Assembly (NCBI RefSeq): GCF_000317615.1
Contig: NC_019780.1
Coordinates: forward strand, 1,323,840-1,387,839
Reading direction: 5' to 3'
Origin: Dactylococcopsis salina PCC 8305
Lineage (GTDB): Bacteria; Cyanobacteriota; Cyanobacteriia; Cyanobacteriales; Rubidibacteraceae
DNA length: 64,000 bases
Shown here one piece after another: positions 1 to 64,000 of this stretch. A program made the position numbers and the translations under genes. Within the stretch, counting starts at the first letter, position 1. Each line of letters opens with the position of its first letter. The notes under the pieces were generated by a model. That model was not told where the DNA came from. It saw nothing but the letters and a program-made list of their open reading frames with translations, and did not search any database.

Positions 1-2
1 AC

Positions 3-2435
3 AATCCTCACCTTACCTCAAAGTGGGTAGAAGTTTTGGTAGATTGTCCTGATATTGAAGGACTCTTAACCTATCGTCTCCCTTCTGATGTTTCTGTGCA
101 ACCTGGAGATGTTCTCAATGTTCCCCTCAGAAACCAAATCGTTGGCGGTATTGCCATTCGTCTGCGATCGTCTCTTCCCCCTGATCTCTCAGAAGACAAA
201 ATTAAAGAAGTGGAGACAGTAGTTAGCGAAAGTTTATTTCCCTCCCATTACTGGGAATTGTTGGAACAGATCGCCCAATATTACTGTACGCCCCTATTAT
301 CTGTAATCCGTACCGCTTTACCCCCTGGCTTGTTGGGAAAATCACAACTGCGGATTCGTCTAAAACCTGAAGCCATCCCAACTGGCGCAGAAACCTTTTG
401 TTCTCCTGTGGCGGCGAGTGTTCTCAGGCGTTTACAGTCCCAAAAAATTGGGGAATACAGTGCGATTTATCTGCGAAATAAAATTAAAGGGGCGCAACGA
501 GGAATTAATGAATTGATGCGACGGGGTTGGGTAGAAAGTTATTTACAACAGCCACAACCTTCTCGCCCAAAACAACAAAAAGCAGTGCTGTTGGTGGGAG
601 ATTCCCCAGACTTGACTTCCCGTCAACGAGAAGTTTTAGAGATGTTGCGTCGTCGTGGCGGTGAGTTATGGTTAACGGAACTACTACAGGCTTGTTCGAC
701 TACTTCTAGCACCGTTTCTGCTTTAGAAAAAAAAGGCTGTGTGGTGATTCAAGCCCAAGAAAGATTACGGTTTGCAGAAACTCCCACCCAAGAGGTCGAT
801 CGCGCGAAAGTTTTAAATAACGCTCAACAAAACGCATTAGACACCATTCTAGGCATAACGGGTTACAGCGAAGTCTTGTTACATGGTGTAACCGGATCAG
901 GGAAAACAGAAGTTTATTTACAAGCGATCGCGCCCCGTTTAAACTCAGGAGAATCAGTATTGTTGCTTGTTCCTGAAATTGGACTCACTCCTCAACTGTG
1001 CGATCGCGCCCGCGCCCGTTTTGGGACACAAGTTTGTATCTATCACAGTGGACTCTCCACAGGGGAACGTTACGACACTTGGCGACAAATGCTCACAGGT
1101 GAACCGCAAGTCGTGATTGGCACTCGATCGGCAATTTTTGCCCCTCTTCCCCAACTGGGAATGATCATCTTAGATGAAGAACACGACAGCAGTTTTAAGC
1201 AAAATCAGCGTCTTCCCACCTATCACGCTCGTACTGTCGCCAAATGGCGATCGAAGCTGGAAAACTGTCCCTTAATTCTCGGATCAGCCACTCCCTCCCT
1301 AGAAAGCTGGGAAACCCAAACTCGTCCATCTCCCCAGAAAATTTATCTTTCCCTACCAGAGCGAGTTTATTCTCGTCCACTTCCTCCCGTTTCCATTGTT
1401 GACATGAGGAAAGAATTACAACAGGGAAACCGATCGATTTTCAGTCAACCCCTACAAACCGCGCTCCAACAGTTAAAAGCCACTAGGAAACAAGGAATAC
1501 TGTTCATCCCTCGTCGTGGACATAGTACCTTTGTTTCTTGTCGCAGTTGTGGCTATGTCATCGAATGTCCTCATTGCGATGTGTCCTTGTCTTATCACTA
1601 TACCCATGAAGGCGCAACTCAAACCCTGCGCTGTCATTACTGTAATCATACTCAAATGCAACCGCCACAATGTCCAGCTTGTGGTTCGCCCTATCTCAAG
1701 CATTTTGGCACAGGAACGCAACGAGTGAAACAAGCATTGGATCAAGAATTTCCCGAATTACGAGCATTACGGTTTGATAGTGATACCACTCGCACTAAAG
1801 GAGCGCATCGATCGCTTTTAAATCAATTTACCAATTACGAAGCAGACTTGTTAGTGGGAACACAAATGCTAACCAAAGGCTTAGATATTGCCGAAGTGAC
1901 CCTAGTCGCAGTGGTTTCCGCCGATGGAGTGTTGCATCGATCGGATTATATGGCAGCAGAGCGAGCTTATTCCACCCTCGCACAAGTCGCAGGAAGAGCA
2001 GGAAGAGGAGATGATCCAGGGGTGGTCATCATCCAAACCTATTCCCCCGAACATCCCGTCATTGAAGCCCTACGAACCCATGACTATCAGCGTTTTGCTC
2101 AAGCCGAATTAGAGAATAGACAAGCCTATCATTATCCTCCTTACGGGAAACTCATCTTATTAAATTTAAGCGGTTTAGACGCTCTAGAAGTGCAACAAAC
2201 AGCGACAATGTTAGCCGATGTTTGTCGAGAAATGACAGGAGAAAATCAAGCTGAAATTTTAGGCCCCGCTCCTGCAAGTATAATGCGAATTGCTCGTCGT
2301 TATCGCTGGCAAATTCTGTTAAAGTATCCACCGAGCGTGGGAGAAAATATATTAACTGAATTGATGGAATTATATGCTTTATGTCCGAAAGGAGTCAGTT
2401 TAAAAATTGACGTTGATCCCTTAGATATGGGGTAA
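3..2435 (+). CDS. priA: Primosomal protein N' (replication restart helicase), 5' end outside window
   Basis: Replication-restart helicase that reloads the replisome at stalled forks. Seen in order: an N-terminal DNA-binding segment (WVEVLVDCP then TYRLP) at the window edge, Walker A GVTGSGKTE near base 890, a DEEH box near 1175, four Cys pairs (CRSC, CPHC, CHYC, CPAC) for two zinc ions between 1540 and 1690, and late helicase motifs GTQMLTKGLD and QVAGRAGRG near 1860-2005. The frame is open back to base 3 with family-like residues before the in-frame TTG at 36. That TTG is therefore not the start; the gene begins upstream of the window. About 800 residues visible, normal for PriA. Confidence 0.95.
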   Translation, partial: NPHLTSKWVEVLVDCPDIEGLLTYRLPSDVSVQPGDVLNVPLRNQIVGGIAIRLRSSLPPDLSEDKIKEVETVVSESLFPSHYWELLEQIAQYYCTPLLSVIRTALPPGLLGKSQLRIRLKPEAIPTGAETFCSPVAASVLRRLQSQKIGEYSAIYLRNKIKGAQRGINELMRRGWVESYLQQPQPSRPKQQKAVLLVGDSPDLTSRQREVLEMLRRRGGELWLTELLQACSTTSSTVSALEKKGCVVIQAQERLRFAETPTQEVDRAKVLNNAQQNALDTILGITGYSEVLLHGVTGSGKTEVYLQAIAPRLNSGESVLLLVPEIGLTPQLCDRARARFGTQVCIYHSGLSTGERYDTWRQMLTGEPQVVIGTRSAIFAPLPQLGMIILDEEHDSSFKQNQRLPTYHARTVAKWRSKLENCPLILGSATPSLESWETQTRPSPQKIYLSLPERVYSRPLPPVSIVDMRKELQQGNRSIFSQPLQTALQQLKATRKQGILFIPRRGHSTFVSCRSCGYVIECPHCDVSLSYHYTHEGATQTLRCHYCNHTQMQPPQCPACGSPYLKHFGTGTQRVKQALDQEFPELRALRFDSDTTRTKGAHRSLLNQFTNYEADLLVGTQMLTKGLDIAEVTLVAVVSADGVLHRSDYMAAERAYSTLAQVAGRAGRGDDPGVVIIQTYSPEHPVIEALRTHDYQRFAQAELENRQAYHYPPYGKLILLNLSGLDALEVQQTATMLADVCREMTGENQAEILGPAPASIMRIARRYRWQILLKYPPSVGENILTELMELYALCPKGVSLKIDVDPLDMG

Positions 2436-2497
2436 TCAGACGCTGATTATTTCGCCCCCTGACCCCCAAATTTGGGGGGATTAATTCGTAGGTTCGG

Positions 2498-2616
2498 TGA
2501 CAACCCAACATCAATCAAGTATTTGTAGGTTGGGTGACAACCCAACATCAATCATTTTTCTGAAATCCCCCCTAGCCTCAGTAAGGGGAGAATCAGTGAC
2601 AACCCAACATCAATCA
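2498..2616. repeat. Three spaced copies of a 20-bp repeat between priA and mazG
   Basis: The 20-mer TGACAACCCAACATCAATCA occurs at 2498, 2535 and 2597, each preceded by GGTT or GT-rich sequence. It belongs to the GTTGGGT/ACCCAAC hairpin family found throughout the window. A second palindrome (CCCCCAAATTTGGGGG) lies just before it at about 2464. No gene is visible in the 2436-2649 gap. Confidence 0.8.
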
Positions 2617-2649
2617 ATCATCAAATATAACCACAAATAAGGAACGAAA

Positions 2650-3474
2650 ATGAATCCAATAGAAACCGCAACCAAAGAATCAATTTTAAGCGCATTAAAT
2701 GATTTAATTGATGTCGTGGCGAGGCTTCGATCGCCCGACGGGGGATGTCCTTGGGACTTAGCACAAACCCAACAAACCCTAATCCCTTACATCATAGAAG
2801 AAGCCTATGAAGTTGCAGCTGCGATCCGTCGTGACAATCAAGAAGAAATTGTCGAAGAATTAGGAGACTATTTACTACAAGTGGTTTTACAATCCCAAAT
2901 TGCTGCTGAATCTGGAGATTTTACCTTAGAAGAAGTAGCGCAAGGAATCACTGATAAATTAATTCGTCGTCATCCTCATGTTTTTGGAGATGTAGAAGTT
3001 AAAGACGCTTCCGAAGTGCGGAAAAATTGGGAAGAAATCAAAGCCAAAGAAAAGGGATATGATCCCAAACAAGTCGAGAAATTAAGTCAAAATTTAAAAA
3101 AATATACAGAAACTTTGCCTCCGCTTTATGCCAGTCTAAAAATTTCGCAAAAGGTGGCAAAACTGGGCTTTGAATGGAAAGATGAGCAAGGCGTTTGGGA
3201 TAAATTTGAGGAAGAATTATCAGAGTTTAAAGCGTCTTTAAGCACTAATGATGTCGCCCATCAACAATCAGAATTAGGAGATATTTTATTTACGCTGGTG
3301 AATATTGCGCGTTGGTATGGTTTCGATCCTTCGGAAGCATTACAAGGAACAAATGAACGTTTTGTCCAACGTTTAAGTGTCATGGAAGATTTAGCAGAAA
3401 ATTCTCTGAGTGAGTACTCTTTAGAGGAATTAGAGATGCTTTGGCAAACGGCAAAACAACGCCTGAAAGGATGA
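2650..3474 (+). CDS. mazG: Nucleoside triphosphate pyrophosphohydrolase MazG
   Basis: House-cleaning enzyme that hydrolyses NTPs to NMP and pyrophosphate, removing damaged or excess nucleotides. At 274 residues it has the two-domain MazG layout. The first domain has the opening CPWDLAQTQQTL, the metal-binding helices EEAYEVAAAI and EELGDYLLQVV (residues about 50-85). The second has EEELSEFK and ELGDILFTLVNIARW (about 185-225). ATG start is preceded by AAGGAACG. It stands alone, 215 bases after priA, with repeats on both sides. Confidence 0.95.
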   Translation: MNPIETATKESILSALNDLIDVVARLRSPDGGCPWDLAQTQQTLIPYIIEEAYEVAAAIRRDNQEEIVEELGDYLLQVVLQSQIAAESGDFTLEEVAQGITDKLIRRHPHVFGDVEVKDASEVRKNWEEIKAKEKGYDPKQVEKLSQNLKKYTETLPPLYASLKISQKVAKLGFEWKDEQGVWDKFEEELSEFKASLSTNDVAHQQSELGDILFTLVNIARWYGFDPSEALQGTNERFVQRLSVMEDLAENSLSEYSLEELEMLWQTAKQRLKG

Positions 3475-3502
3475 TATTTTCTTGATTTACCAATCTGATC
3501 AC

Positions 3503-3550
3503 TCACTAAAAATCACTAAAGATCATCAAAAATCACTAAAAATCACTAAT
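3503..3550. repeat. Short AT-rich tandem repeat after mazG
   Basis: Several copies of AAAAATCACT and close variants follow the mazG stop. No hairpin or T-run typical of a terminator is evident. The rest of 3475-3650 shows no gene. Confidence 0.6.
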
Positions 3551-3650
3551 TAATAAATCAGGGAAAATGAAAGATTAGGGATAAGAAATTATTATCCTTT
3601 TTTTATGTCATTTGTTATAAACTCTGTGCTAAACTACACGAGAAATTACC

Positions 3651-3909
3651 TTATACCATTTTTGAAAAGTCAACCCCCTATAATCCCCCCTAACCCCCCT
3701 TTGAAAGGGGGGAATAATGAGTTGGTATCTAGCGCCCGATGATTGGGGGGAATAATGAGTTGGTATGTAGCGCCCGATGAAAGGGGGGAATAATGAGTTG
3801 GTATCTAGCGCCCGATGAAAGGGGGGAATAATGAGTTGGTATCTAGCGCCCGATGAAAGGGGGGAATAATGAGTTGGTATCTAGCGCCAATTATTCACGC
3901 ATGGTATTA
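3651..3909. repeat. MITE-like element (family A) with internal 38-bp tandem expansion
   Basis: Tips are inverted: TTATACCAT at 3651 and ATGGTATTA ending at 3909. Inside lies the palindrome CCCCCCTTTGAAAGGGGGG (about 3694-3712). A 38-bp unit carrying GGGGGGAATAATGAGTTGG and TAGCGCCCGAT then follows at 3703, 3741, 3779, 3817 and 3855 (last partial). A 108-bp copy without the expansion lies inverted at 62900-63007, and a diverged relative at 34570-34676. The array ends directly at the next gene, so any promoter of that gene is in or beside it. Confidence 0.8.
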
Positions 3910-4212
3910 GAAAACATAATTAAATTCATGGATGATATAGATGCAATTTCTTGGTCGTTAATTGTTCGAGAACTGCGACAGCGACTTAACCTTTCTCAAG
4001 AAAGATTAGCGCAACAACTGGGAGTTTCCTTTCAAACTGTTAATCGTTGGGAAACTGGAAAAGTAAATCCTTCTCCTATGGCAACTCAATTAATTAAGAA
4101 AACACTGATTGATTTAGGAAAAGATGGTCAAGACTTATTAGATCAATACTTGATTTTAATGGAAATGGGTGATAGTTATGCAGGTGGAACTAGAAGAAGT
4201 TTTGTTAAATAA
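3901..4212 (+). CDS. Xre/Cro-type helix-turn-helix regulator
   Basis: Small DNA-binding protein, probably the regulator of the following gene run. The HTH_3 fold is clear: RELRQRLNLSQERLAQQLG, then VSFQTVNRWETGKVNPSP, followed by a helical tail. ATG 3901 lies in the repeat tip (ATGGTATTA). ATG 3928 (MDDIDAISW, 94 residues) is an equally good or better start because it leaves the protein free of repeat-derived residues. An in-frame ATG at 3853 falls inside the tandem array and is rejected. The end overlaps the next gene by 35 bases, suggesting translational coupling. Target and ligand are unknown. Confidence 0.8.
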   Translation: MVLENIIKFMDDIDAISWSLIVRELRQRLNLSQERLAQQLGVSFQTVNRWETGKVNPSPMATQLIKKTLIDLGKDGQDLLDQYLILMEMGDSYAGGTRRSFVK

Positions 4213-4821
4213 GGGAGAGTTAAAACGTTGGGTAGAATTAGACTCTTTTCGTTATAATGCTCTCGTTTATTATGTGATTATTTTAAGTTTAATTGAAACG
4301 CCAGAAACAGAAAGAAAGGGAGAACTTAATGCGTCGATTCAAGCGTTTGGCGATCGCGATCTTAGTCCTTTTCTAGAAATTCTATTTAAGCTATTACTGT
4401 TTTTAGTAGAGTTATTAAAATTACAAGAGTTTCTAAAAAAAGAGGGAAAAACATCACGCTTGTTAACTTATTCACTGATGTAAAAAATCATAACCAAGTC
4501 ATTTATCAGATTCAGGTTTTAGATGAACTCAGTTCAGTAGGAAATCAAGTGAGTTTAAACGATCGCGCCACCGTTTTAGAAGCACTCAAAATCACGAAAC
4601 AAAACTTAATTCAGGCTTTGAAAACCGATCGCTTTGCCGTAGATTTAGCCTCAATGAGAAGTTTACACATTCAAGAACAGTCTAGCGAATATGGAAAATT
4701 ATTAAATGAGGCTCTACAAATTGGAGTGAGTTTACAAGACGAACTAGAAGGAAAAATGTTTAAGGCTTCTTCTGAAAAAGATGTAAATTTAGATAACCTA
4801 GAGGATGAAAAAAGTGAGTAA
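4178..4821 (+). CDS. Conserved-looking protein split by a -1 frameshift at an A7 run
   Basis: Two overlapping frames look like one protein. Frame one (ATG 4178, MQVELEEVLLNKGELK) stops at 4483. Frame two is open from 4388 to 4821 and has no good start at its head, yet reads as protein from GKNITLVNLFTDVKN on. A -1 shift at 4435-4441 joins them into about 214 residues ending in LDNLEDEKSE. The second half has an amphipathic helix (LEALKITKQNLIQALKTDR) and a LLNEALQIGVSLQDEL segment. Function unknown. Its stop overlaps the ATG of the next gene (TAATG), so it is part of the operon. It may instead be two proteins or a frameshift mutant. Confidence 0.6.
4435..4441 (+). other. Candidate -1 slippery heptamer A_AAA_AAA
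   Basis: Seven A residues sit in the phase X_XXY_YYZ relative to the upstream frame (codons CTA AAA AAA GAG). This is the arrangement used for programmed -1 frameshifting, and homopolymer runs also permit transcriptional slippage. The shift leads straight into the 4441-4821 frame. No stable downstream pseudoknot was checked. A sequencing or mutational indel would look the same. Confidence 0.5.
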
Positions 4822-5576
4822 TGGGAATTATTTATATCGGCGATCGAGAGACTGGAAAAACAAACTTAGCAATGGAACTCGCCAACCCAGATCATCAATA
4901 TGTCCAAGTTAATTCTCCCGACTATGAAGAACTAAAACGCTTACTTTACAGTGAAGAAAAAGGAGGAACAAGAGCCACTCCTAGCGAACAAGCCACCATT
5001 GAAAGAAATCTAGAAATCCAAGTCCAATTACCCACAGGAAATAAACAAGTAATGCTGGATTGGATCGATACCCCAGGGGAAATCTGGCGCAAAAGTTGGC
5101 AAGCAGACAACCCAACGGAATGGGAAAATTTTTTAGAAACCATTAAAGAAAGTCAAGGAGTTTTATTAATTATTCCGCCATACAGAGAACTATTAAAACC
5201 TGGGATTGATGTTCCTGAAGACAACTTTATCACTAAAGAACAGTGGTGTAATCGGTTTCGGCGCTGGCTAGACTTTTTCCGTTTAGACTGTCCAAATGCC
5301 AAACATTTACTGATTTGTCTCAGTATGGCTGACTTATTCTGTGACCCGAAACAAGAGGCAAAAAAACTCGCCTATCATCCCTATAACTCAAAACTAAATT
5401 GGCAACAACGAAACGAATATGTGTATAAAAAATACTTTCGACCAATTCAATCGGATATTAAAAAACTGAATCAAAGTATCTCAGGTTTATCAGTACGATG
5501 CTTTATTACCAGCATTTACAACCGAGAACTTTTAGAACTGCCTTGGATTTATTTAGGTAGCTTTTTAGCGGTGTAG
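4821..5576 (+). CDS. P-loop GTPase-like protein 1 of 3
   Basis: Nucleotide-binding protein of 251 residues. Walker A is GDRETGKT at residues 7-14 and a G3-like DTPGE at 83-87. LSMAD near residue 170 may stand in for NKxD. It starts one base before the end of the split gene (TAATG) and ends 4 bases before the next GTPase, so the three are co-expressed. The layout recalls TRAFAC-clade 'double GTPase' pairs reported from bacterial conflict systems, but that placement is inference. No membrane segment is seen. Confidence 0.75.
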   Translation: MGIIYIGDRETGKTNLAMELANPDHQYVQVNSPDYEELKRLLYSEEKGGTRATPSEQATIERNLEIQVQLPTGNKQVMLDWIDTPGEIWRKSWQADNPTEWENFLETIKESQGVLLIIPPYRELLKPGIDVPEDNFITKEQWCNRFRRWLDFFRLDCPNAKHLLICLSMADLFCDPKQEAKKLAYHPYNSKLNWQQRNEYVYKKYFRPIQSDIKKLNQSISGLSVRCFITSIYNRELLELPWIYLGSFLAV

Positions 5577-5580
5577 AACA

Positions 5581-6393
5581 ATGGGAAACATTTGTGTAAT
5601 TGGACCAAGAAGGTCTGGAAAAACTACATATTTAGCAGCGTTAGCTTATTGGCCAGATAAAACCGAAACCAACCAAGTAGAAATTCAACCCTTAAATGAT
5701 GAATCAAGAAATTTAGCTGATAAAGCGGAAAACATTATCCGACAAGGATCAACAGTAGAACCTACTCGTGTTGAAGAAGTGGGAAGCGTTGACGACTTAC
5801 CTTATTATTCTTTCAACATTGAAGCAAAGTTATCGTTTTGGAGTAAAAAAGAATCCATCCAACTCAACGCCAGAGACTATCCTGGAGAGATTTTTGAAAA
5901 GATCGCTGAACCGAATTTAGCTGATTCCTTTCACGAAGAATTCATTGATGAATGTTTGATGAATGATGTGACAGGATGTCTGATTTTATTAACCGCTTGG
6001 GAAGGAAGCAACGATAACTTTTATGACCGCGTGATGGGGAAATTTTTGGAATTAATGGATATGCGCGATCGCGGCGACAATCTCAGACTCGCCATTGCAC
6101 TAAGTAAATGTGAACGCGGCGAACTTTGGCCAGGACGCATTGATCCCGAAACCGAATTATTTAAACGTTATCTCCCCCGCATGACCAACACCTTACGAAA
6201 AAAAATGTCTCCCAAAAACCTACGTTTCTACGCCATTTCCACCTTTGGCGTATTAGCACGCAACGATCCACGACCGAACCGCATTGATGAAATTGGCTTG
6301 AACAGAAGGGCTTCCACACTGCGAGACGAACGCAACTGGAAACCCTATAACATGATTCCCCCTTTGTATTGGCTAAGTGGAGGAAAAGCATGA
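5581..6393 (+). CDS. P-loop GTPase-like protein 2 of 3
   Basis: 270 residues, with GPRRSGKT at 8-15, DYPGE at 99-103 and LSKCE (NKxD-like) near residue 200. It is clearly paralogous to the third GTPase: both share SGKT followed by Y-(L/M)-A-(A/S)-LAYWP, the ARDYPGE/CKDYPGE motif and an ending of P(L/I)YWL. It is more distant from the first. Likely a cytoplasmic molecular switch working with its neighbours. A short palindrome (CCCCCAATTTTGGGGG, about 6406) separates it from the third copy. Confidence 0.75.
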   Translation: MGNICVIGPRRSGKTTYLAALAYWPDKTETNQVEIQPLNDESRNLADKAENIIRQGSTVEPTRVEEVGSVDDLPYYSFNIEAKLSFWSKKESIQLNARDYPGEIFEKIAEPNLADSFHEEFIDECLMNDVTGCLILLTAWEGSNDNFYDRVMGKFLELMDMRDRGDNLRLAIALSKCERGELWPGRIDPETELFKRYLPRMTNTLRKKMSPKNLRFYAISTFGVLARNDPRPNRIDEIGLNRRASTLRDERNWKPYNMIPPLYWLSGGKA

Positions 6394-6473
6394 AATTTGC
6401 CCCCCAACCCCCCAATTTTGGGGGGCTTACAGAAGCTCATTTTTGCTAACTATTTGGAGTATTCCGTCTAACC

Positions 6474-7400
6474 ATGATTAATTGGCTGAAGAGAAAAAAC
6501 AATCCTCAAGGGGATCACAGTGAACCGAACTTTATTGATCAAGAAGCAACTCTGAGATTAGTTGGCGATCGAAAATCAGGAAAAACCGCTTATATGGCTT
6601 CTCTCGCTTATTGGCCCAACGCTGATCCGAAGAGTCCCGTACAAAATGTTAACCCAGTGGGAGACGAAGCCACGCAACTCATTAACCAGGCCCAAAACAT
6701 TTTAGAACAAGGGTTGCAACTCGAACCCACACCCCTTGCTGCGTCAGCAGATGAAGTCAAAGACTACACCCTCAGCATCAGCTTAAAAGATCAGTTTTCT
6801 TGGAAAACTCCCACCGCCACTCTCAAAAATCAACTTCTCCAACTCAACATCAGTTGTAAAGACTATCCAGGGGAGTTTTTTAGCGACTTATTACAAAAAA
6901 TAGGTGATCCGCTTTTAGATGATTACCTCGAAGACTGCTTACAAGCCACAGGGATTTTACTCTTACTCGATGGAACAGCCCACAAAAAAGATAGCCAATA
7001 CGCGATGGGGATTGATCAGTTTTTAACCCAACTGGATCAAACCGACATCGGCGGAATCCAACGGCGAGTTGCAATGGTGATTAATAAATGTGAGCAATCA
7101 GAACTATGGATTAATCGCTATAAACCCAGAGATTTAGCCAGTAAGCGGTTTCCCAATGTGTATCGAAAATTAGAAAGCTGGTCACGAATGGGAGGAGGTC
7201 AAGTGGATTGTTTCACAACGTCCGCCTTTGGAATGTTGGGGAGTCGTTATCCCGAACCCAATGCTAAAAAAATCGAGCGCGATCGCGGCGGCACTCGTTC
7301 CATCATCAAAAAACCCAAGCAGTGGCGACCATTCGGCTTAGTTGCACCGATTTACTGGTTATGTACTGGAGTCCGTCATAAAGAACTAGATCAGGGGTAA
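6474..7400 (+). CDS. P-loop GTPase-like protein 3 of 3
   Basis: 308 residues with an extra N-terminal basic stretch (MINWLKRKNN). Walker A GDRKSGKT at 31-38, DYPGE in the SCKDYPGEFF segment, and INKCE as the NKxD-like base-recognition loop. Paralogue of the preceding gene by motif order and by the shared SLAYWPN and IYWL segments. It ends 4 bases before the 717-residue protein. Hydrolysis cannot be confirmed from motifs alone. Confidence 0.75.
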   Translation: MINWLKRKNNPQGDHSEPNFIDQEATLRLVGDRKSGKTAYMASLAYWPNADPKSPVQNVNPVGDEATQLINQAQNILEQGLQLEPTPLAASADEVKDYTLSISLKDQFSWKTPTATLKNQLLQLNISCKDYPGEFFSDLLQKIGDPLLDDYLEDCLQATGILLLLDGTAHKKDSQYAMGIDQFLTQLDQTDIGGIQRRVAMVINKCEQSELWINRYKPRDLASKRFPNVYRKLESWSRMGGGQVDCFTTSAFGMLGSRYPEPNAKKIERDRGGTRSIIKKPKQWRPFGLVAPIYWLCTGVRHKELDQG

Positions 7401-7404
7401 ACCA

Positions 7405-9558
7405 ATGACCACAGCAAAAGTTATCACCATCCACGAATTTAGCACAGGCATCCAAGCCCAGCGCACCGAAGACGGAAACTGGGTGTCTCAAGGATTCACG
7501 GGAAAATATATGAACACCACCCTTGATCCGATTCCGTCGATCGTTCGTAAAGCCATTAGTAACCGCCTTTTTGCCGTTGCAGAAGGAAAATCAAGAAACG
7601 AACCCGCTTTAATTGGTCGTGAAATCACAGAAAATAATCAAACTTGGTCAGTAATTGCAGTGGTGAGCAAGGGAATTGATGATGGTGGGCGCAGTGCTTC
7701 CATGTACCGCTACTTTCTCAGCAAAGGGAAAAACCAGTTAACTCCCATCTTGCGTTGGCTATTCACCGTTAAAAAAGACTATGTATTTAATCCCTTTGAC
7801 TATCAAGAAATTGGTCAACCTCACTACGTCGATCGAAACAAAAATAGTCCTCCTCTAGATAAAACAGACCACCTCATTGAACTAGCCGCAAGAGAAGCAC
7901 CGATTATTATTGCTAGTGATGATCAAACAATTAAACCCCTAATTCTCAACAGTTTAGCCGCGAAAAAAGCCGAAGAAAATGGTTATCCGATCGCGTGGGC
8001 TTATCAAGTCGAAGCCCTAGAAAAACCGCGCAGTTTCCAAGTCATTTATCCCGCCAGCGCTAAAGCCGAACAAATCCTGCGTAATAGTTTAGCTAGTAAC
8101 CCCAATGCCCCTGTTTTTATTGCCAACGAGCAAGACATAAACACAGCCATTAAAACCATTTTCAGGAAAGGAAAGATTGAACTAGAGCAACTTTTGACCC
8201 TAGAAAGAGCCTTACAAAACCCACAGATTACAGAAGAGTATTGGCAAGGTTTATTTAATGGACAAGGAGCAGATCAAGCCCTTAAAAGTGGCATTTATAG
8301 CGCCCAAATGGTCAGATTGCTTGCGCTTCAAGCTGCTATTTTACCAGCCACCCTTCCGAAAGTTTTAGGATGGCTGGAGAAGCGGGAGAAAAACGAAGAA
8401 GAAAAGAAACTTTTTATCGACTTTCAAAAGCAAGTTCGCAAAATTTTAGCAAGAACTAATCCTGAATCTGAATTTTTAGCCTTAAAGCAACAGGTTATAG
8501 AAGGAGTAAGGTTGCTGATTCCTTCTGTTATCAAACAACCTAATTTATTAAAGCCTACCGTTTCTCTTCTAAAACCACAAAATGGTTTATGGGGACATTT
8601 CTATCATTATCACGTAAAACAAGAGATCGATCGAGACTTAACCACAGCACCTCAAATTCGGGGCTATCAACCCAACGCAGTTTTCACCTTATCAGCAGAA
8701 CCACTGTGGGAAGAACTCTTTCAAAATATTAAATCAACCTGGGAACGTAACCGAGTTTCCCCAAAAGAGGAATATTTACCCCTCGCCGAATTTTTTGAAC
8801 AAGTTTCTTATTATCCAGCATCAGCCTTGTTTTATCACATTGCTTGGGGAGAAGTACCAAGAGAAGTTTTTGATGCTTGTTCAGGGCGTGGAAACCATTC
8901 CCGAAAGCAAATTTATGGCGTTTGGGTAGAAAGACACTTTACTTTATTAGAACTAATATTGAATCAAATTGTAGAAATAGGAGGCTCGATTGTGCCAGTT
9001 TATATGTTTGCACCATTGCTCATTTTAAGTTTGCTTGTAGGAGGAATAGCTTTGCCAAGAGCTTTCAACATTAATTTATTTTCTCCTAATAAGAGTGATC
9101 TAAAAGAAGTTAAAAAGCAGTTAGAGCAGTTAACAGAAGAGAATCGAAATTTGGAGCAAAGAGAAAAAAAACTAGAAACACAACTAGGACAAATTAAGTT
9201 TCAAGAAGACTTAAATAAAGCAGTAGCAAAATTTGATAGTCAAACTAGAAAATCAATTCAAGAACTGCTTCAAGAAATTCCTGAAACATCTGGCAAGTCA
9301 GAGACGGATAAAATTATCTTTTTAAGAAAAAATATTTTTAATAATGATCAACTTCAAGCCAAGGCTATTTTAGAAGATAATCCCCAAAGACAATGGAAAG
9401 AAGAATGGGTGAGAGCAGTTTATCAATATCAACAAAACAATAATCTTCCCACAGATGGAATTATTACATTTTTTGAGGATTATAGAAAGCAAAATGGAAC
9501 TACAATTTATGCTCTCTATCAGGATATAAAAAATTCTAGTAAGGTTCCAGGGGGATGA
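7405..9558 (+). CDS. GTPase-associated large protein with one membrane segment and coiled coil
   Basis: 717 residues. Residues 1-150 form a globular beta-rich N-terminus (IHEFSTGIQ to FNPFDYQEIG). A long helical middle follows, then one strong membrane segment near 530-552 (VYMFAPLLILSLLVGGIAL). A charged coiled coil (LKEVKKQLEQLTEENRNLEQ, about 565-605) and a helical tail complete it. Position right after three GTPase genes and overall size suggest the role of the GAP1-type partner in GTPase-centred conflict systems. I infer this from context and general shape, not from a motif. It could tether the GTPases to the membrane. Confidence 0.6.
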   Translation: MTTAKVITIHEFSTGIQAQRTEDGNWVSQGFTGKYMNTTLDPIPSIVRKAISNRLFAVAEGKSRNEPALIGREITENNQTWSVIAVVSKGIDDGGRSASMYRYFLSKGKNQLTPILRWLFTVKKDYVFNPFDYQEIGQPHYVDRNKNSPPLDKTDHLIELAAREAPIIIASDDQTIKPLILNSLAAKKAEENGYPIAWAYQVEALEKPRSFQVIYPASAKAEQILRNSLASNPNAPVFIANEQDINTAIKTIFRKGKIELEQLLTLERALQNPQITEEYWQGLFNGQGADQALKSGIYSAQMVRLLALQAAILPATLPKVLGWLEKREKNEEEKKLFIDFQKQVRKILARTNPESEFLALKQQVIEGVRLLIPSVIKQPNLLKPTVSLLKPQNGLWGHFYHYHVKQEIDRDLTTAPQIRGYQPNAVFTLSAEPLWEELFQNIKSTWERNRVSPKEEYLPLAEFFEQVSYYPASALFYHIAWGEVPREVFDACSGRGNHSRKQIYGVWVERHFTLLELILNQIVEIGGSIVPVYMFAPLLILSLLVGGIALPRAFNINLFSPNKSDLKEVKKQLEQLTEENRNLEQREKKLETQLGQIKFQEDLNKAVAKFDSQTRKSIQELLQEIPETSGKSETDKIIFLRKNIFNNDQLQAKAILEDNPQRQWKEEWVRAVYQYQQNNNLPTDGIITFFEDYRKQNGTTIYALYQDIKNSSKVPGG

Positions 9559-9584
9559 CATCAGCAAATGCTGTAGATAAACCC

Positions 9585-9834
9585 TGTAGGTTGGGTGAAA
9601 CGAAGTGAAACCCAACATCACACCACCCATTTCTAAATGTTGGGTTTTGTGCCTTAACTCAATCTACTCACTCGTGTTGATTATACAAACTAATGAAAAT
9701 TCAGGAACAAATTATTCGATTTCAAAATGTTGGGTTTCGTGCCTCCACCCAACCTACGATTATGAGGAATACTACTACCGATTTCAAAATGTTGGGTTTC
9801 GTGCCTCCACCCAACCTACGATTATGAGGAATAC
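9585..9834. repeat. GTTGGGT/ACCCAAC repeats with a 62-bp tandem duplication
   Basis: The 56-bp units at 9717-9772 and 9779-9834 are identical or nearly so. Each contains AAATGTTGGGTTTCGTGCC and CCACCCAACCTACG, able to form a hairpin. A diverged copy precedes them from 9585 to about 9645. The block fills the gap between the GTPase-associated gene and the next membrane protein; no gene is seen in it. Confidence 0.75.
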
Positions 9835-9842
9835 AAAATAAA

Positions 9843-10961
9843 ATGAGAATCTATCTTTATTTACTCGCTGGAATTACCTCTCCCCTGATTGGCTGGAACA
9901 TCGCTCAATTTATCCTCACCGATGCAGGATTTTTAACCCAGTTTCCTGAATTGGTTTTATTTCCCTGTGTTGCCATTTCTCTTGCTATTGGCATGGTGAC
10001 AAACGAAACCTTCATCGGAAGTCCCACTAAACTTAAATTAGGGTTTAGGCGACTGAAAATTCCCATCCTCATCGCGATCGGTCTAGGATTAATTTTAGGC
10101 TTAATTGCTGCGGGAATTTCTCAAATCTTCTTTTTACCCCAAATTACCCTTCCCACTGCCATTACTCGCTCGATCGGTTGGCTATTAATTGGCATTCCTG
10201 TAGGGTTGGCTGAGGGTTTAACCTGGTATTGGCAAAGTTTAGAAGCAGGTGATCCCAAACGGTTTCGCCAGCGTTTATTAACCAGTTTTCTAACCGCCGC
10301 GATCGCGAGTTTATTAGCAGCTTTGATCTTTGAATATCTCCGTAATTCTTTTGAAACAATTCCGATCTGGTTTCGCCAAATTGAAGATATTTTAGGCTTT
10401 TGTTTACTAGGTTTTCTTCTTGGTTTAGGGTTTAGTCTTACAAATTCTCCCAGCTATATGGTCGCCTTAAGAGCAGGTTCAGGATTTGAATATACCAATA
10501 GCCTTTTTGACGAAGAATTAATGGACTTACAAATTGATGAAACAGACACAGAAAAAACCGATATTATTCCCGCCTTAAATGGAAAACCTCGAATCAATAC
10601 ATCGCGCCTCAAATTTGTCAGTGATAGCGAATTACAAGACATTGAAGAAGGCTTATCGATTCAACTCCCCCCCAGAGGAAAAGTCATCTTTGGAACACAA
10701 GAAGACGCTGATATTTACATTCCGAACTTACCCCTATTTACCGCAGAATTAGAACTCAAACCACGAGAAACTTTACTAAAAGTTAATCCCCAATATAAGA
10801 AACAAATAGAAATTAATGGCGAACGCCTTGGCTCAAAACAAACCATTTCCCTAAAACATAACGATCTGATTACTTTTTACCCCAAAAAACAGGAGGATGA
10901 AGATGAAGAAAAAATGTACCGCTTTGTTTACTACAATCGCTTCTTGGATCCCCAGGCTTAG
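9843..10961 (+). CDS. Multi-pass membrane protein with FHA-like C-terminal domain
   Basis: 372 residues. Five or six hydrophobic helices lie in residues 5-205 (for example LYLLAGITSPLIGWNIAQFI and IAIGLGLILGLIAAGI). A cytoplasmic acidic linker follows, and then a beta-rich domain at about 270-350 (IQLPPRGKVIFGTQEDADIY... SLKHNDLITFYPKK). That domain has the spacing of an FHA fold (GTQEDADIYI as the GR/SDI strand; NDLITF as the late strand) but lacks the SRxH and STNG core, so phospho-Thr binding is doubtful. The end overlaps the vWA gene by 59 bases. Confidence 0.65.
   Translation: MRIYLYLLAGITSPLIGWNIAQFILTDAGFLTQFPELVLFPCVAISLAIGMVTNETFIGSPTKLKLGFRRLKIPILIAIGLGLILGLIAAGISQIFFLPQITLPTAITRSIGWLLIGIPVGLAEGLTWYWQSLEAGDPKRFRQRLLTSFLTAAIASLLAALIFEYLRNSFETIPIWFRQIEDILGFCLLGFLLGLGFSLTNSPSYMVALRAGSGFEYTNSLFDEELMDLQIDETDTEKTDIIPALNGKPRINTSRLKFVSDSELQDIEEGLSIQLPPRGKVIFGTQEDADIYIPNLPLFTAELELKPRETLLKVNPQYKKQIEINGERLGSKQTISLKHNDLITFYPKKQEDEDEEKMYRFVYYNRFLDPQA
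10891..10896 (+). promoter_or_regulatory. Ribosome binding site fixing the start of the secreted vWA protein
   Basis: A perfect AGGAGG ends 6 bases before ATG 10903. It abuts the in-frame ATG at 10897, which is too close to be used. It lies inside the upstream reading frame, supporting translational coupling. Confidence 0.75.
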
Positions 10962-12258
10962 TTTTTCCCTAGCATTAGTCACCGTTATTGATGCGCCCAG
11001 TTTTGCTCAAGTGCGAGAAATTCAAGAAGTAGAAATTCTTGGACAACCGCAAGTGAAAGAAGATGAAGTTACGGTACGAGTCAAACTACAAGGGAAAGAG
11101 AATAAACCCGTTGTTCCTCTAACCCCTGATGATTTTACTCTCCGTGCCAGAAAACAATTATCGGCTCAAGAATGGTCAGACTGGAATAACTTAGAAAAAG
11201 AAGAATATTGGCAAACTTGGAAAAGCCCCGATGAAGCCGTACAAGTTCCCGTCTGGATGATTTTTCTCCTAGATTTTAGCGGCAGCATGAACCGAGAAGA
11301 TCGTCGAGGCGTAGAAAAATTTACTGGTGCAATTAACGCTATTCGCAGTTTTAATGAATTTGCTTCTGAAAATTTAGAAGGAAATATTCAAATCTCTGTT
11401 GTTCCCTTCGGAATTGGCGGCAACAATTGTCCCATTCAACCTATTGATGATGAACAACTCGATCGATTTTTACCCGTTGGTGATTTTAAACTCACAAATT
11501 ACTTAGACAACTTAGAAAAGCGTTCTCCCTGCGCGGCGACAGATATTTATAGTCCCTTAAAAAAAGCCATTCGTTTCTTTAGTAATCCCTATGATCAGCG
11601 CTTTTCTCCAAATCAAACCGAACTTTCTCAAGAGAACTTTCAAACAGAAATAACTGAACCTCAACCGCAACTCGCCATTATTCTGCTTTCTGATGGTTAT
11701 CATAACGCAGGGAATGACCAACAAAATATGGATGAGGTAAAACAGTTACTCAATGAAAATAGCAACATTATCATCCATACTCTAGGCTATGGTTTAACCC
11801 CACAACAACTCGGAGAAAAGTATAAATTAGGAAGAGAAGCAAATCGCGCGGATATTAATAGAAAAATTGTCCAAGAGGGAGAGTTTGTTGATAAAAACTT
11901 ATTAGATAGTCTCGCCGAAATAACAGGTGGAATTAGTTCATTTTCTGCTGATGCCGATGTAATCGCGCAACAACTTCCTCTCTTTTTAAAAGCCCTTCTT
12001 GGAGAATATGAAATCACCTACACTGATCCCAGTGGGGAAAGGGGTTCAACCCATGAAATCCAAGTTGGAATTACCTCTCCTAAAACCGAAAAAATGATTT
12101 ATTCTCAACCGAAACGCTATCGAATTACTGTCTTTGGGCGTTCTCTTCCTTTATCAACCAGACTGATTATTTTATCTCTCACCTTACTAACATTAGGCGT
12201 TGGTGGCGTGCTTCCCTTTTACTTCTGGGGAAAATGGTTGCAGAAAAGTGAGAATTAA
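10903..12258 (+). CDS. Exported, membrane-anchored vWA-domain protein
   Basis: About 451 residues. Signal peptide MKKKCTALFTTIAS through PSFA with likely cleavage before QVREI. The vWA domain has a complete MIDAS: DFSGS near residue 124, the TD of AATDIYSPL, and LLSDGYHNAG near 261. A C-terminal membrane helix lies at about 420-442 (LIILSLTLLTLGVGGVLPF). A vWA outside the membrane with a C-terminal anchor suggests metal-dependent protein binding in the periplasm. Start chosen from AGGAGG at 10891. Ends 2 bases before the first lipoprotein. Confidence 0.85.
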   Translation: MKKKCTALFTTIASWIPRLSFSLALVTVIDAPSFAQVREIQEVEILGQPQVKEDEVTVRVKLQGKENKPVVPLTPDDFTLRARKQLSAQEWSDWNNLEKEEYWQTWKSPDEAVQVPVWMIFLLDFSGSMNREDRRGVEKFTGAINAIRSFNEFASENLEGNIQISVVPFGIGGNNCPIQPIDDEQLDRFLPVGDFKLTNYLDNLEKRSPCAATDIYSPLKKAIRFFSNPYDQRFSPNQTELSQENFQTEITEPQPQLAIILLSDGYHNAGNDQQNMDEVKQLLNENSNIIIHTLGYGLTPQQLGEKYKLGREANRADINRKIVQEGEFVDKNLLDSLAEITGGISSFSADADVIAQQLPLFLKALLGEYEITYTDPSGERGSTHEIQVGITSPKTEKMIYSQPKRYRITVFGRSLPLSTRLIILSLTLLTLGVGGVLPFYFWGKWLQKSEN

Positions 12259-12260
12259 CA

Positions 12261-13013
12261 ATGCTCAAAGTAATTATCTTTTTCTTAACTTCCCTCCTTC
12301 TAATTAGCTGTAATTCTTCAGGAGAAAATCAATCTGTTCAATTACCAAACGAACAAAATCAACCCATGAATAAACCTAAAAAATGCCCAAAACAGCCAAA
12401 TATTGCACTGCAATCTAAAAATGTTATACTTCTTGATTTTGATAAAAAAACTATTACCAAATCAGGAACAGTAAGCAACTCTCAAATGATTGGCTATCAA
12501 TTCACCGCCGAAACAGGTCAAACCTTGAATTATGAAACAGACAATGAGTTGTGTATTTGGATTTATGACCCCAATCAAAGTTTAGTTAAACCAGCAAAAC
12601 TTTCTACAAGTGGTGAATACATTATGCAAATTTCCACCATTAATTCTTCTGAAAATTTTCAGATCGAACTCGCTTTAACCTCACCTCCCAAACCTCAGTA
12701 TAGTCTTGCTGATTTTCCGAAATCATCTTGTGGTGATTCTTTACCTCTGAAGGAAGATGATTATCCAGTTACTTTTTATGCGGTAGATATTTCTTATAGC
12801 AACGCTAACTTAGAAAAAGCAAGAAATATCTTTTGTCAAGATGCGTTTATGAAAACTATTGAAGGAGAACGCCTGATCCAAATTGCTTCTTTTAGAAGTG
12901 TACAAAGGTCGGAAAATTTTGCAAACTTTATCAGTCGAGAAATTGAAAATGTCAAAGTCAGAACAGACTCAAAAACAATTGTTACCAAAGAGAGGTTTAA
13001 AAATGTACAATAA
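12261..13013 (+). CDS. Lipoprotein 1 with PPC-like beta domain
   Basis: 250 residues; lipobox LLISC puts the lipidated Cys at 17. Residues about 43-140 (CPKQPNIAL ... NFQIELALT) form a beta-sandwich-like domain that also occurs in the next two lipoproteins: CPxxP, GY(Q/A)F, DxE(L/F)C(I/M)W and a final F(Q/E)(I/L)(E/A)LA strand. The two Cys residues may form a disulfide. The C-terminal 100 residues (GDSLPLKEDDYPVTFYAVDI ... IQIASFRSVQRSENFANFI) look like a small alpha/beta fold with SPOR-like spacing; not certain. Overlaps the next gene by 11 bases. Confidence 0.7.
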   Translation: MLKVIIFFLTSLLLISCNSSGENQSVQLPNEQNQPMNKPKKCPKQPNIALQSKNVILLDFDKKTITKSGTVSNSQMIGYQFTAETGQTLNYETDNELCIWIYDPNQSLVKPAKLSTSGEYIMQISTINSSENFQIELALTSPPKPQYSLADFPKSSCGDSLPLKEDDYPVTFYAVDISYSNANLEKARNIFCQDAFMKTIEGERLIQIASFRSVQRSENFANFISREIENVKVRTDSKTIVTKERFKNVQ

Positions 13014-13830
13014 ACTTTTATCTAATCAATTACTCATCTTTCTCTTTAGCTGTAGCTTTCTTTTTAGTTGCACTAACCCTCCAACTGAAGAAAGTAACAC
13101 TGAGGAAACACAACAAGAAACCAATTCTGAAACCGTACAAGTAGATGAAACAAAAGAAAGCGATCGAGGCTGTCCAGAAAAACCAGGAAAACTTGAGGCG
13201 AGTAATGTTGAAAAAGTCAGTTTAGACGGTAATGAGACAACAGTATCAGGTCAACTCACAGCCGATGAAGCATTAGGTTACGCTTTTGAGGGAAAAGAAG
13301 AACAAAAGTTAAGTTATAGCAGCGATGATGAGTTTTGTATGTGGGTTTTAACACCTGATAATGATGTCCTTGAAGGCTTAGAACTACCAAAAGATGGTTC
13401 ATACGTTGTTCAAATTGCTATTCCGAAAGGGGCGAAAACATTTGAACTAGCTATAAGTTTAGAGCAACAGCAGTCGTCTTATTCACTTAAGGCTTCTTCT
13501 ATAAGTCCAGAGCAATCAGAATATTCTAAACCCCATAACGATGTCTCTAGTTTAATATCTGAGCCTAGTGATATTTATAATTCAATCATAGATCAATTAG
13601 CTGATCAGATTTTTTATGAAAGACATCCTGAATTTGATGGAAGAAAGATTCAACCTCATGAAACTGCTTTTATCCAAGAATGGAAACAAATTCGCAATTG
13701 CGAAGCGATCGTAGATTATAAATTTTATGATAGATATCCTGAACTAAGAGGGAAAAAGATTCAGCCTGGACAAACTCGATTAGCTCAAGAATGGCTGAGT
13801 ATTAAGCGTCGTGTCAGTGGATGTAATTAA
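13003..13830 (+). CDS. Lipoprotein 2 with PPC-like domain and two C-terminal repeats
   Basis: 275 residues from ATG 13003; AGAGAGG sits about 8 bases upstream. Lipobox LFSC with Cys near residue 23. The shared beta domain (CPEKPGKLEASN ... FELAI) is almost identical in protein and DNA to that of lipoprotein 3. The tail holds two copies of a 30-residue unit: FYERHPEFDGRKIQP and FYDRYPELRGKKIQP, each followed by a QEW helix. This unit is not one I can name. Likely anchored at the membrane surface beside the exported vWA protein. An upstream in-frame ATG at 12883 lies inside the previous gene and is rejected. Confidence 0.75.
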   Translation: MYNKLLSNQLLIFLFSCSFLFSCTNPPTEESNTEETQQETNSETVQVDETKESDRGCPEKPGKLEASNVEKVSLDGNETTVSGQLTADEALGYAFEGKEEQKLSYSSDDEFCMWVLTPDNDVLEGLELPKDGSYVVQIAIPKGAKTFELAISLEQQQSSYSLKASSISPEQSEYSKPHNDVSSLISEPSDIYNSIIDQLADQIFYERHPEFDGRKIQPHETAFIQEWKQIRNCEAIVDYKFYDRYPELRGKKIQPGQTRLAQEWLSIKRRVSGCN

Positions 13831-13858
13831 CTAAAAGTTGTATATTTATTTTAATATT

Positions 13859-14893
13859 ATGTATTTAAAATTAACTACCACTATCTTTGGGATTGTAATC
13901 AGTCTTGTTACAAGTAGCTATTTTCTTAATAGCTTTTATTCTAAGTTCTTTATAGAAAATTTTTCTAAAACAAAACACATTAATTTATATACTCCTGAGC
14001 CTCAAAATTCTCACAATCAACTTCAAGAGAATGAAGAAAATAAATCATCTGTAAATCATCAAATAAATTCTGTTATTAAACCAGAAGATAAAATACGTTT
14101 TGAACAGATTATTCAATATAGTAAAACTAATAATTTAAAGAAAAAACCAGTAGGGGAAGTTATGAGTGCAATCGCGCAACAGTTTTTAGGAACTCCCTAT
14201 CAAGTTAACTTATTAGATCAGAGTGACCAAGAGCGTCTTATTATTTCTTTAACACAATTTGACTGTTTTCTTTTTATAGAGACTGTACTGGCTTTAACGC
14301 GAGGAATTAAACAGGAAGATCAGCATTTTAATCATTTCCAAGAAAGAGTAATGGAACAGCGTTATAGAGACGGTGAAATGAATGGTTATTGCAGTCGCTT
14401 ACACTATTTCTCAGAATGGATTAGAGATAATGAAAAGAAAAAAACAATTATTGATATTACCTCTAAACTAGGAGGAATTGTTATGAATAAAAACCTCAAT
14501 TTTATGAGCAAAAATCGTCACTTATATCCTCGTTTAATTAATAGTGATAAAAATTATCAATGTATTCAGAATATGGAAAATAATCTCAAATATATGAAAA
14601 TTCATTACCTTCCTACAAGTCAAATTAGAAGTATTGAGCATTTACTAAAGCCTGGTGATATTATTGGTGTGGCGACTGAGATTAAAGGATTAGATGTATC
14701 TCATACAGGATTGATTACTAAAGTTTCTCAGGAGAAGGTAAGTTTAATTCATGCGTCTCCTTCTGGTGAAGTTACTATTGCATCTGATTTAGCTAGATAT
14801 GTTAGCAATGTTCCTTCTGCTCAGGGAATTTTAGTTGCTAGACCTCTCATACAAAAATCGAATATGCACAATTTAGAACAGACTCAAAAGTAA
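13859..14893 (+). CDS. DUF1460 (amidase-like, NlpC/P60 fold) membrane-anchored protein
   Basis: About 344 residues. An N-terminal hydrophobic helix (LTTTIFGIVISLVTSSYFL) anchors or exports it. The catalytic region has FDCFLFIETVLAL with the nucleophile Cys, the family motif GYCSRLHYFSEWI, and a late VSHTGLI with the catalytic His followed by LIHASPSG. DUF1460 proteins are related to N-acetylmuramoyl-L-alanine amidases, so peptidoglycan or a peptide is the likely substrate. Base composition is more AT-rich than its neighbours. Start ATG 13859 preferred over TTG 13838. Confidence 0.8.
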   Translation: MYLKLTTTIFGIVISLVTSSYFLNSFYSKFFIENFSKTKHINLYTPEPQNSHNQLQENEENKSSVNHQINSVIKPEDKIRFEQIIQYSKTNNLKKKPVGEVMSAIAQQFLGTPYQVNLLDQSDQERLIISLTQFDCFLFIETVLALTRGIKQEDQHFNHFQERVMEQRYRDGEMNGYCSRLHYFSEWIRDNEKKKTIIDITSKLGGIVMNKNLNFMSKNRHLYPRLINSDKNYQCIQNMENNLKYMKIHYLPTSQIRSIEHLLKPGDIIGVATEIKGLDVSHTGLITKVSQEKVSLIHASPSGEVTIASDLARYVSNVPSAQGILVARPLIQKSNMHNLEQTQK

Positions 14894-14921
14894 AACAATC
14901 ATTACTAAGGAGATTTTTAAA

Positions 14922-15935
14922 ATGCTAAATAAAATTCTATTACTTCTATTTACCTGTAGCTTGTTCTTTGGTTGTGACAATGTTACGACTCAAGAAAATA
15001 ATAACCGTCAACAAAATGCAAATTCTGAAACTGTACAAGTGGATGAAACAAAAGAAAGCGATCGAGGCTGTCCAGAAAAACCAGGAAAACTTGAGGCGAG
15101 TAATGTTGAAAAAGTCAGTTTAGACGGTAATGAGACAACAGTATCAGGTCAACTCACAGCCGATGAAGCATTAGGTTACGCTTTTGAGGGAAAAGAAGAA
15201 CAAAAGTTAAGTTATAGCACCGATGATGAGTTTTGTATGTGGGTTTTAACACCTAATAATGATGTCCTTGAAGGCTTAGAACTCCCGACAGATGGTTCAT
15301 ATATTGTTCAAATTGCTATTCCGAAAGGGGCGAAAACATTTGAACTAGCGATGGAATTAAGAAATCCAGAATCCGCCGTTAGTTCTAATAATAGAAGTCA
15401 GAACAATAGCGTAGATTTTAGCAATATTCAAACCAATAACAATGTTAATTCTTCCTCGACATCATCAAGCAATGCTCCTTCCCTGAACCCTCAAGAAGCT
15501 GTTAATTTAATCCAAAATTGGCAACGAGCAAAACGGCAAATTTTTGCGCCTCCCTATAATAAGAATTTAGGCGCGGAATTTTTAACAGGTCAAGCATACA
15601 GAAGTAAACTTCGCAAGCTAGATGGTTCAGGAAGTTCTGTTGATTGGTTGGAAAATAACGGAGCTTATTATACTTATCGCTCACAAGAAGTTGATGAAGT
15701 TACTAGCTTTAATAATTCAGGTAATTCTGCTGTTATCAATGTAGTTATAAGCGAAGAAAGAACATTATGTATTAATAATAGACCGAGTAAAGATGATAAT
15801 ACCATTTCTGATAAAAGATTAGTTCGTTACGATTTACGATACAGTGACGGAGGCTGGAAAATATCAAATCAAAATACCGAAAAAGTTATTGACCAAGGTA
15901 ATAATCCTAATATTTCTTGTAGAGTTATTCCCTAA
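14922..15935 (+). CDS. Lipoprotein 3: PPC-like domain plus IMS (ARC6-type) domain
   Basis: 337 residues; AAGGAG precedes ATG 14922 and the lipobox is LFFGC (Cys 18). Residues about 35-145 repeat the beta domain of lipoprotein 2 nearly unchanged. A Ser/Asn-rich linker follows, then an IMS/DUF4101 domain at about 190-325: NPQEAVNLIQNWQRAKRQIF, LTGQAY, VDWLENNGAYYTYRSQEVD and GGWKI. This domain is known from cyanobacterial Ftn2/ARC6 and from kinases and transporters of cyanobacteria, where it binds partners. Here it would face the periplasm. Confidence 0.8.
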   Translation: MLNKILLLLFTCSLFFGCDNVTTQENNNRQQNANSETVQVDETKESDRGCPEKPGKLEASNVEKVSLDGNETTVSGQLTADEALGYAFEGKEEQKLSYSTDDEFCMWVLTPNNDVLEGLELPTDGSYIVQIAIPKGAKTFELAMELRNPESAVSSNNRSQNNSVDFSNIQTNNNVNSSSTSSSNAPSLNPQEAVNLIQNWQRAKRQIFAPPYNKNLGAEFLTGQAYRSKLRKLDGSGSSVDWLENNGAYYTYRSQEVDEVTSFNNSGNSAVINVVISEERTLCINNRPSKDDNTISDKRLVRYDLRYSDGGWKISNQNTEKVIDQGNNPNISCRVIP

Positions 15936-15964
15936 TTGTAAAAGTGGTAAATTTGGAATCAATC

Positions 15965-17434
15965 ATGGGTAATTTATTTCGACGATTAAGACGAACTGCT
16001 AGTAAACCTTTATTGTTTGGTTTATATGGCGCATTAGGCTGTTTAATTGCTGCGCTTTTATTGGGAGAAACCCTATTAGCATTAACCAAACTTCCGCCTT
16101 CTAAAGAAAAGATTCCGCAAGCGGTTGCACTATTAATTGATACCTCTGGAAGTATGGATAGGGGAAAAACACGAGAGGTGAAACAAGCGGCGAAAAAGTT
16201 TGTGCAACGCCAAACTTCTGAAAATAATGAATTTGCTGTGATTGGTTTTGGTAGTAATACCCAAATTGGCACATCTTTAAGCCAAAACTTCAACGAAATT
16301 GAACAAGCAATTACTAATCTTGCAGACGGTGGCGGAACTGCAATGGGATTAGGAATTAAGGCGGCTATGGAAGAATTACAGTCCACTTCTTTGGCTAAAA
16401 ATATCTTATTATTTACCGATGGCGCGCCTGATTCTGCTAGAGATACTCTAGAAGCTACTCAACAAATTAAGGGGCAAAATATTAATTTAATTGCGGTTGC
16501 CACTGGGGATGCTGATGTTGATTTTCTGACGCAACTAACAGAAGATGAGAGTTTAGTATTTTATGCCAGTTCAGGTAACTTTGACGAAGCCTTTCAAGCA
16601 GCAGAAAAGATTATTTACAGTGATCAATTAGTAGAATCAAGTCCTTCTGGTGACTATGGTTTAGTGTATTCTGCTTTGCGGATTGGAAGCTGGACAAGTC
16701 TGCTGGCTTTGGGAACAACTTTGGCTTTAATTATTGGACAAAATCACTATTTAAGACGACGTTTGTTAACCTCTAAACAGGCTTTCTTGGGAATTATCGG
16801 ATCAATTACGGCGGGATTAATTGCAGGGGGAATCGGTCAATTAATTTATACACCTCTGGCGGAAATTCCTACGATTAATTTAATCGCCAGACTTAGCGGT
16901 TGGACAATTTTAGGAATGTTACTCGCTGGAGGAATGTCGTTTTTTGTTCCTAATTTACGGCGCGATCGCGCTCTTTTGGGCGGTGCAATTGGCGGGATTT
17001 TAGGGTCACTTGGATTTATCGCAACCGCTAGTGTCACAGATGATGTAATGGGGCGTTTAGTCGGTGCGATTTTAATCGGATTTTTTATTGGTTTAATGGT
17101 CGCACTAATTGAACAGTTAAGCCGAAACGCATGGTTAATTGTGCGTTGGACTCCTAATGAAAACACACAAATTTCTTTAGGAAAAGAACCGATTACTCTC
17201 GGTTGTGCAGACTCGGATCATTTATACCTCAGAAAAGATCAAGGCTACATTCCAAAAACCGCAAAAATCTTTACCGAAAATAACACAGTAGTAATGGAAT
17301 ATAACCCAGACTATGGAGAACAAAAAGGCATGAAAAAACTCAGACATGAATTAAAAGACGGTGATAAACGTAAACTTGGCGGTATCACCTTAGAAGTTAA
17401 AACAGACATTTCCCCCCTTTCAAAGGGGGGTTAG
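15965..17434 (+). CDS. vWA protein with Gly-rich membrane bundle and FHA-like tail
   Basis: About 489 residues from ATG 15965. Layout: membrane helix at 18-40; vWA domain with DTSGSM at 59-64, GGGTAMGLGI and LFTDGAP, giving a full MIDAS; then about six Gly-rich hydrophobic helices (LGIIGSITAGLIAGGIGQLI and others); then a beta-rich FHA-like tail (ISLGKEPITLGCADSDHLYL ... LKDGDKRKLGGITLEVK). The last residues SPLSKGG are encoded by a palindromic repeat that entered the 3' end. GTG 15944 is an alternative start. It may carry signals between an outer vWA and a cytoplasmic tail. Confidence 0.8.
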   Translation: MGNLFRRLRRTASKPLLFGLYGALGCLIAALLLGETLLALTKLPPSKEKIPQAVALLIDTSGSMDRGKTREVKQAAKKFVQRQTSENNEFAVIGFGSNTQIGTSLSQNFNEIEQAITNLADGGGTAMGLGIKAAMEELQSTSLAKNILLFTDGAPDSARDTLEATQQIKGQNINLIAVATGDADVDFLTQLTEDESLVFYASSGNFDEAFQAAEKIIYSDQLVESSPSGDYGLVYSALRIGSWTSLLALGTTLALIIGQNHYLRRRLLTSKQAFLGIIGSITAGLIAGGIGQLIYTPLAEIPTINLIARLSGWTILGMLLAGGMSFFVPNLRRDRALLGGAIGGILGSLGFIATASVTDDVMGRLVGAILIGFFIGLMVALIEQLSRNAWLIVRWTPNENTQISLGKEPITLGCADSDHLYLRKDQGYIPKTAKIFTENNTVVMEYNPDYGEQKGMKKLRHELKDGDKRKLGGITLEVKTDISPLSKGG

Positions 17435-17459
17435 GGGGGATAAAAATCTTAGACATTTC
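17404..17459. repeat. Palindromic repeat flanked by a 9-bp direct repeat
   Basis: The palindrome CCCCCCTTTCAAAGGGGGG followed by TTAGGGGGGATAAAA is bordered by AGACATTTC at 17404-17412 and again at 17451-17459. This looks like a target-site duplication. The insertion supplies the stop TAG and the last residues of the upstream gene. Confidence 0.6.
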
Positions 17460-17474
17460 ATATTAGGAGAAAAA

Positions 17475-18347
17475 ATGACAGCTATTTTAACAAGCATCAA
17501 AGAAAACTCTGCTCAAGCCCTCCAATTTGGCGGGTGGGGTGCATTGGGAGGCGCGATCGGCAGTTTATTAGCAGAATTAATCAGTTGGGATAATTCTACA
17601 TCTTTTGTAGAAATTATTATTTCAGTTGGGATCAGGTTTGGCGTGATTGGTGGCTTGATTTCAATCTTCCTTTTAATGGGATATTCCAGTTACTTAAAAC
17701 GCGGTTGGCGAATTGGAGAATCTATAAAAAAAGGGATTTTACCAGGAGTTTTAGCAGGATTTATCGCCGGCGCGATCGCGCAATCAACCTATACAATTAT
17801 CGGACCCACTGAACTCTTAAGAGTCATCTGTTGGGGAATTGCTGGTGGTTTATTAGGATTAGGTTTAAGTTTTCGTATTCCTAACTTAGGAAAAATTAGA
17901 GGATTAGGAGGCGGTGGAATCGGTGGAATCATTGGCGGAATTTTATTTATCTTCATCAGTTTTTTGCTAGGAGAAGTCATAGGAAGATTATTAGGAATCA
18001 GCGCGATCGGGTTTTTAATCGGTTTAATGATCATCTTAGTAGAAGCAGCCTTCCGAGAGGCTTGGTTAGTCGTTAAATGGAGTGCCAATGAACAAAAAAC
18101 CTTATCTCTAGGAAGTGAACCCATCCTTTTAGGTTGTGCTGATAATGCACATATTTACCTGCGACAAGATCAAGGCTATACCCCAATTACTGCCAAAGTT
18201 TATCTTGATCAAAACCAAATATTTATGCAATATAACTCAGACTATGGAGAAAAAAAAGGCATGAAAAAACTAATCCATAAACTCCAAAACGGAGACAAAC
18301 GAAAATTGGGTAGTGTTTCCTTAGAAGTGAAAAGAACAAAGGATTAA
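17475..18347 (+). CDS. Gly-rich membrane protein with FHA-like tail (paralogue of preceding gene)
   Basis: 290 residues. It matches the membrane and tail parts of the preceding protein without its vWA domain. Shared features: N-terminal FGGWGALGGAIGSLLAE (compare FGLYGALGCLIAALLLGE), Gly-rich helices, a R-x-A-WL-V-(V/R)-W link, then LSLGSEPILLGCADNAHIYL, RQDQGYTPITAKV, YGEKKGMKKL and GDKRKLGSVSLEV. AGGAG lies 8 bases before ATG. The tail lacks the SRxH/STNG FHA core. Probably forms a complex with its paralogue. Confidence 0.75.
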   Translation: MTAILTSIKENSAQALQFGGWGALGGAIGSLLAELISWDNSTSFVEIIISVGIRFGVIGGLISIFLLMGYSSYLKRGWRIGESIKKGILPGVLAGFIAGAIAQSTYTIIGPTELLRVICWGIAGGLLGLGLSFRIPNLGKIRGLGGGGIGGIIGGILFIFISFLLGEVIGRLLGISAIGFLIGLMIILVEAAFREAWLVVKWSANEQKTLSLGSEPILLGCADNAHIYLRQDQGYTPITAKVYLDQNQIFMQYNSDYGEKKGMKKLIHKLQNGDKRKLGSVSLEVKRTKD

Positions 18348-18349
18348 TT

Positions 18350-18733
18350 ATGGTACAGTATGCCCTCATCTTAAAACTCCCTGAAACTCAGCAAGAATAC
18401 CGCTATACTCTTGATCTCACCCGCACTCAAGAAAACAAACCTGAGCAAATATTTACAGATGAAATCAAAGAAAGAATGAAAACTTTTTTTGAGAAACAAA
18501 CTCAATGTGAAGTTAATCAGGTAAACTTGAAAAAGATGATTACTCGTTGGCAAGAAGATATAGCAGAAGGTTATAAAACCACACAAATTAATCTTAACTT
18601 ACCTTCAATATTTATCTCTAGCTTAAAACAACTGCAAGACGAAGGAAATCAAGAAGTTCCGCACCTTCTTCCACCTGATTTAACGGATATTGAACCCAAA
18701 GGTGGTGCTTTCCCCGACTTGATTTTTAGTTAA
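18350..18733 (+). CDS. Small acidic protein of unknown function
   Basis: 127 residues, starting 2 bases after the preceding stop. Beta-like N-terminus (VQYALILKLPETQQEYRYTL), a helical middle and a Pro-rich acidic end (HLLPPDLTDIEPKGGAFPDL). No motif recognised. Its tight packing between the membrane protein and the vWA gene marks it as part of the same unit. Confidence 0.65.
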   Translation: MVQYALILKLPETQQEYRYTLDLTRTQENKPEQIFTDEIKERMKTFFEKQTQCEVNQVNLKKMITRWQEDIAEGYKTTQINLNLPSIFISSLKQLQDEGNQEVPHLLPPDLTDIEPKGGAFPDLIFS

Positions 18734-18758
18734 ACTTTCCCATACGGAGACAATAATT

Positions 18759-20147
18759 ATGCTTAACGTATCCATTACCCCCCATCGAGAATTTTTACCC
18801 AGTGAACAAGAGAATCAAAAACTGTTCACAATGCTCAAATTACGACCTACTCAAGAAGTCGCAAAAAGTCGTCCTTCTACCTCATTTGTTTTTGTTATTG
18901 ATACAAGTGGATCAATGCGAGAAATTGTAGAAGGAGAAACCAAAGCAACAGGAGAAATTGCAGAAATTGACGGTCAACGCTATAACGTTGTTACTGGCGG
19001 AAAAACCAAAATTGACATTGTAATTGACTCCTTAAAATCACTCATTCATTCTGGAAAATTAGGAAGCCGCGATCGCGTTTCCATTGTTCAATTTGACGAC
19101 CAAGCCTCCACTATCATAGAATTGACACCAGCCACAGAAACTCAACAATTAGAACAAGCCATTGATCAATTAAAAGACTATTCTGGTGGCACAAGAATGG
19201 GGTTAGGTTTACGCCGCGCCTTTGAACAAGTTTCTAACCAAGAAATGACCAGTCGGCGGGTTTTAATTTTCACCGATGGTGCTACTTTTGATGAAGATCA
19301 ATGTGAAAAAATTGCCCCTGAATTGAGCGAATATAACATTCCCATTACCGCTTTAGCAGTAGGAGAAGAATACAACGAAAACTTGTTAACCAAACTCAGT
19401 GATACAACAGCAGGAAGTTTATTTCATGTCGTAGCAGGAACAGGAATTGGCACTCAGATTGCAATTAGTAATCTTCCTCAAACTATTCTCGAAGAATACA
19501 CTCGCGCCCAAGAAGATGTTATCAATAACTTAGCCCTAACAATTAAAACCGTAAAAGGGGTAAAATTGACTCGCCTAGTTCGTGCTTATCTCACTCCTGC
19601 TGAATTTACTCTCGATGATGACCCCTATCATATTGGTAATGCTTCTGCTAATGATGAGACAATTTTTATTCTAGAATTTACCATTCAATCTCGTCCCGCT
19701 TCCCGTGTTCGTATCGCACAATTAGGCTTAACCTATGATGTTCCTGGGAAAAACTATCGCGGTGAACTTCCACCACAAAACTTAGTGGTGCAATTTGTTG
19801 CTGGTTCTAATGTTGCAACACCAGTGGATCAAGAAGTGATGCACTATATGCAACAATGCAATATTTCCGATATGGTAAAACGGGCAACACAACTCGCAGA
19901 AAATGATCCTGATAAAGCCGAAGAAATGATTGAAAAAGCCCGTCGCATGACTGTAAAAATGGGCAATCAAGAACTAACAGAATCTCTCAGTGGGGCGCAA
20001 GATGAACTACGAAAAACGCGGAAAATTTCTGCAGGAACTCGCAAAACCGTAAAGATGGGGGCGAAAGGAAAAACCGTAAAAATGAACACCGATGATGTCA
20101 ATGGTGACTTAACAGAAGACAAAATTCGTGACCTTACTGGAACTTAG
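18759..20147 (+). CDS. Cytoplasmic vWA protein with three TVKM motifs
   Basis: 462 residues, no signal or membrane segment. The vWA domain has DTSGSM at 48-53, GGTRMGLGLRRAF and LIFTDGATFDE: complete MIDAS. A beta-sandwich middle (VKLTRLVRAYLTPAEFTLDD ...) and a helical C-terminus follow. The tail carries three Thr-Val-Lys-Met motifs with the Thr at 398, 430 and 439, each after a basic or Met residue, which could be kinase targets read by an FHA domain. With the FHA, PP2C and kinase genes downstream it recalls the TerY-P triad (vWA, phosphatase, kinase). GGAGA lies 10 bases before ATG. Confidence 0.85.
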   Translation: MLNVSITPHREFLPSEQENQKLFTMLKLRPTQEVAKSRPSTSFVFVIDTSGSMREIVEGETKATGEIAEIDGQRYNVVTGGKTKIDIVIDSLKSLIHSGKLGSRDRVSIVQFDDQASTIIELTPATETQQLEQAIDQLKDYSGGTRMGLGLRRAFEQVSNQEMTSRRVLIFTDGATFDEDQCEKIAPELSEYNIPITALAVGEEYNENLLTKLSDTTAGSLFHVVAGTGIGTQIAISNLPQTILEEYTRAQEDVINNLALTIKTVKGVKLTRLVRAYLTPAEFTLDDDPYHIGNASANDETIFILEFTIQSRPASRVRIAQLGLTYDVPGKNYRGELPPQNLVVQFVAGSNVATPVDQEVMHYMQQCNISDMVKRATQLAENDPDKAEEMIEKARRMTVKMGNQELTESLSGAQDELRKTRKISAGTRKTVKMGAKGKTVKMNTDDVNGDLTEDKIRDLTGT

Positions 20148-20222
20148 CCCCCCATAATCCCCCCTAACCCCCCTTTGAAAGGGGGGAATGAAACAGATTT
20201 GAAAGGGGGGAATGAAACAGAT
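20148..20222. repeat. CCCCCCTTT/AAAGGGGGG palindrome with short duplication
   Basis: CCCCCCTTTGAAAGGGGGG is followed by two copies of GAAAGGGGGGAATGAAACAG. Same repeat core as the family A MITE. It could act as a weak hairpin between the vWA and FHA genes. Confidence 0.65.
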
Positions 20223-20250
20223 ACTAATAACAAAAAAGGAGAAAATAATC

Positions 20251-20835
20251 ATGACAATTACTTGTGATGCTTGCGGTTACGATAACGTAGAAGGAACAGA
20301 ATTTTGTGAAGCCTGTGGTTCTGAATTAACTGTGGCTACCCCTGAACCGACTCCCACACCTGAACCCGCTTCAGAGGACGATCGCAGTAGTTCCATTCGC
20401 GATCGCCTACACGGAAAATCTGAACCCGAACCAACACCCGAACCAGAAACCACTCCCTCTCAACCTCAACCCACCCCCACACCCACTCCCGTTAACGCTG
20501 CGGTGAAATTGGTGTCGAAAGTACCTAACGCACCCATTCCCGAATTTTCCCTAGAAGAAGAAAGTGTGGTCATTGGTATTTTTGATCCAGACTCAGGTCC
20601 AGTTGAAATTGATTTAGAACAGTTTCCTGGTAGTGATACCGTTTCTCGTCAACACGGGGAAATTTATCAAGAAAATGGGGTTTGGAAAATACAGGATTTA
20701 GGGTCAACTAATGGCATTTTTCTAAAACCATCCGGTCAACGACGATTTAGCGCCAGAATTACACAACCCGAAACCTTAAATATTGGCGACGAAATCGCGA
20801 TCGCGAAGATTCGTTTTGTTTTTCAATCTGTTTAA
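20251..20835 (+). CDS. Zinc-ribbon plus FHA-domain protein
   Basis: 194 residues from ATG 20251; AAGGAG is about 9 bases upstream. N-terminal zinc ribbon with Cys 5, 8, 19 and 22 (CDACG, CEACG), then a Pro/Thr/Glu linker, then a full FHA domain at about 100-194. Its phosphopeptide-binding core is intact: DTVSRQHGEI and LGSTNGIFLK. This is the one canonical FHA in the island, so it is the best reader of phospho-Thr made by the kinase at 24224. The kinase carries a similar N-terminal zinc ribbon. Confidence 0.9.
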   Translation: MTITCDACGYDNVEGTEFCEACGSELTVATPEPTPTPEPASEDDRSSSIRDRLHGKSEPEPTPEPETTPSQPQPTPTPTPVNAAVKLVSKVPNAPIPEFSLEEESVVIGIFDPDSGPVEIDLEQFPGSDTVSRQHGEIYQENGVWKIQDLGSTNGIFLKPSGQRRFSARITQPETLNIGDEIAIAKIRFVFQSV

Positions 20836-20891
20836 AAAGTAGTAGGGTGGGCACCGCCCACCAAATTTATAGAGTCGCTTTAAAAAATCAA

Positions 20892-22613
20892 ATGGATGTC
20901 CAAATCGCGAAAAATCAAGAAGTAATTATTAACGAATTTTCCCTGATTCCAATGTCCTACCTTGGTCAACTTGCAACAGGGGTTGATTACTTTGAAATCC
21001 AACTCAAAACACCCGAAAGCGAAGAAAATTCAGAACAAAAAGCCTTACTTCGCATTGGTTCAACCGAAGGCGCGATCGAGCGAGAACTAAGCATCAGACA
21101 AACCATTGGTGATTATAAACTCATTGGAGAACTCATCACTCACACCACAGAAGAATCAGTCATCATTGATCTTCAATCCTTCCAAAAATCTTTTTGTAGA
21201 ATCAACTTAACCAAACAATTACCAAATGAAACAGAAACCCAATCTGAAAATGACGACTTAGAAGAAGAATATTACGAAGAAAAACCCCTCACCGAAGACT
21301 TATCGCCCAAGAAACATTTAGTCATCTCTCATCTCCCCACCGAAGAAAATAGTTTAGAATTTTGGCTACAACAAGAACATACTTTAGAAACCTCCCTCGC
21401 CTTAGCCAGTCAAATTTGCCAATGTTCTCGTTATCTCTACCAGCAAGGATGGTGTTTAGTGGATATTTCTCCTCAATTTATTCAACTGGGAACACCGATT
21501 CAAATCTTTGATTTAACTCACATTTATCCTGTCGAAGAAACCTTATCAATTGGAATTTTAGGAAACTATAGCGCCCCAGAACTTTCTTATGGGAATTATC
21601 CCATTAAGCCGTTAATGAGTAGTTACATGGTAGCTTCCTTTCTTTATCATTGTATTTACTATCAACCTGCTACTATTGATGAGTTCAAATCTTTAGAAAA
21701 TTCTCCTTTTCCTCAACTGTATCAACTGCTAAAAATTGGTTTATCCCTGATTCCCGAAGATCGTTTTTCTCTCGATCAATTCCTCAACTTACTGGTGCAA
21801 ACTCGTCAACAGTTACGATTAAAAAAACATCAATGGTCTGTTGCTAGTTTCTCTACAGTTGGACTTTCTACCAGTCGTTTAACTAATGAAGATAACTATG
21901 GTTTTAGACAGTATAAACTAGGAATAGAAAAAACAGTGATGTTAGCAGTGGTTGCTGATGGAATGGGAGGAACAGCCAAAGGAGAAATTGCAAGTCAAGT
22001 AACAGTAGAAACAATTATTAATGAACCCATACCGCCCGACTTAAACTCTCTTGAAAATTGGCAAAATTGGCTTAACCAATTAGTTGAAAAAGCCAATGGT
22101 GAAATTATGAAACAAACCAAAGACGGCGGAACAACTTGTAGTGTAGTCTGCATTAATAATAACCAATTAATGATTGCTCATGTGGGAGATAGTCGCATCT
22201 GGCTACAAAGAAATGGTTATGTTTGTCAGTTAAGCGAAGATCATTCAATGGTTGCTATGCTGTTAGCAAGTGGTCAAATTAGTTATGAAGAAACCTTTGA
22301 TTATCCTGAACGTGGGGTGTTAACTCGTTCTCTGGGTTCAAAAGCTCATTTAAGTCCAGGCTATGTTCAAAATTTACAACGATTTGAAGAAAATTATTCC
22401 GTTTCTCTTGAAGATGGCGACATCATTTTCCTCTGTTCTGATGGCGTTTGGGATTTAGTTTCTGCTGCAGAAATCGCCGAAAAAATTGAGCAAGGAATCC
22501 CTTTACAGTCTAGTGTTGATCAGGTCAGGGAATTAATCTTACAGCGAGGCGCGAACGACAATGCTACCTTGTTAGCCCTTCAATTTCACTCTCACCCAAT
22601 TAACTACTGTTGA
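20892..22613 (+). CDS. Pseudokinase-PP2C phosphatase fusion
   Basis: 573 residues from ATG 20892; the GTG at 20847 lies in a GTAGGGTGGGC repeat and is rejected. The N-terminal half looks like a decayed protein kinase: GWCLVDISPQFIQLG where HRDLKPxN is expected, IFDLT for DFG, and a preserved YSAPELSYG (APE) motif. The C-terminal half, from about residue 320, is a complete PP2C: NEDNYG, VADGMGGTAKG, GGTTCSVV, HVGDSRIW, LTRSLG, CSDGVWDLV and NDNATLL carry the metal-binding Asp residues. It should remove phosphates placed by the kinase downstream. Confidence 0.85.
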   Translation: MDVQIAKNQEVIINEFSLIPMSYLGQLATGVDYFEIQLKTPESEENSEQKALLRIGSTEGAIERELSIRQTIGDYKLIGELITHTTEESVIIDLQSFQKSFCRINLTKQLPNETETQSENDDLEEEYYEEKPLTEDLSPKKHLVISHLPTEENSLEFWLQQEHTLETSLALASQICQCSRYLYQQGWCLVDISPQFIQLGTPIQIFDLTHIYPVEETLSIGILGNYSAPELSYGNYPIKPLMSSYMVASFLYHCIYYQPATIDEFKSLENSPFPQLYQLLKIGLSLIPEDRFSLDQFLNLLVQTRQQLRLKKHQWSVASFSTVGLSTSRLTNEDNYGFRQYKLGIEKTVMLAVVADGMGGTAKGEIASQVTVETIINEPIPPDLNSLENWQNWLNQLVEKANGEIMKQTKDGGTTCSVVCINNNQLMIAHVGDSRIWLQRNGYVCQLSEDHSMVAMLLASGQISYEETFDYPERGVLTRSLGSKAHLSPGYVQNLQRFEENYSVSLEDGDIIFLCSDGVWDLVSAAEIAEKIEQGIPLQSSVDQVRELILQRGANDNATLLALQFHSHPINYC

Positions 22614-22638
22614 TGAGACTTAATCTTAGGAGGTCAAA

Positions 22639-23253
22639 ATGCTACAAACACCCACCACTCCCGAAACAGAAACCCTATTAATGGCACTACCGAACTCGAT
22701 CGCGCTACAAGTGACCCCAGAACAGTTTACCACCTTAGCGGCTGCGAATCGAGATTTACGACTAGAAAGAACATCTCAAGGAGAATTAATTGTGAATCCA
22801 CCCGCAGGTTGGGAAACAGGAGAACGTAACTCTAGCTTAACTGGACAACTTTATCAATGGTATGAAGCCAACGAAACGCTTGGAAAAGTCTTTGACTCCT
22901 CCACTGGTTTTACCCTACCCAATGGCGCAATTCGTTCTCCTGATGCGTCTTGGGTGAGTCGAGAACGTTGGGAAGCACTCACCCCAGAAGATAAAACAAC
23001 CTTTCCGAAAATTTGTCCCGACTTCGTTGTTGAATTACGATCAAAAAGTGATAAATTGCCACCCCTCCAAGAAAAGATGAGGGAATACCTCGAAAATGGC
23101 GCAAAACTGGGCTGGTTAATCGATCCACAAAGTTCGCGGGTAGAAATTTATCAAACTGGAAAAGAGACAGAAATTTTAGAAAATCCCACTGAATTATCAG
23201 GTGAACCCGTCTTAACAGGATTCATCCTCAACTTAACTCGAATTTTGAATTGA
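22639..23253 (+). CDS. Uma2 family (DUF820) PD-(D/E)xK protein, copy 1
   Basis: 204 residues; AGGAGG is 6 bases upstream of ATG. The restriction-like core is SPDASWVSRERW, then PDFVVELRSKSDKL (Glu-x-Lys type) and AKLGWLIDPQSSRVEIY. Uma2 proteins are abundant in cyanobacteria and their substrate is unknown. A second copy lies at 23358 with almost the same DNA except for the middle. The genes may belong to the signalling unit or be later arrivals. Confidence 0.85.
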   Translation: MLQTPTTPETETLLMALPNSIALQVTPEQFTTLAAANRDLRLERTSQGELIVNPPAGWETGERNSSLTGQLYQWYEANETLGKVFDSSTGFTLPNGAIRSPDASWVSRERWEALTPEDKTTFPKICPDFVVELRSKSDKLPPLQEKMREYLENGAKLGWLIDPQSSRVEIYQTGKETEILENPTELSGEPVLTGFILNLTRILN

Positions 23254-23255
23254 TT

Positions 23256-23346
23256 CCACTCCCTTGTTTCCCCCCTTTCAAAGGGGGGTTAGGGGGGATA
23301 AAACCACTCCCTTCCCCCCTTACAAAGGGGGGTTAGGGGGGATAAA
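23256..23346. repeat. Two copies of the CCCCCCTTT/AAAGGGGGG repeat between Uma2 genes
   Basis: Each unit reads CCACTCCCTTG-like lead, palindrome, TTAGGGGGGATAAAA. The same unit continues after the second Uma2 gene (23978-24200), so that gene sits within the array. Confidence 0.8.
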
Positions 23347-23357
23347 AGGAGGTCAAA

Positions 23358-23972
23358 ATGATCCAAACAACCACAATTCCCGAAACGGAAACTCTATTAA
23401 TGGCACTACCGAACTCGATCGCGCTAAAAGTGACCGAAGAACAGTTTACCACCTTAGCGGCTGCGAATCGAGATTTACGGCTAGAAAGAACATCCCAAGG
23501 AGAATTAATTGTGAATCCGCCAACTGGTTGGGAAACTGGAGAAGAGAATTGGAAAATTGCTGGAGAATTATACATCTGGTGGCGTAATTTTGGAGAAGTG
23601 GGAAAAGTCTTTGACTCCTCCACAGGTTTTACCTTACCCAATGGCGCAATTCGTTCTCCTGATGCGTCTTGGGTGAGTCGAGAACGTTGGGAAGCACTCA
23701 CCCCAGAAGATAAAACAACCTTTCCGAAAATTTATCCCGACTTCGTTGTTGAATTACGATCAAAAAGTGATAAATTGCCACCCCTCCAAGAAAAGATGAG
23801 GGAATACCTCGAAAATGGCGCAAAACTGGGCTGGTTAATCGATCCACAAAGTTCGCGGGTAGAAATTTATCAAACTGGAAAAGAGACAGAAATCTTAGAA
23901 AATCCCACTGAATTATCAGGTGAACCCGTATTAACAGGATTTATCCTCAAGTTAGCTCGAATTTTGAATTAA
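23358..23972 (+). CDS. Uma2 family (DUF820) PD-(D/E)xK protein, copy 2
   Basis: 204 residues, RBS GGAGG before ATG. Identical or nearly identical to copy 1 except residues about 53-72, where this copy has EENWKIAGELYIWWRNFGEV. The catalytic-type PDFVVELRSKSDKL is intact. The pattern of high identity on both sides of a divergent block points to gene conversion after duplication. Confidence 0.85.
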   Translation: MIQTTTIPETETLLMALPNSIALKVTEEQFTTLAAANRDLRLERTSQGELIVNPPTGWETGEENWKIAGELYIWWRNFGEVGKVFDSSTGFTLPNGAIRSPDASWVSRERWEALTPEDKTTFPKIYPDFVVELRSKSDKLPPLQEKMREYLENGAKLGWLIDPQSSRVEIYQTGKETEILENPTELSGEPVLTGFILKLARILN

Positions 23973-23977
23973 TTCCT

Positions 23978-24202
23978 CTTCATTCCCCCCTTTCCAAGGG
24001 GGGCTAGGGGGGATAAAACCACTCCCTTGTTTCCCCCCTTTCCAAGGGGGGCTAGGGGGGATAAAACCACTCCCTTGTTTCCTTTCAAAGGGGGGCTAGG
24101 GGGGATAAAACCACTCCCTTGTTTCCTTTCAAAGGGGGGTTAGGGGGGATAAAACCACTCCCTTGTTTCCCCCCTTTCCAAGGGGGGCTAGGGGGGATAT
24201 AA
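23978..24202. repeat. Five-unit tandem array of palindromic repeats
   Basis: Units of about 44-48 bp, each with CCTTTC(A/C)AAGGGGGG, (T/C)TAGGGGGGATAAAA and then CCACTCCCTTGTTTCC. It runs up to about 20 bases before the kinase start, so the kinase promoter or RBS lies at its end. No spacers differ between units, so it is not a CRISPR. Confidence 0.85.
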
Positions 24203-24223
24203 AAACTTAAATCACAGAAAAAA

Positions 24224-26356
24224 ATGTCTATTACCTGTCCCTCTTGTTTAGCCGAAAACGAAGAAACCGCCGCCGCTTGTCTCGCTTGCGGAACTCCTCT
24301 ACAAACTGACAATAGTTCAGCTAATTCTAATTTTTCCACCTATCAGCTTCCTCCCCAAACTTATCTCAAAGAAAAACGATATCTAATCGAGAAAACACTC
24401 GGAGAAGGAGGCTTTGGGATTACCTATCAAGGAATAGATTGTCAAACCTCTAGCACGATCGCGATTAAAGAACTTTGGCCCGAAAAATCCGTCAGACAAG
24501 GTTTAAATATTACTTGGTCTTCTAGTATTCCTCCCGCCGAAAGACAACAACAAATCCTGAAATTTAAACTCGAAGCCCAACATCAGGCAAAATGTAAACA
24601 TCCCAATATTTGCCAAGTTTATGACTGGTTTGAGGAAAATAATACTGCCTATATTATTATGCAGTTTATCTCTGGAAAAACTTTATACCAGTTGCTACAA
24701 GAAAAACAGTCAATTCCTGAAACAAAACTCAAAAAATATTTTATCGAAGCAACAGAAGCACTCGCAGTTATTCATCAAAATAATTTACTTCACCGTGATT
24801 TAAAACCCGATAATATTCTAATTGATTCTGAAGATAACGCGATCCTAATTGACTTTGGCGCAACCAAAGAATTTATTGCTGGTCAAACCAGAGAAATGAG
24901 TGTTACCTTAACAGCAGGATATGCTCCCCCAGAACAATACAATTATAAAAGTAAACGATTCCCCGCTACTGATATTTATGCTCTTTGTGCTTCTATTTAT
25001 GAATTAGCAACGGGTCAAATTCCTGAAGCATCGATCGAGCGATTAACAGATAATAATGATCCCCTGATTCCACCGCGACAGTTAGCGCCTCATCTCTCTC
25101 CGCTTCTGGAAAGAGTGATTCTCACAGGAATGAATTTAAGAGTAGAAAATCGTTTTCAAAGCGCAGAAGAACTGGTTGACGCAATGAAAGGAAACTTTGT
25201 TTCTCCTCTCCATAAAAAAGCGCAGAACTTAGTTAAAAATCATCAACTGGAAGAAGCTGTCGCCACTTATGAAAAATGTTTAGTTAATGAACCTGATAGT
25301 GAAAACGTTGCTGTAGAACTCGCATTAGTACAAACCCATTTAGATGATAAAAAAGCAGAATCCGCCGCGAATCAAGTGGTTAAAATCAATCCCAATGAAG
25401 GAAGAGCCTATGGTATTCTAGGATTGGTTTTCTGTCGTCGTGGAAATTGGGAAAAAGCTGAAAAAAATCTTAAAAAAGCAGTACAATTAACCTCAAAAGA
25501 AGCCTGGATTCAAGCGAATTTTGCTTGGTCGTTAGGAAAACTTCAAAAATGGGAAGAAGCAGAAACAGCTATTAATCAAGCATTAGAATTAAACCCTTAT
25601 TGTGTTTTTTCTTTGGGGTTAAAAAGTTGGATTACTGCTCAACAAAAACAATGGAAAACTGCGATTCAAGCAGCAAGACAGGCTCTCTTTAAGGCTAAAC
25701 AAAACCCAGACCAAGATTTAACAACTATCAAAGAATGGGTTTATCCCTGTTTATTACTTGCGCTAGAGAAAGCAGTTGTTACTAAAAATGCAAAAGATGT
25801 CGATCGCTGTCTCAATGAATATCTAACCGAACTTCCTAATAGTAGCTTTGCTTGGGGATTTAAAGGCTGGAAACAATCTCAATCAGGAATTGATCAAGAA
25901 GTTCTTTCTCACTTCCAAAAAGCAGTAAATCAAGCACAAATCCCCTATTGGATATTAATAAATCTCGGAATTACTCAAGAATATTTAAATCAAACCACAG
26001 CATCGATCGAAACCTACGAAAGCATCATCAACAGATTTCCGAATCAGGCGTTAGCTTATGTCAGATTAGGAACAAGTTTAGCAAAATTAGAACAATGGGA
26101 AAAAGCGATTCCTCAACTCAAACAAGCAATTGCTTTAGAAAATTCGATCGCGCAGGCTCATCATAACTTAGCCTGGAGTCAACTCCAAGCCATGATTTCA
26201 TCGCAACAAAATTATAACTATCATCAAATTGTTAAATCTTATCAAAAAGCAATTGAATTATATCAGCAACAATCCAGAAACGACTTATCAGACAAACTTC
26301 AGAACACTTTTAAAGATGTAGGGATTCAATTAGGGTTTGCTGAAAAAGTTCATTAG
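24224..26356 (+). CDS. Zinc-ribbon Ser/Thr protein kinase with TPR repeats
   Basis: 710 residues. N-terminal zinc ribbon (CPSC, CLACG); kinase domain at about 45-320 with GEGGFGITYQ, the IAIKELWP Lys, LHRDLKPDNILID, LIDFGATKEF and GYAPPEQY, so active by motif. From about 335 a long run of TPR-like helices follows (AYGILGLVFCRRGNWEKAE, AWSLGKLQKWEEAETAI and more), probably a partner-binding arm. This is the phospho-donor of the island. The last residues GFAEKVH and the stop are encoded in the tip of a repeat element starting at 26332, so the native C-terminus was replaced. Confidence 0.9.
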   Translation: MSITCPSCLAENEETAAACLACGTPLQTDNSSANSNFSTYQLPPQTYLKEKRYLIEKTLGEGGFGITYQGIDCQTSSTIAIKELWPEKSVRQGLNITWSSSIPPAERQQQILKFKLEAQHQAKCKHPNICQVYDWFEENNTAYIIMQFISGKTLYQLLQEKQSIPETKLKKYFIEATEALAVIHQNNLLHRDLKPDNILIDSEDNAILIDFGATKEFIAGQTREMSVTLTAGYAPPEQYNYKSKRFPATDIYALCASIYELATGQIPEASIERLTDNNDPLIPPRQLAPHLSPLLERVILTGMNLRVENRFQSAEELVDAMKGNFVSPLHKKAQNLVKNHQLEEAVATYEKCLVNEPDSENVAVELALVQTHLDDKKAESAANQVVKINPNEGRAYGILGLVFCRRGNWEKAEKNLKKAVQLTSKEAWIQANFAWSLGKLQKWEEAETAINQALELNPYCVFSLGLKSWITAQQKQWKTAIQAARQALFKAKQNPDQDLTTIKEWVYPCLLLALEKAVVTKNAKDVDRCLNEYLTELPNSSFAWGFKGWKQSQSGIDQEVLSHFQKAVNQAQIPYWILINLGITQEYLNQTTASIETYESIINRFPNQALAYVRLGTSLAKLEQWEKAIPQLKQAIALENSIAQAHHNLAWSQLQAMISSQQNYNYHQIVKSYQKAIELYQQQSRNDLSDKLQNTFKDVGIQLGFAEKVH

Positions 26357-26543
26357 TCGGTGTAGTAAGGCAAAAGGCAAAAGGCAAGAGGCAAGAGGTA
26401 AGATGGGGAAGATGGGGGAGATGGGGGAGAAAAATCACTCCCTTGTCTTCCTTGTCTTCCTTGTCTCCCTTGCACTTTTTTGAGGAGTTAAGAGCCTTAA
26501 AACCAAATGGTACGCGAGTTTTAGCTTTCTTGACTCAAGCCCC
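26332..26543. repeat. MITE-like element (family B), copy 1
   Basis: Starts with AGGGTTTGCTGAAAAAGTTC inside the kinase gene and ends with a decayed CTTGACTCAAGCCCC. Interior: GGCAAAAGGCAAGAGGCAAG heptamers, GATGGGG(A/G)A 9-mers, then CTTGTCTTC/CTCC repeats on the other arm. Related copies are at 30619-30960 and 51653-51799. Confidence 0.7.
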
Positions 26544-26562
26544 AATTAAACGATTAGATTGA

Positions 26563-28368
26563 TTATTCAAAATAGGCTTTCAAGACTTCTCGCACCATGG
26601 GCGCCGCCACCGAGCCGCCACCGCCGCCAGAATGTTCTGCAAAGGCGACAACAACAATTTCTGGATTCTCGTAGGGTGCGAATGCACCAAACCAAGCATG
26701 AGCCTTGCCAATCGCTTCTGCTGTTCCACTTTTCCCCGCGATCGGGGGCAGACCAGGGGCATTAACCGCTCCCCCTGTGCCACTGATCACAGTTTGTCGG
26801 TTTCCTTCCCGAAGAATCCGCACTGTACTGGGTTTAAGATTCAGGGAAACCTTTTCATTAGGATAACCGCCTTCCGTTTTCAGGAGATGAGGATTCACGC
26901 GATAACCGCCATTGGCGGGAACAGCAAACATCACCGCCACTTGTAACGGAGTCGCCTGAGTAAATCCCTGTCCAATAGACATATTAACCGTATCTCCTGC
27001 GGACCAACTCCAATTAAAACGTTCTTGTTTCCAAGCCTCATCCGCAATTAATCCCGAACTTTCTGCAGGTAGTTCGAGAGTGGTTTCTTTCCCGAAACCA
27101 TACCGTCGCGACCAATCAATCAACACTTCACCGCCAACCCCACGCCCAATTTGTCCAAAAAAGGTGTTACTACTCCAAGCTAAGGCTTGAACATAGCCCA
27201 TTAGACCAAAACCCGCGCGATTCCATTCTCCAAAGCGTACACCCGAAACATTGAGGTAAGCGTAAGTATTTAAAACTGTATTCGGGGGATATTTCCCCGA
27301 CTCCATCCCAGCGGTTGCGGTGACAAGTTTAAAGGTAGAAGCGGGAGGAAAGCCTTGTATGGCTCGGTTAACAAAGGGATTATCTTTAGTTTGTAATTCT
27401 TGCCAGATTTTAGGAGTGATGCGAGTCGAGAAAATATTGGGATCGAACGTCGGACGACTGACTAGGGCTAAAACTTCGCCATTGTTGGGGTCTAAAGCCA
27501 CGATCGCGCCGATTCTGTCTCCTAAAGCCACTTCTGCTGCCTTTTGTAAGTCCAAATCGATCGTGAGACGAATATTGTCCCCAGATTTCGCTGTTTTTTC
27601 CCCTAAAATTTCAACAATCTGTCCAGACGCATTCACCTCCACCTGTTGACCGCCCCATTCTCCCCGTAATTGCTTCTCAAACGCCGCTTCTGCTCCCATG
27701 CGCCCGATGATATCCCCCAGACGATATTCGTCCTTTTGTTCGGCTAATTCTTCCCCTGTAATCTCTCTCGTATAGCCTAAAAGATGAGCGGCGACTGAGC
27801 CGTTGGGATAATCGCGCACTGGCTCAATCTCCAATTCTACGCCAGTTAACTCGTAATTATACTCCTCGATCGCGGTCACTTGTTCAGGAGTTAGCCCCCG
27901 CGCAATTCGCACCAGAGACGGGGAATTAACTGGCACTTCCTCCACTTGCTCATTGATTTCTGATACAGGAAGCTCCAGAATTTCAGACAATCGAGAGAGA
28001 GTAGTGCCCCAAGTGGGCTTCGTTTTCGCCAGGGGCCAAATAAACACAGAGTAAGAGAGACGACTATCCGCTAGAATTTTACCGTTTCGATCGAGAATAT
28101 TCCCTCGCACTGGCGGTTTTGGGAGAATCCGCACTCGATTATTTTCTGCTAAAGCCCGATTACGTTCCCCCTGTACCAATTGCAAATATCCCAAACGAAC
28201 ACCCATTCCCCCCAACAATAAAGCCGTCACCACCAGTAACAAGACCGCAGGGCGCAATTGTCGCCCCACCGTGCGAGAGGTTCGTTTCCGATAGCCTGTG
28301 GGAAAATCTCCCTCACTGTTACCGTTTTTGTAATGGGTCTTATCTTGGGAAGGAAGGGTAATTGCCAT
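26563..28368 (-). CDS. mrdA: Penicillin-binding protein 2 (peptidoglycan transpeptidase)
   Basis: Class B PBP that cross-links peptidoglycan for cell elongation. 601 residues: cytoplasmic start, membrane helix at about 40-62 (AVLLLVVTALLLGGMGVRLG), dimerisation domain beginning with RGNILDRNG, and transpeptidase domain with ASTFKLVT (Ser nucleophile in SxxK), SSNTFFG (SxN) and GKSGTAEA (KxGT; KSG variant). The end AHAWFGAFAPYENPEIVV is typical. Transcribed away from the + strand island; it stands alone with the DUF1517 gene immediately upstream. Confidence 0.93.
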   Translation of the reverse strand: MAITLPSQDKTHYKNGNSEGDFPTGYRKRTSRTVGRQLRPAVLLLVVTALLLGGMGVRLGYLQLVQGERNRALAENNRVRILPKPPVRGNILDRNGKILADSRLSYSVFIWPLAKTKPTWGTTLSRLSEILELPVSEINEQVEEVPVNSPSLVRIARGLTPEQVTAIEEYNYELTGVELEIEPVRDYPNGSVAAHLLGYTREITGEELAEQKDEYRLGDIIGRMGAEAAFEKQLRGEWGGQQVEVNASGQIVEILGEKTAKSGDNIRLTIDLDLQKAAEVALGDRIGAIVALDPNNGEVLALVSRPTFDPNIFSTRITPKIWQELQTKDNPFVNRAIQGFPPASTFKLVTATAGMESGKYPPNTVLNTYAYLNVSGVRFGEWNRAGFGLMGYVQALAWSSNTFFGQIGRGVGGEVLIDWSRRYGFGKETTLELPAESSGLIADEAWKQERFNWSWSAGDTVNMSIGQGFTQATPLQVAVMFAVPANGGYRVNPHLLKTEGGYPNEKVSLNLKPSTVRILREGNRQTVISGTGGAVNAPGLPPIAGKSGTAEAIGKAHAWFGAFAPYENPEIVVVAFAEHSGGGGGSVAAPMVREVLKAYFE

Positions 28369-28373
28369 ATTGC

Positions 28374-29267
28374 TTAGAGCCGATTCAAGTCGGGATAAGT
28401 TACTAAAAGATCATCATTAGATAGGGTATCCCCTTCTGCTTGTGGAGTCCAGATTACCTCTACTGCCAAAAGACTTTCGCTATTGGTACTTCCGAACTGA
28501 CGTAACCCTTGACGTAAATCCTCAGCACTGTTGGCATCTGGAAGCGTGATCTTACCTTGAACACCAGCGAGAATTGTCACCACAATATATTCGGAAGGGA
28601 CTTCCTCAGAACTGGCTTTGCTTTCGCTTTGTTGATAAGTTCCCTCCACATTGTAGAGCGTTTCTTCGTCATACTTACTGCGCTCTGACAATGCTAAACG
28701 ATTAAACTCAGACTCCGCCGCTTCTAACTGGGAAACATTGGATTCGGTTTTACCATAGACCCAATATTCGGGATGACGTAATAACGCTAACGTTGCTTCT
28801 TGTAAGACTTTCGATCGACCCGAAGTTGTTGCTGTATCTGCGTTTTGAGCCAAGTCATTTAATTCTTTTTGCAGTTCTTTCGCATCCGCCAGTAATCCCA
28901 CTTGTACTTTTGACACCGTTACTTTCGGGTTAGCGGTTGCCATCCCCTCACCACCACCAAAACCAGAATTCTGGAAACTTCTAACTAAGAAGTTGGCAAT
29001 GGCAAAAAAGATCAAAATGGTGAAGATGCTACCAAACCCGCCGAAGCCAAAGAAAGGTAACAAGAACGGAAAACCAAACCCGCCACCGGGACGGCTTCCT
29101 CCTCTCGGTGCGGGGGCGCTGCGACTCGGGGCGCGGAAACCACCACCGCCGATGCGTCCACCGCCACGGGCGAAGGCACTACTGGCATCGCCTAAGACAA
29201 AGAGTAAGGCAAGGGTAACGAGAAAAACTGATTTTAAGAGACGTTTCCAAGAGAGAGTTTGAAACAT
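28374..29267 (-). CDS. DUF1517 family protein (cyanobacterial/plastid)
   Basis: 297 residues. Signal peptide-like start (LLKSVFLVTLALLFVLG ... SAFA), then a Gly/Arg/Pro-rich stretch (GGGRIGGGGFRAPSR), a Phe/Gly-rich hydrophobic segment (FPFLLPFFGFGGFGSIFTIL) and a conserved alpha/beta C-terminus (VSKVQVGLLADAKELQKELN ... EVIWTPQAEGDTLSNDDLL). The family is found in cyanobacteria and chloroplasts, membrane-located, with no proven reaction. Stop lies 5 bases before mrdA. Confidence 0.85.
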   Translation of the reverse strand: MFQTLSWKRLLKSVFLVTLALLFVLGDASSAFARGGGRIGGGGFRAPSRSAPAPRGGSRPGGGFGFPFLLPFFGFGGFGSIFTILIFFAIANFLVRSFQNSGFGGGEGMATANPKVTVSKVQVGLLADAKELQKELNDLAQNADTATTSGRSKVLQEATLALLRHPEYWVYGKTESNVSQLEAAESEFNRLALSERSKYDEETLYNVEGTYQQSESKASSEEVPSEYIVVTILAGVQGKITLPDANSAEDLRQGLRQFGSTNSESLLAVEVIWTPQAEGDTLSNDDLLVTYPDLNRL

Positions 29268-29320
29268 GATGATTGTTTGATGGTTGAAAACTTAACGATC
29301 TACTTTGATCATGCTTAATT

Positions 29321-29542
29321 TTAGAAGTTACCACCACCCACAATGGTTACAATTTCTAACTTGTCTCCTGCTTTGACTTTTGTTTCTGACCAATGCTGAC
29401 GGTGTAGAATTTCTCCGTTGTATTCGACGGCGACTAAACGAGGATTATAGTTGAATTGGGTTAGAACATCAGCGACGGGAGTTTCCTCAGCACAAGTCAC
29501 GGTGTCACCGTTGATGATGAGAGTAATTGTTTGATTGGACAT
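29321..29542 (-). CDS. thiS: Sulfur carrier protein ThiS
   Basis: 73 residues; small ubiquitin-like protein whose C-terminal Gly-Gly is thiocarboxylated to deliver sulfur to the thiazole ring of thiamine. Seen: TITLIINGD start, LVAVEYNGEIL, and the end IVTIVGGGNF. Two residues follow the GGG, so processing or tolerance is needed for an exposed GG end; this extra Asn-Phe is common in cyanobacterial ThiS. Located 13 bases after thiE, so co-transcribed. A longer frame reading upstream through thiE is spurious. Confidence 0.9.
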   Translation of the reverse strand: MSNQTITLIINGDTVTCAEETPVADVLTQFNYNPRLVAVEYNGEILHRQHWSETKVKAGDKLEIVTIVGGGNF

Positions 29543-29555
29543 GGTGAAGACTGAT

Positions 29556-30599
29556 TTAACGGTTGGCAAATGCCATGAGGAGGGTTTCGGTTGCGGTTTT
29601 TGGATCAGATGCTCCCATGATCGATCGCACGACTGCGACTCCTTTGGCTTGAGAAGCAATGACATTTTTGATGTTATCGCGATTGATGCCACCAATGGCA
29701 AACCAAGGCACAGGGGAATGTTTCGCCGCATAACGCACGTAATCCAACCCTGCTGGTTTTTTACCTGGTTTGGTGGGAGTTTTGTAAACGGGTCCGACTC
29801 CGATATAGTCTGCACCTTCTTGGATGGCGTTTTCCATTTCGTGAGGGTTAGTGGTGGAACGTCCGATGATTTTATTAGCGCCGAGGATTTTTCGCGCGAC
29901 GGCAATGGGAAGGTCTTGTTGTCCTAAATGAACGCCGTCGGCATTCACGGCTAGGGCTAAGTCCGCTCGATCGTTCATTATAAATAATGCCCCATATTGA
30001 TGACAAAGTTCACACAGTTTTCTTCCTTCTGCGATTTGAATGTTATCGTCTGTGTCTTTGTTGCGATATTGAACGAGAGACAGTCCACCTTTTAGGGAGG
30101 CTTCCACGATCGAAAACAAATTTTCTGATGCAGAGGTCACTAGATACAGTTGCGCTGCGTTCAGTCTCTGGTGAGGAGAAGTAGAAAAAAGATGACTTTC
30201 GAGGGTGTAAACCTGATACCGTAGTTGTTTAAAGGTGTTTCCCATTTCTGGATGATAGAGTTTTCCGTACTCTTCTAACACTCGTAAGGCTTCTTGAGTG
30301 CGACTGAGATTGATGTGGAGGACGGTTTCCGCATTTTCTCGCGTTTCTTCTTGGGGATGAGTGAGAGTTGTTCCACAATCATCAGGGGTGTTACGAGCTT
30401 GTCGGATGTCTGCTGTGTGCCATTGCGCGAGGGTTTGGCGCATTTCTTTACAGGTTTGCGCGGCTTTGACATCTTCTAAGGCGAACCGACACCACTCTTC
30501 AATGATACGGATTCCTTCACGAGCGCGATCGAGGTTGGCATCTAAAATCCGACAAATTGCTGGTTTTTCTAGGAAAAATAACGGTTGAGTCTCTCTCAT
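29556..30599 (-). CDS. thiE: Thiamine-phosphate synthase with N-terminal ThiD2-like domain
   Basis: 347 residues. It joins the thiazole phosphate and hydroxymethylpyrimidine pyrophosphate to make thiamine phosphate. Residues 1-135 (RILDANLDRAREGIRIIEEW) are the N-terminal extension typical of cyanobacterial ThiE. The TIM barrel follows with QYRNKDTDD, FIMNDRADLALAVNADGVHL, GRSTTNPHEM and GADYIGVGPVYKTPTKPGKK (phosphate and substrate loops). It forms a two-gene unit with thiS. No TPP riboswitch was recognised upstream; that region is a repeat. Confidence 0.93.
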   Translation of the reverse strand: MRETQPLFFLEKPAICRILDANLDRAREGIRIIEEWCRFALEDVKAAQTCKEMRQTLAQWHTADIRQARNTPDDCGTTLTHPQEETRENAETVLHINLSRTQEALRVLEEYGKLYHPEMGNTFKQLRYQVYTLESHLFSTSPHQRLNAAQLYLVTSASENLFSIVEASLKGGLSLVQYRNKDTDDNIQIAEGRKLCELCHQYGALFIMNDRADLALAVNADGVHLGQQDLPIAVARKILGANKIIGRSTTNPHEMENAIQEGADYIGVGPVYKTPTKPGKKPAGLDYVRYAAKHSPVPWFAIGGINRDNIKNVIASQAKGVAVVRSIMGASDPKTATETLLMAFANR

Positions 30600-30618
30600 A
30601 ATTTTCAGGTAATTACTT

Positions 30619-30960
30619 AGGGTTTGCTGAAAAAGTTAATTAGTTGGTGTAGTAAGGCAAAAGGCAAGAGGCAAGAGGCAAGTTGCCTTAGGCAAGAGGC
30701 AAGTTGCCTTAGGCAAGAGGCAAGAGGCAAGAGGCAAGAGGCAAGAGGCAAGAGGCAAGAGGCAAGAGGCAAGATGGGGAAGATGGGGAAGATGGGGAAG
30801 ATGGGGAAGAAAAAATTGTCTCCCTTGTCTCCCATTTCTCCCATTTCTCCCATTTCTCCCATTTCTCCCATTTCTCCCTTGTCTCCCTTGCACCTTTTTG
30901 AGGGGTTAAGAACCTTAAAGCCTCATTGGGTAAGGGTTTCAGTTTTATTCAGGAAGCCCT
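30619..30960. repeat. MITE-like element (family B), expanded copy 2
   Basis: 342 bp. Tips AGGGTTTGCTGAAAAAGTT (left) and, inverted, AGGGCTTCCTGAATAAAAC (right). Left arm: about a dozen GGCAAGA heptamers with two AGTTGCCTTA interruptions, then four GATGGGGAA. Right arm: GTCTCCCTT and five CATTTCTCC 9-mers. Frames open through it encode only low-complexity peptide and are not genes. Confidence 0.75.
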
Positions 30961-30967
30961 ACTTATA

Positions 30968-31061
30968 ATATCAGGTTCGCTCGATCGATGATAAAGAGTA
31001 GGCCCTAGTGAAGCGAAGCGAAACCCAACACACATTATAAGCAATTACCCGAACTTGATAT
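30968..31061. repeat. MITE-like element (family C), copy 1
   Basis: 94 bp with tips ATATCAGGTTCG and, inverted, ATATCAAGTTCG. Core: AAACCCAACAC and TATAAGCAATTACCCGAA. Other copies at 37208-37298 and 59521-59613. An IS630-type element is inserted at its right tip. Confidence 0.75.
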
Positions 31062-31083
31062 ATAGCGCTTCGCGCTGGTATAT

Positions 31084-32003
31084 TTACAAACATTGAAAAG
31101 CCACTGTAGCCGCTTGATGAACATCAAAATTTAAATTGGATAGCTCTTTTCTAATCGCTGTTTTCACTTTAGGCGCACCAATGTTCGATCGGATTTAAGT
31201 CTGGAGAATAGGCGGGCAAAAAGATTAACTCACAACCAGCATTTTCAATTAATTCTCGAGCTTCTCCTTGACTTGTGAAAAGGAGCATTGTCCATAACTA
31301 TCACGCTTCCCTTACTTACTTGAGGTAATAAAAACTCCGATAACCAAACTTCAATCACTTGCGCTGTACAATAACCCTGATAGACCATTGGAGCTAGAAA
31401 TTTTTGATGACATAATGCTCCAATAATACTTAAACGCTCCCCTCTTTTTCCTGGGCGACTTCCCTGACACCTTTCTCCTTTTTTTGACCAGCCGTAAGGA
31501 TTCGTTTCATTATTGTCAATTCCACTTTCATCGATGTAGATCACCTCTGATGGGCTGTATTTGGCGATTTTTTCTTTAAATTCATCACGGGCTTTTTCAC
31601 AGCGTTCAAGATAAGCTACGTTTGTCTTGGGTGCGTCTTACATTCTGGGGAAACCCCAGAATTACGCACCCGCTTTTTTACGAGTATAACCAATTTTTTT
31701 CAAAGCTCTACTAATCGTATGGTGGCTACAATTTCCCCAAAGTTGAGCCATTTCTTTTTGGGTTTTATCTCGATGAATATCAACGAATTTTTGAAATTTA
31801 TCCCAGTCAGTAATTTTAGCAGGTTGAGGAGGTGGGACGTTTTTTTTGGGTTGAGTAGAACCCGTTTTTTCCCAGTGAGATTTCCACTTGTAAAGAGTTG
31901 GGCGACTAATATCTAGTTCCCGACTAATATCACTAATAGATTGCCCCACAGTTATTAAATATAGAGCCTTTTTTCGGAATTCTTGACAATAAGCGATCGC
32001 CAT
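31084..32003 (-). pseudogene. IS630-type transposase, broken
   Basis: N-terminal HTH (QEFRKKALYLI, ISDISRELDISRPTLYKWKSH) to TRKKAGA, where a 43-bp palindrome brings a stop. The catalytic part continues as YIDESGID (first Asp) and VIVMDNAPFHKS (second Asp). A frameshift near 31265 then moves IENAGCELIFLPAYSPDLNP with the final Glu (IEHW) to another frame. A further break near 31180 separates the last segment KVKTAIRKEL ... VAFQCL, which ends at 31084. At least three lesions, so no active transposase. Confidence 0.88.
31629..31671. repeat. 43-bp palindrome inserted in the transposase gene
   Basis: Outer arms GGGTGCGT and ACGCACCC, inner arms ATTCTGGGG and CCCCAGAAT around AAA. Its length is not a multiple of three and it carries an in-frame TAA for the transposase. 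The family motif expected here (TRKKK-TY-Y-ER) resumes on the far side as KTNVAYLER. Confidence 0.75.
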
Positions 32004-32074
32004 TAGCTTGATTAGAGAGTAAATTTGGACTAACTTGATTATAATATGTAAGCATCTGAGCGCGAAGCGCTATA

Positions 32075-32442
32075 ACTTCACTTGACATTCTTTGGTGTTG
32101 GGTGACGTTTCCCTTCACCCAACCTACTTTTTAACTTCACTTGACATTCTTTGGTGTTGAGTTACGCTTGGCTTCACTAGGGCCTACTTTTTAACTACTT
32201 TTTAACTTCACTTGACATTCTTTGGTGTTGGGTTACGCTTGGCTTCACTAGGGCCTACTTTTTATCTTCACTTGACATTCTTTGGTGTTGGGTTACGTTT
32301 GGCTTCACTAGGGCCTACTTTTTAACTTCACTTGACATTCTTTGGTGTTGGGTTACGTTTCCCTTCACCCAACCTACTTTTTAACTTCACTTGACATTCT
32401 TTGGTGTTGGGTTACGTTTCCCTTCACTAGGGCCTACTTTGT
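32075..32442. repeat. Six-unit tandem array, about 60-bp period
   Basis: Each unit starts CTTCACTTGACATTCTTTGG, then TGTTGGGTTACG, and ends either CCCTTCACCCAACCTAC or GGCTTCACTAGGGCCTAC plus TTTTTAA. The two end types alternate, giving a mosaic. It lies between the IS and ureC (3' side of the urease genes). The TTGACA in each unit has no fitting -10 box. No gene is seen from 32075 to 32492. Confidence 0.85.
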
Positions 32443-32492
32443 TTGAGGCTCGATCGAGCGGCGATTACAATTTTAATCCGCGAGGTAAACTC

Positions 32493-34211
32493 TTAAAATA
32501 AAAAATATCGTTGTGTCATCGGTAGAGTCGTCGCGGGTTCACAAGTTAGGAGTTGACCATCGGCTCGAACTTCGTAAGTTTCTGGATCAACTTCAATATT
32601 AGGGAGTGATTCATTGAGTTTCAGATCAGCTTTCCCAATATTGCGGGTATTACTCACGGCTGCTAAGGTTTTATTTAAGCCCAATTGTTCCCCAATGTTA
32701 GCCTCCATTGCTGCTTGAGACACAAAGGTTATGCTGGTGCTGTTAACTGCCTTTCCGTAACTACCAAACATGGGACGCATCGCGATCGGTTGGGGGGTGG
32801 GAATACTAGCATTAGCATCTCCCATTTGAGCATAAGCAATCGCACCTCCTTTGATCACTATTTCAGGTTTCACCCCAAAACAACTGGGTTTCCATAAACA
32901 CAAATCCGCTAGTTTTCCTGCTTCAATTGAACCCACCTGATGGGCTATTCCGTGCATGATTGCCGAGTTAATCGTATATTTTGCGATATACCGTTTCGCC
33001 CGAAAATTATCATGGGTGGCATCGGGGTTTTCGGTAGAAGGAAGTAAACCGCGCTGAACTTTCATTTTGTGGGCGGTTTGCCAAGTGCGAATAATGTTTT
33101 CTCCCACACGCCCCATTGCTTGGGAATCAGACGCGATCGCGCTAAATGCCCCCAAATCGTGCAAAATATCTTCGGCGGCAATGGTTTCCCGACGAATGCG
33201 AGATTCTGCAAAGGCAACATCTTCGGGAATATTGCGATCTAAATGGTGACACACCATCAACATATCTAAATGTTCTTCTAGGGTGTTGCTAGTATAAGGG
33301 CGAGTGGGATTAGTCGAGGAAGGTAACACATTTGCCAGACCACAAACTTTAATAATATCAGGGGCATGACCGCCACCAGCGCCTTCTGTGTGGTAAGTGT
33401 GAATGGCGCGATCCTTAAAAGCCTGAATTGTCTCTTCTACAAATCCGGCTTCGTTTAGGGTGTCGGTATGAATGGCAACTTGTACATCGTACCGATCGGC
33501 GACTGAGAGACAAGTATCGATCGCGGCGGGGGTGGTTCCCCAATCTTCATGGAGTTTTAAGCCCATCGCCCCTGCAATTAACTGTTCTTCTAGTCCTTGG
33601 GGTTGAGAACTATTGCCTTTGCCAAAAAAGCCTAAATTTACGGGAAACGCCTCGGCAGCTTCTAGCATCCGGTGAAGATGCCATGATCCTGGGGTGCAAG
33701 TGGTGGCATTAGTTCCTGTTGCTGGTCCGGTTCCGCCACCAAACATCGTGGTAATCCCAGACGCGATCGCGGTTTCAATTAGTTGCGGACAGATAAAATG
33801 AATATGACTATCCACTCCCCCTGCGGTGAGAATCATTCCTTCCCCTGCGATCGCTTCGGTACTCGGACCGATGATAATATCTACCTGATCTTGAATATAG
33901 GGATTGCCAGCTTTACCAATTTTGAAGATGCGACCGTCTTTAATTCCTACATCCGCTTTCACAATTCCCCACCAATCGAGAATCAAAGCATTGGTAATCA
34001 CCGTATCCACCGCCCCTTCCTCGCGAGAAATGGGTGATTGTCCCATCCCATCGCGGATCACTTTTCCGCCGCCGAATTTAACTTCTTCCCCGTAGGTGGT
34101 GAAATCTTGTTCAACTTCAATGAATAATTCCGTATCTGCTAATCGCACCCGATCGCCTGTGGTGGGGCCAAAGGTTTCTGCGTAGGCTGACCGTTCCATG
34201 TAATAACTCAT
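32493..34211 (-). CDS. ureC: Urease alpha subunit
   Basis: Catalytic subunit of urease, a nickel enzyme that splits urea into ammonia and carbamate. 572 residues, normal length. Nickel and catalytic residues visible: [18 protein letters not shown] (carbamylated Lys), [21 protein letters not shown], the flap MVCHHLDRN with the active-site His, and ASDSQAMGR (Asp ligand). Last gene of the - strand order ureF-G-D-A-B-C. Starts at the MSYYMERS Met; no strong RBS. Confidence 0.97.
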
Positions 34212-34240
34212 AATTAATAATTGATTTTAACCAAGACTTC

Positions 34241-34555
34241 CTAAAGAGAATCAACCTTCCCATTAATTAAACCGCGAAAGCCGTAAATTTTTCGTTGTCC
34301 TGCGATCGTCACTAATTCCACTTCTTTTTCGTCTCCTGGTTCAAAGCGAATGGCAGTTCCGGCGGGAATATTTAAGCGCATTCCCTTGGTTGCTTCTCGA
34401 TCGAACCTTAATGCGGCATTAACTTCATAAAAATGGAAATGTGATCCCACTTGAATCGGGCGATCGCCGCTATTTCCCACCGTAACTCTAAGACATTGAC
34501 GACCTTGATTGAGTTCAATTTCCCCCGCTTGAATCTGCATTTCTCCTGGAATCAT
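34241..34555 (-). CDS. ureB: Urease beta subunit
   Basis: 104 residues, the usual size. Begins [16 protein letters not shown] and shows the family segments [20 protein letters not shown] and [20 protein letters not shown]. Packs with UreA and UreC in the (ABC)3 enzyme. Separated from ureA by 119 bases holding a repeat hairpin, and from ureC by 29 bases. Confidence 0.96.
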
Positions 34556-34569
34556 GCCTCAAATTCTCC

Positions 34570-34676
34570 TTATACCATTTTGAACAATTTGCGCTACATA
34601 ACGATCCCCCCTTTGCCCCCCTTAGTAAGGGGGGTTGGGGGGATCGAATGTAGCAAAACTCTTTGGATTTCATATT
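34570..34676. repeat. Family A-related hairpin element between ureA and ureB
   Basis: Begins TTATACCATTTTGAAC as in the family A tips. Contains long complementary arms TACATAACGATCCCCCC and GGGGGGATCGAATGTA around CTTAGTAAG. Right tip is decayed (TCATATTAC). It could lower ureB-ureC expression relative to ureA by mRNA folding or processing; that is inference. Confidence 0.7.
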
Positions 34677-34977
34677 ACATAATGGGATTATGAACCGTAA
34701 CTAATTTTGTGCCATCGGGAAAAGTTGCCTCAACTTGGACATCCTCAATCATTTCTGGAATGCCTTCCATAACATCATCACGAGAGAGTAACGTTTTGCC
34801 GTAACTCATTAAATCAGCAACCGATCGTCCTTCTCTTGCCCCTTCTAAAAGCCCTGCGGAAATATAAGCAACCGCTTCGGGATAGTTGAGTTTGAGTCCT
34901 TTTTCCTTCCGTCGTTCAGCGAGTAACGCAGCGGTAAAAATAGATAACTTATCTTTTTCTTGAGGTGAAAGTTGCAT
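34675..34977 (-). CDS. ureA: Urease gamma subunit
   Basis: 100 residues, standard size. Family segments: [60 protein letters not shown] and the end [10 protein letters not shown]. Non-catalytic structural subunit. The stop falls at the right tip of the repeat that separates it from ureB. Confidence 0.96.
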
Positions 34978-35004
34978 AGAAAAATTAATGAAAAAACTGC
35001 ATAA

Positions 35005-35838
35005 TCAAACTTGCCAAACCCGAGGAGTAACAGGGGTTTCTTTGCCGTCCCATTGACGTAATAATCGCCAAATATTAGTAAACCAGTTTATCACTTCCCC
35101 ACGAGAATTTCCCCGATAGCGACATAAAACTCCAGACATTAAAGCAGTCGTTCCAGCTTCGCCACTGGTTTCTGTCTCCTGCCATAAATTACGAATTTCT
35201 GTGATCTTTTCTGAAGAAAGCGGTTTTCCCACCCAAACCAATGTTCCCACTAAGGGATAGCCTCCTAAACCATGAGGACTTTTCCAGATTGCTTCTCCTG
35301 CAGGTAGCCAAGGAGAATCGACCCAGATTAACCGTCCATTTTGCCAAACTTCCGTGCGCGATCGCCAATTCCCTTGCAAAAACTGTTCTCCTCTAGCGGA
35401 ACGACCAAAGCGGAGAATCTCCCAGCTTAACCAAGTCGCAGTAGAAGCGAGATTAACTTGTAATTGTTGCTGATATTGGGAAGCATTAAAAACAATTGTT
35501 TCTCTGGGAAGATACTCTAAACAAGCGTTTTCTCCCACTTCCATATTGATCTGTTGCGATGCGGTTAAACCATTACTGCGATAAATTTTACTAGCGGCTG
35601 CGGTGGTAATGACAGCATGGGTACTCGGTTGTAACTGAATAGACTGGGAAAGTCGATCGTCGCCAACAATTCCCCCTGCGGTGTGCAGAATAGTCGTGTA
35701 ACAGATTGCTTTGCCTTGGGGGTAAAAAGGACGTTGCAGTTTATAGGGGGCTTGGCTATAAGACTGTATCGGCTGGGTTTTCTGATTTTGTTTGCTATAG
35801 GTGAGTTTAACCACACCATGCCAGGGAGAAGGGGTCAT
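35005..35838 (-). CDS. ureD: Urease accessory protein UreD
   Basis: 277 residues. Scaffold that binds apo-urease with UreF and UreG during nickel insertion. Seen: GKAICYTTILHTAGGIVGDD, HAVITTAAASKIYRS, YLPRETIVFNAS and FGRSARGE, all typical of UreD/UreH. Starts 6 bases after ureG and ends 27 bases before ureA. Confidence 0.94.
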   Translation of the reverse strand: MTPSPWHGVVKLTYSKQNQKTQPIQSYSQAPYKLQRPFYPQGKAICYTTILHTAGGIVGDDRLSQSIQLQPSTHAVITTAAASKIYRSNGLTASQQINMEVGENACLEYLPRETIVFNASQYQQQLQVNLASTATWLSWEILRFGRSARGEQFLQGNWRSRTEVWQNGRLIWVDSPWLPAGEAIWKSPHGLGGYPLVGTLVWVGKPLSSEKITEIRNLWQETETSGEAGTTALMSGVLCRYRGNSRGEVINWFTNIWRLLRQWDGKETPVTPRVWQV

Positions 35839-35844
35839 CGTCGG

Positions 35845-36465
35845 TTAAGAAAATTTAAGATGAGACACGATAAACTCTTGAACGGCGGTTAATCCGTCTT
35901 GGGTTTTTAAGTTGGTAAAGACAAACGGTTTATCGCCGCGCATTTTTTTTGCATCCCGTTCCATCACTGCTAAATCAGCACCCACATAGGGGGCTAAGTC
36001 AATTTTGTTAATCACTAATAAGTCCGATTTTGTAATCCCTGGCCCTCCTTTACGAGGAATTTTATCGCCAGCAGCGACATCAATCACATAAATTGTCAAA
36101 TCCACTAATTCAGGGCTAAACGTAGCCGCTAAGTTATCGCCCCCACTTTCCACAAAAAGTAAGTCAAGAGGATTAAATTGTTGTTCCAGTTGTTCAATGG
36201 CTGATAAATTGAGGCTGGCATCTTCTCGAATAGCTGTGTGCGGACAACCGCCAGTTTCTACCCCTAAAACGCGATCGCGCGGTAAAGCCTCTGATTTCAC
36301 TAAAAATTGGGCATCTTCTTGGGTATAAATATCATTAGTCACCACAGCCACTTGATAAGTATGTCGCAGGGTTTTACATAAAGCATCTAATAGGGCGGTT
36401 TTTCCTGAACCCACAGGGCCAGCGATTCCGAAGCGTAAGGTATTGATTGATGATTGTTTTTCCAT
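35845..36465 (-). CDS. ureG: Urease accessory GTPase UreG
   Basis: 206 residues. SIMIBI-class GTPase that powers nickel delivery. P-loop [23 protein letters not shown], the metal-binding [16 protein letters not shown] (Cys-Pro-His), [18 protein letters not shown], and [13 protein letters not shown] for guanine. The Met start is followed by [13 protein letters not shown]. Confidence 0.97.
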
Positions 36466-36479
36466 TGATTCAGTAAGAT

Positions 36480-37148
36480 TTAGCTACGAAACAGACGACT
36501 ATACTGGGTTTCATGTTGCATACTGGCTAAGGCTAATCCCCAGCTACAACTATAGAGATCGTCATCGGGAAGGGTGATGATCTCCCTTGTCGCGGTTTCA
36601 ATTTCAGGATGTAATTTTAATAATAATTGCTGTCCGTTGGTTTGACCAAGTGGAATTAATTTCACCCCAGCATTGATGAGATTAGTTGCCCAACTATGAA
36701 GATAACCCAAAATGGCGGCTTTTTCTTCGATTTGCCAGTGGGCGGCGGCAACTCCAAACGCGATCGCGCTATTATAGGGTTTTTCTATCATCTGCATTCC
36801 TGTTTTTAACTCAGAATCAGAATCTAAGGCGAGTAACAAACGGATCAGCGTATTTCCCATTTGCCAACTTTGTTCTCGCAATTCCGATGTTTCTTTAACG
36901 GCGCTTCCCCACTGATTCCAAGCGGTTAAAGTCTCTAATTCTTGATTTTGCCAACAACGATATCCCCGCAACATTAACGCCGCTTCAAGACGAATTGCGC
37001 CGTGAGAGAGTTCATTTTGTAGCCATTGTGATAATCCGTATTCTGTGGTGATTATTGCTTGATCAATGGCTGTTTCTAATCCTTCGGAGTAGTTGTATCC
37101 CCCGACTGGTAATGCTGAGTTATAAAGTTGAAGTAATTTAAGAAGCAC
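36480..37148 (-). CDS. ureF: Urease accessory protein UreF
   Basis: 222 residues, mostly helical. Typical UreF start ([27 protein letters not shown]), middle [11 protein letters not shown] and late [15 protein letters not shown]. Regulates UreG GTPase action in the UreDFG complex. First gene of the urease group. No ureE (nickel chaperone) lies in the window; it may be elsewhere. Confidence 0.92.
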
Positions 37149-37207
37149 AGAATTTCCGTTTGCTTAATGATGATAATAAGTAGGGTGGGCAAGGCAAACC
37201 CTACAAG

Positions 37208-37298
37208 TAGATAAAAAGTAGGTTGGGTAGAGACGTTCCATGGAACGTCTCTACGCGAAACCCAACACTAATTATAAGCAATTACCCGAACCTAATAT
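37208..37298. repeat. MITE-like element (family C), copy 2, left end lost
   Basis: Core GATAAAAAGTAGGTTGGG, palindrome AGACGTTCCATGGAACGTCT, then AAACCCAACAC, TATAAGCAATTACCCGAAC and right tip CTAATAT. The right tip runs into the antitoxin gene and gives it its stop codon. Confidence 0.7.
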
Positions 37299-37513
37299 AA
37301 TCCGTCACTAACTGTTATCTCTAAATCTGATACTTCTTCTAGGAAATCGGGATCACTTGACTGATCTCGATATGCTTCTGCTAACGCTTCCATGAAAGAC
37401 TTTTGCTTCTCATGCTGGAGAATCTTGTTGATGAAACTGCTACGATTGTTCGTTCGTTGATCTACGAAGTCAAGGATTTCATCATCCAAAGTAATGCTGA
37501 TCTTTTTGCTCAT
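37292..37513 (-). CDS. Ribbon-helix-helix antitoxin-like protein, orphan and probably truncated
   Basis: 73 residues. MSKKISITLDDEILDFVDQR is a classic MetJ/Arc-CopG type strand-helix start, with NRSSFINKILQHEKQKSF as the second helix. The acidic tail (DPDFLEEVSDLEIT) would neutralise a toxin. The family normally precedes a mazF-type toxin; none follows here. The stop TAG comes from the family C repeat tip (ATATTAGGTTCG inverted), so the C-terminus and any downstream toxin appear to have been lost. Confidence 0.75.
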   Translation of the reverse strand: MSKKISITLDDEILDFVDQRTNNRSSFINKILQHEKQKSFMEALAEAYRDQSSDPDFLEEVSDLEITVSDGLY

Positions 37514-37675
37514 GGGTTACGTCCTTAATCTATTGGCAGGATCAAGCTATCATGCCAAAGTGTCTTACCACATTGGCAACGGCTCTACCCACTTCTACGA
37601 GTTAGTGTTAGGAGGGCGAAAGTCAAAGCTAGTAATTAGTTGTTATTAATGGTTTGCCTTGCCCACCCTACAATG

Positions 37676-37945
37676 TTAATGACCCACCATCCAAGGACGA
37701 TGGCGCTTATGACTTTGATAACTCGGTTGTGTGGGTTCTTTCTCCCGTTTTTCTAATCGCGGTTCATCGGTTTGTCTGGCTTTTAAGAACGCACTCCCCG
37801 AACTGAGATTAAAATGGGGAACAGAAAAAATGCGTTGGGTTTCTTCCTCACAAGTCGGACAATTGGGGGCTGTATCCCGAAGCGCGATCGGGCGTAACGC
37901 TTCAAAAACGCCACAATTGCCACATTCAAATTCATATAAAGGCAT
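37676..37945 (-). CDS. fmdB: FmdB family zinc-ribbon protein
   Basis: 89 residues. Start MPLYEFECGNCGVFEALRP and CPTCEEE give the two Cys pairs of the FmdB/CxxC_CxxC_SSSS zinc ribbon. In methylotrophs FmdB regulates the adjacent formamidase. Here it lies 11 bases after fmdA on the same strand, so it is co-transcribed. Its direct role is unproven. Confidence 0.88.
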   Translation of the reverse strand: MPLYEFECGNCGVFEALRPIALRDTAPNCPTCEEETQRIFSVPHFNLSSGSAFLKARQTDEPRLEKREKEPTQPSYQSHKRHRPWMVGH

Positions 37946-37956
37946 TTAGCAACCTC

Positions 37957-39132
37957 CTAAACGGGTACAATATCCTGATCAAAAATCTCAGTGGGAATCG
38001 CCACCGTGCAGCAAACGTTAGGAATATCTACAATCCCACTGACGCGACCTTCTACGGGCGCACAACTCAACAATAAGTAAGCCTGTTCTCGGGTAAAACC
38101 AAACTTTGTCAGATACTCAATGGCATTTAAGCAAGCGCGACGGTAAGCAACGTGAGCATCCATATAATACTGTTTCCCATCAAATTCATCCACCGAAATC
38201 CCTTCAAACACTAAATACTCGGAATAACGAGGTTCAACTGGACCAGGCTTAAAAATGGGGTTGACCATGCCATATTTGTCCATTCCCCCTTTAATAATAT
38301 CCACATGGAGATCAATATAACCCGACATCTCGATCGCGCCGCAGAAGGTAATTTCTCCATCCCCCTGCGAGAAATGGATATCTCCCATAGATAGTTTCGC
38401 CCCATCCACATACACGGGGAAATAAATTTTTGACCCACGAGACAGGTTTTTAATGTCGCAGTTGCCACCATGTTCACGCGGCGGAACGGTTCTCGCCCCT
38501 TCTGCGGCCGCTTTTTCAAACTCCGACCCTTTCAACGTCCCTAAAACTGCATTTTCAGGATTCGGTAACGTTGCTAAAGGGGGAACGCGATCGGGATCAG
38601 TAGCCACTAATTCTCGTTCTCGCTTGTTCCATTTCGCTAACAATTCGTGAGAGGGCGCACAACCAATTAACCCAGGGTGAGTAATTCCTGCAAACCGTAC
38701 CCCTGGAATATGACGCGACTGAGTATAAATCCCTTGAAAATCCCAAATTGCCTTGTTAGCAGTGGGGAAATGTTCAGTTAAGAAACCGCCGCCATTTTCT
38801 TTGGCAAAAATGCCAGTAAAGCCCCATTCGTCACCTTGTAGCGCTCCAATATCGAGAATATCAACCACCAAGATATCCCCTGGTTTTGCTCCTTCCACTT
38901 CGATCGGTCCACTAAGGACATGAACCACACTTAAATCAATATCCCGAATATCATTGGGATTATCATCATTTTTAATTTGCCCATCTGTCCAATCTTTACA
39001 TTCAATGCGAAAAACTGACCCTGGTTTTACCGAAGCCACTGGCGGAATATCAGGATGCCAACGGTTATGTCCAGGCATTTCTTGATCTCGCATTGGTTTG
39101 GTTAAATCTACCTTAAAAAGTGTTTCTGGCAT
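37957..39132 (-). CDS. fmdA: Formamidase (FmdA/AmiF, acetamidase family)
   Basis: 391 residues. Hydrolyses formamide to formate and ammonia (EC 3.5.1.49 by family). Seen: start ETLFKVDLTKPMRDQEMPGH NRWHP, PGSVFRIECKDWTDGQIKN, LSGPIEVEGAKPGDILVVDI, GITHPGLIGCAPSH, RTVPPREHGGNCDIKNLSRG and the cysteine-rich end SCAPVEGRVSGIVDIPNVCC. Near urease and a urea transporter it fits nitrogen scavenging from small amides. A TATAAT lies at 39174-39179 (- strand). Confidence 0.93.
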   Translation of the reverse strand: MPETLFKVDLTKPMRDQEMPGHNRWHPDIPPVASVKPGSVFRIECKDWTDGQIKNDDNPNDIRDIDLSVVHVLSGPIEVEGAKPGDILVVDILDIGALQGDEWGFTGIFAKENGGGFLTEHFPTANKAIWDFQGIYTQSRHIPGVRFAGITHPGLIGCAPSHELLAKWNKRERELVATDPDRVPPLATLPNPENAVLGTLKGSEFEKAAAEGARTVPPREHGGNCDIKNLSRGSKIYFPVYVDGAKLSMGDIHFSQGDGEITFCGAIEMSGYIDLHVDIIKGGMDKYGMVNPIFKPGPVEPRYSEYLVFEGISVDEFDGKQYYMDAHVAYRRACLNAIEYLTKFGFTREQAYLLLSCAPVEGRVSGIVDIPNVCCTVAIPTEIFDQDIVPV

Positions 39133-39185
39133 GGTTTTTCCTCGCTGAAATGAAAGGCTTTATTAAGTTTCAAATTATACAAATC

Positions 39186-39215
39186 TTGACATTCATTTTG
39201 TAGATTTAATGTCAA
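39186..39215 (-). promoter_or_regulatory. Inverted repeat TTGACATT-N14-AATGTCAA upstream of fmdA
   Basis: Perfect 8-bp arms at 39186-39193 and 39208-39215. On the - strand it covers the -35 area of the TATAAT at 39174-39179, as a regulator site would. It does not match the NtcA consensus GTA-N8-TAC, so the binding protein is unknown. Confidence 0.4.
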
Positions 39216-39732
39216 TTTAAATACAGATTTTTAAATATAGATTTGCTCGTAATCAATTTGTTTAGTATCGTCATGATATATAGCAGTTCTATAATCTTAT
39301 GTAAAAAGTTGACTCATGGAATCCCCCCAGAATTGGGCCGGGGCGAAAAAATTACAAATCATCTGGGATTGCTATATACCTTTTACTTAAGAAGGCTTTG
39401 GGAGATATCACCTCTACTCAGGTTGGACAAGTTCGCGCGACCTGAACAAGTGAAGTCGCAGAACCAGAAATTTCACTGTCTCTAGACGTGGGAGTGTCAA
39501 TTGATTTGTGAATGAGTGAAATAATCAGTTGACTTTCTAATTAGTTTTTATAAACGATATTAAACTACTGATTGCTCTGATTTGGCATAAAAAAAATTAA
39601 TGACTTGAACAAAAACTGTTATCAATAAAAGCAAAAAAACACCTTTTTTTGTAAATCAAGATACAAAATGATAAACAACATTATAGATAGTATCGAAATA
39701 ATTCCAAAACTTAGATTAACCTCATTTTTACT
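39216..39732. other. Divergent intergenic region fmdA / binding-protein gene
   Basis: About 600 bases lie between the divergent fmdA and the binding-protein gene. AT-rich, with no credible gene (the short frames lack RBS and family features). An inexact dyad TGATT (39502-39506) and AATCA (39523-39527) resembles the TTGATT/AATCAA arms upstream of the LysR gene, a possible shared regulator site. No tRNA or riboswitch recognised. Confidence 0.4.
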
Positions 39733-41253
39733 ATGTTGAAAAAATCACACTGGCTCAAACCAAAAATAACAGTTTACTTCTTTCTGATTTCACTATTTTT
39801 TATAAGTTCTTGTTCTAGCACTACTGAGTCTGGTTCTAGTGAAGATGCAACTAATTCGGGAAACGAAAAAGTAATACGAATTTCTATTGGTACTCAAGAT
39901 CAGGTCATCAATACAGCAGTTGGAGGTGCTACAGTTCGGGAGAAAAAGCTTTTAGAAAAGCACTTACCGACAACTGGAAAATATGAAAATGTAGAGTATG
40001 AAATTGAATGGTCTAGCTACACATCAGGACCCCCAATCACTAATAAAATGATTGCAGGGCAAATTAATATTGGTTTAATGGGAGACTTCCCTACTGTTAT
40101 TAACTTGATAAAATTTCAAGAAGAAGGGGGTGATGTAGAGTCAGTTTACATTGGAACGCTTGCCCATAGTCCAAATGGAGCAGGGAATGCAGTAGTTGTT
40201 CCTAAAGGTAGTGAAGTAACATCCCTAGCTGATCTTAAAGGAAAAAGCGTTTCAGTTCCTTTTGGATCTGCCGCTCATGGAATGTTACTAAAAGCTCTCA
40301 AAGATAATGGAATCAATCCTCAAGAAGATGTGGAACTGATTTCCCAGTCTCCACCAGTTGGAGGGACGAGTTTACGTACAGGACAAATTGATGCCCACGC
40401 AGACTTTGTTCCCTTTGGTGAACTCTTTCCTTTTCGAGGCTTTGCCAAGAAGATTTTTGATGGTGCTCAAACCGGTGTTCCCACTTTACACGGTATTGTC
40501 GTTCGTTCCGATTTTGCAGACCAGTATCCTGAAATTGTCACTGCCTATATGAAAGCAATGCTGGAAGCAAATCAAATGTACCGGGAAAATCCAGAGGCAA
40601 TTTCAGGCGATATTGAAGAGTGGGCTGGCATTGAAAAAGAGGTTGTTTATATGTTTTTAGGTCCCTCTGGACTGCAAACGCTTGATCCGACAATTCGTGA
40701 AGTACATACAGAAGCACTAAAAAATAGTATCACCACTCTAACAGAACTAGGGAAAGTTAATAGAAGTGTTGATCCAGAAGATGTTACCCAGTGGATAGAT
40801 AACAGTTATCTGAAGCAAGCCATGAAAGAAATGGATCTCAGTCATGATCAGGTTCTTGAAACTGCCAATAGCTACGTGATTAGTGGTGAAGATGCACTGA
40901 CCAAAGAATCCATTGAGAATCCCAAAATGGCAGCTCAACTTTGGGTTAAAGGAGAAGAAAAAGTCATGAATTTTGCTTCTGTTTCCAATATGGTAAAAAT
41001 GTTACCTAAATTAAGAGAAGAAGGCAAAGTAGCTAGTGTCATGTTTGTTCATGACCGAGAAAAAGGCTGGAAACTTTTTGCAGAAAATTCCTATTATGTC
41101 AAAAATGGTGAAAAAGTCTCTGCTTTCCTGTTAGAAAAAGATGCTCAAGAATTTGCAGATGAATCTGGAAAAAAAGTAGCAGACTTCAAAGGAATTCAGC
41201 AAACCATTTATGCTCAAAATTCTGAGCAAGCAGCCTTAGCGCCTTCTAAGTAA
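39733..41253 (+). CDS. SsuA/TauA-type substrate-binding lipoprotein with NosL-like C-terminus
   Basis: 506 residues. Lipobox FISSC places it on the outer face of the inner membrane. Residues about 45-400 are an SBP of the nitrate/sulfonate/taurine class: RISIGTQDQ, INIGLMGDFPTVINL, GNAVVVPKGSEV, VSVPFGSAAHGMLLKAL and HGIVVRSDFADQYPEIV. The last 100 residues (VSNMVKMLPKLREEGKVASV ... NSYYVKNGEKVSAFLLEKDA, then EFADESGKKVADFKGI) resemble the NosL end. That domain is unusual on an SBP. First gene of the transporter; substrate likely a sulfonate or related sulfur compound by context. Confidence 0.85.
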   Translation: MLKKSHWLKPKITVYFFLISLFFISSCSSTTESGSSEDATNSGNEKVIRISIGTQDQVINTAVGGATVREKKLLEKHLPTTGKYENVEYEIEWSSYTSGPPITNKMIAGQINIGLMGDFPTVINLIKFQEEGGDVESVYIGTLAHSPNGAGNAVVVPKGSEVTSLADLKGKSVSVPFGSAAHGMLLKALKDNGINPQEDVELISQSPPVGGTSLRTGQIDAHADFVPFGELFPFRGFAKKIFDGAQTGVPTLHGIVVRSDFADQYPEIVTAYMKAMLEANQMYRENPEAISGDIEEWAGIEKEVVYMFLGPSGLQTLDPTIREVHTEALKNSITTLTELGKVNRSVDPEDVTQWIDNSYLKQAMKEMDLSHDQVLETANSYVISGEDALTKESIENPKMAAQLWVKGEEKVMNFASVSNMVKMLPKLREEGKVASVMFVHDREKGWKLFAENSYYVKNGEKVSAFLLEKDAQEFADESGKKVADFKGIQQTIYAQNSEQAALAPSK

Positions 41254-41348
41254 CTTAGTTCTAATTCAAAATTAGTTCATTCCCGAAGGCATAAAAGCAA
41301 CGCAGTTAAACATTAATTAACACACAGAATGCTGGCTGTACGAAAAGT

Positions 41349-41380
41349 CTTAGTAAGTGATATCGACAAAACTTACTAAG
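41349..41380 (+). terminator. Hairpin between binding-protein and permease genes
   Basis: Perfect 10-bp arms CTTAGTAAGT and ACTTACTAAG around 12 bases, followed 15 bases later by a T-rich run. It may partly end transcription so that the binding protein is made in excess of permease and ATPase. Confidence 0.5.
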
Positions 41381-41421
41381 CTCTCATTTCCCCTTTTTCT
41401 TCTTTCTTTGGAGTTATACTT

Positions 41422-42303
41422 ATGACTAGACTTTCTCTATCAGTTTCTTTATCAAAGCAACTTAAAACAACCGTTGCAAAATTTAGTGATTTTTTATTAC
41501 TTTTCCAGCAAAATGATTTCAAAGAGCAAATTCACTCCAGTCAAATCTTTCGACAGCTTTTCTCCTTAATCCTATTCTTCGGAATTTGGCAAATTCTTTG
41601 CGTAGTCCAATTTAACTTATTCATCAATTTTTCATTTGTGCCATCCCCTTTAGAGGTTTTAAGTGCTACGATTGAATTCATCTTTGATGAGCCGCTAGTT
41701 CATATTAAAGCTAGTGTTTTTCGAGTTCTAATGGGGTATTTGATTGCTTCAATATTAGGGATCACTATGGGGATTTTAATTGGCTGGTCTCAGATACTTG
41801 AAGATTTAGTATTTTTACCTCTAGAGTTATTGAGACCAATTCCGGCTGTTGCTTGGATTCCTCTAGCAATTTTAATGTTTCCTTCAGCCGAAGCTGGCAT
41901 GATTTACATTACTTTTGTCGGCGCTTTTTTCCCCATTTTAATTAGCACCATCCGAGGCGTAAAAAATACGAATCAGGTATTTATTCGTGTCGGTCAATGT
42001 TTAGGAGCTAAACAGTGGCATTTCTTAAAAGATATTGTCCTGCCTGGAGCCTTACCGAGTATTATTAATGGATTAATAATTGGCATGGGAACTTCTTGGT
42101 TTTGTGTGGTAACAGCAGAGATCATAGCAGGTCGTGTTGGTATTGGCTATGTTACTTGGGAATCCTATGTTACTTCAAACTATCCGCCAATTGTCATGGG
42201 AATGTTACTAATTGGATTAATGGGATCACTCAGTACTTTAGTTATGGATCGTCTTTTGAGTACTTTAATGCCATGGCGAGTCAAGAGCAAAAGTCGGGCT
42301 TAG
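41422..42303 (+). CDS. ABC transporter permease (SsuC/TauC type)
   Basis: 293 residues, about six membrane helices, with the binding-protein-dependent permease pattern: FVPSPLEVL start, LLRPIPAVAWIPLAILMF, and the EAA-like loop (VGQCLGAKQWHFLKDIVLPG) ALPSIINGL that docks on the ATPase. Moves the substrate across the inner membrane. Followed 61 bases later by the ATPase gene. Confidence 0.92.
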   Translation: MTRLSLSVSLSKQLKTTVAKFSDFLLLFQQNDFKEQIHSSQIFRQLFSLILFFGIWQILCVVQFNLFINFSFVPSPLEVLSATIEFIFDEPLVHIKASVFRVLMGYLIASILGITMGILIGWSQILEDLVFLPLELLRPIPAVAWIPLAILMFPSAEAGMIYITFVGAFFPILISTIRGVKNTNQVFIRVGQCLGAKQWHFLKDIVLPGALPSIINGLIIGMGTSWFCVVTAEIIAGRVGIGYVTWESYVTSNYPPIVMGMLLIGLMGSLSTLVMDRLLSTLMPWRVKSKSRA

Positions 42304-42364
42304 GAACTGGTGGAAGTACTTTAAACCTTCCCTATTAAATTAGTTTTTTTTACACTTATATACC

Positions 42365-43189
42365 ATGGTTGAGCTAGAGAAAATTAACGCAGAAACACCT
42401 GTTAATAAAGGTCATTTAGAAGTCGAAAACTTGTCTGTTTCGTTTAGACGCAAAGGGAATACAATCCATGTATTTAATGATATTAACTTTATCATTGAGC
42501 CTAATGAGTTTGTTTGTATCTTAGGACCTTCTGGATGTGGTAAGTCAACAGTCCTCAATGTAATTGCCCAATTTATTAAACAAACTCGTGGATATGTATT
42601 TGTCAACCGACGAGAAGTTGATTCTCCTGGCGCTGACCGTGGCTTTGTTTTTCAGCAAAACTCTTTATTACCCTGGAAAACAGTTTTTCAAAATGTTGAA
42701 TTCGGTCTGAGAATACGAGGAGTACAGACAGTACAGCGACGAGAGTTAGTGAATGAGTATCTGAGTCGAGTCGGTCTTTATAAGTATCGCTCTTCTTACC
42801 CTCATCAACTTTCTGGCGGGATGCAACAACGGGCTAGTATTGTGCGAGCACTCGTCAATTTTCCCTCTGTCTTGCTGATGGATGAACCCTTTGGAGCGCT
42901 GGACGCTCAGACCCGCCATATGATGCAAGAATTACTGTTGAGAATTTGGAATGATTATAAATCAACGGTAATTTTTGTTACTCATGACATTGAAGAAGCA
43001 ATCCTTCTCGGTGACAGAATTTTTGTGATGGGCGTTAACCCTGGCCGCATTAAAGAAAAGATTACTATTCCATTAGAACGGCCACGTCATTTAGATCTGA
43101 TGTATTCTCAAGACTTTATAAACTTGAACCGTCAGATTTTTGAGCTTATTCGTGAGGAAACACTTAAAAGTATGGATTTTAATGAATAG
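42365..43189 (+). CDS. ABC transporter ATP-binding protein (SsuB/TauB type)
   Basis: 274 residues. Walker A GPSGCGKST, Q-loop FQQNSLLPW, signature LSGGMQQRASI, Walker B LLMDEPFGALDAQT and H-loop VTHDIEEA, all intact. Energises the preceding permease. The short C-terminus fits nitrate/sulfonate/taurine transporters. Followed by the convergent LysR-type gene. Confidence 0.95.
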   Translation: MVELEKINAETPVNKGHLEVENLSVSFRRKGNTIHVFNDINFIIEPNEFVCILGPSGCGKSTVLNVIAQFIKQTRGYVFVNRREVDSPGADRGFVFQQNSLLPWKTVFQNVEFGLRIRGVQTVQRRELVNEYLSRVGLYKYRSSYPHQLSGGMQQRASIVRALVNFPSVLLMDEPFGALDAQTRHMMQELLLRIWNDYKSTVIFVTHDIEEAILLGDRIFVMGVNPGRIKEKITIPLERPRHLDLMYSQDFINLNRQIFELIREETLKSMDFNE

Positions 43190-43292
43190 TGGCGGCATTT
43201 TTTTAAAGTGTGTGACGGTTGGGTTTGCTATGATAATTTTAATAAAAGCTTGTTTGACCTCACACACATATACCTTTTCATCTACCTCGTAC

Positions 43293-45293
43293 TTAATTCA
43301 TAGTAGCTGCAGCGTGAATGAAATCTGTTTGAATCCAATTCTGAAGTGAAATATCTTCCAAATATTCATGGTTAGGAATGGATTGCAATTGATCAATATG
43401 ACTCTGTATCCAATCTTGGCGTACATTAAGTTCAGGAATAAATAGATTGGAATATTCTTTTTGGTATGTTGAACTAAGAATATGGCTTAATATTTCTGGA
43501 CTAATGTTTGTCCATTGACTAATTAAGGAAAAAGCACTTGGCGTATTAAGATACCAATACTGAGCACCAATGATAGCTTGCAAATAGCTAATGACAATTT
43601 CTGGATAAGTCTCAGCAAATTCTTTACGAACCACGATTCCAGAAAAACTTGGTAAGCCACTTAAATTGCCATTTAATAAATATTGGTACTTATCTTGAAA
43701 GTGGGCTAATTCATGAAATGGTGAAAAATGTGCATATATTGAGCTCGTATCCTTTTTAGTATTAACAGTCTTTGTCATAGATTGATTCATAGGATAAAGG
43801 TTAACGTCGGCAAGCAAATCAAAATGCTTTAAAGCTCGTAATACCATGCCATGAGCAGAAGAACCAAATGGCAGTTCTATAAATTTTCCTTGTAAATCTT
43901 CTAAAGTTTTTATTTGGGACTTTTGAGGAACAACGATTGCATTTCCTGTTCCTTCAGGATTAATTGCAACAAAACTCACTAAGATAGTTTGACCAGAAGA
44001 GCCGATAGTTTTAGCACTTTGTAGAAGTGGATAATCTCCTAAAATTCCAATATCTAACTCATTATTATGTAAACCTTCTACAATAGGTTGTCCCATAGAA
44101 AAATCGATTAACTGTAAATCATATTCAACAGAATGATAGCGTTTGCTACGTGGAAGGAAATGTTCAATCAGTCCTAATTTTTGAGGAATCAATCCTGCTG
44201 TTACTGTGGAAATAGTCTGATTTTGAGTGCCAATTCTAATTGCTATTTTCTCAGGTTTATTTGTAGATTTTTGGAGTAAATTAAGCCGAGGTTGTTTCAA
44301 TTTTGGATTCAAGGTGAAAGAATCTTTTACTTCACTTTTTTTAGACTCTTTTTCTTGAAATACATTTAATAATAACGATATAAATTTTTCGATCGGAGTT
44401 GATTCTTTAGAAGTTTTAGTTTTGGATTTATATTCGACAGCTAAATAATGCTCATAATATTTTGGAATCAACATAAAAAGATTAGCTTTTAGAGGAAATT
44501 CTTGTATAGGAATTGCAACTAAATTTGAGCCCTCATAAGAAGGTAGTTCTAAATCAGAGGCAAAGCCGATATAATTGCCTTGAGTTAAATAGGTTTTCAT
44601 TAGTCCTAAAGTATCAACAATTTCTAATTGTTTGAAATCAGAAAATTTAATTCCTAATTCTGAAAGACGAGATGCCCACATTAAACGACTAGAGAAATTT
44701 TCCGATCCTATGACCCACTGGTAATTAAGTAATTCTCTTAAACTCAGCCATTTTTTATCAGCTAACTTATGTTGTTTATGAACAAAGATATAGTAATTTA
44801 CAGTGTCAATTTTAATATCTATTAAATTGCTATTCTCTTTAAAGCTAATTATAGAGAATCCGACATCAATATCTTGATTGGTTAGAGACTTAGCCAGACT
44901 TTCAGATGAAGAGAAAGTTTGTAATTGTGTTTGAATACCTGGATATTCTTTACGATATTTATAAAGGAAATAAGAGAGCCAATGGTCTGCAATAGCAGAA
45001 TAAGCACCAATTTTTATGGTTCCAAATCCTCCTTGCTTAAATTCTTGTATTTTATTTATTACTTCAGCTTCTAACTCAATTATTTTTACGCTTTCATTAG
45101 CTAAAATTTTACCGACTTCTGTTAGCTCTATCTTTCGTCTTAAACGATTAAATAAAGGTGTATTTAATTCTGATTCTAAGGATTTAATCTTGGCAGTAAT
45201 TGCTGGTTGAGTTAAGTTTAAATTATAGGCTGCTTCTGTAAAACTTAAACAGTGAGCTACTTCTAAAAAAACTTTTAGCTGATAAATTTCCAT
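43293..45293 (-). CDS. LysR-type regulator fused to a substrate-binding-protein domain
   Basis: 666 residues, twice the normal LysR length. Residues 1-60 are the winged HTH (LKVFLEVAHCLSFTEAAYNL, LTQPAITAKIKSLE); about 90-290 a LysR effector domain; a linker rich in Lys/Ser; and from about 345 an SBP domain paralogous to the lipoprotein at 39733. Shared points: R-IGTQ(N/D)Q, LGDYP/MGDFP, GTGNAIVVP/GAGNAVVVP, PFGS(S/A)AHGM and SGIVVR/HGIVVR. No signal peptide, so this SBP copy is cytoplasmic and should sense the imported ligand. Transcribed toward the transporter and away from the flavoprotein gene. Confidence 0.9.
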   Translation of the reverse strand: MEIYQLKVFLEVAHCLSFTEAAYNLNLTQPAITAKIKSLESELNTPLFNRLRRKIELTEVGKILANESVKIIELEAEVINKIQEFKQGGFGTIKIGAYSAIADHWLSYFLYKYRKEYPGIQTQLQTFSSSESLAKSLTNQDIDVGFSIISFKENSNLIDIKIDTVNYYIFVHKQHKLADKKWLSLRELLNYQWVIGSENFSSRLMWASRLSELGIKFSDFKQLEIVDTLGLMKTYLTQGNYIGFASDLELPSYEGSNLVAIPIQEFPLKANLFMLIPKYYEHYLAVEYKSKTKTSKESTPIEKFISLLLNVFQEKESKKSEVKDSFTLNPKLKQPRLNLLQKSTNKPEKIAIRIGTQNQTISTVTAGLIPQKLGLIEHFLPRSKRYHSVEYDLQLIDFSMGQPIVEGLHNNELDIGILGDYPLLQSAKTIGSSGQTILVSFVAINPEGTGNAIVVPQKSQIKTLEDLQGKFIELPFGSSAHGMVLRALKHFDLLADVNLYPMNQSMTKTVNTKKDTSSIYAHFSPFHELAHFQDKYQYLLNGNLSGLPSFSGIVVRKEFAETYPEIVISYLQAIIGAQYWYLNTPSAFSLISQWTNISPEILSHILSSTYQKEYSNLFIPELNVRQDWIQSHIDQLQSIPNHEYLEDISLQNWIQTDFIHAAATMN

Positions 45294-45621
45294 TTTTATC
45301 TCCCTCTAATTAAATGACTACCAACACTACTATAACTCAAAGGATGTAGCGATCTATTTTGATTTAATTGAATAATCAATTTAAAACCAACATTTTACGA
45401 AAGAATATTCACCGATCAGATAAATATCTTTTATCGATTCATATAAAACTGTGATAAACAATCAAGAAAAAATGAGTCAAAATGAAAATCATAGAGATGA
45501 AGTTGTGATTGATATTAACCTTTAAAAAATACTTGTCCTTATTTGTTGTCATAAAGGTGTATGAGTGACTAACAACCTCTTCTCTATTGATGTTATTTCA
45601 CTAATAATAGGAGAACCGTAC
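45294..45621. promoter_or_regulatory. Divergent promoter region with two dyads
   Basis: Lies between the LysR-type gene (-) and the flavoprotein gene (+). TTGATT-N9-AATCAA at 45359-45379 has the T-N11-A symmetry of LysR sites. GATAAA-N5-TTTATC lies near 45416-45438. Both are candidates for binding by the fused regulator. AGGAG at 45609-45613 serves the flavoprotein start. Confidence 0.5.
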
Positions 45622-47328
45622 ATGGTGAACACTCAATATTTACAAACTGATGTTCTTGTCGTCGGTGGGGGTACTGCAGGAACGATGGCAGGGATTAAAG
45701 CAAAACAAGTTGACCCTGATGCAGATGTTTTAATTTTAGAGAAAGCGAATATTCGTCGTAGCGGCGCGATCGCGATGGGAATGGATGGGGTCAACACCGC
45801 CGTTATTCCTGGCAACTCCACTCCAGAACAGTATGTTCGCGAAATTACCATTGCCAACGATGGCATCCTCAATCAGAAGGCGGTTCATCAAACGGGAAAA
45901 CTGGGTTACGAAGTGATTCAGGAATTAGAAAGTTGGGGCGTTAAATTCCAAAAAGACAATCACGGAAATTATGACCTTAAGCAAGTGCATCGCGTTGGTA
46001 AGTATGTTTTACCGATGCCAGAAGGGAAAGACTTGAAAAAAATCCTGACTCGTCAAGTCAAACGCCATAAAGCAAAGGTGACGAATCGCGTCATGGCGAC
46101 TCGCGTCATTGTTCAAGACGGGCGAGCCACTGGTGTTATCGGACTGGATGTTCGCAATGGAGACTTTGTCGTTATCCAAGCTAAAGCAGTCATCCTTTGT
46201 ACGGGAGCCTGTGGTCGTCTTGGATTACCCCAATCCGGTTATCTCTACGGCACCTATGAAAATCCCACCAATGCGGGTGATGGTTATTCCATGGCTTATC
46301 ATGCAGGCGCAGAATTAACCAATATTGAATGTTTCCAGATTAATCCGCTCATTAAAGACTACAACGGACCTGCCTGTGCCTACGTTGCGACTCCTTTTGG
46401 AGCCTATACAGCAAATGCAGAAGGAAACCGCTTTGTTAGCTGTGACTACTGGAGTGGTCAAATGATGCTAGAAGTCTGGAAAGAATTAAATTCAGGCAAG
46501 GGACCCATTAACCTCAAGATGACTCACCTGGATGAAGATACCATCTCTGAAATTGAGTCGATTCTTTGGACGAACGAACGACCTAGTCGAGGACGCTTCC
46601 ACGAAAGCAGAGATGAAGACTATCGTACCAATGGTGTGGAAATGAATATTTCTGAAATTGGTCTATGTAGTGGTCATAGTGCTTCTGGGGTTTGGGTGAA
46701 CGAAAATGCAGAGACAACTGTACCCGGATTGTACGCAGCGGGAGATATGGCAAGTGTCCCCCATAATTACATGATCGGAGCCTTTGTATTCGGTCGCTTA
46801 GCAGGAATGAATGCGATTGGATATAGTCAAAATCTAGAGCACATTGATCCCGATCCGGAGTTTCTGGAAGCAGAAAAAGCTCGGATTTATCATCCTCTTA
46901 ACCAGCCCGAGGGGGTTCCCCATACCCAAGTGGAATATAAGCTGCGACGATTAGTCAATGACTACCTACAACCGCCTAAGGTTAGCCATAAAATGAAGAT
47001 TGGGTTAAAGCATTTTGCACGCTACGAAGAAACCCTTAATTTAATGGGAGCGCGCGATCCTCACGAACTTATGCGTTGCCTAGAAGTTCACTTCATTCGA
47101 GATTGTGCAGAAATGGCTGCACGAGCGTCACTGTTTCGGAAAGAGAGTCGGTGGGGACTCTATCATTATCGCGTTGAGTATCCTGAACAGAATAATGATG
47201 AATGGTTTTGCCACGTCAACATCAAGAAAGACGAATCGGGGAATATGACACTTTTCCAACGCCCTGTCGAACCTTATGTTGTTGATGTTGATCTCGAAAA
47301 AGAAGTTTACGACGTAGCAGTGCGCTAA
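45622..47328 (+). CDS. AprA/FrdA-superfamily FAD flavoprotein
   Basis: 568 residues from ATG 45622 (AGGAG 8 bases upstream; GTG 45565 rejected). FAD-binding DVLVVGGGTAGTMAGIKA at the start and VPGLYAAGDMAS near 395; substrate-domain segments AILCTGACGRLG, FGAYTANAEGNRFVS and SGVWVNENAETT. Belongs to the succinate dehydrogenase/fumarate reductase/APS reductase alpha class. A tiny two-cluster ferredoxin follows, as aprB follows aprA. With sulfonate-type uptake and sulfite exporters around it, a reaction on sulfite or a related sulfur species is the best guess; not proven. Confidence 0.85.
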   Translation: MVNTQYLQTDVLVVGGGTAGTMAGIKAKQVDPDADVLILEKANIRRSGAIAMGMDGVNTAVIPGNSTPEQYVREITIANDGILNQKAVHQTGKLGYEVIQELESWGVKFQKDNHGNYDLKQVHRVGKYVLPMPEGKDLKKILTRQVKRHKAKVTNRVMATRVIVQDGRATGVIGLDVRNGDFVVIQAKAVILCTGACGRLGLPQSGYLYGTYENPTNAGDGYSMAYHAGAELTNIECFQINPLIKDYNGPACAYVATPFGAYTANAEGNRFVSCDYWSGQMMLEVWKELNSGKGPINLKMTHLDEDTISEIESILWTNERPSRGRFHESRDEDYRTNGVEMNISEIGLCSGHSASGVWVNENAETTVPGLYAAGDMASVPHNYMIGAFVFGRLAGMNAIGYSQNLEHIDPDPEFLEAEKARIYHPLNQPEGVPHTQVEYKLRRLVNDYLQPPKVSHKMKIGLKHFARYEETLNLMGARDPHELMRCLEVHFIRDCAEMAARASLFRKESRWGLYHYRVEYPEQNNDEWFCHVNIKKDESGNMTLFQRPVEPYVVDVDLEKEVYDVAVR

Positions 47329-47380
47329 ACCGCCTCAAATTAATGTACCTGTACTGTAAAAAAGGAGAAATTTGATTCCC

Positions 47381-47608
47381 ATGCCTTTAACTAATCAACG
47401 AGTTGATGTTCCTGTCATTGTCGATGAATCCAAGTGTTTAGAGAAATGCGTCGCCTGTATTGAAGTGTGTCCCTTGGATGTTTTGGCTAAAGATCCAGAA
47501 ACCGGTAAAGCCTATATGAAGTATGACGAGTGTTGGTTTTGCTTGCCCTGTGAGAAGGAATGCCCAACTGATGCCATTACCGTAAAAATTCCATTTTTAT
47601 TGCGTTAA
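47381..47608 (+). CDS. Two-[4Fe-4S] ferredoxin, AprB-like
   Basis: 75 residues. Two cluster motifs: CLEKCVACIEVCP and CWFCLPCEKECP. Electron partner of the flavoprotein 52 bases upstream. Short compared with AprB, whose long C-terminal tail is missing, so it is a simple ferredoxin. AAAGGAG lies 13 bases before this ATG and 4 before an in-frame TTG at 47372; either start is possible. Confidence 0.88.
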   Translation: MPLTNQRVDVPVIVDESKCLEKCVACIEVCPLDVLAKDPETGKAYMKYDECWFCLPCEKECPTDAITVKIPFLLR

Positions 47609-47621
47609 AGAGAAATAGATT

Positions 47622-48596
47622 ATGCATACTGATCTTGATCCAGAACTGAAACAGTGGGTAGAGATGTTGCAATCGAGTCAGGTTGATGACCGACTGGTTG
47701 CAGCCAAAACCCTACAGCATATCGGAGATGAGGAAGCTATCGATCCTCTCATTGAAGCTCTTGCAGATGAAAGTCCAGCCGTCCAGAAAATTGTTATCAC
47801 TGCCTTGTGGGAGTTGGCAAATCCCATTGCCGTAACCCCCTTAATGGAATGCCTAAAATCTCCTGATGAGGAAGTTCGCAGTGAAGCATTAGGGGCACTC
47901 AAGGAATTGATCGCGCCTGACGATCTCCTCCCCTTATTAGATTTGTTGCAACAGAATAACGTCAACCTACAACTTAGCGTTTTAATCTTGTTGCGCAAGA
48001 TTCACGATGCACAAGCATTACCCTACATTCTTCCCTTTTTAGAGTCAGATCATCCTGAATTAAGGGAAGCAGCGGTGATCACCCTGCGCTATCTCAATCA
48101 AGTAGAACGCTGTCAGCCTGTTCTTGCTCTCATGTCTGATTCGGTGGAAGCAGTCCGCCGTGCAACAACTCTGACCCTTGGTCACTTAGCAGATGAGGAA
48201 GTGGTGGCTTTACTGAAAAAAGCCTTAGCTTCGGATTTAGATTGGCAAGTTCGTCGTAATGCCGCTCAATCCTTAGCACTCCATGCTCCTTCGGAAGCCG
48301 TTTCCGTTTTAGGAAAAGCCTTAGGAGATGAACATTGGCAAGTTCGTAAGTTTGCTGCTCAGACTTTACAACGAGTCGCTGATGAGCAGGTAATTCCCCC
48401 ATTAGTGACCGCCCTATCTGATGAATCTTCAGATGTTCGTCGGGATGCCAGCATTGCTCTTGGTAATTTGGGAAATCCCTCTGTCCTCAATGCACTTCAA
48501 CAAACCCTCGACGATCCAGATATGGACGTTCGGATTAATTCCCAGAAAGCGATCCAAAAAATTCAGGAAGTAACACAGGAAATTCCCAATGCCTAA
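47622..48596 (+). CDS. HEAT-repeat (PBS-lyase-like) protein
   Basis: 324 residues, almost all HEAT repeats of about 31 residues, for example AAKTLQHIGDEEAIDPLIEA, AVQKIVITALWELANPIAVT, and DSSDVRRDASIALGNLG-like units. No catalytic motif. Cyanobacteria use this fold for phycobilin lyases and as scaffolds; within this operon a scaffold or maturation role for the iron-sulfur enzyme is more likely. Overlaps the Mrp gene by 8 bases (ATGCCTAA). Confidence 0.88.
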   Translation: MHTDLDPELKQWVEMLQSSQVDDRLVAAKTLQHIGDEEAIDPLIEALADESPAVQKIVITALWELANPIAVTPLMECLKSPDEEVRSEALGALKELIAPDDLLPLLDLLQQNNVNLQLSVLILLRKIHDAQALPYILPFLESDHPELREAAVITLRYLNQVERCQPVLALMSDSVEAVRRATTLTLGHLADEEVVALLKKALASDLDWQVRRNAAQSLALHAPSEAVSVLGKALGDEHWQVRKFAAQTLQRVADEQVIPPLVTALSDESSDVRRDASIALGNLGNPSVLNALQQTLDDPDMDVRINSQKAIQKIQEVTQEIPNA

Positions 48597-49689
48597 TTAT
48601 CAATCTCCCCTTATTCCCGCTAATTACAGTCGTGATTCTGAAACGTCATCCAATGCTCCTGACCCGATTGTTGAAACTCATAAACACGAAGCCATTGCCT
48701 GTTTAAAGCAAGTGGTAGAACCAGTCCTCAAGAATAATATTGTCAGTCTTGGAATGGTCCGGAACTTGAATGTTGTCGATCACTATGTTTACTTCCGACT
48801 TTACATTGGGACTCACCAACAATATCTTCAAGAACTTGCTCGAAGGGCACTCTCTTCTCTGATCTGGTGTAAAAAGACTTATATTCAAGTCTGCACCATT
48901 CCAGGAGTACGGACGACTTTGGCTGTTTCTAGCGGTAAAGGAGGTGTGGGGAAGTCAACGACTGCAGTCAACTTGGCAGCAAGTTTGAAAATGGCAGGGG
49001 CAAGAGTCGGGTTACTCGATGCCGATGTTTATGGTCCGAATATCCCGAGAATGCTGGGGTTAACAGACTCAGATGTCCAAGTAGTCGAGACTGAGCAGGG
49101 TCAGAAATTTCTGCCTCTGGAAGCCTACGGCATTAAAGTAATGTCAGTAGCACTATTGGCAGAACCTGAGCATCCCCTAGCTTGGCGGGGGCCGGTTTTA
49201 CATAAAATCGTGACGCAATTTATTAATGAGGTGGAATGGGGAGACCTAGATTATTTACTCATTGATTTACCTCCCGGTACAGGAGATGCTCAAATTACGA
49301 TTGTGCAAGAAAGCCCTATTTGTGGCGCAATTCTTGTTACCACACCTCAACAAGTTGCCATTTCCGATGTACGTCGTAGCATTCACATGTTCCGTAACGT
49401 CGGAGTTCCTATTATTGGTTTGATTGAAAATATGAGTTATCTCCTCCACCGTGGAGAACGGATTGCTGTTTTTGGTGAAGGTGGTGGAGAACAAATTGCT
49501 ACAGAACTGCAAGTTCCCCTAATGGGACAAATTCCTCTCGATTCTCAAATTTGCCAAAGTGGAGATACTGGTCAACTTTTACCGATCGCGCAGCCAGATG
49601 CCAATTTGAGTCAGGCTTTTAGACAAATTGCTACGGGGTTAAACAATACTTTTGTCGTTTCTCAATCAGCCAAAGTGTCATCTGAGTAA
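48589..49689 (+). CDS. Mrp/NBP35-type iron-sulfur carrier ATPase
   Basis: 366 residues. N-terminal MIP18/DUF59-like domain (about 30-105), then the deviant Walker A SSGKGGVGKSTTAVNLAASL, LLDADVYGPNIPRMLGL, LDYLLIDLPPGTGDAQ and LIENMSYL. The CxxC that bridges a cluster in many Mrp proteins is absent (LLHRGERIAVFGEGGGEQ), as in several cyanobacterial relatives. As the partner of a ferredoxin gene it may load its clusters. A housekeeping Mrp probably exists elsewhere. Confidence 0.9.
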   Translation: MPNYQSPLIPANYSRDSETSSNAPDPIVETHKHEAIACLKQVVEPVLKNNIVSLGMVRNLNVVDHYVYFRLYIGTHQQYLQELARRALSSLIWCKKTYIQVCTIPGVRTTLAVSSGKGGVGKSTTAVNLAASLKMAGARVGLLDADVYGPNIPRMLGLTDSDVQVVETEQGQKFLPLEAYGIKVMSVALLAEPEHPLAWRGPVLHKIVTQFINEVEWGDLDYLLIDLPPGTGDAQITIVQESPICGAILVTTPQQVAISDVRRSIHMFRNVGVPIIGLIENMSYLLHRGERIAVFGEGGGEQIATELQVPLMGQIPLDSQICQSGDTGQLLPIAQPDANLSQAFRQIATGLNNTFVVSQSAKVSSE

Positions 49690-49754
49690 GAGGCAATCGT
49701 TTTGTAAAACCTGATGTAGGTTTCTGCTAATCTCGATTTGTATATTGCATCTTA

Positions 49755-49787
49755 GCAAGGAATGAGGACCTTAATCTCATTCCTTGC
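49755..49787 (+). terminator. Strong hairpin after the Mrp gene
   Basis: Perfect 12-bp arms GCAAGGAATGAG and CTCATTCCTTGC around 9 bases. No long T-run follows, so it may act as an mRNA 3' stabiliser or a weak terminator before the exporter genes. Confidence 0.55.
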
Positions 49788-49835
49788 AGTTCAATCTCGG
49801 TTAAAACTTTTTGACTAAATAATTAAATACGACTT

Positions 49836-50861
49836 ATGAAACAGAATCGCAAGATGGCTCAAAGCCAAGTTTGGCTTTATCAGCTTGGGGCCGGACTTTG
49901 CCTCACTTCAGGACTGGCATTGGTTGCTCTTTTTCTGCACACCTTACCCGGAATCGGCATATTAAGTCCATTAATTTTAGCCATTCTATTAGGAATTTTA
50001 GTCCGCAATACCGTAGGAACCCCCCCAATTTGTCAACTGGGAGTTAGCTTTTCTCTGAAATGGCTTTTAAGATTAGCTATTATTTTGCTGGGATTACAAC
50101 TGAGTTGGAGTCAGCTATTTGAAATCGGTTCCGTGGGACTCTTTATTGTCGTCATCACTTTAGTCAGTACATTTGTTTTTACTTGCTGGTTGGGAAAACA
50201 TCTGGGAGTTAGTCAAAAACTATCGCAACTCATTGCAGCCGGAACCTCTATTTGTGGCGCATCTGCTGTCATTGCTACCAATGTTGTAGTCGATGGGAAG
50301 GATGAGGATGTTACCTATGCCGTCGCCATAGTAACAGTTTTTGGAACGACTTCCATGTTACTTTACCCGATGCTATCGGAGCTGTTGCATTTAACATCTC
50401 AGGCTTTTGGCATTTGGTGTGGCACTTCGATTCATGAAGTCGCTCAAGTGATTGCAACAACCTTCCAACAGGGAGAACTCACCAGTCAAATTGCGACAAT
50501 TTCTAAACTGTCGCGAGTTGTACTTCTAGCGCCTACGGTATTAGCACTAGGATTATTTTCAGCCCGTTCTGCTAGTCAAAGACAATCGTTGACTTGGCAA
50601 AATCCCCCCATTCCTTGGTTTGTTGTCTGTTTTATCGGACTTATTTTGATCAATAGTTTTCAGATTTTTCCAGAAGGTCCAAAAGCCCTCGTGATTCAAG
50701 CCAACCAATTTTTACTAACGATTCCGATGACAGCAATGGGATTAGAGACCAATTTATACAAATTAAAGGAAGCTGGGTTAAAGCCTTTATATTTAGGTGT
50801 TTTTGCTTGGCTATTTATCTCTACTTTTAGTTTGATTTTAGTAAAAACATTTTATGCTTAA
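49836..50861 (+). CDS. YeiH family putative sulfate/sulfite exporter
   Basis: 341 residues, about ten membrane helices. Family marks: LPGIGILSPLILAILLGILV RN, LLRLAIILLGLQLSWSQL, AAGTSICGASAVIATNVVV and WCGTSIHEVAQVIATTF. YeiH-type genes are linked to LysR regulators and sulfur metabolism in other bacteria. Here it follows the Mrp gene and precedes a TauE-type gene, supporting export of excess sulfite or sulfate. Confidence 0.88.
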   Translation: MKQNRKMAQSQVWLYQLGAGLCLTSGLALVALFLHTLPGIGILSPLILAILLGILVRNTVGTPPICQLGVSFSLKWLLRLAIILLGLQLSWSQLFEIGSVGLFIVVITLVSTFVFTCWLGKHLGVSQKLSQLIAAGTSICGASAVIATNVVVDGKDEDVTYAVAIVTVFGTTSMLLYPMLSELLHLTSQAFGIWCGTSIHEVAQVIATTFQQGELTSQIATISKLSRVVLLAPTVLALGLFSARSASQRQSLTWQNPPIPWFVVCFIGLILINSFQIFPEGPKALVIQANQFLLTIPMTAMGLETNLYKLKEAGLKPLYLGVFAWLFISTFSLILVKTFYA

Positions 50862-50888
50862 TTTGTTTTAATCTATTCATTAAAAATA

Positions 50889-51650
50889 ATGGAAAATTTA
50901 GACTGGATAATTGGAATTATTTTAGTTATAGTAGCAAGTACTTTAAGAGGCTTGTCGGGTTTTGGTTCTGCCATGATATTAACGCCAGGACTAAGCATTT
51001 TGTTTAATCCTCAAGAGGTGGTTGTTACTGTTATTTCATTAGAAATAGTGGCAACAGCAATTTTACTGCCAAATGCAATTTCAAAAACGAAGTGGCAGGA
51101 AGTTTTCCCGATGAGCTTTGCGGCGATATTAATGATTCCAGTGGGAGTGATATTTCTAAATAAACTTGATGCAGAATTAATACGAATGTTAATTGGGATT
51201 TTACTGTTAGTCACTGTTTTTTTATTATTTAATAGTGATCGGTACAATTTAGATATAAAACCTAGTGTTTCCTTAAATCTTGCCGTTGGTGCTTTTAGTG
51301 GATTTTTAACTAGTCTCACTAGCATGGGAGGAATTCCCATTGTTTTATATCAATTTTTGCTAAGTGATTCAGCGACAGAAAAACGTGCTACCTTTATTAG
51401 TTTTTTTGCTTTCACACAAATTATTGCATTAATTTCATATTTAATTACAGATTTATTATCAATGCAAGTTATTCAAATGTTTCTATATTTTTCACCTGTT
51501 TTTATAGCTGGTATATTTTTGGGACGATTTTTATTCACATATGTAAAAGAAACGGTTTTCAATAAATTGATTATTTATCTATTATTCATCATGTCATTAT
51601 TAGCTCTCTTTCCAACTATGGAAACAATTTTTATGGCTCTCCTAGACTAG
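50889..51650 (+). CDS. TauE/SafE (TSUP) family permease
   Basis: 253 residues, seven or eight hydrophobic helices, with LRGLSGFGSAMILTPGLSIL at the start and a second half repeat GAFSGFLTSLTSMGGIPIVL: the two inverted TSUP repeats. Family members export sulfite, sulfoacetate or take up other anions. Located 27 bases after the YeiH-type gene, so both probably form the efflux arm of the sulfur cluster. Confidence 0.88.
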   Translation: MENLDWIIGIILVIVASTLRGLSGFGSAMILTPGLSILFNPQEVVVTVISLEIVATAILLPNAISKTKWQEVFPMSFAAILMIPVGVIFLNKLDAELIRMLIGILLLVTVFLLFNSDRYNLDIKPSVSLNLAVGAFSGFLTSLTSMGGIPIVLYQFLLSDSATEKRATFISFFAFTQIIALISYLITDLLSMQVIQMFLYFSPVFIAGIFLGRFLFTYVKETVFNKLIIYLLFIMSLLALFPTMETIFMALLD

Positions 51651-51652
51651 AT

Positions 51653-51799
51653 AGGGTCTGCTGAATAAAGTTCATTGGTCGGCGTGCTTCGGGAGTCTCC
51701 CGTCGATCGAGATGTTGAGGGGAAACGTCTTGCACTAATCCTTGGCAATAGCCTTAAAGGCTGATTTGGTAAGAATTTCAGCTTTATTCAGCAACCCCT
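51653..51799. repeat. MITE-like element (family B), short copy 3
   Basis: 147 bp with tips AGGGTCTGCTGAATAAAG and, inverted, AGGGGTTGCTGAATAAAG (16 of 18 bases match). Lacks the GGCAAGA and GATGGGG expansion of the other copies. The interior reads CGTGCTTCGGGAGTCTCC. It separates the sulfur cluster from the convergent urt genes. Confidence 0.75.
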
Positions 51800-51845
51800 C
51801 GCTGCTTCAATCATAGCGGTAAACTCGCCTTTCATAAAAATCCCC

Positions 51846-52547
51846 TTAAACTGCCAAGTATTGATTGACCATAGAATCGGTTAACGCTTTCGTCTCTCCT
51901 CGCGCGACGATCGCGCCCTTATCCATAATAAAAAACTTTTCAGCAAGCTGACGAGCGAAATCAATTTTCTGTTCAACCACTAAAACCGTAATCCCTTTTT
52001 CCTTATTAATACGTTTCAAAGTCTCCTCAATTTCCTGCACAATTGAAGGCTGAATCCCCTCCGTTGGTTCATCCAATAACATCAATTTGGGATTACACAT
52101 TAACCCTCTAGCAATGGCTAATTGTTGTTGTTGTCCGCCACTTAATAAACCCCCTTGACGAGACAAATGTTCCTTTAACATCGGGAAAAACTCAAAGATT
52201 TCATCAGGAACTTTTTTACTTTTTCTCCCACTAGCCGCCAACCCCAATTTCAAATTATCTAAAACCGATAAATAGGGAATAATCTCCCGTCCTTGAGGAA
52301 TATAAGCAATGCCATATTTTGCGCGTTTATAAGTTGGGGTTTTACTAATATCATCGGCATCAAAAACCATACTCCCTTTACTGAGAGCATTTAAACCGAT
52401 AATACTCCGTAAAAGGGTGGTTTTCCCCACCCCATTTCGTCCTAATAAGCAAGCTAAATCCCCTTTTTCTACTTTCATGGAGATATCAAACAAAACTGGC
52501 GTTTGTCCATAGCCTGCGGTAACATTTGAGAGTTCAAGCAGCGACAT
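51846..52547 (-). CDS. urtE: Urea ABC transporter ATPase UrtE
   Basis: 233 residues from the ATG at 52547 (MSLLELSNVTAGYGQTPVLF); a longer frame to 52580 overlaps urtD too far. Walker A GRNGVGKTT, YIPQGREIIPYLSV, signature LSGGQQQQLAI, Walker B LMLLDEPTEGIQPSIV. LivF-like partner of UrtD. Overlaps the urtD 3' end by 14 bases. Last gene of urtABCDE. Confidence 0.93.
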   Translation of the reverse strand: MSLLELSNVTAGYGQTPVLFDISMKVEKGDLACLLGRNGVGKTTLLRSIIGLNALSKGSMVFDADDISKTPTYKRAKYGIAYIPQGREIIPYLSVLDNLKLGLAASGRKSKKVPDEIFEFFPMLKEHLSRQGGLLSGGQQQQLAIARGLMCNPKLMLLDEPTEGIQPSIVQEIEETLKRINKEKGITVLVVEQKIDFARQLAEKFFIMDKGAIVARGETKALTDSMVNQYLAV

Positions 52548-53289
52548 CGATTCTTTCACGACCAAGATAGACCTCCACAACTTTCGGGTTATTTTGTACT
52601 TCTTCCACGCTTCCTTCCGCTAAAGTTTGTCCTTGGTGAAGAACAACAATGCGCTGGGCAATTTGTTTAACAAATTCCATATCATGTTCAATTACAACCA
52701 CCGCATGAAACTCGGACATGGCTTTAATAATTTCCCCTGTAGTGTGAGTTTCTTCGGGAGTCATGCCTGCAGTCGGTTCATCTAATAAAATTACAGTGGG
52801 GTCTTGCGCCAAAACCATGCCAATTTCTACCCACTGTTTTTGTCCATGAGACAGGGAAGAAACTTTAGTTCCCGCGTCGTCCATTAACCCGATACGCTCT
52901 AAAACCGACGTGATTTTATGGCGTTTCATTGTGGTGAGTTTGGCAGTAATGGAGGCAAAAATGCCGTGAGACCCTTTGAGGGCAAGTAAAATGTTCTCAA
53001 AGACCGTTAACTCGTTATAAACGTTAGGATTTTGGAATTTGCGTCCAATTCCCATCCGAGCGATTTCGTGAGGCGGATGATTTGTGATATTTTTCTCTTG
53101 AAATTCTACGTGACCGTGAGCCACTGGAGATTTACCAACAATGGCATCAAGTAGGGTACTTTTACCAGCACCATTGGGTCCGATAATGGTGACGATTTCA
53201 CGGTCAGCAACCTCAAGGTTAACGCCTTTGAGGGCTTTAAATCCAAAAAATTCAACTTGTAAGTCTTTAACGGAAAGAATTTGATTCAT
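52534..53289 (-). CDS. urtD: Urea ABC transporter ATPase UrtD
   Basis: 251 residues, LivG-like. Walker A GPNGAGKSTLLDAI, the LivG-type IGRKFQNPNVYNELTVFENI, signature SLSHGQKQWVEIGMVLAQDP, Walker B ILLDEPTAGMTPEET and VVIEHDMEFVK. SHGQ rather than SGGQ is normal in UrtD. Located 14 bases after urtC. Confidence 0.95.
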   Translation of the reverse strand: MNQILSVKDLQVEFFGFKALKGVNLEVADREIVTIIGPNGAGKSTLLDAIVGKSPVAHGHVEFQEKNITNHPPHEIARMGIGRKFQNPNVYNELTVFENILLALKGSHGIFASITAKLTTMKRHKITSVLERIGLMDDAGTKVSSLSHGQKQWVEIGMVLAQDPTVILLDEPTAGMTPEETHTTGEIIKAMSEFHAVVVIEHDMEFVKQIAQRIVVLHQGQTLAEGSVEEVQNNPKVVEVYLGRERIDVAA

Positions 53290-53303
53290 GGGGGATTAAC
53301 TCC

Positions 53304-54497
53304 TTAGCGACGGAAAAATTGCTTGCTCAACATTTTCAAGGGTAATTTTATTAATTTCTGTAACGGTGTTATCCAATCAATGAGTTGGGCTTGTAAATAA
53401 CCACTAGAAGAATTAGCAGTTGCGGCTTTCCTGTTCCCTTGAATAAAATTTAGGGTTTTAGGAATTAAACTCATTAAGCCGTTGGGAATGAATAAAACAA
53501 CCACCAAGAGTAACACACCGACAATTAATTGCCAGTCTTGTGTCACTTGTTCAGCATAGTTCTGCACTTGTCCTAAAATCAAGGCGGCGGCAAGGGGACC
53601 AATTAAAGTTCCGCGTCCGCCAATGGCAACCCAAATCACAACTTGTGTGCCAAAGGAAACGGCGAGATACACTGGCGAAATAAATTGATTGAGGGCAACA
53701 AATAATCCGCCAGCAATGCCAGCAATGCCAGCAGAAACTGTCCAGATAAAAATCTTGTAGCTGGCGATATCGTAACCTAAAAAGGAAATGCGTCGTTCGT
53801 TTTCTTTGATGGAACGGAGAATTAAACCAAAGTTAGATTCAGTCAGCCACCAGGTTCCCACTAAAACCGCGGTGGTAAAGACTAAACTTAGCCAATACAG
53901 TCCAATGAGGGGGATTTCTGCCCCAAAAAAACTTAAAGGCGCAACGTCGGTAATGCCGTTTGTTCCACCCGTGTAGGCTTGTTGACTGACAAAAAAGGTG
54001 GTGAGCGCTGAAGAAATGGCGAGACTAATAATGGTGATATAAACGCCACTGACACGAGAATGAAAGATAAACCAACCGATGATGTAAGCAAAGCCAGCAG
54101 GAAACAATACCATCGCTATCATCGCAATGGGGAAGTATTGGAGAGGGGCGATAAACCAAGGCAGTTGTTCTAAGCCATTCCAAACCATAAAGTCAGGTAG
54201 GGCAACCCCATAGTTATTGGCTTCGGCAGAAACATTGAGTTTCAGATAATATGCCATTGCATAAGCACCGAGGGTAAAAAATACGCCTTGGGCGAAGCTG
54301 AGAATCCCAGTAAATCCCCAGACTAAATCAAGGGAGATGGCAAGAGCGCCAAATAACAAGAGTTTTGCGGTGAGTGAGGTTTGAAACTCTCCCATGATCA
54401 GGGGGAAAATGGCGAAAATGAGAAACCCGATCCCAACGCCGATCGCGCGTTTTTTGGGAAAGGTTGAGGGTTGTATGCCAGATAAGGCTTGTGTCAT
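53304..54497 (-). CDS. urtC: Urea ABC transporter permease UrtC
   Basis: 397 residues, about ten membrane helices, LivM-like. Seen: LAISLDLVWGFTGILSFAQG, FFTLGAYAMAYYL, TGGTNGITDV, the docking loop RSIKENERRISFLGYDIASY and AIGGRGTLIGPLAAALILG. Forms the channel with UrtB. Confidence 0.95.
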   Translation of the reverse strand: MTQALSGIQPSTFPKKRAIGVGIGFLIFAIFPLIMGEFQTSLTAKLLLFGALAISLDLVWGFTGILSFAQGVFFTLGAYAMAYYLKLNVSAEANNYGVALPDFMVWNGLEQLPWFIAPLQYFPIAMIAMVLFPAGFAYIIGWFIFHSRVSGVYITIISLAISSALTTFFVSQQAYTGGTNGITDVAPLSFFGAEIPLIGLYWLSLVFTTAVLVGTWWLTESNFGLILRSIKENERRISFLGYDIASYKIFIWTVSAGIAGIAGGLFVALNQFISPVYLAVSFGTQVVIWVAIGGRGTLIGPLAAALILGQVQNYAEQVTQDWQLIVGVLLLVVVLFIPNGLMSLIPKTLNFIQGNRKAATANSSSGYLQAQLIDWITPLQKLIKLPLKMLSKQFFRR

Positions 54498-54529
54498 AAA
54501 AATTTTTCCTCTTTAAATAACGGTAGGGC

Positions 54530-55477
54530 TTAACCCCGCTTTTGCACGGTGAAAAGTCCTTCTGGGCGATAACGAATGATGATAATTACCGCAGTGAGAA
54601 CAATGACGCGAGCCACTGGATCATTAAGGAAAAACGCGATCGCGGCGTTCGATTCACCAATCACAAATGCACCAGCAAGAACACCAACTAATTTATCCAC
54701 GCCACCTGTTACCACCACCATCCAAGCATCCACGAGATAATCTTGACCCATGGGCGGGGAAACCGTTTTAATGGCAGAAATAACCGTTCCCGAAATTCCT
54801 GCTAATCCACAGCCATAAGCAAAGGTTGCCATATCCACTAAATTAGTATTGATGCCGAGACATTTTGCCATGTCACGGTTTTGAGTGACCGCTCGCATTT
54901 GTCGCCCCAAGCTCGTTCCGTAGAGAAGATAAGCAGTAAGGAGTAATAGCGCGATCGCAACCCCGATAATAAATAGGCGATAATAGGAAATGGAGACCGT
55001 CGGATCACCTGCCGCATCAGTGAGTAGGGTTAAGTTTCCTGAAATATAAGAAGGAGCGCGAACATATTTCAATTGCGCCGTAAACATGAGTTTAATCACC
55101 CCACGAATGACAATACTCAACCCCCAAGTGGCTAACAAGGTTTCCAAAGGACGACCATGAAGACGACGAATGACGCTTACTTCTAGCAAGGCGCCAATAA
55201 TCCCCGTAATTAGAAAAGCAAAGGGAATAGTGAGTAACAAGTCCATCTGAAACAACTCTTGCATCAGAAACGTGACATACGCTCCCAACATAATAAACTC
55301 GCCATGCGCCAAGTTAATAATCCGCATCACCCCGAAGGTAATGGCAAGCCCTAAGCCTGTTAGTAACAAAATACCAACAATCCCAATGCCACTCACTAAT
55401 TGATTCAGAAGGGGAACAAACTGGAAGCCTGCATCTTCCTGAGCGAATAAATAGGTGAGTGCAACCTGATTAAACAA
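54530..55477 (-). CDS. urtB: Urea ABC transporter permease UrtB
   Basis: About 315 residues, LivH-like. Seen: LLLTGLGLAITFGVMRIINL, AHGEFIMLGAYVTFLMQ, the docking loop RAVTQNRDMAKCLGINTNLV and TGGVDKLVGVLAGAFVIGE. No ATG precedes. TTG 55477 has AGGAG 8 bases upstream and is preferred; TTG 55513 would add 12 residues. Separated from urtA by about 400 bases of repeats, unlike the compact operons of other cyanobacteria. Confidence 0.9.
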   Translation of the reverse strand: MFNQVALTYLFAQEDAGFQFVPLLNQLVSGIGIVGILLLTGLGLAITFGVMRIINLAHGEFIMLGAYVTFLMQELFQMDLLLTIPFAFLITGIIGALLEVSVIRRLHGRPLETLLATWGLSIVIRGVIKLMFTAQLKYVRAPSYISGNLTLLTDAAGDPTVSISYYRLFIIGVAIALLLLTAYLLYGTSLGRQMRAVTQNRDMAKCLGINTNLVDMATFAYGCGLAGISGTVISAIKTVSPPMGQDYLVDAWMVVVTGGVDKLVGVLAGAFVIGESNAAIAFFLNDPVARVIVLTAVIIIIRYRPEGLFTVQKRG

Positions 55478-55525
55478 AATTTTTTCTCCTTTTTCTGCAA
55501 TGAACTTGAGCAACGATCATTCATG

Positions 55526-55898
55526 TGCCAACTCCCCCAAACTTGGGGGATTTAGGGGGCAACTCCCCCAAACTTGGGGGATTTAGGGGGCAACTCCCCC
55601 AAACTTGGCAGGGCTGTTTCATTCTCGGGGTCAAAATTGAATGCGATCGCCTGAACCCCTTATTGTACGTTCGATCGAACGCTTTTTCTTACTTTTTGGC
55701 TTTTTCTTAACAAAAAAGCCGTAAAACCCCTGCTATTCCTAACATCTGGAAAAGGCAAAAAAATAGAATGAAACAGCCCTGCCCAAACTTGGGGGATTTA
55801 GGGGGCAACTCCCCAAACTGGGAGGATTTAGGGGGCAACTCCCCAAACTTGGGGGATTTAGGGGGCAACTCCCCAAACTGGGAGGATTTAGGGAGCAA
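55526..55898. repeat. Tandem repeats interrupted by a 173-bp MITE between urtA and urtB
   Basis: Units CCCCAAACTTGGGGGATTTA and GGGGGCAACT repeat about three times from 55526 and four times from 55783, the latter alternating with CCCAAACTGGGAGGATTTAG. Between them, 55609-55781, lies an element with perfect 17-bp inverted tips CAGGGCTGTTTCATTCT and AGAATGAAACAGCCCTG. Short frames in the array are low-complexity (GELPPKS units) and not genes. Confidence 0.85.
55609..55781. mobile_element. MITE with perfect 17-bp inverted tips (family D)
   Basis: Tips as given for the surrounding array; interior holds one HIP1-like GCGATCGC, the palindrome CGTTCGATCGAACG and a T-rich hairpin (CGGCTTTTTTGTTAAG inverted nearby). 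Flanked on both sides by CCCAAACTTGG, so it entered one unit of the array. No coding capacity. Confidence 0.75.
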
Positions 55899-57266
55899 CT
55901 ATAAATACTTCGTTTCTAGATTTTCCTTACCCGTTTCTTTCGTGGGATCACTGCGGTTATCAGGGCTAGGATGGACACACATCCGTCCTGGATATAAGGC
56001 TTGACTCCAGGGAATGGGTTTAATTGCAGAAGGACTGGAGAAGACAATATCGGCTTGTCCGTCTTCTTGCCAGCGACCAATTCGCGCGTAGAGATAGGTG
56101 TGATAATTATCCGCATCCATTTTTACTTTGCCTTGCGGGGCGTTAAATTCTTGTCCTCTGGTAGCTTCTCGAAGCGTTTTCGTATCAATTTCTTCTCCAG
56201 CCTCTAAAACATCTTTCATTGCTTGCGCCATGAAGAAGGTCTGTAAATAAGCCGCTTCCATAACGCCGTTCGTGACGCGATTTTCTCCAAACATTTCTTT
56301 GAATTCACGAACAAATTGCTGATTTTCAGGTGTATCCACGCTTTGGAAATAATTAAAACTCGTGTAGTGTCCGGCGGCATATTCTGCGCCCATTGCCTGA
56401 ATTTCCTCTTCTGTAGTGGGATACGCCATGATCGGAATATCATCGGAGGTGATGCCAGAGTCTCTGTATTGACGATAAAATGCAGGGATACTGTCTCCCA
56501 CCAAGTTACTGAGAACAAAATCGGGTTTTGCCTGTTTAATTTTATTAATAATGGTGATAAACTCGGTGGTTCCTAGCGGGGCATATTCGTCACCCATAAC
56601 TTGTCCGCCGAGCTTTTCTAATTCAGCTTTGGCGATACGATTGCTTTCTTTAGGGTAAATATAATCAGACCCAATAAAAAAGCCTTTCGGACCGAAGTTC
56701 TCGTAACAATAGGGAATGGAATCAGTAATTTGTTGATTTGGAGCCGCCCCAGTGTAGAAAACATTGGAACTACACTCGTTTCCTTCGTAATAAACCGGGT
56801 AATAAAGCAGGGAGTCTTTTTCTTCAAATACAGGTAAAACAGATTTCCGACTCGCAGAAGTGTAGCAACCTAAAACACAACTCACTTGATCTTCATCAAT
56901 CAGACGCTTAGACATTTGGTTATATAAATCCCAGTTGGAGTCGGGGTTAACCACAACTCTCTGAATTTTGCGACCCGCAATTCCTTCGCCGTTTCCTTCC
57001 CAGGGACCGGTACCACTATTAATCTGATCAATGGCTAAAAATGTGGAATCTTGTAGGGATTTTTCCACAATGGCAATGCTTCCAGTTGTGGAATACATCA
57101 CACCGACTTTAATCGGATTTTCTCCCAAATCGCCTTGAGAATTTGCTCCGCCGCCGCCACGAGTACAGGAGGCTAAAATTCCTGTTCCCACCGCAAGAGA
57201 GCTATATTTTAGGAATTTACGGCGCGAGGTTCGACCTAAGTTAAAGTATAAGGGTTTTTTTGTCAT
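55899..57266 (-). CDS. urtA: Urea ABC transporter substrate-binding protein UrtA
   Basis: 455 residues from the ATG at 57266 (AGGAAA RBS; a longer frame to 57317 is rejected). Twin-arginine signal with lipobox: TSRRKFLKYSSLAVGTGILA then SC. Binding domain: IKVGVMYSTTGSIAIVEKSL, CVLGCYTSASRKSVLPVFEE, LYYPVYYEGNECSSNVFYTG and the late RGQEFNAPQGKVKMDADNYH, all UrtA-specific. The last residues (KENLETKYL) lie beside the repeat array. Export folded by Tat is typical for cyanobacterial UrtA. Confidence 0.95.
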   Translation of the reverse strand: MTKKPLYFNLGRTSRRKFLKYSSLAVGTGILASCTRGGGGANSQGDLGENPIKVGVMYSTTGSIAIVEKSLQDSTFLAIDQINSGTGPWEGNGEGIAGRKIQRVVVNPDSNWDLYNQMSKRLIDEDQVSCVLGCYTSASRKSVLPVFEEKDSLLYYPVYYEGNECSSNVFYTGAAPNQQITDSIPYCYENFGPKGFFIGSDYIYPKESNRIAKAELEKLGGQVMGDEYAPLGTTEFITIINKIKQAKPDFVLSNLVGDSIPAFYRQYRDSGITSDDIPIMAYPTTEEEIQAMGAEYAAGHYTSFNYFQSVDTPENQQFVREFKEMFGENRVTNGVMEAAYLQTFFMAQAMKDVLEAGEEIDTKTLREATRGQEFNAPQGKVKMDADNYHTYLYARIGRWQEDGQADIVFSSPSAIKPIPWSQALYPGRMCVHPSPDNRSDPTKETGKENLETKYL

Positions 57267-57317
57267 AATTTTTCCTGAAAACGGTAGAGATAAAAAAGCA
57301 CTACTTACCCCATTCAT

Positions 57318-57690
57318 GCCCTATTAATCAGCATGAACTGCATTGCTTTACTTTGAAGATAGGTTAAACTTTATTATTTTTTAAAACTGTTTTTCTTGAT
57401 ACAAAAATTATGGTTGTCCTTTGTCTTTCGTTATTTGTCCTTCGTCCTTTGTCATTCGTGATTAGTTAAGAGAGTAGTTTTCCTAATGACTAATGACTAA
57501 TGACCAGTGACCAATGACTAATTGGTGTTGGGTTTCGTAAACTCCACCCAACCTACATGGTTGTCCTTTGTCCTGATTGGTGTTGGGTTTCGCGTGGAGA
57601 CATTCCATGGGTGGAGACGTTCCATGGGTGGAGACGTTCCATGGGTGGAGACGTTCCATGGAACGTCTCCACCCAACCTACTTTTCAGGG
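57318..57690. repeat. Repeat-rich region upstream of urtA
   Basis: Holds GTCCTTTGTC/GTCCTTCGTC words, TGACTAATGACTAATGACC words, two copies of GGTGTTGGGTTTCG ... CCACCCAACCTAC, and at 57592-57674 four units of GGGTGGAGACGTTCCAT closing in the palindrome GGAGACGTTCCATGGAACGT. The urtA promoter must lie at 57270-57420, which is AT-rich; no GTA-N8-TAC NtcA site was found by eye. Confidence 0.75.
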
Positions 57691-57698
57691 TGAAATGA

Positions 57699-57953
57699 TT
57701 ATAACTTCGCTCTCACGGTAAATTCATAATCTCCCCCAGGTTCAAGCTGATAATCACATCGCTCTAAAAATCGTCCCAATGGTTCAAAAATTAAGGCTCT
57801 TCCTAGAGACGGGTGAACGACTAAACGACCTTGACGAAATTTCCACTGAAAAGACCATTGATAACTTCCAGCGCTCACCTCTCCTTCCATTTTTCCTTCT
57901 CGCAACGATTGGCGAATAACACGGACATAAGCGGTTGTTTTGGGAACGCTCAC
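57699..57953 (-). CDS. DUF3146 family protein
   Basis: 84 residues. Matches the cyanobacterial DUF3146 pattern: TTAYVRVIRQS, GEVSAGSYQWSFQWKFRQG, HPSLGRALIFEPLGRFLER and LEPGGDYEFTVRAKL. Function unknown; likely a small beta protein. It is divergent from the GTPase gene. Confidence 0.85.
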   Translation of the reverse strand: MSVPKTTAYVRVIRQSLREGKMEGEVSAGSYQWSFQWKFRQGRLVVHPSLGRALIFEPLGRFLERCDYQLEPGGDYEFTVRAKL

Positions 57954-58063
57954 ACCTTGACTCCTGAATCCATCACTTTCTGGAAATCACCATAGCAAAT
58001 TTCCACAAAGGACGGTGTTATTTGTTATTGATCAATGTAGCAGTGCATTATAGGTGGTCGTCT

Positions 58064-59518
58064 GTGACTAAATCTGATTCTGAGTCTATTCATCGCAATC
58101 ATCAGGAAACAAGGGAGTTAGATGAAGTAATTTTCAGTTTTGAAGAGATTACTGCGGAAATTAACTACAAACAAGCGCAAGACTCCCTCAGAAGTCTGGT
58201 TCAGCAAATTGACCTCACGGAAGAAGAGCAATCAGGGTTAGAATCAGAAATTAATTATCTGACAGCAATGTTGGATAAGTTAGAACAATCAGTGGTGCAA
58301 ATCGCTGCGTTTGGAATGGTGGGAAGAGGGAAGTCTTCGGTTTTAAATGCACTGTTAGGAGAAAATGTGTTTCAAACGGGTCCGTTACATGGAGTGACTC
58401 GCACCATCGGAAGCGCGAATTGGGAGTTAACTGAGGAAAGTTTAGGAAATAGTGAACAGGATGTTTTGCGGGTGTCGTTACCGAGTCATCAACAAGCGAG
58501 TGTTCAATTGGTGGATACGCCTGGCATTGATGAGGTTGATGGGGAAACCCGCGAGTTAATGGCGCACCAAATCGCAAAACAGGCTGATTTGATTTTATTT
58601 ATTATTGCTGGGGATATTACAAAGGTTGAATATAACGCCTTGTCTCGGTTGCGAGAAGTGGGAAAACCGATGCTGTTGGTGTTTAATAAAATTGACCAAT
58701 ATCCAGAAACCGATCGAGCGGCGATTTATGAGACAATTTGTAGCGATCGGGTGAAAGAGCTTTTAACCTCAGAAGAAGTGGTCATGGTGGCTGCGTCTCC
58801 CCTAGTTAAACGAGGGGTGCGTCATCGGGATGGGACAATAAAAGTTAAAACAGAAGTGGGAAACCCACAAGTTCAAGAGTTAAAAGGGAAAATTTTAGAG
58901 ATTTTGTACCGTGAGGGAAAGTCTCTAGTTGCGTTGAATACAATGCTTTACGCGGATGAAGTCAACGAACAGATTTTATCGAGAAAGTTAGAAATTCGTG
59001 CTGAAGCGGCGGAAGATTTAATCTGGAAAGCGGTAATGACAAAAGCGGTTGCGGTGGCGTTAAATCCCGTGACGGTTTTAGACTTATTTACAGGTGCGGT
59101 AGTGGATGTGGCGATGATTTTGGCGTTATCCCGTTTATATGGGATTCCCATGACTCAAACGGCTGCGATTGGCTTATTACAGAAAATCGCCATCAGTATG
59201 GGAGGAATCAGCGCCAGTGAAGTTTTAACCACGTTGGGTTTAAGTGGGCTGAAAGGACTGTTAGGATTATCCACATCAGTGACAGGAGGTGCGTCGTTTG
59301 TTCCTTATGTTTCGGTGGCGATTACCCAAGCGGGAGTGGCTGGCGTTTCTTCCTACGCCATTGGTCATGTGACGAATAGTTATCTGGCGAATGGTGCGTC
59401 TTGGGGGTTAGATGGACCGAAAGCGGTGGTTAAAAATATTCTTGACTCGTTGGATGAGGAATCTATTTTGAATCGGATTAAGGGAGAGTTACAAGAGAAG
59501 TTGTTTCCTGTTGAATAG
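58064..59518 (+). CDS. GTPase with DUF697 domain
   Basis: 484 residues from GTG 58064 (AGGTGG 6 bases upstream). N-terminal helical part, then an Era/YfjP-like GTPase: G1 GMVGRGKSSVLNALLG, G2 Thr in GVTRTI, G3 DTPGIDE, G4 FNKID. C-terminal DUF697 hydrophobic helices (VALNPVTVLDLFTGAVVDVA, AISMGGISASEVLTTLGLSG) place it at the membrane. Common in cyanobacteria; precise role unknown. Confidence 0.88.
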   Translation: MTKSDSESIHRNHQETRELDEVIFSFEEITAEINYKQAQDSLRSLVQQIDLTEEEQSGLESEINYLTAMLDKLEQSVVQIAAFGMVGRGKSSVLNALLGENVFQTGPLHGVTRTIGSANWELTEESLGNSEQDVLRVSLPSHQQASVQLVDTPGIDEVDGETRELMAHQIAKQADLILFIIAGDITKVEYNALSRLREVGKPMLLVFNKIDQYPETDRAAIYETICSDRVKELLTSEEVVMVAASPLVKRGVRHRDGTIKVKTEVGNPQVQELKGKILEILYREGKSLVALNTMLYADEVNEQILSRKLEIRAEAAEDLIWKAVMTKAVAVALNPVTVLDLFTGAVVDVAMILALSRLYGIPMTQTAAIGLLQKIAISMGGISASEVLTTLGLSGLKGLLGLSTSVTGGASFVPYVSVAITQAGVAGVSSYAIGHVTNSYLANGASWGLDGPKAVVKNILDSLDEESILNRIKGELQEKLFPVE

Positions 59519-59520
59519 TT

Positions 59521-59613
59521 ATATCAGGTTCGCTGAATCCATGATAAAAAGTAGGTTGGGTGGAGTTTACGAAACCCAACACCAATTATAAGCAATTACC
59601 CGAATTTCCCTTT
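59521..59613. repeat. MITE-like element (family C), copy 3
   Basis: Left tip ATATCAGGTTCG is perfect. Core ATGATAAAAAGTAGGTTGGG, GTTTACGAAACCCAACACC and TATAAGCAATTACCCGAA; right tip decayed. Starts 3 bases after the GTPase stop. Confidence 0.7.
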
Positions 59614-59637
59614 GTTTTCCAATGACTAATGTTGATA

Positions 59638-60315
59638 TTACTGATACCACTGTTTTAATTTTTCTGGAGAAACCCCAAGAAAATAACCTAATATGACTTT
59701 TTGATTAATGAGAGTGGTTTTAATTACTCCTAATTTTTCCCAACGTCTCGCTGAGGTGATGACTGGTGCTTTTGCTAAACGAATCTTTCCCTGTTTTTTG
59801 AGGGTTAACATCAGTTGGAAGTCTTCCATTAATGGAATATCAGGAAAGCCTCCGATGGTTTCAAAGGTTTCTTTTTTTAGGAAAATTCCTTGATCGCCAT
59901 AAGGCATTTGCAACAAGCGCGATCGCGCGTTGACTCCCTTTTCTACTATTCTTAATAACGGATTTTGACTCTCAATTTTTAACAAAAATGCACCGGCGAT
60001 CGTGTTCGGTTTCTCTAGGCTTTCCTCAATATATTGCAGATAATTATGGGGGAGTTTGGTGTCAGCGTGGAGAAATAACAAAACCTTTCCGATCGCATAT
60101 TTTGCCCCTGTATTCATTTGATTCGATCGTCCAGGTTCAGGAGACAAAATCGTTTTGATTCCCATATTTTGGACAATTTCGACAGTGTTATCTGTACTTC
60201 CACCATCGACAATGATAATTTCGACCGCCGTTTTCTGTAGGTGTTCGAGAGTCTGCGCGATCGTTTTTTCTTCATTTAAAACAGGAATAATCACAGAGAG
60301 TTTTATGGCTTCCAT
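59638..60315 (-). CDS. Family 2 glycosyltransferase, TIGR04283 (arsenosugar-type)
   Basis: 225 residues. GT-A start LSVIIPVLNEEKTIAQTLEH, IIIVDGGSTDNT, GRSNQMNTGAKYAIGKVLLF, LHADTKLP (DxD-like) and MPYGDQGIFLKKETFETIGG. The family often pairs with the DUF2064 protein encoded at 61140, suggesting sugar transfer in arsenosugar or related metabolite synthesis. Substrate unproven. No arsM or similar gene is visible here. Confidence 0.82.
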   Translation of the reverse strand: MEAIKLSVIIPVLNEEKTIAQTLEHLQKTAVEIIIVDGGSTDNTVEIVQNMGIKTILSPEPGRSNQMNTGAKYAIGKVLLFLHADTKLPHNYLQYIEESLEKPNTIAGAFLLKIESQNPLLRIVEKGVNARSRLLQMPYGDQGIFLKKETFETIGGFPDIPLMEDFQLMLTLKKQGKIRLAKAPVITSARRWEKLGVIKTTLINQKVILGYFLGVSPEKLKQWYQ

Positions 60316-60456
60316 TCTCTCTTCTCTTTATCATTGAGTTTCCCCCTTACCTTGACAGACTGATCTGAGAATTCGCTGAAAATTTTCTGATCATACACCT
60401 CCTAACTGTCAATTTCGGGAAAACGATAAGGAGGTATTACGAATGAGATTACATTG

Positions 60457-61023
60457 CTAGAGAAAAATCCCACGATAGATTTTTTCGATATTAAAACTGA
60501 GATCAATACTCTTTAATTTTATGATGTCTCCTTCTTTATAATTAACAATAATCCATTCCCCTGTCTCTTTTTTCTGATATAAATCTGCTGCAACTTCAGT
60601 GGAACTTACTAATAAATAGTCTTGTAAAACTGGATTTTGACTGTACATTCTAAATTTACCACCTCGGTCATACGCCTCTGTACTTTGTGATAATACTTCC
60701 ACAATTAAACAGGGATAACTTATATATTGAGTTGTAGTCTGATCTCGCTTATCACAGGTTACAGTCACATCAGGGTAAGTATAATCATTCGTTCCTACGA
60801 TGTTAATTCTCAAGTCTGAGTTACCAGTTTCGCAGCTACCTCCCTCTAAGTGATTAGAAAATAAGGTAGTCAGTCTGACGGCGATTAAACTATGATTTTT
60901 ACTACCACCCCCCATCGCATAGACTTCACCTTCTATATATTCATATTTTTCTAATTGTTTTTCTTCCCAAGCAAAGTATTCTTCGGGGGTTAACTTTGGG
61001 AAATCATCTTTGGCTGCAATCAT
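60457..61023 (-). CDS. Uma2 family (DUF820) PD-(D/E)xK protein
   Basis: 188 residues. Core: PKLTPEEYFAWEEKQLEKYE, YEYIEGEVYAMGGGSKNHSL, YTYPDVTVTCD and PCLIVEVLSQSTEAYDRGGK (Glu of ExS/ExK type). Different subgroup from the 22.6-kb pair. It splits the two glycosyltransferase-like genes, so it probably entered later. Function unknown. Confidence 0.85.
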   Translation of the reverse strand: MIAAKDDFPKLTPEEYFAWEEKQLEKYEYIEGEVYAMGGGSKNHSLIAVRLTTLFSNHLEGGSCETGNSDLRINIVGTNDYTYPDVTVTCDKRDQTTTQYISYPCLIVEVLSQSTEAYDRGGKFRMYSQNPVLQDYLLVSSTEVAADLYQKKETGEWIIVNYKEGDIIKLKSIDLSFNIEKIYRGIFL

Positions 61024-61139
61024 AAATCAATCAATTCATTAACTAACTTGTTTGTGTTGGGGAAACCCAAACCTTGTGGCTTCTCCTAGAGTCAGTATAA
61101 CGCTAATTTTCCCAATCGTATAACTAAGGATAATTTTGA

Positions 61140-61745
61140 TTAAGGAAGACTAATTCTTTCTAAATCTTCAGGGGTATCAATATCATTTAAGACAGGAAGA
61201 TAGCTAATGGTTAATCCCATTCTTTCTGCAATTTTTACGGTTTGCTGTAAAACGACATCGGTTCCCCAATTAATCCCTTGAAATAATTCAGGAAGACAAT
61301 GAGATAAACCAATTAAATAATAACCGCCATCTTCGGCTTTCCCTAATACTAAATCAGTTTCTGATAATTTCTCAAAAGCAATAGAGATTAAATCAGCAGT
61401 TAAGTCGGGACAATCAATCCCAATAATTACAACTTTTTCAATGTCTTCTGTAAAAGTTTCCTGTAAAGCGGTGATTAATCGTGTTCCTAAATCTCCATTA
61501 CTTTGAGGGTAGTATTGATCATTTTCTCCTAACCAAGTTTTCATTAATGCTTCACTTCCTCCTGAGAAGTAAACTCGAAGGTTAACCGCAAGTTTTCGCG
61601 CTTCGGTTACGGTAAACTCGGTTAATTGTTTTTGTAATTTGGCAGCCCCTTCTTCTCCTAATGCTGAAATTAAACGGGTTTTGGTTTTGCCAGGTTCTGG
61701 ATAACGGGTAAAAATGATTAAGGTTGCTTTTGAATTATTATTCAT
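61140..61745 (-). CDS. TIGR04282/DUF2064 glycosyltransferase-like protein
   Basis: 201 residues. Nucleotidyl/glycosyltransferase fold: LIIFTRYPEPGKTKTRLISA, QSNGDLGTRLITALQ, VVIIGIDCPDLTADLI, VLGKAEDGGYYLIGLS and LNDIDTPEDLERI. Works in the same inferred pathway as the TIGR04283 protein. Separated from it only by the Uma2 gene. Confidence 0.85.
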   Translation of the reverse strand: MNNNSKATLIIFTRYPEPGKTKTRLISALGEEGAAKLQKQLTEFTVTEARKLAVNLRVYFSGGSEALMKTWLGENDQYYPQSNGDLGTRLITALQETFTEDIEKVVIIGIDCPDLTADLISIAFEKLSETDLVLGKAEDGGYYLIGLSHCLPELFQGINWGTDVVLQQTVKIAERMGLTISYLPVLNDIDTPEDLERISLP

Positions 61746-61805
61746 TGATTTGTTAAGATCGCCTCGATCGAGTTTTTTATTGATTTCAAATGAAACCGTT
61801 ATTAA

Positions 61806-62429
61806 ATGTATCTCCTCATCTTTACTGGAAACACACAGCGCGATCGCGCTTTGACTTTGGTCTTAGTTTTTATTCTAGCAATTATCTTTAATTTTTCTGC
61901 TGTAACTAACGCACAAACTGAGTCTAATTCTACTTCTGAAATTGCGCCAGATGAATTGATTGAAACCTTTGAAAGCGAAATTTGGATTCAGCGCGATCAA
62001 AGCAATGAGGTGGAGTTGGAAGAGGAAACTGTTATCTTTACAACGACTGGGTTTCTCCTTCCTGATGAAGAAATTGCCATTAAAAATCGCCTTATTTTCG
62101 ATCGCAATCAAAATAAGCAGTATAACCATCAGCATTTATTTGATCTCCATTCAACAGTATTTATCAATTCCAATTTTGATTCTTTTCAATCGTATAAAAA
62201 ATTAAATGGCTGTTGCCGTATTTTTTTTTACGAACTATGCTCAGAGGAGCAAATTCCTGATGCTGCCACTGTTTCGGATCATATTCCACCGCAATTTCTC
62301 CATTTTTCTTTAATAAATCTAAGTTTAGAATTTCGTTTAATATGGGATTATACAATTCACTTCCATAAGGAGGATCAAAGTAAACTAAATCAAATTGTTG
62401 TCCTTTTAATGCTTTTAATTTCTCTCTAA
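61806..62429 (+). CDS. Small exported protein, 3' end running antisense into rsmD
   Basis: Frame of 207 codons. Residues about 15-37 look like a signal peptide (LTLVLVFILAIIFNFSAVTN then AQ), followed by an acidic region (PDELIETFESEIWIQRDQSN). From base 62164 on it reads the antisense of the rsmD 3' end, so the last 88 residues are unlikely to be native. Either a short secreted protein that lost its own stop, or a chance frame. No family recognised. Confidence 0.4.
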   Translation: MYLLIFTGNTQRDRALTLVLVFILAIIFNFSAVTNAQTESNSTSEIAPDELIETFESEIWIQRDQSNEVELEEETVIFTTTGFLLPDEEIAIKNRLIFDRNQNKQYNHQHLFDLHSTVFINSNFDSFQSYKKLNGCCRIFFYELCSEEQIPDAATVSDHIPPQFLHFSLINLSLEFRLIWDYTIHFHKEDQSKLNQIVVLLMLLISL

Positions 62430-62718
62430 TATCTCCTTGAATAAGATGCCATTCTTGTTCATTGGTGGCGATTTTGCGCCAATTTTGTCGAATGATTTGA
62501 CAGGCGCGGCGATTCTGTTCAATTCCTATGAGAAAGGAAACATCTCGACAGAGAGCTTCTGCTCCCATTGTGCCATTTCCTGCACATAAATCAAGCCAAG
62601 ATGCTCCTTTAATTTGGTTTTGCCAAATGTTAAATAATGCTTCTCGTACTCGTGCTGATGTGGGACGAGTTTCTTGTCCTGGTAAGGTCTTTAAAAGACG
62701 ATTTCCATAGATTCTCAT
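62164..62718 (-). CDS. rsmD: 16S rRNA (guanine966-N2)-methyltransferase
   Basis: 184 residues. Start MRIYGNRLLKTLPGQETRPT, SARVREALFNIW, SAM-binding SWLDLCAGNGTMGAEALCR, and the catalytic LVYFDPPYGSELY (DPPY). Methylates one G in the small-subunit rRNA. The antisense overlap with the 61806 frame concerns only its C-terminal third. Confidence 0.93.
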   Translation of the reverse strand: MRIYGNRLLKTLPGQETRPTSARVREALFNIWQNQIKGASWLDLCAGNGTMGAEALCRDVSFLIGIEQNRRACQIIRQNWRKIATNEQEWHLIQGDIREKLKALKGQQFDLVYFDPPYGSELYNPILNEILNLDLLKKNGEIAVEYDPKQWQHQEFAPLSIVRKKKYGNSHLIFYTIEKNQNWN

Positions 62719-62741
62719 CTGATTCCCTTGAGTGTTTGGAA

Positions 62742-62893
62742 TTGCCCCCTAGCCCCCAATTCTGGGGGAATTTGCCCCCTAGCCCCCAATTCTGAGGGAA
62801 ATTTGCCCCCTAGCCCCCAATTCTGGGGGAATTTGCCCCCTAGCCCCCAATTCTGAGGGAAATTTGCCCCCTAGCCCCCAATTCTGAGGGAAA
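62742..62893. repeat. Five-unit tandem repeat upstream of rsmD
   Basis: Units of about 29-31 bp, TTGCCCCCTAGCCCCCAATT then CTGGGGGAA or CTGAGGGAAA, alternating. Related to the CCCCCAATTTTGGGGG palindromes at 2464, 6406 and 55.5 kb. It directly borders the family A MITE. Confidence 0.85.
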
Positions 62894-62899
62894 ATGAAC

Positions 62900-63007
62900 T
62901 TATACCATGCGTGAATTATTGGCACTAAATACCAACTCATTATTCCCCCCTTTCAAAGGGGGGTTAGGGGGGATTTAATGTAACATCAATTTTTGAAAAT
63001 GGTATTA
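62900..63007. repeat. MITE-like element (family A), compact copy
   Basis: 108 bp with tips TTATACCAT and ATGGTATTA; interior palindrome CCCCCCTTTCAAAGGGGGG and GGGATTTAATGTAACATC. Inverse orientation to the expanded copy at 3651-3909 and without the 38-bp tandem units. The right tip contains the stop codon of the next gene. Confidence 0.8.
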
Positions 63008-63892
63008 AATTTCTGCGTAAGCACGATCGATCAAACATCTGGCTAAGGTTTGCGTTCCCGTGTGTTCATAATAGTTTGTGGTTAGGTCTAAAAATGCGGC
63101 TAAATAGTCTAATTGATCATCGGAAAACTCGACAAAACTCTCGATGTTATTGATCACTTTTTCGGGAGTTAAGTCTTTGCTTTCTACAAAGTCTCCCATC
63201 CAATTGGTTACGGAATCGAAGGCTTGGTTAATAAATCCTAGTTGGTTTTCTGTGTCTTCTCCAGGAATAAAATCATTGACTTTTTTGAAGGTGTCATTCT
63301 CTTCTAAATCATTGGAATTTAAACTCTCAATTATGCTTTGTGCTTTTTGAATAAAATCAGGACCAAGAGGGATTAAACCATCTAAACAAACTAAAGCAGA
63401 CATTCGCATTATATCTTCTCCGCCATAATCTGCTAAGGAGTTAACAAAGTCGCCAATGCTATCTCCTGGGATGCCATTAATTTGGCAAAATGCAATTAGT
63501 TCAACAACGGTTTTTAGTGCTAAATCAATACTTTGTGCTTTGTCTGCTTGCGGGGTAATCTTATTAAGAAATCCTAATAACGGGATACGTTCTCCCGCTT
63601 TATTGGCTAAAGCCGCACTCGCTAAAGCGCGATCGGTGCGATCGACGGTTTGATATAGCCATAAAGCCCGTTGATACCCTTGAGATTGATCATTAAATAA
63701 CCACACCGCGCGATCGCCAATTTGTTGAATCATTTCTTCATCTTCTTCCCCTGTCACTTGGCGAATTGTATTTTCAAATCCAACCAGATTTTCCCATTCT
63801 CCAGGAACTACAAAATCTAACGCATTCAAAACACGGACGGTGATATTTTGTTCGGGAAGTTCATCCACTAATTCAAAAATTGCTTTTGTCAT
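63005..63892 (-). CDS. All-helical protein of unknown function
   Basis: 295 residues from ATG 63892 (MTKAIFELVDELPEQNITVR; the frame upstream to 63907 adds only 5 residues). Predicted entirely helical and acidic, with segments ALDFVVPGEWENLVGFENTI, QIGDRAVWLFNDQSQGYQRA and FVEFSDDQLDYLAAFLDLTT. No motif recognised. The stop TAA lies in the tip of the family A repeat (TTTAATACCAT), so its last residues may have been altered by the insertion. The remaining 63893-64000 is AT-rich with no gene. Confidence 0.75.
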   Translation of the reverse strand: MTKAIFELVDELPEQNITVRVLNALDFVVPGEWENLVGFENTIRQVTGEEDEEMIQQIGDRAVWLFNDQSQGYQRALWLYQTVDRTDRALASAALANKAGERIPLLGFLNKITPQADKAQSIDLALKTVVELIAFCQINGIPGDSIGDFVNSLADYGGEDIMRMSALVCLDGLIPLGPDFIQKAQSIIESLNSNDLEENDTFKKVNDFIPGEDTENQLGFINQAFDSVTNWMGDFVESKDLTPEKVINNIESFVEFSDDQLDYLAAFLDLTTNYYEHTGTQTLARCLIDRAYAEI

Positions 63893-64000
63893 TTTCCCAC
63901 TATCCAACTAAAGTTTTATTTCCTTCTCTAGCATATCAAAATTAATTATATTACTTTTTAAACAGCTTGTATTATTTCCCAGACAAGAGCTAGATCACGA

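Follow-up and report, generated by a model that had tools for sequence, protein, structure and literature searches.

A two-module cluster of DO-type GTPases, phospho-signalling proteins and envelope proteins in Dactylococcopsis salina PCC 8305 and other cyanobacteria

Extent and gene content

Does a long one-strand run of genes in Dactylococcopsis salina PCC 8305, in which GTPases stand beside vWA, FHA, PP2C, kinase and envelope proteins, encode a single system, and if so, of what kind? An initial annotation of the 64-kb stretch of DNA analysed here (the window) had described an island of about 20 genes with short gaps or overlaps. ORF calling, from which short ORFs overlapping longer ones were dropped (one on the + strand and seven on the - strand), bears this out, with 22 consecutive ORFs at 3853-26356, all on the + strand. 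Intergenic spacing is mostly tight or overlapping (-65 to +104 bp), except for two wider gaps of 284 bp (9559-9842) and 251 bp (23973-24223). A terminator/promoter scan of 7000-26900 is uninformative on transcript boundaries, because its counts were not above those in shuffles (35 vs. 46.3 and 14 vs. 19.8). A Pfam search of all 22 ORFs returned HTH_3, DO-GTPase-like, vWA (in three proteins), FHA, PP2C, Pkinase with TPR, AmiA-like/DUF1460 and ARC6-like IMS domains; the GTPases, vWA, FHA, PP2C, kinase, DUF1460 and IMS domains annotated earlier are therefore all matched, the GTPases at or just under the cut-off and the first vWA below it.

GTPases and the membrane regulator

The three GTPases are GTPase 1 (4821..5576; GDRETGKT, DTPGE; DO-GTPase1 26.8 bits), GTPase 2 (5581..6393; GPRRSGKT, DYPGE, SKCE; DO-GTPase1 27.4 bits) and GTPase 3 (6474..7400; GDRKSGKT, DYPGE, NKCE; DO-GTPase2 26.0 bits); against a cut-off of 27, GTPase 2 is above and the other two are just under. 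With family consensus sequences, GTPase 3 reaches 29.7 bits (cut-off 27), GTPase 1 21.9 and GTPase 2 22.8. All three window proteins have the Walker B Glu (DTPGE/DYPGE), and Glu103 is kept in nine of 10 aligned GTPase 2 sequences. Judged by these motifs and scores, the three appear to be members of, or to border on, the DO-GTPase families, P-loop GTPases of the TRAFAC type marked by that Walker B Glu. A PDB sequence search with the GTPase 2 profile gave matches in P-loop regions (best E 0.0016).

Directly downstream lies a 717-aa GTPase-associated membrane regulator (7405..9558), for which AF2 models, fold searches, Pfam and hydropathy give an N-domain (~1-235), a helical middle, a TM segment (~532-550), a coiled coil and a PG_binding_1-like tail; PG_binding_1 matched 9 of 34 regulators at E up to 1. 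In the fold search, the N-domain is closest to TagF (Z 6.8 over 191 aa), followed by longin/DENN-type structures (Z 4.3-3.5), and these two kinds of structure make up the top 11 matches, all with Z ≤6.8; Z below 8 carries a warning of chance resemblance, and a model that matches no structure clearly usually has a best Z of 7 to 8. Foldseek E-values were no better than 3.7e-3, with a TM-score ≤0.24 for TagF and with PAS/LOV structures next. The modelled N-domain thus appears to resemble TagF and longin/DENN folds modestly. A PDB sequence search with this domain gave nothing credible (best E 0.38), and TagF is not mentioned in the portion of the matching DENN literature that was examined. Assignment of the full-length regulator to a known fold was rejected: the coherent list came from the N-domain alone, and the helical matches reflect common arrangements.

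The GAP1 Pfam model matches neither the window regulator nor the N-domain consensus, and is absent among the 25 of 49 families listed for the 34 regulators. GAP1-M was found in none of 146 genomes (the positive control was detected), PF20013 is absent from nine actinobacterial plasmid records, and a GAP1 query gave two weak matches, both to kinase genes. Membership of the regulator in GAP1 was rejected on the Pfam result; it may be a distant homologue. Median identity is 32% for the regulator and 29-34% for the lipoproteins vs. 56-57% for the GTPases, so that the former evolve faster. Regulator-like genes occur in tandem (up to five), and four genomes that lack GTPase 2 nevertheless give regulator-like matches (G004, G018, G023 and G047).

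Membrane, exported and lipoprotein components

Hydropathy identifies the next gene product (9843..10961) as a polytopic membrane protein, with an FHA-like tail recognised by eye. Its gene is overlapped by that of an exported vWA protein with a C-terminal TM (vWA-1; 10897..12258; VWA_2 0.008, below cut-off; family consensus 1e-5), an overlap seen, with mechanically assigned starts, in 41 of 45 neighbouring pairs. Lipoprotein 1 (12261..13013) and lipoprotein 2 (13003..13830; called from 12883, with ATG 13003 the more likely start) both have family members in relatives. With the lipoprotein bearing an ARC6-like IMS domain (14922..15935; PF13355 1.6e-23), they make up the three lipoproteins that had been annotated; Cys lipoboxes were found in all three by eye. 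A vWA protein with TM helices and an FHA-like tail seen by eye (15944..17434; VWA 1.3e-22; hydropathy) is followed by a vWA-less paralogue (17475..18347), a TM protein with a similar tail, also seen by eye; relatives of the two cross-match, and Yop-YscD_cpl on the family of the latter reached just 0.097.

Between lipoprotein 2 and the IMS lipoprotein is a gene for a DUF1460/AmiA-like exported enzyme (13859..14893, the ATG at 13859 being the more likely start; PF07313 4.4e-48; GC 29.7%). Of 10 occupants of this position scanned in relatives, eight match Beta-lactamase2, one matches VanY and one gave nothing credible. It is an exported-enzyme slot whose occupant differs between relatives. Neither a classical toxin nor a nuclease effector could be identified in the cluster.

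Phosphorylation module

The second part of the cluster (module B) begins with a 127-aa conserved core protein (18350..18733) without a credible Pfam match, which has 23 family members in the 80 loci described below. A cytoplasmic vWA protein (18759..20147; VWA 8.2e-21) ends in a conserved tail in which Thr420, Thr430 and Thr439 are kept in 13 of 13 aligned sequences. A zinc ribbon and FHA protein (20212..20835; FHA 2.9e-10) has SRQH and STNG motifs and, by eye, is without the usual Arg after Gly. The following gene (20847..22613) had been described as a pseudokinase with PP2C: the phosphatase stands (PP2C 1.7e-14), and the putative pseudokinase was recognised by inspection alone, as no Pfam kinase model matched and a motif scan found neither HRD nor DFG. 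The block closes, as annotated, with a Ser/Thr kinase with TPR (24224..26356; Pkinase 9.7e-42), whose catalytic motifs are intact (HRDLKPDN, DFG) and whose N-terminus has zinc-ribbon-like Cys pairs. At one locus (L097), BLAST finds a kinase fused to a GTPase-3-like domain, where Pfam shows the kinase alone; in one genome (G043), 2.3 kb separates a DO-GTPase2 gene from a homologue of the FHA gene, and homologues of PP2C and kinase are close by.

Conservation, co-occurrence and mobility

Synteny was scored on the same strand within the flank examined in 80 cyanobacterial loci with GTPase 2. Conservation of the neighbourhood across cyanobacteria, proposed earlier as a check, is found: GTPase 1 is upstream in 72 of 77 testable loci, GTPase 3 is present in 69 of 76, and the regulator is downstream in 61 of 65. 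The TM-FHA protein occurs together with vWA-1 in 46 of the 56 loci having 9 kb downstream and the pair was not found in the other 10. Many named genera of cyanobacteria share this gene order, which places the arrangement beyond chance.

Distribution is patchy: GTPase 2 (at 1e-10) is present in 24 of 386 genomes. The module-B cytoplasmic vWA (at 1e-60) occurs in 17, all among those 24 (Fisher 1.9e-24 by genome and 2.7e-15 by genus, uncorrected for phylogeny), and can sit far from the GTPases (in G265, ~428 kb lies between them on the same contig). This vWA was confined to genomes that also have GTPase 2 (17/17), so the two sets that the initial annotation saw combined here are no local fusion of separate systems. 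Seven of the 24 genomes have a GTPase 2 match without the vWA, four of these being single weaker matches, and a full-length homologue of the PP2C protein (2.7e-124) is present in one genome that lacks GTPase 2 (G051). Dependence of module B on the GTPase module (module A) is seen in its vWA and does not extend to all of its genes.

Eight plasmid records carry the regulator, of which two are conjugative and four mobilizable, some being near-identical. The cluster is also carried by a 36-kb plasmid (plasmid B) of Trichormus variabilis ATCC 29413, which is in culture. Comparing the GTPase region with plasmids by megablast gave no match, and a first scan of genome contigs with the regulator alone gave 73 stretches, none confirmed.

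Proposed mechanism and alternatives

Gene content, order, plasmid carriage, co-occurrence, slot exchange and the modest fold resemblance were obtained by computation; we infer every interaction, the signal flow, the trigger and the output set out here. The cluster could well be a mobile two-module system for envelope surveillance and signalling, whose output is a wall enzyme directed at the very cell that makes it, a reading we hold tentatively and rate slightly short of an even chance. Module A (three DO-type GTPases, the regulator and two membrane vWA/FHA-like proteins) would form a membrane switch, in which the cytoplasmic TagF/longin-DENN-like domain of the regulator would control the GTPases; on the opposite side of the membrane, the regulator would contact the wall together with the exported vWA protein and the lipoproteins. 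Module B (the 127-aa protein, cytoplasmic vWA, Zn-FHA, pseudokinase-PP2C and kinase-TPR) would form a reversible phosphorylation switch: the kinase would phosphorylate the invariant Thr of the vWA tail, the Zn-FHA protein would read the phosphorylated tail, and PP2C would reset it. The complete module B would function only alongside module A. The exported slot enzyme (DUF1460 here), predicted to be active on peptidoglycan, would then act on the cell's own wall, either in envelope repair or wall remodelling or in self-lysis upon phage attack.

One alternative is anti-phage abortive infection of the GTPase-centric conflict class, with the GTPases and regulator setting a threshold and the wall enzyme as suicide effector. 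Patchy distribution, plasmid carriage, a decayed remnant of the cluster in a congener, the faster evolution of regulator and lipoproteins, the tandem regulator-like genes and a copy on a Tolypothrix plasmid that has genes for MoxR, caspase, CHAT and HigB ~5-17 kb upstream all fit this, whereas no toxic effector was recognised and GAP1 and FNIII were not detected. Ten of the 22 proteins were submitted to PADLOC, where matches were limited to the kinase (models mad6 and PD-T4-6 kinase), the PP2C part (2.7e-10) and, with a weak score, the regulator (0.0021). We regard abortive infection as a serious contender that is probably not correct, and give the same standing to a regulator of envelope stress or wall remodelling that is borne by accessory DNA and has no role in defence. 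The latter would account for the peptidoglycan-type slot enzymes, PG-binding-like tails and lipoproteins, and part of one source predicts a membrane-stress role for a DO-GTPase near Psp genes (PMC11237479); plasmid carriage and the 362 of 386 genomes in which GTPase 2 had no match are against it. A more elaborate version of immunity seems unlikely: a plasmid-borne immune/self-lysis machine of paired GTPases under a peptidoglycan-bound transmembrane longin-DENN-type regulator, a counterpart of Rag-GATOR/folliculin in fold and logic, with a phospho-Thr in the vWA tail arming an interchangeable wall enzyme fired at the cell's own envelope.

A secretion apparatus governed by threonine phosphorylation, after the manner of type VI secretion, would use the same kinds of parts (kinase, PP2C, FHA, TagF) and would suit the TagF-like N-domain; it is weakened to a slim prospect by the absence of the sheath family VipB from nine of nine genomes with the GTPases, in a test where E. 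coli, among 14 control genomes, was detected. Assembly of unrelated genes by chance in an accessory region is extremely improbable: the HTH, DUF1460 and Uma2 genes are indeed local additions, whereas order is conserved over many genera and unlinked modules co-occur, and for the core the idea is refuted by synteny in the 80 loci.

Comparison with described systems

The closest described systems are the GTPase-centric conflict systems. Part of a computational account of these (PMC7159879, eLife 2020) reports DO-GTPase/GAP1 systems as nearly completely absent from cyanobacteria, and GAP1-N2 theme 3, which joins DO-GTPase/GAP1 with kinase, PP2C and vWA, as restricted to actinobacteria. Shared features are DO-type GTPases with the Walker B Glu, an envelope setting, a large partner encoded downstream of the GTPase and able to bear TMs at its C-terminus and, with theme 3, linked active kinase (motifs intact), PP2C and vWA genes. 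Unlike those systems, the cyanobacterial cluster has three GTPases, a TagF/longin-DENN-like regulator with GAP1 not detected, FHA proteins, lipoproteins and an exchangeable wall enzyme. Among its 22 ORFs, Pfam found neither FNIII at E up to 0.01 (an FNIII-repeat protein is a GAP1-N2 feature) nor, unlike MoxR-vWA ternary systems, a MoxR AAA+ ATPase. The initial annotation knew of no described system with this content; the literature searched likewise held no paper with this gene set and no description of the cyanobacterial form, in which the regulator differs and the envelope enzyme can be exchanged, whereas the actinobacterial combination gives a published precedent (PMC7159879). The cluster would represent a cyanobacterial branch of systems reported as nearly absent there; it is built on a two-module core, its output would be a wall enzyme that can be exchanged, and three named Thr mark a candidate phospho-switch.

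The type VI threonine phosphorylation pathway also has a kinase, PP2C, an FHA protein and a TagF-like fold, and TagF binds Fha there, according to part of its description (PMC5995506). It differs in its sheath, and in that GTPases and vWA proteins are central here. The TerY-P triad consists of vWA, PP2C and kinase and is associated with Ter proteins such as TerD. Those three kinds of protein likewise share one cluster here, with an extra domain on the PP2C and an added FHA protein; Pfam found no Ter proteins among the 22 ORFs (vWA-TerF-like just 17.2 bits, cut-off 29.4).

GATOR1, KICSTOR and SEA chains have longin content, and the roadblock domain is longin-like. Rag GTPases with GATOR1/folliculin, and DENN-Rab pairs, also place a longin/DENN-type regulator on membrane-associated GTPases, a likeness by fold alone; the GTPase family is different, the PDB sequence search gave no credible match and the fold scores are modest. 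Should the longin/DENN likeness of the regulator domain prove genuine, it would bear on the origin of eukaryotic GTPase regulators. In bacteria, MglA/MglB of Myxococcus pairs a GTPase with a roadblock-domain GAP in a polarity system, which, as far as part of one account describes it, is without a kinase, vWA or wall-enzyme arm (PMC9481161).

Insertion site and local additions

The block sits between mazG and a PBP2 gene, which in one congener are 0.7 kb apart. This empty-site interval of 675 bp and the island edges of the window share a match of just 10 bases (E 0.32), too little to place the exact joints; the direction of change at the site was probably insertion. A tRNA as insertion site was rejected, there being no tRNA in the window. 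The block opens, as annotated, with an Xre-type HTH regulator (3853..4212, with an alternative ATG start exactly at 3901; HTH_3 1.1e-12), followed by two small ORFs without Pfam matches (4169..4483 and 4549..4821); two accessory Uma2 family proteins (22639..23253, PF05685 6.6e-44; 23358..23972, PF05685 8.5e-40) precede the kinase. Family members in the 80 loci are nil for the Xre regulator, the small ORFs and DUF1460, and amount to one stray for Uma2, so that none of these is core. The combined set annotated earlier therefore holds as one conserved neighbourhood with envelope proteins, without the Xre regulator and DUF1460 in its core, and the local HTH, DUF1460 and Uma2 genes indicate that the region takes in genes. 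The two small ORFs, the 127-aa protein, the two Uma2 genes and the three FHA-like tails are additional to the features listed in the initial annotation.

Gene content and conserved order

In our assessment, the island is a real, mobile, and conserved two-module envelope signalling system. It comprises 22 ORFs (after removal of short overlapping ORFs), all on the + strand (3853–26356), in a host genome of 3.78 Mb on one contig, of which the window spans positions 1323840–1387839 (G000:C1). Intergenic gaps range from −65 to +104 bp, except for 284 bp 5′ of the TM-FHA gene and 251 bp 5′ of the kinase gene. Pfam searches of all 22 ORFs identified HTH, DO-GTPase-like, vWA, AmiA-like/DUF1460, ARC6-like IMS, FHA, PP2C, Uma2, and kinase-TPR domains.

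Gene-by-gene mapping of 24 regions of relatives revealed a recurrent order: GTPases 1, 2, and 3, membrane regulator, TM-FHA, and vWA1 (module A); lipoproteins and a vWA/TM/FHA protein; and 127-aa protein, cytoplasmic vWA, Zn-FHA, PP2C, and kinase (module B). The order is almost whole in G058, G042, and G017, and is interrupted by gaps in G014 (PP2C homologue on a separate contig) and G010 (GTPase 3 missing), both of which have no lipoprotein match; the rest range from one module down to a lone gene or a remnant. A profile scan gave 107 related loci, of which 80 were kept and analysed, all cyanobacterial by title. When genes on the same strand are counted at any position of the fetched flank, for sufficiently long flanks only, GTPase 1 lies upstream in 72/77 loci and GTPase 3 downstream in 69/76; the regulator is present in 61/65, TM-FHA together with vWA1 in 46/56, a lipoprotein of any family in 27/56, and at least one module B gene in 28/56, the fetched flank often stopping short of module B. 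Where TM-FHA and vWA1 adjoin, the two genes overlap in 41 of 45 pairs, with starts called mechanically. The joint system proposed in the initial annotation is thus borne out by gene order conserved across relatives (80 loci), but its Xre regulator and DUF1460 enzyme are not core members: family members of the HTH, both small ORFs, and DUF1460 occur in none of the 80 loci. Uma2 has one family member among them, located away from the cluster.

Linkage and distribution of the modules

At 1e-10, GTPase 2 is matched in 24/386 genomes of the phylum and 17/142 genera, and at 0.001 in 13/60 nearer genomes (window's genome included throughout). The module B vWA (18759–20147 in the window) has a match at 1e-60 in 17/386 genomes, all 17 within the 24 that have GTPase 2, and no genome has this vWA without GTPase 2 (Fisher p 1.9e-24 by genome and 2.7e-15 by genus, ignoring phylogeny). 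The reverse occurs in seven genomes (G104, G043, G180, G194, G267, G277, and G387); four of them (G043, G180, G194, and G387) have just one GTPase match, of lower significance (1e-37 to 1e-55), which may represent another DO-GTPase. The vWA and GTPase 2 are ~428 kb apart on the same contig in G265, and the modules are on separate contigs in G025, G030, and G050, for some of which contig breaks may account. A PP2C homologue better than 1e-100 was found in 11 genomes, in one of which, G051, GTPase 2 is not matched. G004, G018, G023, and G047 have regulator-like matches but no GTPase 2. Because of G051 and these regulator-like genes, we slightly lowered our confidence in the best explanation, a two-module envelope switch driving a wall enzyme, which we now hold tentatively, as a little short of probable.

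Further links between GTPase and phospho modules are a 560-aa protein in G042 (L097:8729-10411, G042:C26), which joins a kinase domain (residues 14–225, Pfam) to a GTPase-3-like part detected by BLAST (3.7e-42) and not among the Pfam matches, and a gene group in G043, in which a DO-GTPase2 gene (34.4 bits) and an FHA homologue are separated by 2.3 kb, and PP2C and kinase homologues lie farther on. A different cyanobacterial DO-GTPase context is seen in G022, where a 1029-aa protein (L094:10205-13294, G022:C5) carries GUN4 and DO-GTPase2 domains.

Among 72,556 plasmid records, the regulator occurs in eight, all cyanobacterial and several near-identical, and GTPase 2 has matches in 10; two of these, in Haliovirga and Enterococcus (E 0.1 and 0.2), were treated as chance. 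Judged by its annotation and gene order, plasmid B of Trichormus variabilis ATCC 29413 (L206; 35,762 bp) encodes the set from GTPase 1 through kinase. The cluster fills about half of this 35.8-kb plasmid, and the strain is a possible laboratory host. The set is also on conjugative plasmids in Gloeothece PCC 7822 and Nostoc linckia NIES-25. In the Tolypothrix copy, MoxR, caspase, CHAT, and HigB genes lie ~5–17 kb upstream.

Membrane regulator

AlphaFold2 modelled the 717-aa regulator (7405–9558) with pLDDT 86.8 in full (34 sequences) and 91.2 for residues 1–242 (30 sequences). This N-domain is the most conserved part, with a median identity to the window protein of 45% vs. 29, 19, and 24% for later parts. 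With this domain as the sole query, the top VIA-align row is TagF 9t0n (Z 6.8, rmsd 4.3, 191 aligned), followed by TagF 6iz8 and 2qnu (both Z 4.3), a Lokiarchaeal longin (8yqg; Z 4.3, rmsd 4.1, 123 aligned), DENND1B (Z 4.3, rmsd 5.0, 186 aligned), DENND1A (4.0), KICSTOR–GATOR1–SAMTOR (3.9), Lst4 longin (3.7), GATOR1–KICSTOR and SEA (both 3.6), and the FLCN complex (3.5); rows from Z 3.5 downward include PAS/LOV and others. By the tool's reading, rows within 1 Z are tied and Z <8 denotes a possibly common arrangement. The matched KICSTOR, GATOR1, and SEA chains presumably contain longin domains. Foldseek placed six TagF chains on top (best E 3.7e-3, TM-score ≤0.24), with LOV/PAS next. The top 11 VIA-align rows (Z ≤6.8), all of them GTPase-regulator structures of TagF or longin/DENN type, modestly suggest a TagF- or longin/DENN-like fold for the modelled N-domain. 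T6SS repression by TagF is reported to go through Fha (PMC5995506).

Beyond the N-domain are helices, a TM segment (~532–550), a coiled coil, and a PG_binding_1-like tail, which scores 20.3 bits in the window, under the Pfam cut-off of 23; PG_binding_1 was matched at E ≤1 in 9/34 regulators (best 1.1e-10). In seven loci (L159, L167, L115, L116, L148, L149, and L179), three to five regulator-like genes stand consecutively, or nearly so, behind the GTPases, which suggests diversification of the sensing part.

Proposed phospho-switch and wall-enzyme slot

The kinase retains intact HRDLKPDN and DFG motifs, and the PP2C protein intact DGMGG, GDSR, and SDGVWD motifs. As for the pseudokinase of the initial annotation, the PP2C protein has an N-terminal half that resembles a degenerate kinase by eye, has no Pfam kinase model, and lacks HRD and DFG. 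In the Zn-FHA protein, a motif scan finds SRxH and STNG preserved; by eye, the usual Arg after Gly is absent. The tail of the cytoplasmic vWA protein is well conserved in the window and 12 of the 17 loci having the gene, with Thr420, Thr430, and Thr439 (contexts RKT, RKT, and GKT) invariant in 13/13 sequences. Because the same module encodes an FHA protein as well as an active kinase and a PP2C with intact motifs, the simplest reading is that this tail would be a kinase substrate read by the FHA protein.

The position after vWA1 held 22 candidate proteins across the 80 loci. Of 10 selected for Pfam, eight have matches to Beta-lactamase2 (PF13354) and one to VanY D-Ala-D-Ala carboxypeptidase (L108); that of L176 had no credible Pfam match. 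A "serine hydrolase" is annotated in this slot in 3/5 plasmid loci. In the window, the slot holds the DUF1460/AmiA-like protein (13859–14893; Pfam), in which the Cys of DCFLF and the His of HTG are the likely catalytic pair; its gene has the lowest GC in the cluster (29.7%). Occupation of one slot by unrelated enzymes of one substrate class suggests that peptidoglycan action is the property under selection. The role of the system would be either defence or remodelling.

Relation to GTPase-centric systems

GTPase-centric (DO-GTPase/GAP1) systems have been described as nearly completely absent in cyanobacteria; in that account, DO-GTPases carry a Walker B Glu, GAP1 may have C-terminal TMs, and kinase, PP2C, and vWA occur in 10% of GAP1-N2 neighbourhoods, actinobacterial only (PMC7159879). 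A membrane-stress role has been predicted for a DO-GTPase near Psp genes (PMC11237479). The cyanobacterial cluster has the GTPase family and the theme in common with these systems. Pfam and profile searches found no GAP1 in the regulators or genomes searched, and no FNIII in the 22 ORFs; therefore, the cluster was not classed as a member. It is best called a cyanobacterial variant of the GTPase-centric kind, not previously described in the literature searched, which yielded no description of this gene combination and had most subscription journals outside its reach.

Probable insertion site and repeats

The island was probably inserted at its present place. In the congener G003, PBP2 (37706–39544) adjoins mazG (40220–41080), with thiE and DUF1517 by PBP2 and priA by mazG; the same neighbours border the island in the window (mazG end, 3474; PBP2 end, 26563). 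Loss of the island in G003 would look the same, and PBP2 does not adjoin mazG in stretches fetched from three further congeners. GC is 38.6% in the island, 44.0 and 47.6% in the flanks, and 40.9% in the remainder of the window. GTPase 2 has no match in the five other searched genomes of the genus (one 85% complete). One of these, G001, retains a scar at a different place (L095, G001:C1:675860-678309): the first and last parts of the PP2C protein (residues 12–152 and 525–588), with the middle gone, followed by three Uma2 genes.

priA lies directly upstream of GTPase 1 in G017 (G017:C1:3936680) and L120, and near the island in the window; in G051 (G051:C1:2395625), its distance to the PP2C homologue is ~5.6 kb. 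This reflects either a common site or coincidence. A 37-bp palindromic repeat with G6/C6 arms has 11 copies in the window at ≤6 mismatches (3679–3715, 17409–17445, 20153–20189, 23267–23347, 23982–24202, and 62942–62978), seven of them within 23267–24202, around the second Uma2 gene. Uma2 insertion may have been repeat-mediated. One copy also matches G001 DNA adjoining its Uma2 genes.
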